Source of the DNA: a virus
Length of the DNA: 21,988 bases
IMG/VR virus record: IMGVR_UViG_3300032046_002140
Span: 1 to 21,988 of that record
Strand: one strand, 5' to 3'
Made by a program: the position numbers and the translations under genes. The notes below the pieces were generated by a model. It was not told the origin of the DNA. It did not search any database and was given only the letters and a program-made list of their open reading frames with translations. Shown here piece after piece: positions 1 through 21,988 of this stretch (within the stretch, counting starts at the first letter, position 1; each line of letters begins with the position of its first letter).

Positions 1-315
1 TCAGTGACAACTCTGGTTTATACTGTAATTCAAAACATTTTTTTACCAACTGGAACTTGGCTTGTTACTATATCTGGAGAGTGTACTCATAACTTAAATA
101 ATACTTCAACATTTGTTGGTATAGCAGTTGCTGGAGTTTATGAGAATGGAACTGGTAGAGAAATTAGAGCGAAAGCAGGTGGAGATTATAGCGCATTTGC
201 AACACAGAAAATATTAACAATTGTTGGGTTACAAACTATTTCAATGGTTGCTAAGGTTCCATCTGGAACTGGCACAATTCGTAATAGAGTTATTTCAGCA
301 ATCAAACTTTCTTAA
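1..315 (+). CDS. C-terminal part of a tail fibre or other virion protein, C1q/TNF-like (5' partial)
   Basis: The reading frame is open from the first base, so this is the last 104 residues of a longer protein; the GTG at position 4 is unlikely to be the true start. The fragment is strand-rich, with alternating hydrophobic and polar residues (FLPTGTWLVTISGECT, then TIVGLQTISMVAKVPSGTG) and a closing NRVISAIKLS. That pattern resembles C1q/TNF-like jelly-roll domains at the tips of phage fibres and appendages, which trimerise and bind receptors. The fold assignment is inference from pattern only. Its position ahead of other structural genes and the lysis genes supports a virion role. It ends one base before the next gene. 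Confidence 0.55.
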   Translation, partial: SVTTLVYTVIQNIFLPTGTWLVTISGECTHNLNNTSTFVGIAVAGVYENGTGREIRAKAGGDYSAFATQKILTIVGLQTISMVAKVPSGTGTIRNRVISAIKLS

Positions 316-316
316 A

Positions 317-805
317 ATGGAAAATTTAAAAATATACGCAATAGATGAGGCATTAATAAACGCGTCAAAATTGCACCAAGAGATTGATAATTCAAATTTT
401 ATTGAGTCGTTTGTGGGACTCCAATTGGTTGATGATGAACTGGTTGTTTATGGTGACGAAATAATTAATGAGGCTGGGCTGGATAATCTAGTTGCAACAC
501 ACAATAAAGTTGATTTATTAGCCTCTGAAATTGCTCTTTATGATAAAAGGATTTTTGATGGAAGAGTTGCTTTGATTTCTTTAATGTCAGAGCTTCGGTT
601 AAATTCAATGGTGAATAACTATCCTAGAATTGTAAATGCTTCAATTGAGAATGCGTTCTGGGAGGTGGCAATTGCTATTAATAATGGTTGGTGGATAACG
701 GCCAAGGAAAAATGTGAGCTAGTTCCAGTAGCTGGGTATGTTACGCAACCTTTATGGGATAGAATACACACGAAAATCACCGATTATATTGCTCAAAATT
801 ATTAA
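317..805 (+). CDS. Hypothetical phage structural-region protein (162 aa)
   Basis: I do not recognise this family. The ATG at 317 was chosen because it lies one base after the previous stop; an upstream start in the same frame would overlap the preceding gene by about 95 bases and add an implausible leader. The protein is acidic and mostly helical, without a signal peptide or membrane segment. A Trp-rich stretch (FWEVAIAINNGWWITAKEKCEL) lies near residues 115-136. The position between a fibre-like protein and another structural candidate suggests a virion component or assembly factor, but no motif proves it. Confidence 0.6.
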   Translation: MENLKIYAIDEALINASKLHQEIDNSNFIESFVGLQLVDDELVVYGDEIINEAGLDNLVATHNKVDLLASEIALYDKRIFDGRVALISLMSELRLNSMVNNYPRIVNASIENAFWEVAIAINNGWWITAKEKCELVPVAGYVTQPLWDRIHTKITDYIAQNY

Positions 806-807
806 TT

Positions 808-2259
808 ATGTGTGAATGTCTTAAAATAACGTACCAGACTGGTGACAGCCCAGTGACAACTGTAACAGCTCTAACAACCGGAACAGCTAATGGTTTTAAC
901 GTATGGGAGTTCGTTATTGACGTTATTACTTACACAATTTGGCACGATGCAACTAACAACTGGTACGTTACCACAGATGGGGTTGGAGGAACAGCTTTCG
1001 TAACTGGAATCAAGGTTAATACGGATGATTGTCCTTTTGCCTCTATTCCAGTTTGGCAAAACAGCGTTACATTTCCAGTTTTTACAACTGAGGCTGGTGA
1101 ATGTAATACTCCTTGTGATTGTGTGAAAGTATTTTACAAGTTTAAGCCAATGTCAACTTTTGAAGAGGAGGAATTAAATCCTTTAGGTTTGATTAATGGT
1201 TACAATTATTATGAATTTGTTTGGAGTGGTTTTACTTTTAGAATTTACTACAATTTATCTGTCAGTTCGTGGGTGATGGCAGAGATATCGGATTTAGATA
1301 CTTTTTACGCAACAAATAATTCAACTTCACCTTGTCCTTATGATGGATGGATTCCGAACATTGAATTTGGAATTGATTTATTTCAAATTGTTGGTTGCGA
1401 TGATTGTTTAATTCAAGAAGATAGAGATTTCAGAAGATATGATTCAATAAGATTACCAGAAATTTTCGAAGAAGAAGATAGGGGTTATTTTAGATGTTGT
1501 TGCCCTTTTAATGTTCTTGCAAGTAATTCAAGCGATAGTTGGAAAAATGATATTACAAGTGCTTGGATAAAATTAAGTGGACCAACAGACACGGTTTTAT
1601 GTTTTTTAGAAAAAAATGGTCAGCCAACAATGTATGTAACAATTCCAATCGCATTTATTAACGAGCCGAATGCGTTTTATTGGACAATAAACTGGTTTGA
1701 TGTATTAACAAGTGACGGAGCTGGGTGTTATGAGATTAAAATTTCATACAACATATCTGGCCTTGAGCAGACTTTCACGTGGGGGGTGTACAATTTGTCA
1801 CCTTTTAGTATGAACAATGCTCTGAGCACTGCGAGATTGCGTGTAAAATTTAACTCACAACAAGAAATCGAGGGAATCAATTTCACTGGTTCAAATGTGG
1901 AGGACACAATTAGGTTCTATGGTTTCATCGGGAACAGACAGCCTAACACGGAAATCGACAATATCATCTACCAGAATCGGGAAATGAAAAAAGTAATTCG
2001 AGAAAATCTGAATACTTACGAAGTCATTACGGACCCAACTTGTGAGGAGCATATCAGAAAATTAACAGATTTGTACTTGCTTTCTGAAAACGAACTATAC
2101 ATATCTGACTACAATGCTCACAACCATTCGTACCGATACAATGATTTGCCAGTTATTCTGGAGGAATCAGCCGAAATAACGTACTTCGACTTTTCAAGGT
2201 CTGCATCGTTAAAGGCAGTTGTATCAGATAAATTTAAAAATAAACGTTCATTCTATTGA
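808..2259 (+). CDS. Putative structural (tail or appendage) protein with a duplicated N-terminal Cys module
   Basis: This 483-residue protein starts two bases after the preceding stop. Residues 2-100 and 103-200 look like two copies of one module: a CxC entry (C2/C4 and C103/C105), an NG(F/Y)N..EF segment near residues 28-35 and 130-137, a conserved Trp, a CP pair (75-76 and 176-177) and a closing Cys. The remainder, about residues 230-360, is strand-rich, followed by a polar C-terminal domain containing NRQPNTEIDNIIYQ and ending in KNKRSFY. Paired cysteines in a phage virion protein may bind metal or stabilise the fold. I cannot assign a named family; the structural role is inferred from size, strand content and neighbours. 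Confidence 0.6.
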   Translation: MCECLKITYQTGDSPVTTVTALTTGTANGFNVWEFVIDVITYTIWHDATNNWYVTTDGVGGTAFVTGIKVNTDDCPFASIPVWQNSVTFPVFTTEAGECNTPCDCVKVFYKFKPMSTFEEEELNPLGLINGYNYYEFVWSGFTFRIYYNLSVSSWVMAEISDLDTFYATNNSTSPCPYDGWIPNIEFGIDLFQIVGCDDCLIQEDRDFRRYDSIRLPEIFEEEDRGYFRCCCPFNVLASNSSDSWKNDITSAWIKLSGPTDTVLCFLEKNGQPTMYVTIPIAFINEPNAFYWTINWFDVLTSDGAGCYEIKISYNISGLEQTFTWGVYNLSPFSMNNALSTARLRVKFNSQQEIEGINFTGSNVEDTIRFYGFIGNRQPNTEIDNIIYQNREMKKVIRENLNTYEVITDPTCEEHIRKLTDLYLLSENELYISDYNAHNHSYRYNDLPVILEESAEITYFDFSRSASLKAVVSDKFKNKRSFY

Positions 2260-2261
2260 TT

Positions 2262-2759
2262 ATGGAACAACTGAAAATCGGAGATATACTACATTGCTCT
2301 GGGAAAGGAACTTTATCCAAATTGATAAGGTTCTTTACAAAATCAAAAATTTCTCACACTGCAGTTTTTATTGAAGTATGGGGAAAGCCTTACATCATAG
2401 ATGCTCAAAAAGATGGTGTCAATGTAAGGCCTTATGATGAGTGGATGAAAACCTTTCAATATGACTTTATTGTAACTCGGTTTTTAGCCCCTTTGGACGA
2501 GAAAGCATACTGTATCAAGGCTATGTCAATGAGTGGTCACACTGCGTATGATTTTAAAGGTTTACTAATCAAGCACCCTTGGAAATTAATCACTGGAAAT
2601 TACAAGAGAGAGCGCAATCCTACAGAGCGTATGTACTGCTCAGAATATGTGGCTTGGACTTACGGAATTACAGATTTTTACAGATTAACTCCAAAAGATT
2701 TGTATGCAAGGTGCATATTAAATGGGTGCAATATTGTATTTTTACACAAACAACTATAA
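2262..2759 (+). CDS. NlpC/P60-superfamily peptidase, YiiX-like permuted papain fold
   Basis: A 165-residue enzyme starting at ATG 2262, two bases after the previous stop. It has the ordered features of permuted NlpC/P60 (YiiX/YebB-like) proteins: an N-terminal GDIL.C segment (residues 7-12), the catalytic His in KISHTAVFI (H32), an Asp in YIIDA (D47), and the catalytic Cys in MYCSEYVAWTYG (C126). In this superfamily the Cys-His pair hydrolyses peptide or amide bonds, often in peptidoglycan. It sits between virion protein genes rather than in the lysis block, so it may be a virion-associated hydrolase used during infection, or a protein-processing enzyme. There is no signal peptide. The fold is well supported; the substrate is not known. 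Confidence 0.75.
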   Translation: MEQLKIGDILHCSGKGTLSKLIRFFTKSKISHTAVFIEVWGKPYIIDAQKDGVNVRPYDEWMKTFQYDFIVTRFLAPLDEKAYCIKAMSMSGHTAYDFKGLLIKHPWKLITGNYKRERNPTERMYCSEYVAWTYGITDFYRLTPKDLYARCILNGCNIVFLHKQL

Positions 2760-2760
2760 T

Positions 2761-4302
2761 ATGAATTCAATTATTATTTCTGGAAATTACCTCATCGTTT
2801 CAAGGGAGGTTAACTTAACAATAGTCCAGTCAGAGTTCCCAATGGGAAAGACAGTTTATACTGAACTGGAAGATACAATTACTTTGCTTGAGAGCTCTGG
2901 AGGAACAGTGGTTATCCAGAAGTCAGATGTCAACAGTAACCTATGGGAAGGAGATGCTGGAGTGTTTGATTTGCTAAGTTTAGTTACATTTTTGAGAGCC
3001 AATACGGGTTTTAATTTGCCCTCTGACGGTGGTGGGGGCTTGTCGAGTGTTAAATACTCAACCGTTGCTTTTGTTGACAATGTTGCTGGAGATGACTACT
3101 CTGGATTAATAGGTATTTTTGATAAACCTTTTTTCTCAATTGAGGCTGCATTAAATGCAATAAGTCTTACATCCAGAACAAAAACAAACAGAGGTTTAGT
3201 CTGGGTTCGCAAAGGAGAATTTAATTCTGTGCAGCCAAATCCTTATAATTTTTGTGACGTTTTTTGTGACGCTGGAGTTGTGTTTAATGGTTACTTTTAT
3301 TTGACAGATGCCAGAGTTGGAGCAACAGATTTCAACTGGTATGGTTATGCAAAATGGAACCTTGGAATGGGCTCATTGGCTTTCCGATTTCAAAATGCAA
3401 GTACAGTTTTGATTGAGGGAGATTCTTTGGTTAATTTAGGAGCAATTTGTTTGGCTTTTAATGTGACTGTTGGAACCTCAAACATAACTTTTAATTTCAA
3501 CTCTCTGGAGTCAACTCAGACTCTTGGTTCTGGCTTTGCTTTCACTTGGAGAAACAATTGCAACGCAACTTTGAATGTAAAAAATTACATAAAAGTCAAC
3601 CAAGTATCTCACGAAATTCGTGCAAATCATTCAGGCACAATTACTGTAAATTGCCCTCGAAACATAATGACGGCATTGAATGTTTACGGTGGTAACTTTA
3701 AAAACATACTTTCATCTTCAAATTCAAGCGCAACAAGTTATTTCACAATAAACGGTGATTTAATAAGCGAAACAGCATATTTGGGAGGTGCACAATCAAT
3801 GATTTTAGTTTGGAGTTCTTCTCAATGTCAAGTTACTATAAATGGGAATGTTTATGCCAATGATTCAGTTGGTTTATGGGGGGCAAATATTGGTGTTGGA
3901 AGAATTGTTTTAAATGGAGATTTATTCTCAAATATTAATACGATTATTACTCAAGGAAACGGATTAGTTGTTGTTAAAAATGGAACAATCAAAAAAGTAA
4001 ATACATCAGGTAATTCAATTTATATGTATGGTGGTACTCTTTATTTAATGGGTTGTAGTTTATATTATACGATGAAAGATGGAACAATGATTGGTCTTGA
4101 TGCTGGAGGCCTTACAAACCTTGAGGTAATAAATTGCGTATCAAAAAGCGAAGGTTTGCTTGGCGAATTTGTTACCAGCACTGTACTTAAAAGTTGCCAA
4201 TTTACAAATGTTGTCGCTAATAAACCATTGAATGTAAATGTTACAAATCAGTTAGCACAAGGATTAATTATTGAACCATTATTAGAGGTTCCACGTTTCT
4301 AA
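2761..4302 (+). CDS. Putative beta-helical tail spike or fibre protein (513 aa)
   Basis: The ATG at 2761 follows the previous stop by one base. After an N-terminal domain of about 100 residues and a Gly-rich linker (SDGGGGLSSV), the segment VDNVAGDDYSGLIGIFDKPF resembles the entry of right-handed parallel beta-helix proteins (a DD..G....PF motif preceding repeated coils). From about residue 150 to the end there are many short strands with Asn, Gly and Val ladders and few charges, as expected for pectate-lyase-like tail spikes. Such proteins bind or cleave surface polysaccharide. No catalytic residues can be assigned by eye, so enzyme versus pure adhesin is open. It is followed by a short A-tract and another small gene. 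Confidence 0.65.
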   Translation: MNSIIISGNYLIVSREVNLTIVQSEFPMGKTVYTELEDTITLLESSGGTVVIQKSDVNSNLWEGDAGVFDLLSLVTFLRANTGFNLPSDGGGGLSSVKYSTVAFVDNVAGDDYSGLIGIFDKPFFSIEAALNAISLTSRTKTNRGLVWVRKGEFNSVQPNPYNFCDVFCDAGVVFNGYFYLTDARVGATDFNWYGYAKWNLGMGSLAFRFQNASTVLIEGDSLVNLGAICLAFNVTVGTSNITFNFNSLESTQTLGSGFAFTWRNNCNATLNVKNYIKVNQVSHEIRANHSGTITVNCPRNIMTALNVYGGNFKNILSSSNSSATSYFTINGDLISETAYLGGAQSMILVWSSSQCQVTINGNVYANDSVGLWGANIGVGRIVLNGDLFSNINTIITQGNGLVVVKNGTIKKVNTSGNSIYMYGGTLYLMGCSLYYTMKDGTMIGLDAGGLTNLEVINCVSKSEGLLGEFVTSTVLKSCQFTNVVANKPLNVNVTNQLAQGLIIEPLLEVPRF

Positions 4303-4313
4303 AAAAAAAAGTT

Positions 4314-4622
4314 ATGAATATTAATATTATTAGTGGACAAGCAGATTCCAATATTATAATGGGAATGGTCACAGCTCCAGTTATTAAAAACATCTATCTT
4401 GATAGAGCATTGATGTCCAACACAGATAGGGAGATTTATGATAATTTTATCCTATTTTTTGGGTCATTTTCTAGTTTGAACATCTCTAACTGCGCAGCTG
4501 CTATTGACTGCAATAGAGTCTCAACAGATAGTGTTTCAATCAATTCATTAGAATTAGATTATTTGTTGCTCAGCTCAGGAAGTAAGCAGATTGTTGATGA
4601 CTTTTTAACATTGTTTGAGTAA
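4314..4622 (+). CDS. Hypothetical protein (102 aa), structural region
   Basis: A 102-residue protein preceded by a run of A residues and GTT before its ATG, the A-rich start context used across this genome. The sequence is acidic with a hydrophobic N-terminal half (NIIMGMVTAPVIKNIYLDRAL) but no convincing membrane helix. I do not recognise a family. Its stop overlaps the ATG of the next gene (TAATG), indicating translational coupling to the membrane/coiled-coil protein that begins the lysis region. A minor virion or fibre-assembly protein is possible but unproven. Confidence 0.55.
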   Translation: MNINIISGQADSNIIMGMVTAPVIKNIYLDRALMSNTDREIYDNFILFFGSFSSLNISNCAAAIDCNRVSTDSVSINSLELDYLLLSSGSKQIVDDFLTLFE

Positions 4623-4945
4623 TGGATTTATCTGGTATTAGTGTTGGAATGGACGTTTTAATCTCAATTGTTTTCGGAGCTGCTGGAGCAATTGGAGTAT
4701 GGTTTAAACTAAAAGGAAAGGTTGATATTCTTTCCATTGAGCTGGAGTCACAAGCAGCAGATATAAAGGATTTGCAATTCAATCTCAAGGATGCAAATAC
4801 AGCTTTTCACAAGCGCATTGATAGTCTTAAAGTCACTGTTGAGAAAAACAGAGAAAAGCAAGATGCGTCAACTCAAGAGATTAAAACAGAAATGAGCAAA
4901 ATGGAGCTGCGCATTATAACAGCAATTCACGAATTACGTAAATAA
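4622..4945 (+). CDS. Single-pass membrane protein with cytoplasmic coiled coil (holin- or spanin-like candidate)
   Basis: A 107-residue protein that starts on the stop of the preceding gene (TAATG). Residues about 9-28 (GMDVLISIVFGAAGAIGVWF) form one transmembrane helix. The rest is a heptad-rich, charged coiled coil (KLKGKVDILSIELESQAADI, continuing to KMELRIITAIHELRK). This architecture is common for small phage proteins encoded next to endolysins. Together with the next gene (another hydrophobic protein) and the cell-wall enzyme downstream, it fits a lysis cassette. Holin function is inferred from context; the sequence itself shows only topology. Confidence 0.6.
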   Translation: MDLSGISVGMDVLISIVFGAAGAIGVWFKLKGKVDILSIELESQAADIKDLQFNLKDANTAFHKRIDSLKVTVEKNREKQDASTQEIKTEMSKMELRIITAIHELRK

Positions 4946-4952
4946 AAAAGTT

Positions 4953-5156
4953 ATGAATATAGTTGAAAGAATTAAAGCGAAAACACCACGTAAAGACAAG
5001 AATAAAGGTCAATTAGCAACTACAATCGGTACAGTTTGTGGGGCTATTTTGGCAACTGGTCTGGTAGTTAATCCGTTTGGAATCATTGCTCTGGTTGTTG
5101 GAGCAACAGCTTTCGGAGCAAAGGCAGTTTATCACGCACAAAAAGTACAGAAATAA
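4953..5156 (+). CDS. Small membrane protein, possible holin
   Basis: A 67-residue protein with a very basic N-terminus (KAKTPRKDKNKGQ) followed by two adjacent hydrophobic stretches (LATTIGTVCGAILATGLVV and FGIIALVVGATAFGAKAV) separated by NP, which would form a helical hairpin in the membrane. Small, basic, two-helix proteins beside an endolysin are typical class II holin candidates. Its start is preceded by AAAAAAGTT, almost the same context as the gene at 4314. The stop overlaps the next ATG (TAATG). The family is not recognised; the holin role is inference from topology and neighbours. Confidence 0.55.
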   Translation: MNIVERIKAKTPRKDKNKGQLATTIGTVCGAILATGLVVNPFGIIALVVGATAFGAKAVYHAQKVQK

Positions 5157-5434
5157 TGGATGCAATCTTTCTTACTCAACCTTTGAATAATTCTACTCGG
5201 AGAAAGAAGTTCGAGAATGAAGCTATTTCAATCAGTAATAAGCTTGAGGAGGTGAATACATCATTTCTCTGGCACTTGTTCAACTCGGACTCAGATATGA
5301 GTTATGAGGCAATCTATGAGCATCATCTGAAATGGTGGCGCAAGATGGTTCAAGCTTGTTACAAATGGTTCAAGCCTCAGACGTGTGCAATCAATGAGTA
5401 TTTTTTCGAGGACAATTATAAACCAATAATATGA
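5156..5434 (+). CDS. Hypothetical protein (92 aa) in lysis region
   Basis: A 92-residue soluble protein, start coupled to the upstream membrane protein (TAATG) and stop overlapping the next ATG (ATGA). It is helical and aromatic-rich in its second half (HHLKWWRKMVQACYKWFKP). No signal peptide, membrane segment or known motif is visible. Its tight coupling on both sides to putative lysis genes suggests a role in the same process, but I cannot assign a function. Confidence 0.55.
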   Translation: MDAIFLTQPLNNSTRRKKFENEAISISNKLEEVNTSFLWHLFNSDSDMSYEAIYEHHLKWWRKMVQACYKWFKPQTCAINEYFFEDNYKPII

Positions 5435-6018
5435 GCAACGTAAAATCATACACAGACAACCAGCTGCTCAATCGAGTTAAGCTGCTACCATCATTCAAAG
5501 GCTTTCCAAAAGACTTCTGGATTTTAGGGGTTAGAAGCAACGAGGACGCGCCAAATAAGTTCGATGATAAATTCTACTTATTCAGAGGAGAGCAGTTTGT
5601 AGAGGTTACCTCTGGTACAACAAATCCCGGACTTACAATTCTGGCTGGAGGGTTCAAAGAATACAATAAGGCTGGAGCAGCAGTGGTCAAAGCAGATGAA
5701 TGGTATCACGGCCTCTGGAGGTCTGGAAAGCACAGAGGGAAAATGGATGCATTACTTCAAATTGGTTCAAAAATCAAGTTCTACCGAGATGGTGATTTTG
5801 ATGGTAAGAGCGAAGAACTGGGAATGTTAATGGAGGGTTTTATTGGAATTAACTTTCACGCAAACACTTATAATTTTAAATCTCAAGTCAAAAAAGAGGA
5901 TATAAATGACTGGTCAGCTGGTTGTCAAGTTATAAATGACAACGCAAAATACCTTAAATTTATTGAACTTTGTCGGCCTCAAAAGGACGTTACATATTGT
6001 TTAATTAAGGAATTTTAA
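5431..6018 (+). CDS. Putative endolysin, L,D-transpeptidase-like cysteine enzyme
   Basis: A 195-residue protein. The C-terminal half holds GINFHANTYN (H143) and NDWSAGCQVIND (C165), which match the spacing and character of the His and the S.GC motif of YkuD-type L,D-transpeptidases, where the Cys attacks peptidoglycan stem peptides. The N-terminus (LLNRVKLLPSFKGFPKDFWILGVRS) and the segment containing DEWYHGLWRSGKHRG are typical of phage lysins of this kind. No signal peptide is seen, consistent with holin-dependent export. It closes the late operon: a terminator hairpin follows immediately. The catalytic fold is inferred from the motif only; cleavage rather than transpeptidation is expected from context. 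Confidence 0.65.
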   Translation: MSNVKSYTDNQLLNRVKLLPSFKGFPKDFWILGVRSNEDAPNKFDDKFYLFRGEQFVEVTSGTTNPGLTILAGGFKEYNKAGAAVVKADEWYHGLWRSGKHRGKMDALLQIGSKIKFYRDGDFDGKSEELGMLMEGFIGINFHANTYNFKSQVKKEDINDWSAGCQVINDNAKYLKFIELCRPQKDVTYCLIKEF

Positions 6019-6042
6019 TCAAAAATAACAACTTAAATTTTG

Positions 6043-6076
6043 AAAAAAAGCTCTCGATATGGGGGCTTTTTTTAGT
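6043..6076 (+). terminator. Intrinsic terminator of the structural/lysis operon
   Basis: A perfect or wobble stem of 11 bp pairs 6043-6053 (seven A, then GCTC) with 6063-6073 (GGGGC, then seven T), with a loop of about nine bases. The 3' arm is itself the T-tract. It lies 25 bases after the endolysin stop. Because both arms carry A/T runs, it could work in either direction. Confidence 0.8.
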
Positions 6077-6379
6077 TTTAATCAATCGTTTTTAATACAC
6101 TTTTTTTCACTTCTAAGCGACTTTATATCTCTGGCACACATTCGTTCATAAACTTTCAGAAGTGACGGATGCCACGAGAGCCATAGCTGTAGCGCGTCAA
6201 TTTTTCACTGACTGGAAATTGATCCATTTTTGACGGTTTTCTAATCGACAAGTTTTTTTACACTCCTGGAACGGCAGCTAGGACACAATCTTGAAAATAG
6301 TTGAAATCTTTTATTGTTTTTTGTTAGGTAGATTCATTTATTCTACTTCTATTTGCTTCGAACATTAAAAAAAAACACG
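6074..6379 (+). promoter_or_regulatory. Long intergenic region upstream of the early genes
   Basis: About 300 bases without a supported gene, separating late structural/lysis genes from early genes. It holds copy A of the four-copy intergenic element (6094-6192), a 7-bp inverted repeat TCAATTT/AAATTGA (about 6197-6222), one of only two GATC sites in the window (6221), and a composite upstream element (TTAGGTAGA at 6324, then 22 bases, then the 28-bp repeat at 6355). T-rich stretches around 6250-6323 fit a promoter region, but no exact TAnnTTTG box was found. The main early promoter is probably here. Confidence 0.5.
6094..6192 (+). repeat. Four-copy intergenic element, copy A
   Basis: Shares 25 identical bases with copy B (6094-6118), then TAAGC, TTCATAAA, GAAGTGACGGATGC and CTGTAG at the same spacing as the other copies. 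An 8-bp stem can form between TCACTTCT (6107-6114) and AGAAGTGA (6158-6165). Within its loop CTCTGGC (6129-6135) can pair by its TGGC with GCCA at 6180-6183, making a weak pseudoknot. It could act as RNA or as a DNA-binding site. Confidence 0.7.
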
Positions 6380-6382
6380 ATG
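6324..6382 (+). repeat. Composite promoter/start-context repeat, copy 1
   Basis: TTAGGTAGA at 6324 lies exactly 31 bases upstream of a 28-bp block (6355-6382) that contains GCTTCGAACATT, nine A residues and ACACGATG, ending in the start codon of the next gene. The same two blocks with the same spacing occur at 11683-11741. The 22 intervening bases differ, as in a two-box promoter or operator followed by a conserved translation-start region. Confidence 0.6.
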
Positions 6383-6688
6383 CAAAAGACACATTATTTA
6401 TTAGAGAACTACGAGGTAATTTCTTCACCTTGGAAAGATTTGGAAGCTGGGGATGTTTACCAAAATTCAAAAATCAAAACAAAATTTACGGAAAGCCAAT
6501 ATCAATCTTATTTGTCGTTTCACAATATGCTTGTAGGGAGGTATAATAAAGTTGCTCAAAAAGTAGGTCGCAATACTATTGGTCTTATTATGGCTGGTAC
6601 GTATTCGGAGGCTACTGGTTTATTATCGGAAAGCCTTAAAAACGTGAAAGCCGATTTAGTAAGTTACATCAACAATCAAATTTTATAA
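6380..6688 (+). CDS. Hypothetical early protein (102 aa)
   Basis: The first gene of the early block. The ATG at 6380 is chosen because it is the end of a conserved 28-bp block with nine A residues before ACACGATG, repeated upstream of the gene at 11739; an earlier TTG in frame would encode the A-tract. The product begins MQKTHYLLENYEVISS, is soluble and mostly helical, with YNKVAQKVGRNTIGLIMAGTY near the middle. No family is recognised. As the promoter-proximal early gene it may be a host-takeover or regulatory protein, which is only a guess from position. Confidence 0.6.
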   Translation: MQKTHYLLENYEVISSPWKDLEAGDVYQNSKIKTKFTESQYQSYLSFHNMLVGRYNKVAQKVGRNTIGLIMAGTYSEATGLLSESLKNVKADLVSYINNQIL

Positions 6689-6690
6689 TT

Positions 6691-6912
6691 ATGGGAAATA
6701 TGAGCTACTGCAGATTTCAGAATACTGCTATGGATTTGGACGATTGCTTAGAAGCTATGCACAATGAGGAGATTTCTGAACTATCGGAAAGTGAGGGACA
6801 AGCTTTTGTTAATCTGGTAATGATGGCAAAGGAAATCGCTAAAATGTACGAGGATTACGATGAGTATAAATTAATAGAGTTAGTTAACAATGCAAATCAA
6901 GACGAACTATGA
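6691..6912 (+). CDS. Conserved small phage protein (MSYCRFxNT type, 73 aa)
   Basis: A 73-residue protein starting MGNMSYCRFQNTAMDLDDC. This opening (SYCRF.NT..DL.DC) recurs in small proteins of unknown function on phages and plasmids, particularly in Bacteroidetes, from my recollection of such sequences. The rest is acidic and helical (LSESEGQAFVNLVMMAKEIA). It begins two bases after the previous stop and overlaps the next gene by four bases (ATGA). The two Cys residues near the N-terminus are too few for a zinc site alone. Function unknown. Confidence 0.65.
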   Translation: MGNMSYCRFQNTAMDLDDCLEAMHNEEISELSESEGQAFVNLVMMAKEIAKMYEDYDEYKLIELVNNANQDEL

Positions 6913-7094
6913 AGAATTATCACATTACTTATTACATACGTAGAGGGGAAGAAGCTCAGAGCACACCCCTATTAGGGGGCTTCACTGTAGAAGCTGAGAA
7001 TATTATGGTAGCTCTATTGGAATACCGAATGAAACTAACCAAAGGAGAGGAGCTTCCACCAGTAACTGAAATCAAATACATAATTGAATTATGA
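6909..7094 (+). CDS. Hypothetical protein (61 aa)
   Basis: A 61-residue protein joined to both neighbours by four-base ATGA overlaps. It has a beta-alpha-beta look: YHITYYIRRGEEAQS, then GGFTVEAENIMVALLEYRMKL, then TEIKYIIEL. This arrangement is common in small phage proteins of unknown function. No catalytic or binding motif is visible. The tight coupling suggests it is translated with the rest of the early operon. Confidence 0.55.
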   Translation: MKNYHITYYIRRGEEAQSTPLLGGFTVEAENIMVALLEYRMKLTKGEELPPVTEIKYIIEL

Positions 7095-7369
7095 AAGAGC
7101 CAAAAGTAATATTAACATTGACCGAGGAGTGCAAGGAATGCTCTGGAGAGGGTTACAACGAAGTTGGACCAGAGTGCAACAAACCAGCATCGATGTGTTG
7201 TGGAGGCTGCTACAAACGAATTGAATGCGATAATTGTGGAGGCTCTGGAGAGCTTGAGGTTGATTTTACCGACTGGGATTTAGCCGAAGCTTTGGAGCTT
7301 ATTCGAGATGGTCAGCCAGATGCTGGGGTTCAACACATTTTAGAAATTATTGATAATGCAAGAATATGA
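7091..7369 (+). CDS. Small zinc-finger protein with DnaJ-type CxxCxGxG motifs
   Basis: A 92-residue protein with CKECSGEG (residues 14-21), a central MCCGGC cluster (35-40) and CDNCGGSG (46-53). The CxxCxGxG units are the zinc-binding repeats of the DnaJ cysteine-rich domain; here two canonical copies flank a more degenerate Cys cluster, enough for one or two zinc ions. The C-terminal 35 residues are acidic and helical (WDLAEALELIRDGQPDAGVQ). There is no J domain, so it is not a full chaperone. A partner-binding role is inferred. It overlaps both neighbours by four bases. Confidence 0.65.
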   Translation: MKEPKVILTLTEECKECSGEGYNEVGPECNKPASMCCGGCYKRIECDNCGGSGELEVDFTDWDLAEALELIRDGQPDAGVQHILEIIDNARI

Positions 7370-7608
7370 AATCGAGTCGAAAAAATCTGTCAATCAACAT
7401 TGAGTACACGGACTTAAATGAAGCTCTGGAGTCAATGAGAAAAATTACAAGTAAAATAGCTGGTAAAAAGGTTCGATACGACAGACAAATGGAGAATACT
7501 GCCATTTACGAATGGGCAATTGAAAATGTAAGGCAAGACGATTACACTGAACAAGTAATTGGAGGAAAGATTTGCCAAGTTTATCAATCAAAAATGAATA
7601 ACCAATAA
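7366..7608 (+). CDS. Hypothetical protein (80 aa)
   Basis: An 80-residue, slightly basic, soluble protein (DLNEALESMRKITSKIAGKK, then YDRQMENTAIYEWAIENVRQ). No domain is recognised. Its ATG overlaps the previous stop, and it ends 12 bases before the RadC-like gene. The gap contains ATTATAAACACG, sharing the ACACGATG start context seen at 6375, 11734 and 12357. Confidence 0.5.
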   Translation: MKSSRKNLSINIEYTDLNEALESMRKITSKIAGKKVRYDRQMENTAIYEWAIENVRQDDYTEQVIGGKICQVYQSKMNNQ

Positions 7609-7620
7609 ATTATAAACACG

Positions 7621-8076
7621 ATGAATACAGAAAACACAATGAAAGCAACGGAGGTGAAAATTACTTATCACCCAAAAATCAAAGCCTCAGAGAGAGCAAA
7701 AATAAGCAGCTCTAAGCAATGTTATGACATTCTCAAACCTTTCTATTCAGAAATCATTGAACATCGAGAGTATTCGTTTATAGCTCTTTTGAACAGTGCT
7801 AATAAAGTTCTGGGAGTAACTAAGATTTCTGAGGGAGGTTGCACTGGAACTGTAATGGACGTTCGGACAATTTTCCAAGCTGCAATTCTGGCCAATGCAG
7901 TTGGGGTAATAATTTCTCACAATCATCCATCTGGAAATCTAAAACCATCGGAAGCTGACAAGCGAATAACTCGCAATCTGGTAGAGGCTGGAAAGATTAT
8001 GGAGATTGCCCTACTGGACCACATCATTCTCACGGACGAGAGCTATTTTTCATTTGCTGACAACGGATTGATATGA
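7621..8076 (+). CDS. RadC-like JAB/MPN metalloprotease-fold protein
   Basis: A 151-residue protein containing only the JAB domain of RadC, without the N-terminal helix-hairpin-helix part of full-length RadC. The metal-binding JAMM signature is complete: HNHPSGNLKPSEAD at residues 100-113 (H100, H102, S104, D113), with a candidate upstream Glu in IIEHREYSF (E47 or E50). TGTVMDVRTIFQAAILANA is the usual helix before it. Such proteins are common near replication and recombination genes in phages and mobile elements; the biochemical role is unsettled, with peptidase or nuclease-linked functions proposed. The start ATG follows the AAACACG context; a second ATG at codon 7 is possible. Confidence 0.85.
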   Translation: MNTENTMKATEVKITYHPKIKASERAKISSSKQCYDILKPFYSEIIEHREYSFIALLNSANKVLGVTKISEGGCTGTVMDVRTIFQAAILANAVGVIISHNHPSGNLKPSEADKRITRNLVEAGKIMEIALLDHIILTDESYFSFADNGLI

Positions 8077-8390
8077 GGACTTATAGCCAAATGAAAACAG
8101 TCAAGGACAAAGTAAAGTACTTTCTCACGACTACACCACATCTGAGAGATAGTGACGACAAATTGATTGCGACAATCTACTTCAACGAAATTGGAAAGGC
8201 AAAGCTGGAGCTTATGAATGGTATTGACTTTCTTAGATACTTTGCTGATAGCAAGTTACCTCCAGCTGAGAGCATAAGGAGGGTTAGATGTTCTTTACAA
8301 GCAAAGTTTCCAGAGTTGCGAGGAAAACATTACGATGCGAAGCTGGTAGAGGGAATGGAAGTATCAACCAAAATAAACAACGAATTATGA
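8073..8390 (+). CDS. Phage hypothetical protein, possible DNA-binding (105 aa)
   Basis: A 105-residue protein overlapping RadC by four bases. It contains HLRDSDDKLIATIYFNEIGK and LPPAESIRRVRCSLQAKFPE followed by LRGKHYD. The segment with IRR.R..LQ..FPELRG recalls small phage proteins with a helix-turn-helix-like region in replication modules, from memory rather than a search. The name and function remain open. It lies between RadC and the replisome organiser genes, which supports a DNA-metabolism role. Confidence 0.6.
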   Translation: MRTYSQMKTVKDKVKYFLTTTPHLRDSDDKLIATIYFNEIGKAKLELMNGIDFLRYFADSKLPPAESIRRVRCSLQAKFPELRGKHYDAKLVEGMEVSTKINNEL

Positions 8391-8731
8391 TGTCAATTGA
8401 AAGGTTTGAAGTTCTGGAGGTGAGATTAGCAGCCTATGAACTGGCTCTGGAATGGATTCAGAGCGAAGAATACGACTCTTTAAACAGAGCTTATTGGTTG
8501 CACGGAACGAACATAGGCAACAATGATTTAGGGCTTTGTTTCTTTTTTTTTCACACGTGTGGAATTGTAGATATTTACAGTAATATGGAGCATATTTTTC
8601 CAGAGCTTTATGCCAATAGGTTCTGTCAATCTGGTTCGTATCTGGCGAAAAATAAGGAGCAGCGAATAGAGATGCTCTGGAAGACAGTTGATGAGGTGAA
8701 AACTGAACTTAACAAGGAGCTGGAGTTATGA
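8387..8731 (+). CDS. Hypothetical protein (114 aa)
   Basis: The start was placed at ATG 8387, which overlaps the previous stop (ATGATG), instead of an in-frame ATG 99 bases upstream that would overlap the preceding gene. The product is acidic and helical (VRLAAYELALEWIQSEEYDS), with an aromatic patch GLCFFFFHTCGIVDIY encoded by a run of T residues and ending MLWKTVDEVKTELNKELEL. No family is recognised. The poly-T stretch at 8540-8549 could be prone to slippage, but the frame is intact. Confidence 0.55.
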   Translation: MMSIERFEVLEVRLAAYELALEWIQSEEYDSLNRAYWLHGTNIGNNDLGLCFFFFHTCGIVDIYSNMEHIFPELYANRFCQSGSYLAKNKEQRIEMLWKTVDEVKTELNKELEL

Positions 8732-9351
8732 GAAAGTCATTCATTCTGTATACGTCAATGTATGCACCAATTAAACACTTGCCGGAGGCTCAGCTTGGAG
8801 AACTGTTCAAGGCCTTGTTTGATTATCAACTGGATGGTAGAGAACCATCTACGAGCAGCCTAATTTACATTCCGTTTCTATTCTTCAAGGGGCAATTTGT
8901 TGAGGATGAAAAGAAGTATCAAGAACGCTGCGAAAAGAACAAATCAAACGCTGGTAAACGCTGGGGAACAAAGGAGCAAATTAGTCCCATTGCATACGCT
9001 GGGATGCCATCGCATACGATGGATGCCGATAATGATAATGATAATGATAATGATAATGACAATGATACCATAGAATGGGGTAAGTTAATATCTATCTTCA
9101 ATTCAACATTCGGTAAGTCCTCACGAGTATTCCCAGACGCATTGAAACGCAAGTATAAAGCAAGGCTCAAGGAGGGTTTTACGAGAGCTGAGATTGTTCT
9201 GGCTATGAAGAATGCGAAAGCTGACCAATACCACATCGACAGCGACTATAAATACTGCACCCTGGAGTTCTTTTCAAGAGCTGACAAATTAGACAAATTT
9301 ATTAATCAATCGGTTAAAAAGGAATCGAAAAAATACGTACCAACAAAATGA
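8728..9351 (+). CDS. Replisome organiser / replication initiation protein
   Basis: A 207-residue two-part protein. The N-terminal part (about 1-75: KSFILYTSMYAPIKHLPEAQ, then ELFKALFDYQLDGREP and KKYQERCEKNKSNAGKRWG) matches the DUF6291-like domain found at the front of Bacteroidetes phage replication proteins. A low-complexity linker at 101-113 alternates Asp and Asn. The C-terminal part (about 118-195: LISIFNSTFGKSSRVFPDAL, then RKYKARLKEGFTRAEIVLAM, then YCTLEFFSRADKLDKFI) resembles the conserved phage replisome-organiser C-terminus. Such proteins bind the origin and load the replicative helicase, which is the next gene and overlaps by four bases. An iteron-like repeat cluster lies inside the linker-coding region, as in lambda O. 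Confidence 0.75.
   Translation: MRKSFILYTSMYAPIKHLPEAQLGELFKALFDYQLDGREPSTSSLIYIPFLFFKGQFVEDEKKYQERCEKNKSNAGKRWGTKEQISPIAYAGMPSHTMDADNDNDNDNDNDNDTIEWGKLISIFNSTFGKSSRVFPDALKRKYKARLKEGFTRAEIVLAMKNAKADQYHIDSDYKYCTLEFFSRADKLDKFINQSVKKESKKYVPTK
8946..9066 (+). repeat. Iteron-like repeats and AT-rich (GATAAT)n tract: candidate replication origin
   Basis: Inside the replisome organiser gene: a tandem 10-bp repeat AAACGCTGG(T/G) at 8946-8955 and 8956-8965; a 17/16-bp near-repeat GCATACG.TGG(G)ATGCC at 8992-9008 and 9012-9027; then five GATAAT units from 9028 plus GACAATGAT to 9066. ACGCTGG occurs at 8948, 8958 and 8996, with ACGATGG at 9016. The 20-base offset of the second pair is out of codon phase, so the protein does not explain it. 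This resembles lambda-type origins: iterons then an unwinding element. Confidence 0.5.
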
Positions 9352-10715
9352 AAACAGACGCACTAAGTAGAATTTACGGACTAATATTATGTTCAGACAG
9401 AGCCTCTGGTATTCAATTGCATCAAAATATCAACGCTGAGTGGAATATAACTTCATTACACAAGGAAATGCACAAGGCAATAGGTGATATGCTGCGAGAG
9501 GGCTTAGAAACGAACTTGATGACAATTGTGAGTAGAATGAGAGAAAGTAAAGGATGGAACAAGGAATTTACTGTACAAATATCTCGGATGACAAGCACAC
9601 TTTCACACTTGGACCAGTTTAATTACAAGGTTCTATTCGTTGAAATGGAATACGAATACACCAAGCGCAGAGCTGAGGTATTTATGTTAAGGCTTCAAGG
9701 TTATGTTGGAATGGACAATTTTTCTCCAGATGAGTATAAGCTCTGGCTTGAGGAGGAGCTAAAAAGTAGCACAACCGAAAGGGTAAAAGAAAAATCAAAT
9801 GTAGAAATCATTTTTGATGTAATGGATAGCCATACTAGGGCCAAGAGAGGAGAGGTATCTGGGATTCAGCTGGGATATTCAATTCTTAATAGGGTTGTTT
9901 TGCTGGAAGACGTAGATATGATGGTAGTAGGAGCTAGACCAGCAATGGGTAAAACAGCTTTTGCAATATCCACTGCAATCAAATGCGCTTTTCAGCAAGG
10001 GCTCAAGGTAGCTTTCTTTGCACTTGAAATGTCAAAGGAGCAAGTTATGAGGAGGGTTCTGGCAAATGTAGCATCAGTGGACAGCAATCGTATAAAGTAT
10101 GGCGAGTGCAACGATTTCGAGTTGAGCAAAATAAATAAGGTTCAAGAAATGGAGGAGCTCTCAAACATTCATATTTTCGAGGGAACGCACACCATAAAGG
10201 ATATTGTCAGCGAAGTAGCGAAGCTTAAAGCCTCTGGAGGAATTGATATTGTTATTGTTGACTACCTACAAAAAATATCTTCACGAACTACAACAAATAG
10301 GTTCGACATCGTATCTGGAGCTTCCAATGGTCTGAAATCGATGGCTCAAAATTTACACGTACCAGTTCTGGCACTGGCTCAGCTCTCAAGGGACAGTTCT
10401 AAACTTGGTAAACGACCATCACTACCAGATTTGCGAGAGTCTGGCGACATCGAACAAGATGCTTCTATTGTGGCTTTCATTCATCGACCAGAATATTATG
10501 GAGAGTATGAAATGGAGGATGGAAATAGCTCTGAGGGAATTGCTGAGTTTATCATCGGTAAAAATCGAGAGGGAGATGTTGGGGTTTATGAAATGCAAGT
10601 AAGTTTGAAGACTAGCAAATTTCTGGACTCTGTTCCGTCATTTAAAAGTGAAGTTCAAACATCAGATTTGAGCTCCTTAAATTCAATCAGAAATACGGAT
10701 GAAAATCCATTTTAA
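9348..10715 (+). CDS. dnaB: Replicative DNA helicase, DnaB family
   Basis: A 455-residue hexameric 5'-3' helicase that unwinds the replication fork. The N-terminal helical domain (about 1-110) begins with a shortened DnaB-like segment. The RecA-like core carries Walker A GARPAMGKT (195-203), FFALEMSKEQVMRR (motif H1a region, 223-236), Walker B IVIVDYLQ (301-308, D305), the GLKSMAQNLHVPVLALAQLS segment (328-347), the DLRESGDIEQDA motif (361-372), and FIIGKNREG with the arginine finger R407. Length is close to typical DnaB. It follows the replisome organiser with a four-base overlap, so loader and helicase are co-expressed. The assignment is secure. Confidence 0.95.
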   Translation: MKTDALSRIYGLILCSDRASGIQLHQNINAEWNITSLHKEMHKAIGDMLREGLETNLMTIVSRMRESKGWNKEFTVQISRMTSTLSHLDQFNYKVLFVEMEYEYTKRRAEVFMLRLQGYVGMDNFSPDEYKLWLEEELKSSTTERVKEKSNVEIIFDVMDSHTRAKRGEVSGIQLGYSILNRVVLLEDVDMMVVGARPAMGKTAFAISTAIKCAFQQGLKVAFFALEMSKEQVMRRVLANVASVDSNRIKYGECNDFELSKINKVQEMEELSNIHIFEGTHTIKDIVSEVAKLKASGGIDIVIVDYLQKISSRTTTNRFDIVSGASNGLKSMAQNLHVPVLALAQLSRDSSKLGKRPSLPDLRESGDIEQDASIVAFIHRPEYYGEYEMEDGNSSEGIAEFIIGKNREGDVGVYEMQVSLKTSKFLDSVPSFKSEVQTSDLSSLNSIRNTDENPF

Positions 10716-10736
10716 TAACCAAATAGATTAAGTACT

Positions 10737-10946
10737 ATGACAAAATCTAAACTAGCTGGAAAATTAAAAAAATTAGGTTTTAAATTTACACAATCTGAAT
10801 TTTGCACAAATGATTCATTTATCGTTGTTTTGGATTGTTTTCCTTATTTGGTTGAATCTGGAAAAAATCAATCTTTATTTTTTAAAAGCTGGAATGAATT
10901 TATAGTTTTTTACAATAAACACAAAACGCTTGGAGAGGCAAAATAA
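10737..10946 (+). CDS. Hypothetical protein (69 aa)
   Basis: A 69-residue basic protein beginning MTKSKLAGKLKKLGFKFTQS, followed by a strand-rich stretch with several Phe residues. No family is recognised. It starts 21 bases after the helicase and is the last gene of the early operon before copy C of the intergenic element. Its final codons (GGAGAGGC) can pair imperfectly with GCCCCTCT just after the stop, a possible weak hairpin at the end of the transcript. Confidence 0.55.
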   Translation: MTKSKLAGKLKKLGFKFTQSEFCTNDSFIVVLDCFPYLVESGKNQSLFFKSWNEFIVFYNKHKTLGEAK

Positions 10947-10947
10947 G

Positions 10948-11032
10948 CCCCTCTAAGCGATTATAGTAGTTTAACAGACGTTGGTTCATAAAAACAGAGA
11001 ACTGACGAATGCTATCTATCACAGAGCTCTAG
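10948..11032 (+). repeat. Four-copy intergenic element, copy C
   Basis: Primary sequence and spacing match copies A and B: TAAGCGAT (10954), ACGTTGGTTCATAAA, CTGACGAATGC (11002) and CTCTAG (11027). TAAGC to (G/C)TGACG is 48 bases here, 48 in A and 49 in B; (G/C)TGACG to CT(G/C)TAG is 25 in all three. The 7-bp stem of A and B is not kept; only CTCT/AGAG can pair. Confidence 0.6.
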
Positions 11033-11047
11033 GAGGTTGATTTTTTG

Positions 11048-11061
11048 TACCTTTGAAATTG
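11048..11061 (+). promoter_or_regulatory. Bacteroidetes-type -7 box upstream of ninG
   Basis: TACCTTTG at 11048-11055 is an exact match to the TAnnTTTG -7 consensus of Bacteroidetes housekeeping promoters. A clear TTTG at the -33 position is not present; CTCTAG of copy C lies near there. The ATG of ninG begins only six bases after the box, so a transcript starting at the usual distance would have almost no leader. Confidence 0.5.
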
Positions 11062-11628
11062 ATGATACCAAAAAAAGTTATAAAAAAGAAGATTTGTAAG
11101 AGCTGCCAAGCTGAATTTACACCTCAAAAATCAACTCAAATTGTCTGTTCAGTTGGGTGCAGTTTCAAATATGCTGCTGAAAAAAAACAACAAAAAATTC
11201 TTAAAGATTGGAACAAGGAAAAAAAAATAAGGCTTCAAAATATGATGACCATTCCTCAACTTATTGCGATTGCTGAAAGGGAAGTTAACGAATTTATACG
11301 GATTCGGGATTTGGGTAAAACTTGTGTAAGCTGCAATACAATCCTAACTAAACAAGTCAAATATGACGCTGGACATTTTTACGCTACTAATTATAGTAAC
11401 GTGCGATTTAACTATACAAATATACACGGCCAATGCGTACACTGTAACCAGCACAAACATTCAAATCCTCACGAATACAGAGCTAGGATATTGGATAGAA
11501 TCTCTCAAAATGAATTGAACTGGCTAGATGAAAATGCACGTAAGCCAATCAAATGGGACAGAGAATCACTGCTTAAGGTGATTGAAGACGTAAAGCTTCT
11601 GAAAAAAGAAATAAAATTGAGGGGCTAA
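11062..11628 (+). CDS. ninG: NinG/Rap-type recombination protein (Holliday-junction nuclease family)
   Basis: A 188-residue protein matching the lambda NinG (Rap) family. It has an N-terminal Cys4 zinc finger (CKSC at 12-15 and CSVGC at 29-33), a helical middle, then CVSC (88-91) and DAGHFYATNYSNVRFNYTNI with HGQCVHCNQ (102-129) followed by EYRARILDRI. The GHF and QC..CN residues are the conserved core of the family, an HNH-like metal site. Rap cleaves branched DNA intermediates during recombination. The ATG at 11062 was chosen because it follows a promoter-like TACCTTTG; a TTG three codons earlier overlaps that box. It stands alone between two intergenic regions, so it probably has its own promoter. 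Confidence 0.85.
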   Translation: MIPKKVIKKKICKSCQAEFTPQKSTQIVCSVGCSFKYAAEKKQQKILKDWNKEKKIRLQNMMTIPQLIAIAEREVNEFIRIRDLGKTCVSCNTILTKQVKYDAGHFYATNYSNVRFNYTNIHGQCVHCNQHKHSNPHEYRARILDRISQNELNWLDENARKPIKWDRESLLKVIEDVKLLKKEIKLRG

Positions 11629-11682
11629 TAGTACAGCCGGACCACAATCTAAAATTTATTTTAAAAAAAAGATGAAAAAAAA

Positions 11683-11741
11683 TTAGGTAGAACAAAACTA
11701 TGTTGAGAGATTCGCTTCGAACATTAAAAAAAAACACGATG
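11683..11741 (+). repeat. Composite promoter/start-context repeat, copy 2
   Basis: TTAGGTAGA at 11683, 22 divergent bases, then the 28-bp block 11714-11741 identical to 6355-6382. Spacing is the same in both copies (31 bases between block starts), and both blocks end in the ATG of a small early gene. Upstream lies a strongly A-rich stretch (11661-11680). Confidence 0.6.
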
Positions 11742-11882
11742 ACACAATCTCAACAAAATCGCAGAGAAGCCAGACTGAACAAGGTTTCTGCAAAAATCCA
11801 AGAAGCTTCATTGAAGTATGGCTCAAGTAGTAACAAGGTTATTGCGCTTCGTTTACAATTTTCTAACATTTTAAATTCTTAA
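11739..11882 (+). CDS. Small basic hypothetical protein (47 aa)
   Basis: A 47-residue protein, basic and helical (NRREARLNKVSAKIQEASLK). The ATG at 11739 was chosen because it terminates the repeated 28-bp block with its A-tract and ACACGATG; an in-frame ATG at 11700 would give 60 residues but would translate that block. No family is recognised. It opens the recombination operon in the same way that the protein at 6380 opens the replication operon; apart from the shared upstream block the two proteins are not similar. Confidence 0.5.
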   Translation: MTQSQQNRREARLNKVSAKIQEASLKYGSSSNKVIALRLQFSNILNS

Positions 11883-11884
11883 TT

Positions 11885-12169
11885 ATGGAATCTCATTACA
11901 ACTACAACTTCATAGTAGAAATGATTACTATTTATGGAACACAAGTCCCAAAGGTTTATAAATGGGAGTTCAAAGGAACATCAACGGACAACTATGGGGG
12001 TTCTTATGCCGAGGCTTTAAAATGCTATTCCGAGCAAATTGGTCAAGAGGCAAGTCACGCTGGAGTAATGTCGCGCTATTCCTCTGAAATTACTCTTATA
12101 GAGGAGTCTGCAACTGCACCGACAAAGGTTATTAAAACGTTATTCATCAAGGCTATAAAAAACGACTAA
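11885..12169 (+). CDS. Hypothetical protein (94 aa)
   Basis: A 94-residue protein beginning MESHYNYNFIVEMITIYGTQ, followed by a Gly/Ser/Tyr-rich segment (GTSTDNYGGSYAEALKCYSE) and a Thr/Lys-rich end. No signal peptide, membrane helix or family motif is visible. It starts two bases after the previous stop and precedes a tiny zinc-ribbon membrane protein. Function unknown. Confidence 0.55.
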   Translation: MESHYNYNFIVEMITIYGTQVPKVYKWEFKGTSTDNYGGSYAEALKCYSEQIGQEASHAGVMSRYSSEITLIEESATAPTKVIKTLFIKAIKND

Positions 12170-12171
12170 CA

Positions 12172-12324
12172 ATGGGTTTTATCTACTGTAAACGTTGCGC
12201 TGGAATGCGCCAAACTGTAAACGGAAAATGTACTGTTTGCAAAAAGCAAAATAGAGAAATAACTGGAGGCTTCCTAATGGGGCTTTCATTTGTTTTGTCA
12301 ATACTAATATTGGCTTTTATTTAA
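12172..12324 (+). CDS. 50-aa zinc-ribbon membrane protein
   Basis: A 50-residue gene starting two bases after the previous stop. The N-terminus holds CKRC (residues 6-9) and CTVC (20-23), a Cys4 zinc ribbon. Residues about 32-50 (GGFLMGLSFVLSILILAFI) form one transmembrane helix reaching the C-terminus. The pairing of a minimal zinc ribbon with a tail anchor resembles bacterial zinc-ribbon membrane proteins of unknown role. It is short but is supported by spacing, codon use like its neighbours and two coherent domains. The likely topology places the ribbon in the cytoplasm. Confidence 0.65.
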   Translation: MGFIYCKRCAGMRQTVNGKCTVCKKQNREITGGFLMGLSFVLSILILAFI

Positions 12325-12352
12325 AACAAGTAATCAATTAAAATCAAGTAAT

Positions 12353-12931
12353 ATGAACACGATGAACATCAAAAAAGAGCTTCTACAAGCTCTATCGAAC
12401 TTCCAAGCAGAGGTTCCAGTAATTTTCGAAGCTTCGAGCAACGATTTCGGAAAGTACAAGTATGCAGACCTTAAGCAAATTGTAAAGGCAATCAATCCTT
12501 TACTACGCAAGAATGGTCTAGTAACAACCCAATTCGTAGACGACGAATATCTGGTGACAATGGTTCTACACATTGAAACTCAACAATTCATTGAGAGCAG
12601 ACTCAAGTTGATAGCTGGTATTCAGCTCAAGGGAATGAATGATTTTCAAGTCTATGGCTCTCAATTGACGTATTTTAGACGTTATGGACTGGCTCAGCTT
12701 TTGGGGTTAATCACGGACGCTGACAATGATGCCTCTGGTGAGCAAGTTAGAACTCAACCTCAAGCAGCAGCTCCGAGTAAAGCTCCAAGAGTTCCTCAAC
12801 CTTTGGATGATAAGGCTTTTGACGAGGCAGTAGTGGCAATCCAAAGCAAACAATACACTGTAGAGAAACTGGCTAAAAATTACGCTTTGACAACTCAACA
12901 ATCTCTAACGCTTAAAAACTTGGCGATATGA
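12353..12931 (+). CDS. erf: ERF-family single-strand annealing recombinase
   Basis: A 192-residue protein with the ERF core: ELLQALSNFQAEVPVIFEAS at the front, FGKYKYADLKQIVKAINPLL (a hallmark Y.Y.DL...I..I.P.L stretch), and YGSQLTYFRRYGLAQLLGLI followed by TDADNDASGE, the usual ending of the ERF domain. A Gln/Pro/Ala linker follows, then a small helical C-terminal domain. ERF proteins coat and anneal complementary single strands during phage recombination, paired with an exonuclease, here the next gene. The start may be ATG 12353 or ATG 12362; the latter carries the recurrent ACACGATG context. It overlaps the nuclease gene by four bases. Confidence 0.88.
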   Translation: MNTMNIKKELLQALSNFQAEVPVIFEASSNDFGKYKYADLKQIVKAINPLLRKNGLVTTQFVDDEYLVTMVLHIETQQFIESRLKLIAGIQLKGMNDFQVYGSQLTYFRRYGLAQLLGLITDADNDASGEQVRTQPQAAAPSKAPRVPQPLDDKAFDEAVVAIQSKQYTVEKLAKNYALTTQQSLTLKNLAI

Positions 12932-13782
12932 AAAGATGGGACGACTATAAATTTCGCTGCAGCTCACTTGGGAGCATTATGTCAGCTGGACGAGGTGTAG
13001 TAATCACCGATAAGCAACTAGAAACGCTTAACGAATTGCTAAGCAAGGTAAAGCTCACGGACAAACAAGCTTTGTTACGAGATGAGTTAATTACCAAGCG
13101 AGATGCCAAACCAGAGTTGAGCTCTGGGGCTAAGTCCTATTTGACGCAATTATGGAAAGAGGAAACTTTCCAAACTCGCAAGGAAATCAGCTCGAAATAC
13201 ACTGAAAAGGGGAATCTAGTTGAAAATGATGCAATAGCTTTTGCAAATCATCATTTAGGCTGGGGGCTGCTAATGGATTTTGATGCTGACAGCAAAAATC
13301 GTTTGACAAATGAGTTCATCACTGGAGAGCCAGATGTTAACTGGGATGCAAATGGTCTATTAGCAGACGTGAAATCTAGCTGGGACTTGTTTACCTTTCC
13401 AATGTTTGAGCAAAAGCTTCCAAACCCAGATTATTATTGGCAAGGTATGGGATATCTGGCTTTATCTGGTAAGAGTTCCTTTCAATTGGTTTATTGCCTT
13501 ATGGACACTCCAGAGCACTTAATTCTGGATGCAATTCGCAAGGAGGAGTACAAACGCTGCGAAATTGAGCTGCCAGTTGAGGTGGAGCAAGAGATACGCT
13601 GGTCAATGACTTTCTCACACTTGGAACCAGCTCAGCGTATGCGAGTATGGACTCTGGGAGCAGTTCAATCCGAAATCGAGGCAATCTACACTCAAGTTGG
13701 TATGGCTAGGGACTACTTGAACAACTTGGACGGAATGTACAAGCGAATCACTGATGAAACTGATAGTTTATTTAAAATTTAA
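12928..13782 (+). CDS. YqaJ/lambda-exonuclease-like recombination nuclease
   Basis: A 284-residue PD-(D/E)XK nuclease. Residues 10-20 (RCSSLGSIMSA) form the usual RxSxxxxIxxA opening. E99 in EKGNLVENDAIAF, D136 in ITGEPDVNWD, D147 and K149 in LLADVKSSWD, and Q172 in YYWQGMGYLA make up the YqaJ active site. These enzymes resect double-strand ends 5'-3', handing single strands to the annealase. An insertion of about 55 residues rich in Lys, Leu and Asp (25-80) precedes the core. It overlaps erf by four bases and is followed by an SSB-like gene, giving a complete recombination set. Confidence 0.85.
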   Translation: MKRWDDYKFRCSSLGSIMSAGRGVVITDKQLETLNELLSKVKLTDKQALLRDELITKRDAKPELSSGAKSYLTQLWKEETFQTRKEISSKYTEKGNLVENDAIAFANHHLGWGLLMDFDADSKNRLTNEFITGEPDVNWDANGLLADVKSSWDLFTFPMFEQKLPNPDYYWQGMGYLALSGKSSFQLVYCLMDTPEHLILDAIRKEEYKRCEIELPVEVEQEIRWSMTFSHLEPAQRMRVWTLGAVQSEIEAIYTQVGMARDYLNNLDGMYKRITDETDSLFKI

Positions 13783-13794
13783 TACCTTTACAAT

Positions 13795-14214
13795 ATGAAA
13801 ATTACTGGAACAGTTAAAAATATCGGACAGACCATTGTGGTGTCAGATAAATTCAAAAAAAGAGCTCTGATTGTCGTAACGGACGAGAAATATCCTCAAG
13901 AGATTGAGGTTCAATTTTCTCAAGACAAATGCGAGTTGCTAAATCCTTACAAGGAGGGGGATTTAGTGGAATGTGAGGCAAATTTGAAAGGACGAGCTTG
14001 GACAAGCCCTCAAGGGGAAGTGAAATACTTTCTTTCAGCTGAGGGATGGGCAATCTCTGGTTCTGGTAGTGCTAGGAGTTCGAGCTCTGGAGATAATATG
14101 AAAGTTCATCACGGATTTGGACCGAATAGTGGGGTTGAAAAAAACGGAATTGTAGCCAACTTTACGGAGGATGCAATCAAAGAGCTTGAGGAGGACGACG
14201 ATTTGCCTTTTTAA
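13795..14214 (+). CDS. SSB-like protein, DUF3127 type
   Basis: A 139-residue protein with an N-terminal OB-fold-like domain (ITGTVKNIGQTIVVSDKFKK, then ALIVVTDEKYPQEIEVQFSQ, then GDLVECEANLKGRAW) matching DUF3127 proteins common in Bacteroidetes. A Ser/Gly linker follows, and the tail ends EEDDDLPF, the acidic tip that single-strand-binding proteins use to recruit partners. It likely coats single-stranded DNA during recombination and replication. TACCTTTA at 13783-13790, close to a TAnnTTTG -7 box, lies just before the ATG, so it may have an extra promoter. It starts 12 bases after the nuclease gene. Confidence 0.8.
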   Translation: MKITGTVKNIGQTIVVSDKFKKRALIVVTDEKYPQEIEVQFSQDKCELLNPYKEGDLVECEANLKGRAWTSPQGEVKYFLSAEGWAISGSGSARSSSSGDNMKVHHGFGPNSGVEKNGIVANFTEDAIKELEEDDDLPF

Positions 14215-14312
14215 TGTTCAAATGGTTAGGTTTAAGGCTGGGAGCAATCTCAGCCTTATTTGTTTTAATACAGTCGAGTAATGCTCAAATATGCACTTTT
14301 AAGCAATTATGA
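14214..14312 (+). CDS. Possible 32-aa signal-peptide-like micro-ORF
   Basis: An ORF of 32 residues starts on the stop of the SSB gene (TAATG, the same junction used at 4622 and 5156). The product has a basic start, a hydrophobic core (LRLGAISALFVLIQSSNAQ) and a signal-peptidase-like SNA-Q end. The hairpin at 14234-14257 lies inside it, and copy D of the intergenic element overlaps its end, so it may be a chance ORF. Included at low confidence because the junction and hydrophobic profile are suggestive. Confidence 0.25.
   Translation: MFKWLGLRLGAISALFVLIQSSNAQICTFKQL
14234..14266 (+). terminator. Intrinsic terminator after the recombination operon
   Basis: AAGGCTG (14234-14240) pairs with CAGCCTT (14251-14257), extended by two inner pairs, with a loop of about six bases, followed by ATTTGTTTT. 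It lies 20 bases after the SSB stop and would end the erf/YqaJ/SSB transcript. Confidence 0.7.
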
Positions 14313-14366
14313 GCGACTTTCTTATCCTTTTCATACTTGGTTCCAACACAACTCAAGAAGTGACGC
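14294..14366 (+). repeat. Four-copy intergenic element, copy D (divergent)
   Basis: CACTTTTAAGCAATTA at 14294 and CAAGAAGTGACG at 14355-14366 match copy B. CACTTTT (14294-14300) pairs with AGAAGTG (14356-14362), keeping the 7-bp stem with one G-U pair where A and B have C-G. The loop is 55 bases rather than 43-44, and it contains a second AGCGACTTT block like copy A. The 3' part (GGATGC...CTGTAG) is lost. Confidence 0.5.
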
Positions 14367-14379
14367 AAAATTTCAGATA

Positions 14380-14411
14380 TTTGCAAATAAAGAAAATAAT
14401 ACATAATATTG
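14380..14411 (+). promoter_or_regulatory. Bacteroidetes-type promoter for the DNA-modification operon
   Basis: TTTG at 14380-14383, 20 bases, then TAATATTG at 14404-14411. This matches the Bacteroidetes pattern of a TTTG -33 box, a 19-21 base spacer and a TAnnTTTG -7 box with one mismatch. Transcription would start near 14417, giving a leader of about 80 bases with a strong hairpin before the gene at 14498. Confidence 0.65.
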
Positions 14412-14433
14412 CAGTCATCGTGTTAATGAACAC

Positions 14434-14476
14434 ACTCTGGAGGTAGTTCAACCGAGTATATCGGAGCCTCCAGAGT
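14434..14476 (+). promoter_or_regulatory. Leader hairpin ahead of the modification operon
   Basis: A perfect 10-bp stem pairs ACTCTGGAGG (14434-14443) with CCTCCAGAGT (14467-14476). A second small hairpin, CCGA/TCGG (14452-14455 with 14461-14464), is nested inside. No T-tract follows on this strand; instead nine A residues lead into the start region. It may stabilise the 5' end or control expression. Confidence 0.6.
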
Positions 14477-14497
14477 TTAACAAAAAAAAATGCAATT

Positions 14498-14731
14498 ATG
14501 AAAGAGGGAAGTAATGTAGGTTCAAGGATTGGTAAAATCATTCTGGGACTTTGTTTGGCACCAATATTGGCTGCCATTTTTTTTGTGGATAGATTTATTA
14601 TGGTTTTTTTAGTTCATCTGAAAGCTCCTACAGCAATGGAGTACTTTGATGATATGAAGTACATCGGACAATCTGTTATTCGGGTTGTTTGTTTTGTTCT
14701 GACTTTTTTAATATTCCTTTATTTCGTTTAG
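14498..14731 (+). CDS. Small two-helix membrane protein
   Basis: A 77-residue protein with two hydrophobic segments, about 13-37 (IILGLCLAPILAAIFFVDRF, continuing IMVFLVHL) and 58-77 (VIRVVCFVLTFLIFLYFV), joined by a loop containing TAMEYFDDMKYIGQ. It is the first gene of the transcript after the TTTG/TAATATTG promoter and the leader hairpin, and starts after nine A residues. An ATGCAATTATGA arrangement places a three-codon upstream reading frame whose stop overlaps this ATG. No family is recognised. It may protect the membrane or exclude superinfecting phage, but only topology is visible. Confidence 0.6.
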   Translation: MKEGSNVGSRIGKIILGLCLAPILAAIFFVDRFIMVFLVHLKAPTAMEYFDDMKYIGQSVIRVVCFVLTFLIFLYFV

Positions 14732-14732
14732 T

Positions 14733-15341
14733 ATGGTGCAGAATGTAGAAGTTCTGGAGGTGAAAATTGGCGCAGTCAAGCCAAATCCAGTCAATCCGAG
14801 AACAATCAAAGAATCTAACTTTAAGAAGCTGGTTAAGTCAATCAAGGACTTTCCAGAGATGCTTTCAATCCGAGAAATTGCAGTTGACGAGAATATGGTT
14901 ATTCTAGGGGGCAATATGCGTTATAAGGCTTGTGTAGAGGCTGGTTTAAAGAAAATACAAATAGTCAAAATAACTGGACTTACTAAAGAGCAAAAGGACG
15001 AGTTCATAATCAAGGATAACGTCAACTATGGCAAATGGGACTGGGACATTCTGGCTAATTCATTTGATGATGGGTTACTACGTGAATGGGGAATGAATAT
15101 CTGGACTCCAGAGGACTATACGCTTGAGGCTTCTGAGGAGCTGGATTCAGATTCAGATACGGACTTTGGTTCTGGTTCTGGTGACACGATGAAAGTTCAG
15201 AAAAAAGTTATTCAGATTGAGTTCGTTATTACCGATTATTCTCACGCTAACGAACTGGTGAATTACCTCAAAGCACGTAAGGTAGATATTGGAGCTCTAT
15301 TAATCGAATCAATGAAAAAAGCACTAGAAAATGCAAACTAA
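14733..15341 (+). CDS. ParB-like (ParB/Srx fold) protein 1
   Basis: A 202-residue protein. Residues 8-75 match the ParB N-terminal nuclease-like domain: VLEVKIGAVKPNPVNPRTIK, SIKDFPEMLSIREIAVDENM, and VILGGNMRYKACVEAGL with the GGNMRY..C signature. KDEFIIKDNVNYGKWDWDIL follows, as in phage ParB proteins. An acidic Ser/Asp/Gly linker leads to a C-terminal helical part. No helix-turn-helix as in chromosomal ParB is seen. Phage ParB-like proteins often lie beside DNA-modifying enzymes and terminases; this one is followed by a paralogue and a dioxygenase. In this family the fold may bind nucleotide (CTPase or nuclease-like), but the activity here is unknown. Confidence 0.8.
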   Translation: MVQNVEVLEVKIGAVKPNPVNPRTIKESNFKKLVKSIKDFPEMLSIREIAVDENMVILGGNMRYKACVEAGLKKIQIVKITGLTKEQKDEFIIKDNVNYGKWDWDILANSFDDGLLREWGMNIWTPEDYTLEASEELDSDSDTDFGSGSGDTMKVQKKVIQIEFVITDYSHANELVNYLKARKVDIGALLIESMKKALENAN

Positions 15342-15900
15342 AGAATACAAAATTTCGGAACTGAAGCAATACGAGGACAATCCTAGAACGATTGATGTTG
15401 CAAAATTTGAAGCTCTAAAGGAGTCGATAAAAGACTTTCCAGAGATGCTTTCAATCAGACCAATTATAATTGATATGAGCAATGTTATTCTGGCTGGTAA
15501 TATGCGTTATCTGGCTTGTCGAGAACTTGGTCATACCACAATTTTTGCGCGTCAAGTTGACTTACCAGACGACAAGGTTCAGCAGCTTTTGATAAAGGAC
15601 AATTTATCCTATGGTGAATGGGACCAAGATGCTTTGGAGTTCAACTGGGATATGGATTTGGTAGACAAATGGTTAGGTAAAGAGCCAATGAACTACGATG
15701 ATGTTGACTACGAGGATTTGGAGGCTAATATTGAAAGTCTGCAGCAAGGGGTTAAAAAAGCTCTGCAAATCAACATCGACATCGACCAATATGAAATCGC
15801 GAAAGAGCTGGAGAAAAAATGTAGGGATGCCAAAATCTACATAGGAGGAGAGTTGATTGAGTTAATGCAACAAGTTAAGCTGGAGTATGAAAAGGATTGA
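15331..15900 (+). CDS. ParB-like (ParB/Srx fold) protein 2, tandem paralogue
   Basis: A 189-residue protein overlapping the first ParB-like gene by 11 bases. The same blocks appear in order: YKISELKQYEDNPRTIDVAK, SIKDFPEMLSIRPIIIDMSN, VILAGNMRYLACRELGHTTI, QLLIKDNLSYGEWDQDALEF. The C-terminal part (ALQINIDIDQYEIAKELEKK, then YIGGELIELMQQVKLEYE) also resembles the end of protein 1, so the duplication covers the whole gene. The linker differs, so the two copies have diverged. A heterodimer or two target specificities are possible. Confidence 0.8.
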   Translation: MQTKEYKISELKQYEDNPRTIDVAKFEALKESIKDFPEMLSIRPIIIDMSNVILAGNMRYLACRELGHTTIFARQVDLPDDKVQQLLIKDNLSYGEWDQDALEFNWDMDLVDKWLGKEPMNYDDVDYEDLEANIESLQQGVKKALQINIDIDQYEIAKELEKKCRDAKIYIGGELIELMQQVKLEYEKD

Positions 15901-16687
15901 TTTAGTCAAAGTTATCCACAGCTGTAAAGTTGGTGACAAGTGCAGCACAATGCGACCAAATGTAACGGAGGATTGCACGTTATACGAGGATGGTGTTATG
16001 GTAGGGTTCTACATCAAGGACGTAACCAAGTACAGTCCTAAACTGGCTAAATATTTAGCTCTGGCCAATCAAGAATTTCGTTCAAAAAGAGTTCCGAAAT
16101 CTGTTATGTCACGTTCATCAGCAATTGTGGCTCGGAGAGAGGGAGGCCACGGAGTTGAACAGTTTTCAACAATCATTGGTTCAATACCTCCCAAGCCTCA
16201 TATGAGGAGAGCTTATCCAACACGTAGCAGCGTTCATAATGTTAAAACAGCAGATTTGTTTGTCAAGGCTATGATGATGGTTTGTAGGGAATGTGAGGAG
16301 CTTATAAAACAAATAGCTCCAGACATCTATGCTGCTCAACTCGAAACGATTTCAAGTAAGGTTCCAGAGGAGTGGAGATTTGGAAATCTGTTTACCAGCT
16401 CAATTTCAAATTACAATATTTCAGCTTCATATCACATCGACAGTGCTAATCTTTTGGGCTGCGCTAATGTAATTTTGGCCAAACGAGAAAATTCATACGG
16501 AGGTCATTTATCAGTTCCAGATTATGGTGCAATCTTCAATTCAGCTGAAAATTCAATGTTAGTTTATCCAGCCTGGAAATCACTTCACGGAGTCACTCCA
16601 ATAGTTCCTACTCAAGCTGGAGGATATCGAAATTCACTTGTTTTTTATCCTTTGAGAGCGTTCAAATATGATGAAAATGAGCAGTAA
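15887..16687 (+). CDS. TET/JBP-like Fe(II)/2-oxoglutarate dioxygenase, putative DNA base hydroxylase
   Basis: A 266-residue protein. The C-terminal half is a double-stranded beta-helix with the full metal and cofactor set: NISASYHIDSANLLG (H183 and D185), GGHLSVPDYGAIF, KSLHGVTPIVP (distal H234) and GGYRNSLVFYPL (R248, the 2-oxoglutarate-binding Arg). The N upstream of HxD and the GG.L..P segment fit the TET/JBP group, which oxidises the 5-methyl of pyrimidines in DNA. The N-terminal part (RSSAIVARREGGHGVEQFST) contains substrate-side residues not recognised further. It overlaps ParB 2 by 14 bases. Thymine to 5-hydroxymethyluracil is the inferred reaction, because the genes after it act on that base; 5-methylcytosine cannot be excluded. 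Confidence 0.7.
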   Translation: MKRIDLVKVIHSCKVGDKCSTMRPNVTEDCTLYEDGVMVGFYIKDVTKYSPKLAKYLALANQEFRSKRVPKSVMSRSSAIVARREGGHGVEQFSTIIGSIPPKPHMRRAYPTRSSVHNVKTADLFVKAMMMVCRECEELIKQIAPDIYAAQLETISSKVPEEWRFGNLFTSSISNYNISASYHIDSANLLGCANVILAKRENSYGGHLSVPDYGAIFNSAENSMLVYPAWKSLHGVTPIVPTQAGGYRNSLVFYPLRAFKYDENEQ

Positions 16688-16689
16688 AA

Positions 16690-16703
16690 TTGTGTTTACA
16701 CAA
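16690..16703. promoter_or_regulatory. Palindrome, possible operator
   Basis: TTGTGTTTACACAA: 6-bp arms around two bases, three bases after the dioxygenase stop and 10 bases before copy B. No T-tract follows directly, so a protein-binding site is more likely than a terminator. Confidence 0.3.
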
Positions 16704-16712
16704 ATCATCGAG

Positions 16713-16812
16713 AATACACTTTTTTTCACTTCTAAGCAATTAACACCTATCTGGCAACACGTTGGTTGTAAATTTCAAGAAGTGACGGATTGCAAGTGAG
16801 CCAGAACTGTAG
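16713..16812 (+). repeat. Four-copy intergenic element, copy B
   Basis: The first 25 bases equal copy A. The 8-bp stem TCACTTCT (16726-16733) with AGAAGTGA (16778-16785) is perfect. TCTGGC (16750-16755) in its loop pairs with GCCAGA (16800-16805) downstream for six bases, a pseudoknot geometry. CTGTAG (16807-16812) closes the element 34 bases before the amidotransferase ATG. Confidence 0.7.
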
Positions 16813-16845
16813 AGGGGAGTAAAAAATATTTAATAAGCAAACAAA

Positions 16846-17466
16846 ATGTGTGGAATTGTAGGTTATTTTAGCAAAAATCCGAGTATGGAAGATGCTTTTG
16901 ACTTGTTCAAATTGATACGTCAATCAAAAATTAGGGGGGTGCATTCCTATGGATATTCATACCTTTCTGGTGGAAAAATTGTCACTAGAAAGTTCTTTCA
17001 AAATGAATTTAGGGATATAAAAATACCAACTTCAAACTTTTTTATTTACCATAATCGGTACTCAACTTCTGGTGATTTTCATAATCACGAAAACAATCAA
17101 CCAATTCATATTGACAATTCAAGCTTGTGCTTCAATGGGGTTATTGATATGGGGACCAAGGAGGAAATGGAGGAACGCTGGAGTATTAAGATGGAAACTC
17201 ACAATGACGGTGAAGTACTGCTAAAGGTATCTGAGTTCAATCCTAAAGCAATGTTAGAGCTTGTTTCAAGGGTTGGTTCATTTTCTGGGTTGCTGCTTCA
17301 AGACAGAACGCTATACGCGTTTACTAATGGTATGAGGCCAATGTGGATATACGTCAGAGGTGAATCAATGTTTTTAGCTTCAACGAAAGACATTTTTATA
17401 AGAGCTCTGGGAGATGTTGAGCCCTTTCAAGTACCAGCAAATAAATTGTTGAAATGGGAATTATAA
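16846..17466 (+). CDS. Stand-alone class II glutamine amidotransferase (Ntn hydrolase)
   Basis: A 206-residue glutaminase-type domain without a synthetase partner. After Met removal, Cys2 of MCGIVGYFSK is the nucleophile. HNRYSTSGD (69-77), NNQPI (83-87), CFNGVID (95-101, oxyanion NG) and HNDGEVLL (119-126) are the usual glutamine-binding and oxyanion elements of GATase II. It would release ammonia from glutamine. Full-length members (GlmS, PurF, AsnB) carry a second domain that uses the ammonia; its absence means a partner must accept it, possibly the neighbouring base-modifying enzymes. It lies between the dioxygenase and the acetyltransferase, behind its own intergenic element, and overlaps the next gene by 13 bases. 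Confidence 0.8.
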   Translation: MCGIVGYFSKNPSMEDAFDLFKLIRQSKIRGVHSYGYSYLSGGKIVTRKFFQNEFRDIKIPTSNFFIYHNRYSTSGDFHNHENNQPIHIDNSSLCFNGVIDMGTKEEMEERWSIKMETHNDGEVLLKVSEFNPKAMLELVSRVGSFSGLLLQDRTLYAFTNGMRPMWIYVRGESMFLASTKDIFIRALGDVEPFQVPANKLLKWEL

Positions 17467-17885
17467 TCACATCGGCCAAGGAAGAAGATGCAATCTGGAT
17501 AAAACAGTTGTACAAAGATGAAAAGGAGCATATTGGAGATTTCAATCTGTTTTACGTATGGGTAAATTACATTGGAGGCACCGGAACCAGCAAATTTATC
17601 GTAATTGGCAAAAAAGCTTTTATGAGATACAGATGGTCAGTTCAAGCCAATTCCTACATCATTGACGAGATGGCAGTAGGTAGTCTATTCAAAAAAGAGG
17701 GGCTAGGTAAACATCTGGTTCAATCTATGATGAAAAAAGCTGCCAGAGAGAACAAAAAATTGACTGTAAAGTGCAATGCAACAAATGACGCTGCTAATCA
17801 ATTTTACGAAAGATGTGGACTTCAATTTGAAGGGGAATACTACACAAAAAACAGAGGTACTAAACAATTTGTATGGACGACTTAA
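17454..17885 (+). CDS. GNAT-family N-acetyltransferase
   Basis: A 143-residue acyltransferase. The GNAT core is clear: IITSAKEEDAIWIKQLYKDE at the N-terminus, IDEMAVGSLFKKEGLGKHLV (strand 4 and the acetyl-CoA pyrophosphate loop, K80-G85 as R/QxxGxG/A), and NDAANQFYERCGLQFEGEYY (residues 111-130), the conserved end of the fold. It transfers an acyl group from acyl-CoA to an amine. Between the amidotransferase and the transferase-like gene, with 13-base overlaps on both sides, an amine placed on DNA or its precursor is the likely acceptor. A protein target is not excluded. Confidence 0.8.
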   Translation: MGIIITSAKEEDAIWIKQLYKDEKEHIGDFNLFYVWVNYIGGTGTSKFIVIGKKAFMRYRWSVQANSYIIDEMAVGSLFKKEGLGKHLVQSMMKKAARENKKLTVKCNATNDAANQFYERCGLQFEGEYYTKNRGTKQFVWTT

Positions 17886-18763
17886 AAAAATACTACGAAT
17901 ATCATCGCAAAAGCTCCGTAGCAAAGGACATAGACCCAGCGAATGATACACTGAGGTACATTTCTAACAGATTTGAGCTGAATATTGAGCAGAGATATTG
18001 GTTAGCATTCCTTTACGCTTGTACCTACTCGCCTACAACAGCTTATTACATTTATAATGAATTTCCAGACTTTGAGAATGTAGATGTCAACAGACTACAA
18101 CGATGGTGGGATATGAACAAAAAAGTTCTGATTTTCCAAACAGATAGGTTAAGGGTTAAGAGCTCCAATCAATTTGTTGCAGCTTTTCAATCTTACAAGG
18201 AGCTTATCGGTTCCAGCACACAACACAATTTTTTCTGCAGCTTGATTTTATCTACACCAGATAAGTCCTATGACAATGTTTACCAGAAATCATCTGGTAT
18301 TTTCACTTTTGGTAGGTTCACGTTATTCATCTACCTGGAGATGCTTCACGTTTTAACTGGCCTGGACATCGAGCCAACAACTCTCAATTTAAAGGAGGCA
18401 GAAAGCTGTAGAAATGGGGTTGCTCTGGCTTTCTCAATGTACAGTTTGAATACACACGGAACGGAGTTAAAAATCACTCCAACTGAAATTGAGCTGCTTC
18501 AAAATAGGTTCGCTGAAATCAAAAATCACGTTCAAAAAATGTCAATCGAACATACTAATATCTGGAACATTGAAACGACTTTATGCGCTTACAAGAAATG
18601 GAGGCTAGGCAAAAGGTATGTAGGGTTCTACATCGATAGGGCTGGAGCTGAGATAACCAAAATGAGTCAAAGTATTACAGATGGTATTGACTGGTCACCA
18701 CTCTGGGATTTCAGAAAGGAAACGTATGAGCACTTTAGACTTAAAGAACTTCAAAACAAATAA
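17873..18763 (+). CDS. aGPT-PPlase2 / amino acid:DNA transferase-like base hypermodification enzyme
   Basis: A 296-residue helical protein. Segments LAFLYACTYSPTTAYYIYNE with FPDF (44-67), RWWDMNKKVLIFQTDRLRVK (77-96), FGRFTLFIYLEML (146-158) and SCRNGVALAF (178-187) match my recollection of the alpha-glutamyl/putrescinyl-thymine pyrophosphorylase clade 2 family, also called amino acid:DNA transferase. In thymidine hypermodification these enzymes act on pyrophosphorylated 5-hydroxymethyl-dU in DNA, displacing pyrophosphate with an amino acid or amine. The kinase expected to make that substrate is the next gene. It overlaps the GNAT gene by 13 bases. Family recognition is by eye and the transferred group is unknown. 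Confidence 0.65.
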   Translation: MDDLKKYYEYHRKSSVAKDIDPANDTLRYISNRFELNIEQRYWLAFLYACTYSPTTAYYIYNEFPDFENVDVNRLQRWWDMNKKVLIFQTDRLRVKSSNQFVAAFQSYKELIGSSTQHNFFCSLILSTPDKSYDNVYQKSSGIFTFGRFTLFIYLEMLHVLTGLDIEPTTLNLKEAESCRNGVALAFSMYSLNTHGTELKITPTEIELLQNRFAEIKNHVQKMSIEHTNIWNIETTLCAYKKWRLGKRYVGFYIDRAGAEITKMSQSITDGIDWSPLWDFRKETYEHFRLKELQNK

Positions 18764-18764
18764 T

Positions 18765-19967
18765 ATGCAACTATTAACACAAAATTCGGACCTCAAACGA
18801 ACTGGAATATACGGATGGACTCTACCAGCCCACTGGGTTACAATGGACGATGGTTCTAAGGTAAATACTTGTCCAAATGCTGGGATTTGTGCTGCTTTCT
18901 GTTATGCCAAAACTGGTACTTTCAAATTTAGCAATGTACTCAAGGCTCACAGAGAGAAATTGGATTTAGTTATGAACCATAGGGATAAATGGATATCGAT
19001 GATGAATGAGGAGTTGAACAAGCCAAAATACATTGGAAAATACATCAGAATACACGACGCTGGGGACTTCTACTCAATCGACTATGCTGTAGACTGGTTA
19101 AATATTGCTAAAATCAACCCAGAGGTTAACTTTTACGCTTATACCAAGGAGGTTGATATGTTTAAAACCAAATTAGCTCAGCTTATACCGACAAACTTCA
19201 TTCTAATTTATTCCTTTGGAGGGAAGCAAGACAAAATGATTGATAGGGACAAGGATAGGCACTCTGACGTGTTTTACGACTACAACGAAATGATAAAGGC
19301 TGGTTACAACGATATTGGGAACGATGACAAACAAGCTGCTATTCATCCAAATCACAAGGTAGGGTTGTTCAGAAACAATTTACCACACTTAATCAAAAAA
19401 CAAGGGGCAAGAAACTTCTCGGATTGGCAATCTGGACACAAATCCGAAGCAAAAAAGATCCATTTTTCACACCCTAAAAAAATTTTACTGATTGGAGCAA
19501 CTGGAACTGGTAAAACTTGGGTAATGGAACAATTGCTGCTCAAGTATAAATGTAATCGGAGAGCGAAGCTAGGAAAGTTCTATTTTCATCGAAATGACAA
19601 TCTGGTAATTGTAGGGAAATACGATGGCTCAACCTTTCAAGGTTCTGACAGACTATCAATGTCAGTGGTTACCGATTTGGACAAGTTTCTTCAATACAGC
19701 TCGAAAGATTTTGTACTTTTGGAGGGAGATAGGTTCACCAATAAAACAGTAATTAAAGCTGCTGAGCCGATTATAATACGAATTATGGGTAATGGTGCAG
19801 ATGGGAGGTTTTCGAGAGGCTCTGAGCAAACCGATAGGCAAATCAAATCCATTCATACAAGAGTACACAATATTGAGCTACCAAGCAATGGTTATGAGGT
19901 TCAAAACTCTACCGAAGCTTTGGAGCTAATCACAAAACTAATTGATGAATCAAATGGAAGAAGCTAA
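18765..19967 (+). CDS. Fusion: GP88-like Cys-rich domain plus P-loop 5-hmdU DNA kinase-like domain
   Basis: A 400-residue protein; ATG 18765 follows the previous stop by one base. Domain 1 (about 15-210) has CPNAGICAAFCYAKTG with C36, C42 and C46, IRIHDAGDFYSIDYAVDW, and NFYAYTKEVDMF, as in GP88-like phage proteins; the Cys triad suggests an Fe-S or metal site and a barrel-like fold. Domain 2 (about 235-400) is a P-loop kinase: IGATGTGKT (243-251), GKYDGSTFQGSDRLSMSV (284-301), LLEGDRFTN (318-326), DRQIKSIHTRVHNI. The GSDRLSMS and EGDR blocks resemble 5-hydroxymethyl-dU DNA kinases, which place a pyrophosphate on hydroxymethyluracil in DNA. The linker near 19458 carries one of two GATC sites. 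Confidence 0.65.
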   Translation: MQLLTQNSDLKRTGIYGWTLPAHWVTMDDGSKVNTCPNAGICAAFCYAKTGTFKFSNVLKAHREKLDLVMNHRDKWISMMNEELNKPKYIGKYIRIHDAGDFYSIDYAVDWLNIAKINPEVNFYAYTKEVDMFKTKLAQLIPTNFILIYSFGGKQDKMIDRDKDRHSDVFYDYNEMIKAGYNDIGNDDKQAAIHPNHKVGLFRNNLPHLIKKQGARNFSDWQSGHKSEAKKIHFSHPKKILLIGATGTGKTWVMEQLLLKYKCNRRAKLGKFYFHRNDNLVIVGKYDGSTFQGSDRLSMSVVTDLDKFLQYSSKDFVLLEGDRFTNKTVIKAAEPIIIRIMGNGADGRFSRGSEQTDRQIKSIHTRVHNIELPSNGYEVQNSTEALELITKLIDESNGRS

Positions 19968-20349
19968 TAAGACAAGTGACACAAGTGACAACATAAAAAA
20001 GGAGCGTATGGTTGCAGCTCTGGAAAAAAGTCTGGGAATTGTTACAAATGCAGCAAAGGCAGTTGGAATTTCACGCAATACTCACTACCGATGGATGAAA
20101 GAGGATACCGACTACAAAAAGTCAGTCAATGACCTTGATAATGTGGCTCTGGACTTTGCAGAGAGTAAATTGCACGAGTCAATCTTTGAGGGCAATATAG
20201 CAGCAATCATTTTCTTTCTGAAAACCAAAGGAAAGGTAAGAGGCTACATTGAGCGACAAGAACTGGATATCAAAACAGACAAGCCAGACTTATCTGGGTT
20301 AACAACAGAGGAGCTTATGGCTCTGGCTTCAAATGAAGATAATGGATAA
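19945..20349 (+). CDS. Terminase small subunit-like protein (phBC6A51-type helix-turn-helix)
   Basis: A 134-residue protein. KKERMVAALEKSLGIVTNAA followed by KAVGISRNTHYRWMKEDTDY is a helix-turn-helix of the small-terminase/phBC6A51 kind, and LDNVALDFAESKLHESIFEG with AAIIFFLKTKGKVRGYIERQ is the conserved remainder. The acidic tail ends SNEDNG. It should recognise the packaging site and load the large subunit, whose gene it overlaps by 17 bases. The start at 19945 overlaps the kinase gene by 23 bases; ATG 19954 is an alternative. The link to the DNA-modification genes upstream is tight, so packaging and modification are probably co-expressed. Confidence 0.75.
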   Translation: MNQMEEANKTSDTSDNIKKERMVAALEKSLGIVTNAAKAVGISRNTHYRWMKEDTDYKKSVNDLDNVALDFAESKLHESIFEGNIAAIIFFLKTKGKVRGYIERQELDIKTDKPDLSGLTTEELMALASNEDNG

Positions 20350-21730
20350 AAAAGCTTTTGTTATACAACTGATGCAACAAGAACTGGCTAGACGTAACTT
20401 CTGGCAGTTCTGTTTGTATTATGACAAGGCTTTCTTCATTTCACGGCCATTCCTAAAGCAAGTAGCTGATGCGATGCAAGAAATTGATGAGGGGCTTATT
20501 AAGTCGCTATCCGTATCGATGCCTCCACGAGCTGGAAAGTCGTATATCACATCACTTTTTTGTGCTTGGACTCTAGGACGCAGCCCAAAGGAAAGCGTAA
20601 TGAGAAACACTTGTACGGCTACTTTATACCTCAAATTTGCGTATGACGTTCGACAAATATTTCGAGCAGATAAGTTCAATGAGGTATTTGCAGATGTAAC
20701 GCTATCCGAGGACAAAAAGAATCTTCAAGGCTGGAACACAAATCAAGCGAAAATGGTATCATACTTTGGGGCTGGAGTAGGAGGAACAATCATTGGATTT
20801 GGTGCAACAAAGGTCGCTATTACTGATGACCTTTACAGAGGGCTTGAGGACGCATTGAGCGACACAGTAAACGACAGAATTATTCAATGGAAAGAGGCTA
20901 CTCACGACTCACGTATGGAATCTGGCTGCAGCCGTATTGATATTGGTACACGCTGGTCAATCAATGATGTTATTGGGAGGGCAATGGCAGATAAAATATA
21001 CGACAAATCAATCATTCTAGCAGCTCTGGACCACAATGATGAATCACTTTGTCAAGCCGTTATGACAACAGACGAGTACCTGGACAAACGAAATCGAACA
21101 TCAAAAGAGGTCTGGTTAGCTGAATACCAACAAGAGCCAGTCGACATTCAAGGTAGGTTATTCGGTTCTTTGACTCAAACGACTCAAGCCGAGTTCAATA
21201 AAATAACAACACCAGACCCAAATAACCCAGCTCACAGAGGGAAAACGACACTAGTTGAGGGCTGTATAGCTTATGTTGATGTTGCTGACCAAGGAAAGGA
21301 CTATTTAGCTGCAGCAATCGGAGCAATCGTAGGGGACAGAGTGTATATCGTTGACTATGTTTTCACTAGGGACAACACCGATATAACAATTCCAAAGGTT
21401 GCCGAGCTGCTGAATAAGTGGAATGTAGCCTACTGTAGAGTCGAATCCAATGCAATGGGAGCAATGTTCAGTAGGGTTCTTTCTAGGACAACCAAAACGA
21501 AGATACTTCAAATCGCAAATCAGCAGAATAAAATTACTCGAATCATAATGAACTCGGCTTTTTTGATGCGTAGCTGCACATTCGTTGCAACTGGGACTCC
21601 AGAATCGACTCAATTTATTGACAACATTCTTTCATTCTCTAAGGAGGGTAAGAACAAAAATGATGATGCTCCAGATTGTATGGCTGGATTGAGCCAATTC
21701 ATTCAGTCAATGTTTAAGCAGTTTAGGTAA
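20333..21730 (+). CDS. terL: Terminase large subunit
   Basis: A 465-residue packaging ATPase and nuclease. Walker A SMPPRAGKS (62-70) and Walker B VAITDD (161-166, D165/D166) form the ATPase; IGTRWS near 204-209 and EYQQEPVD (264-271) are the usual linking motifs. The RNase H-like nuclease has YVDVADQG (314-321, D316), CRVESNAMGAMF (368-379, E371) and NDDAPDCMAG (443-452, D448). Length fits the shorter class of large terminases. It cuts concatemers and drives DNA into the procapsid. ATG 20342 is an alternative start. On this strand no T-tract follows, so transcription may run on into the convergent region. Confidence 0.93.
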   Translation: MKIMDKKAFVIQLMQQELARRNFWQFCLYYDKAFFISRPFLKQVADAMQEIDEGLIKSLSVSMPPRAGKSYITSLFCAWTLGRSPKESVMRNTCTATLYLKFAYDVRQIFRADKFNEVFADVTLSEDKKNLQGWNTNQAKMVSYFGAGVGGTIIGFGATKVAITDDLYRGLEDALSDTVNDRIIQWKEATHDSRMESGCSRIDIGTRWSINDVIGRAMADKIYDKSIILAALDHNDESLCQAVMTTDEYLDKRNRTSKEVWLAEYQQEPVDIQGRLFGSLTQTTQAEFNKITTPDPNNPAHRGKTTLVEGCIAYVDVADQGKDYLAAAIGAIVGDRVYIVDYVFTRDNTDITIPKVAELLNKWNVAYCRVESNAMGAMFSRVLSRTTKTKILQIANQQNKITRIIMNSAFLMRSCTFVATGTPESTQFIDNILSFSKEGKNKNDDAPDCMAGLSQFIQSMFKQFR

Positions 21731-21827
21731 TGAGGAGCCGAAATAAAGGCCTATTTTGAATACAATCTATCAGCGAAAGTATAAAAGTTCGTGAGAGGAG
21801 CTAAAAAGCATACCTAAATCAATCCAC

Positions 21828-21860
21828 AAAAAAAGGGTGCAATCCATTACGACTGCACCC
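21828..21860 (-). terminator. Intrinsic terminator for the minus-strand (portal) operon
   Basis: GGGTGCA (21835-21841) and TGCACCC (21854-21860) form a perfect 7-bp stem with a 12-base loop. Read on the minus strand it is followed by seven T residues (21834-21828). On the plus strand the A-run precedes the hairpin and no T-run follows, so it serves the minus-strand gene ending 24 bases upstream of it. Confidence 0.85.
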
Positions 21861-21883
21861 AATGTATCTGGTTAATTCAAGTT

Positions 21884-21988
21884 TTACACTCCAAGGATTG
21901 CTCTACGTTCATCATCGTTCAAAACGACTCCAGCAGTAGCTATTTTGATTAGCGCGTCAGCTCTGGTGTTCAATGCACTAGCAACAGC
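21884..21988 (-). CDS. 3' end of a probable portal protein (partial)
   Basis: Read from the right edge on the minus strand, 34 codons end in TAA at 21886-21884. The peptide contains LNTRADALIKIATAGVVLND and DERRAILGV. An alternation of ADAL.K...AGV with a DE.R stretch near the C-terminus is typical of phage portal proteins. Neighbouring the terminase supports this. The gene faces the terminase, so packaging genes are split between strands. The assignment rests on a short tail only; another virion protein is possible. Confidence 0.5.
   Translation of the reverse strand, partial: AVASALNTRADALIKIATAGVVLNDDERRAILGV

What the first reader, a model, noticed from the sequence alone, without database searches (positions are those of the whole stretch)
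1..21988. CATG absent and GATC nearly absent across the window
In a line-by-line reading I found no CATG and only two GATC (6221 and 19458). Base composition of this AT-rich sequence would predict several dozen of each (my rough estimate). ATG and ATC are both very common here, and other palindromes (AGCT, TCGA, GTAC, TGCA, GGCC, CTAG, ACGT) are present. Loss of exactly these two 4-bp palindromes is the usual mark of selection by restriction enzymes (DpnII/MboI-type and NlaIII-type specificity). With the base-modification cassette, this suggests the phage has met strong, possibly several, restriction systems.
Basis: seen in the sequence. Interest (0 to 1): 0.77.

Follow-up and report, generated by a model that had tools for sequence, protein, structure and literature searches.

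The report
Phage genome purged of restriction sites
This stretch of an uncultured phage has been cleared by selection of at least five short DNA words, including GATC and CATG that cutting enzymes recognise, and its relatives have each cleared a different set, some of them odd asymmetric words for which I could name no cutting enzyme, so the genome reads like a record of the bacterial defences the phage has had to survive.

Summary
The window has 0 CATG (38-58 expected under codon or Markov models) and 2 GATC, at 6221 and 19457 (47-65 expected). Two 5-mers are strongly depleted: GAAGG/CCTTC (3 against 27) and GAGAC/GTCTC (1 against 16).

Codon choice shows selection, not mutational decay: every synonymous way out of a site is used, including T-to-C changes.

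Relatives (160 IMG/VR loci) lack other, overlapping sets: GATC, CATG, CCGG, ACGT, GCNNGC, CAGG, CCAG, and in one clade the trinucleotide GAC. These changed several times on a terminase tree.

Best explanation: counter-selection by several host restriction systems, probably in Bacteroidota. For GATC, CATG and GCNNGC this is a known kind of adaptation. The asymmetric words (CAGG, CCAG, CAGC, GAAG) and GAC match no enzyme I could name and point to an uncharacterised short-site defence. No host enzyme has been shown.

The parts
1..21988 (.). Whole record: CATG 0, CCGC/GCGG 0, GCNNGC 0, GATC 2, CAGG/CCTG 10
   Evidence: Exact counts against Markov and codon nulls; the depletion holds in all four sub-regions tested
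6221..6224 (.). Residual GATC 1, between genes
   Evidence: no ORF chosen as a gene covers 6019-6352
19457..19460 (.). Residual GATC 2, inside a 702-bp stretch (18772-19473) that the 99.8%-identical relative L082 lacks
176..4579 (+). All four residual [AGT]CAGG sites (CAGG at 176, 3632, 4007, 4576), two of three GAAGG (2947, 4150) and the one GTCTC (4518): 7 of 8 residual asymmetric sites lie in the first 4.6 kb
   Evidence: binomial P 1e-4, a test chosen after seeing the data
6265..21083 (-). Six tolerated CCAGG sites (CCTGG on + at 6265, 9261, 16572, 18334, 18361, 21079)
14733..15900 (+). Two ParB-like genes in tandem at the head of the modification cassette
   Evidence: Pfam ParB_N, the second below the curated cut-off
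15887..16687 (+). TET/JBP-type oxygenase
   Evidence: Pfam Tet_JBP E 7e-11
16846..17885 (+). Glutamine amidotransferase-like gene (16846-17466) and GNAT acetyltransferase (17454-17885)
   Evidence: Pfam GATase_6, FR47/Acetyltransf_1
17873..18763 (+). Amino acid:DNA transferase (ADDT)
   Evidence: Pfam ADDT E 9e-27
18681..19967 (+). GP88 domain joined to a P-loop (kinase-like) domain
   Evidence: Pfam GP88 E 7e-45; only weak P-loop matches for the second domain
20333..21730 (+). Terminase large subunit, used to find relatives and hosts

Best explanation
The phage lineage has been selected to lose the recognition sites of several restriction enzymes met in its hosts. Each site still present exposes injected DNA to cutting, so synonymous changes that remove sites were fixed until almost none remained. 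At least five specificities have acted: GATC, CATG, GCNNGC, CCGC and (mostly [AGT])CAGG, with possible further pressure at CCTTC and GTCTC. Related phages carry other combinations, so the set changes with the hosts of each lineage. Shown: the depletion, its selective (synonymous, direction-free) nature, its recurrence and turnover in relatives, and its independence of the TET/JBP gene. Inferred: that the agent is host restriction, that the hosts are Bacteroidota, and which enzymes act.
For: Counts against three nulls. Codon choice avoids each site by any synonymous route: His CAC:CAT before G 22:0 (47:42 elsewhere), Asp GAC:GAT before C 14:0 (153:227 elsewhere), Gln CAA:CAG before G 69:0, Arg AGG after C 0 of 45, Pro CCT before G 0 of 50. 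Relatives lose mostly known restriction-type palindromes (GATC, CCGG, CATG, ACGT, CTAG, AGCT, GGCC, CGCG) in differing sets, with at least 7 changes for GATC and 6 for CATG on the terminase tree. Near-elimination of Type II sites is a documented phage strategy (PMC6286503). DpnII-family enzymes occur in Bacteroidota.
Against: The host is unknown and no cognate enzyme was found. CAGG, CCAG, CAGC and GAC are not sites of any Type II enzyme I know, and the 2018 survey saw avoidance almost only for orthodox Type II sites. A three-base site (GAC) is shorter than usual restriction sites. The record may be only part of the phage genome.
Confidence: 0.8

Rival explanations
1. Mutational decay: cytosine methylation or oxidation by the phage or host (TET/JBP route) makes these words mutate away, as CpG does in vertebrates.
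For: The window encodes a TET/JBP oxygenase. L003 lacks CG, the classic decay word.
Against: Sites are also avoided by T-to-C choices (CAC for CAT before G, GAC for GAT before C), the opposite of deamination. No cytosine-5 methylase in the window. Avoidance is as common without a detected TET/JBP gene.
Confidence: 0.04
2. A short-site defence that is not orthodox Type II (phosphorothioate-type Dnd/Ssp/BREX-4, or a short-site nickase) causes the asymmetric losses (CAGG, CCAG, CAGC, GAC), while Type II enzymes cause the palindromic ones.
For: Phosphorothioate motifs C*AG, C*CA, C*CGG and G*ATC were mapped in gut bacteria, where Bacteroidota were the main carriers (PMC11931770). The asymmetric words share a CAG core with varying flanks.
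Against: CAG as such is not avoided, only CAGG or CCAG or CAGC. GAGC and GAAC, also phosphorothioate motifs, are not avoided in the window. Only about 10-15% of such motifs are modified, so strong pressure at every site is unproven.
Confidence: 0.25
3. The phage makes its own nuclease that cuts these words in host DNA, and lacks them to protect itself.
For: The window encodes an HNH-type protein (11053-11628), and several relatives have a homologue.
Against: The homologue is shared by relatives with quite different missing words. Several unrelated words are missing at once, which one nuclease does not explain.
Confidence: 0.04
4. Chance, codon usage or an assembly/library artefact.
For: Milder depletions in the window (TATA, AAGA, CCGG) are of ordinary size.
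Against: Nulls that keep protein, codon usage and junction dinucleotides never come near the observed counts. Separate contigs L082 and L001 repeat the GATC, CATG and CAGG depletion. A library step cannot alter codon choice.
Confidence: 0.01

Closest known systems
Restriction-site avoidance in dsDNA phages (Rusinov et al. 2018, PMC6286503)
   Same: Complete or nearly complete loss of short recognition sites (GATC is a documented case, GCNNGC is in their site list), by synonymous change.
   Different: Five or more words lost together here, with turnover between relatives, and asymmetric 4-base words and a 3-base word among relatives; the survey found avoidance almost only for orthodox Type II sites.
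Thymine-hypermodified phages (ViI, M6, phi W-14; PMC6449724)
   Same: Modification cassette in the window; in vitro, NlaIII/FatI still cut ViI DNA and Sau3AI/MboI still cut phi W-14 DNA, only more slowly, so modification need not remove pressure at CATG and GATC.
   Different: Here the modified base is unknown (thymine or cytosine not tested), and sites are lost equally without a detected TET/JBP gene.
Phosphorothioate-based defence (Dnd, Ssp, BREX type 4; PMC11931770)
   Same: Short words with overlapping cores (C*AG, C*CGG, G*ATC), seen in Bacteroidota.
   Different: The avoided words are more specific (CAGG, CCAG), and other such motifs (GAGC, GAAC) are not avoided in the window.

Membership tests
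Type II restriction-site avoidance | Site counts far below a composition-corrected expectation | tested here: met
   GATC, CATG, CCGC, GCNNGC, CAGG
Type II restriction-site avoidance | Depletion acts through synonymous choice, not one mutation direction | tested here: met
   Codon-choice test
Type II restriction-site avoidance | Words are known orthodox Type II sites | tested here: inconclusive
   GATC, CATG and GCNNGC are; CCGC, CCTTC and GTCTC from memory (AciI, HpyAV, BsmAI); CAGG not to my knowledge
Type II restriction-site avoidance | Host encodes the cognate enzyme | not testable with these tools
   Host unknown; DpnII family present in 7 of 296 Bacteroidota genomes
Phosphorothioate-based defence target | Avoided words equal the known phosphorothioate motifs | tested here: not met
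   GATC matches; CAG as a whole, GAGC and GAAC are not avoided in the window
Phage DNA hypermodification cassette | TET/JBP oxygenase with adjoining transferase and accessory genes | tested here: met
   Pfam Tet_JBP, ADDT, GATase_6, GNAT, GP88, ParB_N; the kinase part only by weak P-loop matches
Phage DNA hypermodification cassette | Modified base present in virion DNA | not testable with these tools
   Needs mass spectrometry or native nanopore reads

The most novel reading that the evidence does not exclude
Bacteroidota hosts of these phages carry an uncharacterised family of defences that read very short asymmetric DNA words with a CAG core (CAGG, CCAG, CAGC, with variable first base: [AGT]CAGG, [ACT]CAGG, [AC]CAGG) and even the three-base word GAC. 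They act strongly enough to make phages erase dozens to hundreds of sites, and the phage genomes alone reveal their specificities.
Probability: 0.3. Interest if true: 0.75.

Novelty: new variant of a known kind. Interest (0 to 1): 0.52.

Why it matters
Avoidance of single palindromic sites in phages is well known. A phage group in which each lineage has erased several words at once, in changing combinations, is a natural record of which cutting specificities its hosts carry. It makes unknown enzyme specificities, such as CAGG, CCAG and GAC, predictable from uncultured phage DNA. It also suggests that TET/JBP base modification does not replace site loss, since phages with and without the gene have lost sites to a similar degree.

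Tried and rejected
Assembly or library artefact: rejected, because codon choice shows evolutionary purging. C-to-T decay through cytosine methylation: rejected by T-to-C codon choices. Link to the modification cassette: not supported, no difference between records with and without TET/JBP. Phage-encoded methylases as the other half of the pattern: few relatives carry any (1, 3 and 5 of 42 records for the D12, N6/N4 and C5 families; none in the window). Nucleotide relatives in named phage records: none. Host identification: only distant Bacteroidota prophages, plus one contig binned with a Rhodobacteraceae MAG that is probably a misbinned phage fragment. The Prochlorococcus phage P-HS2, a named carrier of a 48%-identical TET/JBP, lacks CCGG (0/17) and CCAGG (0/33) but not GATC or CATG. 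Literature searches for CAGG/CCAG avoidance found nothing relevant.

Full report
Observation. Exact counting gives CATG 0 and GATC 2 (6221 and 19457) in 21,988 bases. The maximum-order Markov expectation is 58 and 65. The codon-preserving nulls for the 20.7 kb of genes give 38-43 and 49-57, with no shuffle below 28 for CATG or 31 for GATC.

An unbiased scan puts CAGG/CCTG beside GATC and CATG as the most depleted tetranucleotides (10 against 105), followed by CCGC/GCGG (0 against 23). A scan of degenerate palindromes adds GCNNGC (0 against 26 by codon null; 30-48 for GCN3GC to GCN6GC). The 5-mers CCTTC/GAAGG (3 against 27) and GTCTC/GAGAC (1 against 16) are strongly down, though not eliminated, and exceed the codon null as well. 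The surviving CAGG sites are not random: all six CCTG on the + strand are CCTGG, so the word really avoided is close to [AGT]CAGG.

Selection, not mutation. Where a synonymous choice would create a site, another codon is used, whatever base change that needs. His before G is CAC 22:0 (47:42 elsewhere). Asp before C is GAC 14:0 (153:227 elsewhere). Gln before G is CAA 69:0. Pro CCT before G is 0 of 50. Arg AGG after C is 0 of 45. Ile ATC after G is 1 of 62. T-to-C choices are the reverse of cytosine deamination, so decay of methylated or oxidised cytosines does not explain the pattern. The over-represented words CCAG and TCTGG are what one expects when CAGG is swapped out, for example T instead of A as third base before Gly.

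Relatives. The terminase found 80 IMG/VR loci and the TET/JBP gene 80 more. Among loci with enough expectation, GATC is eliminated in 57 of 147, CCGG in 48 of 76, CATG in 40 of 149, ACGT in 23 of 148, CAGG in 18 of 148 and CCAG in 16 of 148, and GCNNGC in 33 of 104. One clade (L060, L061, L064, L068, L080) and, separately, L019 lack the trinucleotide GAC. In L064 Asp codons are GAC 5 to GAT 380, while AAC/AAT is 105/218 and GTC is never used. L003 and L004 lack CG. L057, the best cassette relative, lacks GATC, CAGG, CCGC, AGCT, ACGT, GGCC, CGCG, GCNGC and GCNNGC but keeps CATG. Codon nulls confirm the asymmetric losses in L057, L066, L089, L152, L149, L003 and L090. The CAG-core words vary: [AGT]CAGG here and in L034, [ACT]CAGG in L083, [AC]CAGG in L002, the whole of CAGG in L057 and L149, the whole of CCAG in L066, L089 and L152. 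On the terminase tree avoidance changed at least 7 times for GATC, 6 for CATG, 5 for CAGG and 4 for CCAG. A small, unmatched control set (five named Bacteroidota phages, one fecal phage scaffold, Prochlorococcus phage P-HS2 and one Bacteroidota prophage region) shows zero to three eliminated words, all palindromic 4-mers.

The modification cassette. The window carries two ParB-like genes, TET/JBP, GATase, GNAT, ADDT and a GP88/P-loop gene, and no C5, N6/N4 or D12 methylase. Records without a detected TET/JBP gene have as many eliminated words (mean 2.2) as those with it (2.5); most records are fragments, so some may carry the gene unseen. The two protections therefore look parallel. This is chemically plausible: thymine-hypermodified DNA of ViI is cut slowly but still cut by NlaIII/FatI, and that of phi W-14 by Sau3AI/MboI (PMC6449724).

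Who cuts? The terminase has relatives in Bacteroidota genomes (46%, 45%, 41% and 37% identity), and DpnII-family enzymes occur in that phylum. No host is known. GATC, CATG and GCNNGC are documented Type II sites. From memory, CCGC, CCTTC and GTCTC are sites of the enzymes AciI, HpyAV and BsmAI. I know of no enzyme for CAGG, CCAG, CAGC or GAC. The large survey found avoidance almost only for orthodox Type II sites (PMC6286503). Phosphorothioate motifs in gut bacteria overlap in part (C*AG, C*CGG, G*ATC; PMC11931770) but do not match word for word.

Verdict. GATC and CATG loss is a clear case of a known adaptation. The multi-word loss that changes between lineages, with asymmetric and even three-base words, is an unusual variant and the part worth following.

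Noticed in passing
window 18772-19473; L082 6728-6732: A 702-bp stretch holding most of the GP88 domain is present in the window but missing from L082, which is 99.8% identical on one side and 99.6% on the other; it carries one of the two GATC sites. Looks like a recent gain or loss.
   Followed up: partly
window 1-4622: Residual asymmetric sites ([AGT]CAGG, GAAGG, GTCTC) cluster here (7 of 8), while GATC, CATG, CCGC and GCNNGC are fully absent from the same stretch; this module may have joined the genome later.
   Followed up: partly
L060, L061, L064, L068, L080 (and L019): The trinucleotide GAC/GTC is almost absent (for example 17 against 256 in L064; Asp GAC 5 to GAT 380), with CAGC and CCCG also lost in the clade.
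   Followed up: partly
L003, L004: The dinucleotide CG is almost absent in L003 (25 against 374) and in its sister L004, together with GATC and CAGG.
   Followed up: partly
L171 (Prochlorococcus phage P-HS2): CCGG (0/17) and CCAGG (0/33) are absent, suggesting avoidance of CCNGG-type sites in a cyanophage that carries a TET/JBP homologue.
   Followed up: no
window 6094-6192, 6353 onward, 11700 onward: The stretch 6094-6192 matches a stretch between genes of the cassette in L082 (4670-4769, 79%), and the ORFs at 6353 and 11700 share the start peptide LRTLKKNTM; probably repeated control regions.
   Followed up: no

Follow-up and report, generated by a model that had tools for sequence, protein, structure and literature searches.

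A cassette of Rhodococcus phage Tonitrus has been described as a thymine hypermodification system (PMC11955845), and the annotation of Gordonia phage Wooper shows a combination of ParB, TET, amino acid:DNA transferase (ADDT, formerly aGPT-PPlase2), and kinase genes. In both phages, as in the window that we analyzed (the entire 21,988-base record of a virus, a 22-kb fragment), genes for ParB-like proteins, a Tet-like J-binding protein, an aGPT-PPlase2, and a 5-hmU kinase adjoin the terminase. The window is of the Tonitrus/Wooper type, with its ParB, TET, ADDT, and kinase genes adjacent to each other and upstream of the terminase, and this core combination is already known. Unlike in the window, no amidotransferase or GNAT was found in Tonitrus and Wooper; the ADDT and TET proteins are about 20 to 28% identical between these phages and the window, and in all three the chemistry is predicted from the genes. 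A reading of the window made from its sequence only (the sequence-only reading) had suggested a complete alternative route to hypermodified thymine. Family membership, fold, and gene order support such a route, but Tonitrus and Wooper show that it is not new.

Other described systems share single elements with the locus. In Synechococcus phage S-B43, the CmoX/CmoY system employs an asparagine-synthetase-related enzyme in DNA hypermodification (PMC12783734), but it involves carboxymethylcytosine and an ATP-dependent glycine ligation, unlike what is proposed for the window. The 5-NeOmdU pathway of phage ViI (PMC11721090) has a kinase and an ADDT that are homologous to those of the window. In ViI, however, a thymidylate-synthase-family gene lies beside the kinase gene, corresponding to a nucleotide-level route, whereas the family of the window has a TET instead. 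The JBP/base J and phage TAGT (TET-associated glycosyltransferase) systems have a TET/JBP hydroxylase as in the window; those systems elaborate the base by a sugar, whereas the window is predicted to do so by the kinase and the ADDT. Iyer and colleagues (2013) reportedly predicted that hydroxymethylpyrimidines made by TET/JBP enzymes form the point of departure. The ViI and M6 routes, in which amino acids and acetyltransferases take part, are said to have been worked out by Lee and colleagues (2018, 2021). Phage PaMx11 reaches 5-NmdU via glycine and a flavoenzyme, not via glutamine.

Layout and recurrence of the cassette

Seven genes, all on the plus strand, fill positions 14733 to 19967 beside the terminase genes. 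All of the open reading frames and motifs named in the sequence-only reading were present, and the first ParB_N, Tet_JBP, GATase_6, GNAT, and ADDT domains exceeded their Pfam cutoffs. The genes are less tightly packed than had been described, with a 158-nt gap containing an intergenic repeat between the TET and amidotransferase genes. The cassette begins with ParB-like protein 1 (14733 to 15341; Pfam ParB_N, 1.2e-6, over the cutoff) and ParB-like protein 2 (15331 to 15900; PHROG ParB-like, 3.7e-22; Pfam ParB_N, 2.7e-4, under the cutoff). A direct repeat of 110 nt, 75% identical and 586 bases apart, links the two ParB genes, the second of which is a tandem duplicate of the first. In relatives, the distances of the ParB genes follow those of the cassette. 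Downstream, the cassette is flanked by the genes for the small (TerS, 19945 to 20349; PHROG_4044, 1.1e-8) and large (TerL, 20333 to 21730; PHROG_38, 3.4e-72) terminase subunits, also on the plus strand.

We scanned IMG/VR with the TET protein and kept 80 of the 157 confirmed loci. Their usual neighborhood was ParB, X, TET, TerS, and TerL, where X was an FkbM-type methyltransferase in L001 (PF05050, 4e-11), a TAGT adjoining the TET relative in L018 (PF20691, 1.1e-10), and a P-loop kinase in L042 and L074. A second scan started from an ADDT alignment and returned 80 loci, the majority of which were new. The comparison of these gene neighborhoods shows a predicted TET/JBP hydroxylation as a common first step, with swappable putative second steps by an FkbM-type methyltransferase, a TAGT glycosyltransferase, a kinase and ADDT, or a PLP enzyme. 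The order ParB-TET-GAT-(GNAT)-ADDT-kinase-TerS, in which GAT is the class II glutamine amidotransferase, was fixed in about 75 other viral loci, among those from the ADDT scan, and is, because of this recurrence, far beyond chance. The parts belong to the families named here and are inherited together. A reading of the locus as a defense system was not supported, since the PADLOC matches were weak and at the level of domains only.

Predicted source of hydroxymethyluracil and its activation

The third gene (15887 to 16687) encodes a TET/JBP-like Fe(II)/2-oxoglutarate dioxygenase, predicted to be a DNA thymine hydroxylase, which scored 42.1 bits against Pfam Tet_JBP (7e-11; curated cutoff of 34.9). 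The membership motif is present, with H183, D185, and H234 as the HxD...H iron ligands and R248 as the 2-oxoglutarate arginine, and these four residues, already singled out in the sequence-only reading, were invariant across 142 TET relatives. The profile of the dioxygenase aligned to TET2 at the HRD and HxTP...R motifs. Two TET clades, about 20% identical, accompany the same GAT-ADDT pair, and TET-less cassettes, which weigh against the reading proposed below, were seen in L252 and L253.

Membership in the TET/JBP family alone fits either thymine or 5-methylcytosine as the substrate. Absences from the window alone, a 22-kb fragment, are weak evidence. We searched it together with 27 related records. 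The thymidylate-synthase family (PF00303), to which the phage dUMP hydroxymethylase of ViI/M6-type systems belongs, was found in none of these 28 records, among which are six complete phages in culture that have related TETs, while the positive control, phage ViI, was matched; many of the 28 records are fragments, and a host could supply such activities. This result supports the earlier proposal that hydroxymethyluracil is made on DNA by a JBP-like hydroxylase, and the search for a thymidylate-synthase-like hydroxymethylase, which would have spoken for synthesis at the nucleotide level, came back empty for the window and its relatives. It also bears on the idea that a nucleotide-level hydroxymethylase outside the fragment makes the hydroxymethyluracil and the TET has another role, e.g., further oxidation. 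The window being a fragment is in keeping with this, and in a Phocaeicola MAG whose cassette lacks a TET, a separate contig encodes a divergent PF00303 protein of phage type; nevertheless, with complete TET-ADDT-kinase phages among the records lacking PF00303, we regard the idea as very improbable.

A second alternative is that the TET oxidizes 5-methylcytosine and that the resulting 5-hydroxymethylcytosine undergoes phosphorylation and substitution. Such a substrate has a precedent in a phage TET described as taking part in C5-cytosine hypermodification (Burke 2021, in the summary given in PMC12730594). However, only 2 of the 28 records had a C5-cytosine methyltransferase, neither of them being one of the six complete cultured phages, and the relatives of the kinase and the ADDT use 5-hydroxymethyluracil derivatives, so that cytosine is an improbable target. 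Taken with the absence of PF00303, the rarity of the methyltransferase makes hydroxylation of thymine on DNA the simplest reading of these gene contents.

The seventh gene had been called a P-loop kinase with the motifs GSDRLSMS and EGDR. Both motifs were found in the kinase region (19474 to 19967, plus strand), but the N-terminal half of the gene product, a GP88 domain, had been overlooked. As tblastn with the kinase domain gave zero matches in phage records, profiles were used. The assignment to the 5-hmdU DNA kinases held in part: Pfam HMUDK_HMUD1 (PF18748), which the ViI kinase matched with 386.6 bits, was not matched over the cutoff, but the best PHROG was PHROG_800 (7.6e-8), which the ViI 5-hmdU kinase matched at 6.6e-67. 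With hhalign, the profile of the kinase clade matched the ViI 5-hmdU kinase with a probability of 94% (E of 1e-7), the alignment spanning IGKYDxS...GxDxL, compared with 0.2% for a ViI nucleotide kinase as a control, and the signature iGKYDxSxxxGxDxL is common to the clade and the ViI kinase. The predicted model resembles a nucleoside/nucleotide kinase fold (Z of 11). Nearly all loci encode a kinase of the same family next to the ADDT; of the nine that do not, eight have a different P-loop protein. These profile matches support the grouping of the kinase with the hypermodification enzymes, as a broad 5-hmdU kinase type with predicted activity. The label of PHROG_800 itself, "terminase small subunit," looks wrong.

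Pairing of the amidotransferase with the ADDT

The ADDT (17873 to 18763, plus strand) scored 94.7 bits against Pfam ADDT (PF18724; cutoff of 26.2; 9.1e-27), in agreement with the aGPT-PPlase2-like assignment made earlier, and its profile matched the ViI ADDT with an E of 9e-26. In a VIA-align comparison, its AlphaFold2 model (mean pLDDT of 95.7) resembled PaMx11 gp46 (8z2m), with a Z of 19.6 and an rmsd of 3.2 over 254 residues; the next fold had a Z of 9.8. PaMx11 gp46 is a 5-PmdU glycinyltransferase (8z2m, 8z2n), and its identity to the ADDT of the window is 13%.

The GAT gene (16846 to 17466, plus strand; Pfam GATase_6, 3.3e-6) encodes a protein of 206 amino acids with a glutaminase domain only. 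C2, R71, N97, G98, and D121, which make up the class II N-terminal Cys, Arg, Asn-Gly, and Asp motifs, were invariant in 33 aligned sequences. The nearest solved relatives of the protein are PurF enzymes (1.7e-8), and its best NCBIfam was purF (3.7e-11, under the cutoff). It shares with PurF the class II glutaminase domain, in which every catalytic residue is present, but it lacks the phosphoribosyltransferase domain of PurF. No synthase partner domain (PRTase, SIS, or Asn-synthetase) was seen in the 206 residues, and no Asn-synthetase domain was found among 18 records. The only co-conserved candidate synthase partner of the GAT is the ADDT.

A GAT was carried by 83 fetched ADDT loci. The locus counts given here and above and the correlations below are not independent of phylogeny, and some records in the locus lists overlap on the same contig, so that the counts are not independent of each other. 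No GAT without an ADDT was found among the loci from TET- or ADDT-based scans. Scanning with the GAT as the starting point added 67 new GAT loci; 66 of these had an ADDT, and the remaining one is truncated just after the GNAT gene. The GAT gene lies directly upstream of the ADDT gene or is separated from it by the GNAT gene alone. On the ADDT tree, a single branch (support of 66/85) separates the GAT-coupled ADDTs from the others, and GAT coupling required 1 change, versus 7.2 with shuffled labels. In 55 nonredundant loci, the highest distance-matrix correlation was that between GAT and ADDT (0.89); values ranged from 0.67 to 0.89 among cassette members and from 0.45 to 0.64 between each member and TerS. 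The GNAT N-acyltransferase gene (17454 to 17885, plus strand; Pfam FR47, 1.5e-9, and Acetyltransf_1, 1.5e-8, both over the cutoff) is optional among the loci while the GAT gene is constant, as would be expected if the GNAT tailors an amine. We found no cultured phage with the GAT-ADDT pair; two relatives belong to Bacteroidota MAGs. A glutaminase-ADDT pair was not found in the literature that we searched, and the strict association between a class II glutaminase and a single ADDT clade appears, tentatively, to be undescribed.

We propose the following mechanism. The dioxygenase, with the ParB-like proteins perhaps serving to guide or load it, would convert thymine in DNA to 5-hydroxymethyluracil, and the P-loop kinase would then add phosphate or pyrophosphate to the 5-hydroxymethyl group; for these two steps, hydroxylation and activation, we infer the chemistry with some firmness. 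The GAT would hydrolyze glutamine and pass the ammonia to the ADDT, which would displace the (pyro)phosphate to give 5-aminomethyl-dU in a PurF-like manner. Where present, the GNAT would acylate the 5-aminomethyl amine. The product in the phage DNA would give protection from host nucleases, and its most likely role is to keep bacterial restriction enzymes from cutting.

The ammonia step is suggested by analogy. In PurF, ammonia displaces the pyrophosphate of PRPP to give phosphoribosylamine, and an ADDT displaces (pyro)phosphate from an activated base, which is why we place the ADDT as the synthase partner of the GAT, with DNA as the acceptor. By this analogy, the ADDT clade of the window may use ammonia in place of an amino acid, but this is the least certain step, for which we see the chances as roughly even. 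If the ADDT works as its relatives in ViI and PaMx11 do, it would instead transfer an amino acid (Gly, Ser, Glu, or other) to the activated hydroxymethyluracil, with the glutaminase amidating the carboxylate of the adduct or working elsewhere and the GNAT acylating the alpha-amine, an account that we hold to be rather unlikely. The Pfam name and the closest structure of the ADDT are those of amino-acid transferases, the structure using glycine, and the GAT-less ADDT cassettes in L085, L090, and L002 have other neighbors, which in L085 include a PALP-type PLP enzyme. Against amino acid transfer, the GAT-coupled ADDTs are set apart from the others on the tree, the 18 records yielded no partner of the Asn-synthetase type that could form an amide at the expense of ATP, and the GAT resembles the domain of an enzyme whose reaction displaces pyrophosphate.

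Returning to ammonia as the nucleophile, it is probable, if by no great measure, that the whole is a post-replicative thymine-hypermodification operon that includes this step. The more specific proposal, a two-component glutamine-dependent DNA aminase in which a PurF-like glutaminase and an ADDT make 5-aminomethyl-dU as part of a widespread cassette with swapped tailoring genes behind TET/JBP, has in our estimate a little under an even chance. If true, it would be a shorter phage route to aminated thymine, wholly on finished DNA and with glutamine nitrogen, and a reaction of the PurF type carried out on a base in DNA; its enzymes could be used for writing amine handles into DNA. The TET/JBP comparison further predicts what nucleoside mass spectrometry should show and what becomes of hydroxymethyluracil in TET-bearing phages.

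GP88 insert and intergenic repeat

The GP88 domain (PF17338; Pfam E of 7e-45 in one search and 3.2e-45 in another) occupies positions 18765 to 19473 on the plus strand as an in-frame insert where the kinase gene begins, and the model was predicted with low confidence over this half. Over 6.4 kb, the sister contig L003 matches the window at 99.7% identity, yet about 700 bases are missing from it at this point; the L003 kinase starts with MQQSKKILLIG, and GP88 is absent. In L096 and L097, a close GP88 homologue is a free-standing gene ahead of ParB; in other loci, further GP88 genes lie downstream of kinase or TET genes. Because it is absent from L003 and takes differing places elsewhere, we regard GP88 as a hitchhiker and rejected it as a pathway step; it is best read as a mobile neighbor that was recently fused in frame.

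The repeat between the TET and GAT genes (16694 to 16812, with no strand assigned) has further copies in the window at 6075 to 6192 and about 10970 to 11032. A structured RNA was not supported by the folding z-scores of 0.05, 0.35, -1.6, and -0.9, and an Rfam match to the repeat was not found. L098 and L005 retain part of the repeat ahead of their GATase genes, and the element is possibly regulatory.

GP88 domain and intergenic repeat of the window

In two viral contigs that are 99.7% identical, a GP88 domain is present in one and missing from the other. It lies in frame in the window (18765-19473), giving a GP88-kinase fusion, and is absent from the related contig L003 (6722 onwards). The window also carries a repeated intergenic element (CACTTTTTTTCACTTCTAAGC ... 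AGAAGTGACGG) at 6075-6192, about 10970-11032, and 16694-16812, with a weak copy at 14270-14390. A portion of it is kept 5' of the glutamine amidotransferase (GATase) gene in two related loci, L098 and L005. No RNA structure signal was found in the window's repeat, which had no match in Rfam.

Cassettes lacking TET in Bacteroidota

Contigs of Bacteroidota metagenome-assembled genomes (MAGs; Prevotella and Phocaeicola) carry GATase-ADDT cassettes without TET (L252, 8683-13118; L253, 8587-13168), in the order ParB, GATase, ADDT, P-loop kinase, and GNAT; a radical SAM protein and the terminase come next. No TET was detected in the genomes of these MAGs. An SAM synthetase gene adjoins the cassette in L253. 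A divergent thymidylate-synthase-family gene occurs in the same Phocaeicola MAG, on a phage-like contig other than that of the cassette (L255, 7753-8445).

TET neighbors, fusions, and labels

The gene beside TET varies between loci, being an FkbM-type methyltransferase (L001, L007, L017, and L020), a TAGT glycosyltransferase (L018), or a PLP enzyme of the PALP type, accompanied by ADDT and kinase (L085 and L087). ParB and TET are naturally joined in one fusion protein in L177 (5299-6825). ParB-kinase-TET cassettes are found with no ADDT nearby in L074 (2562-3023) and L042 (8898-9377); is phosphorylated hydroxymethyluracil their end product, or is a partner missing? PHROG_6059 labels TET proteins "queuine tRNA-ribosyltransferase" and PHROG_800 labels the 5-hmdU kinase "terminase small subunit"; both annotations look wrong.
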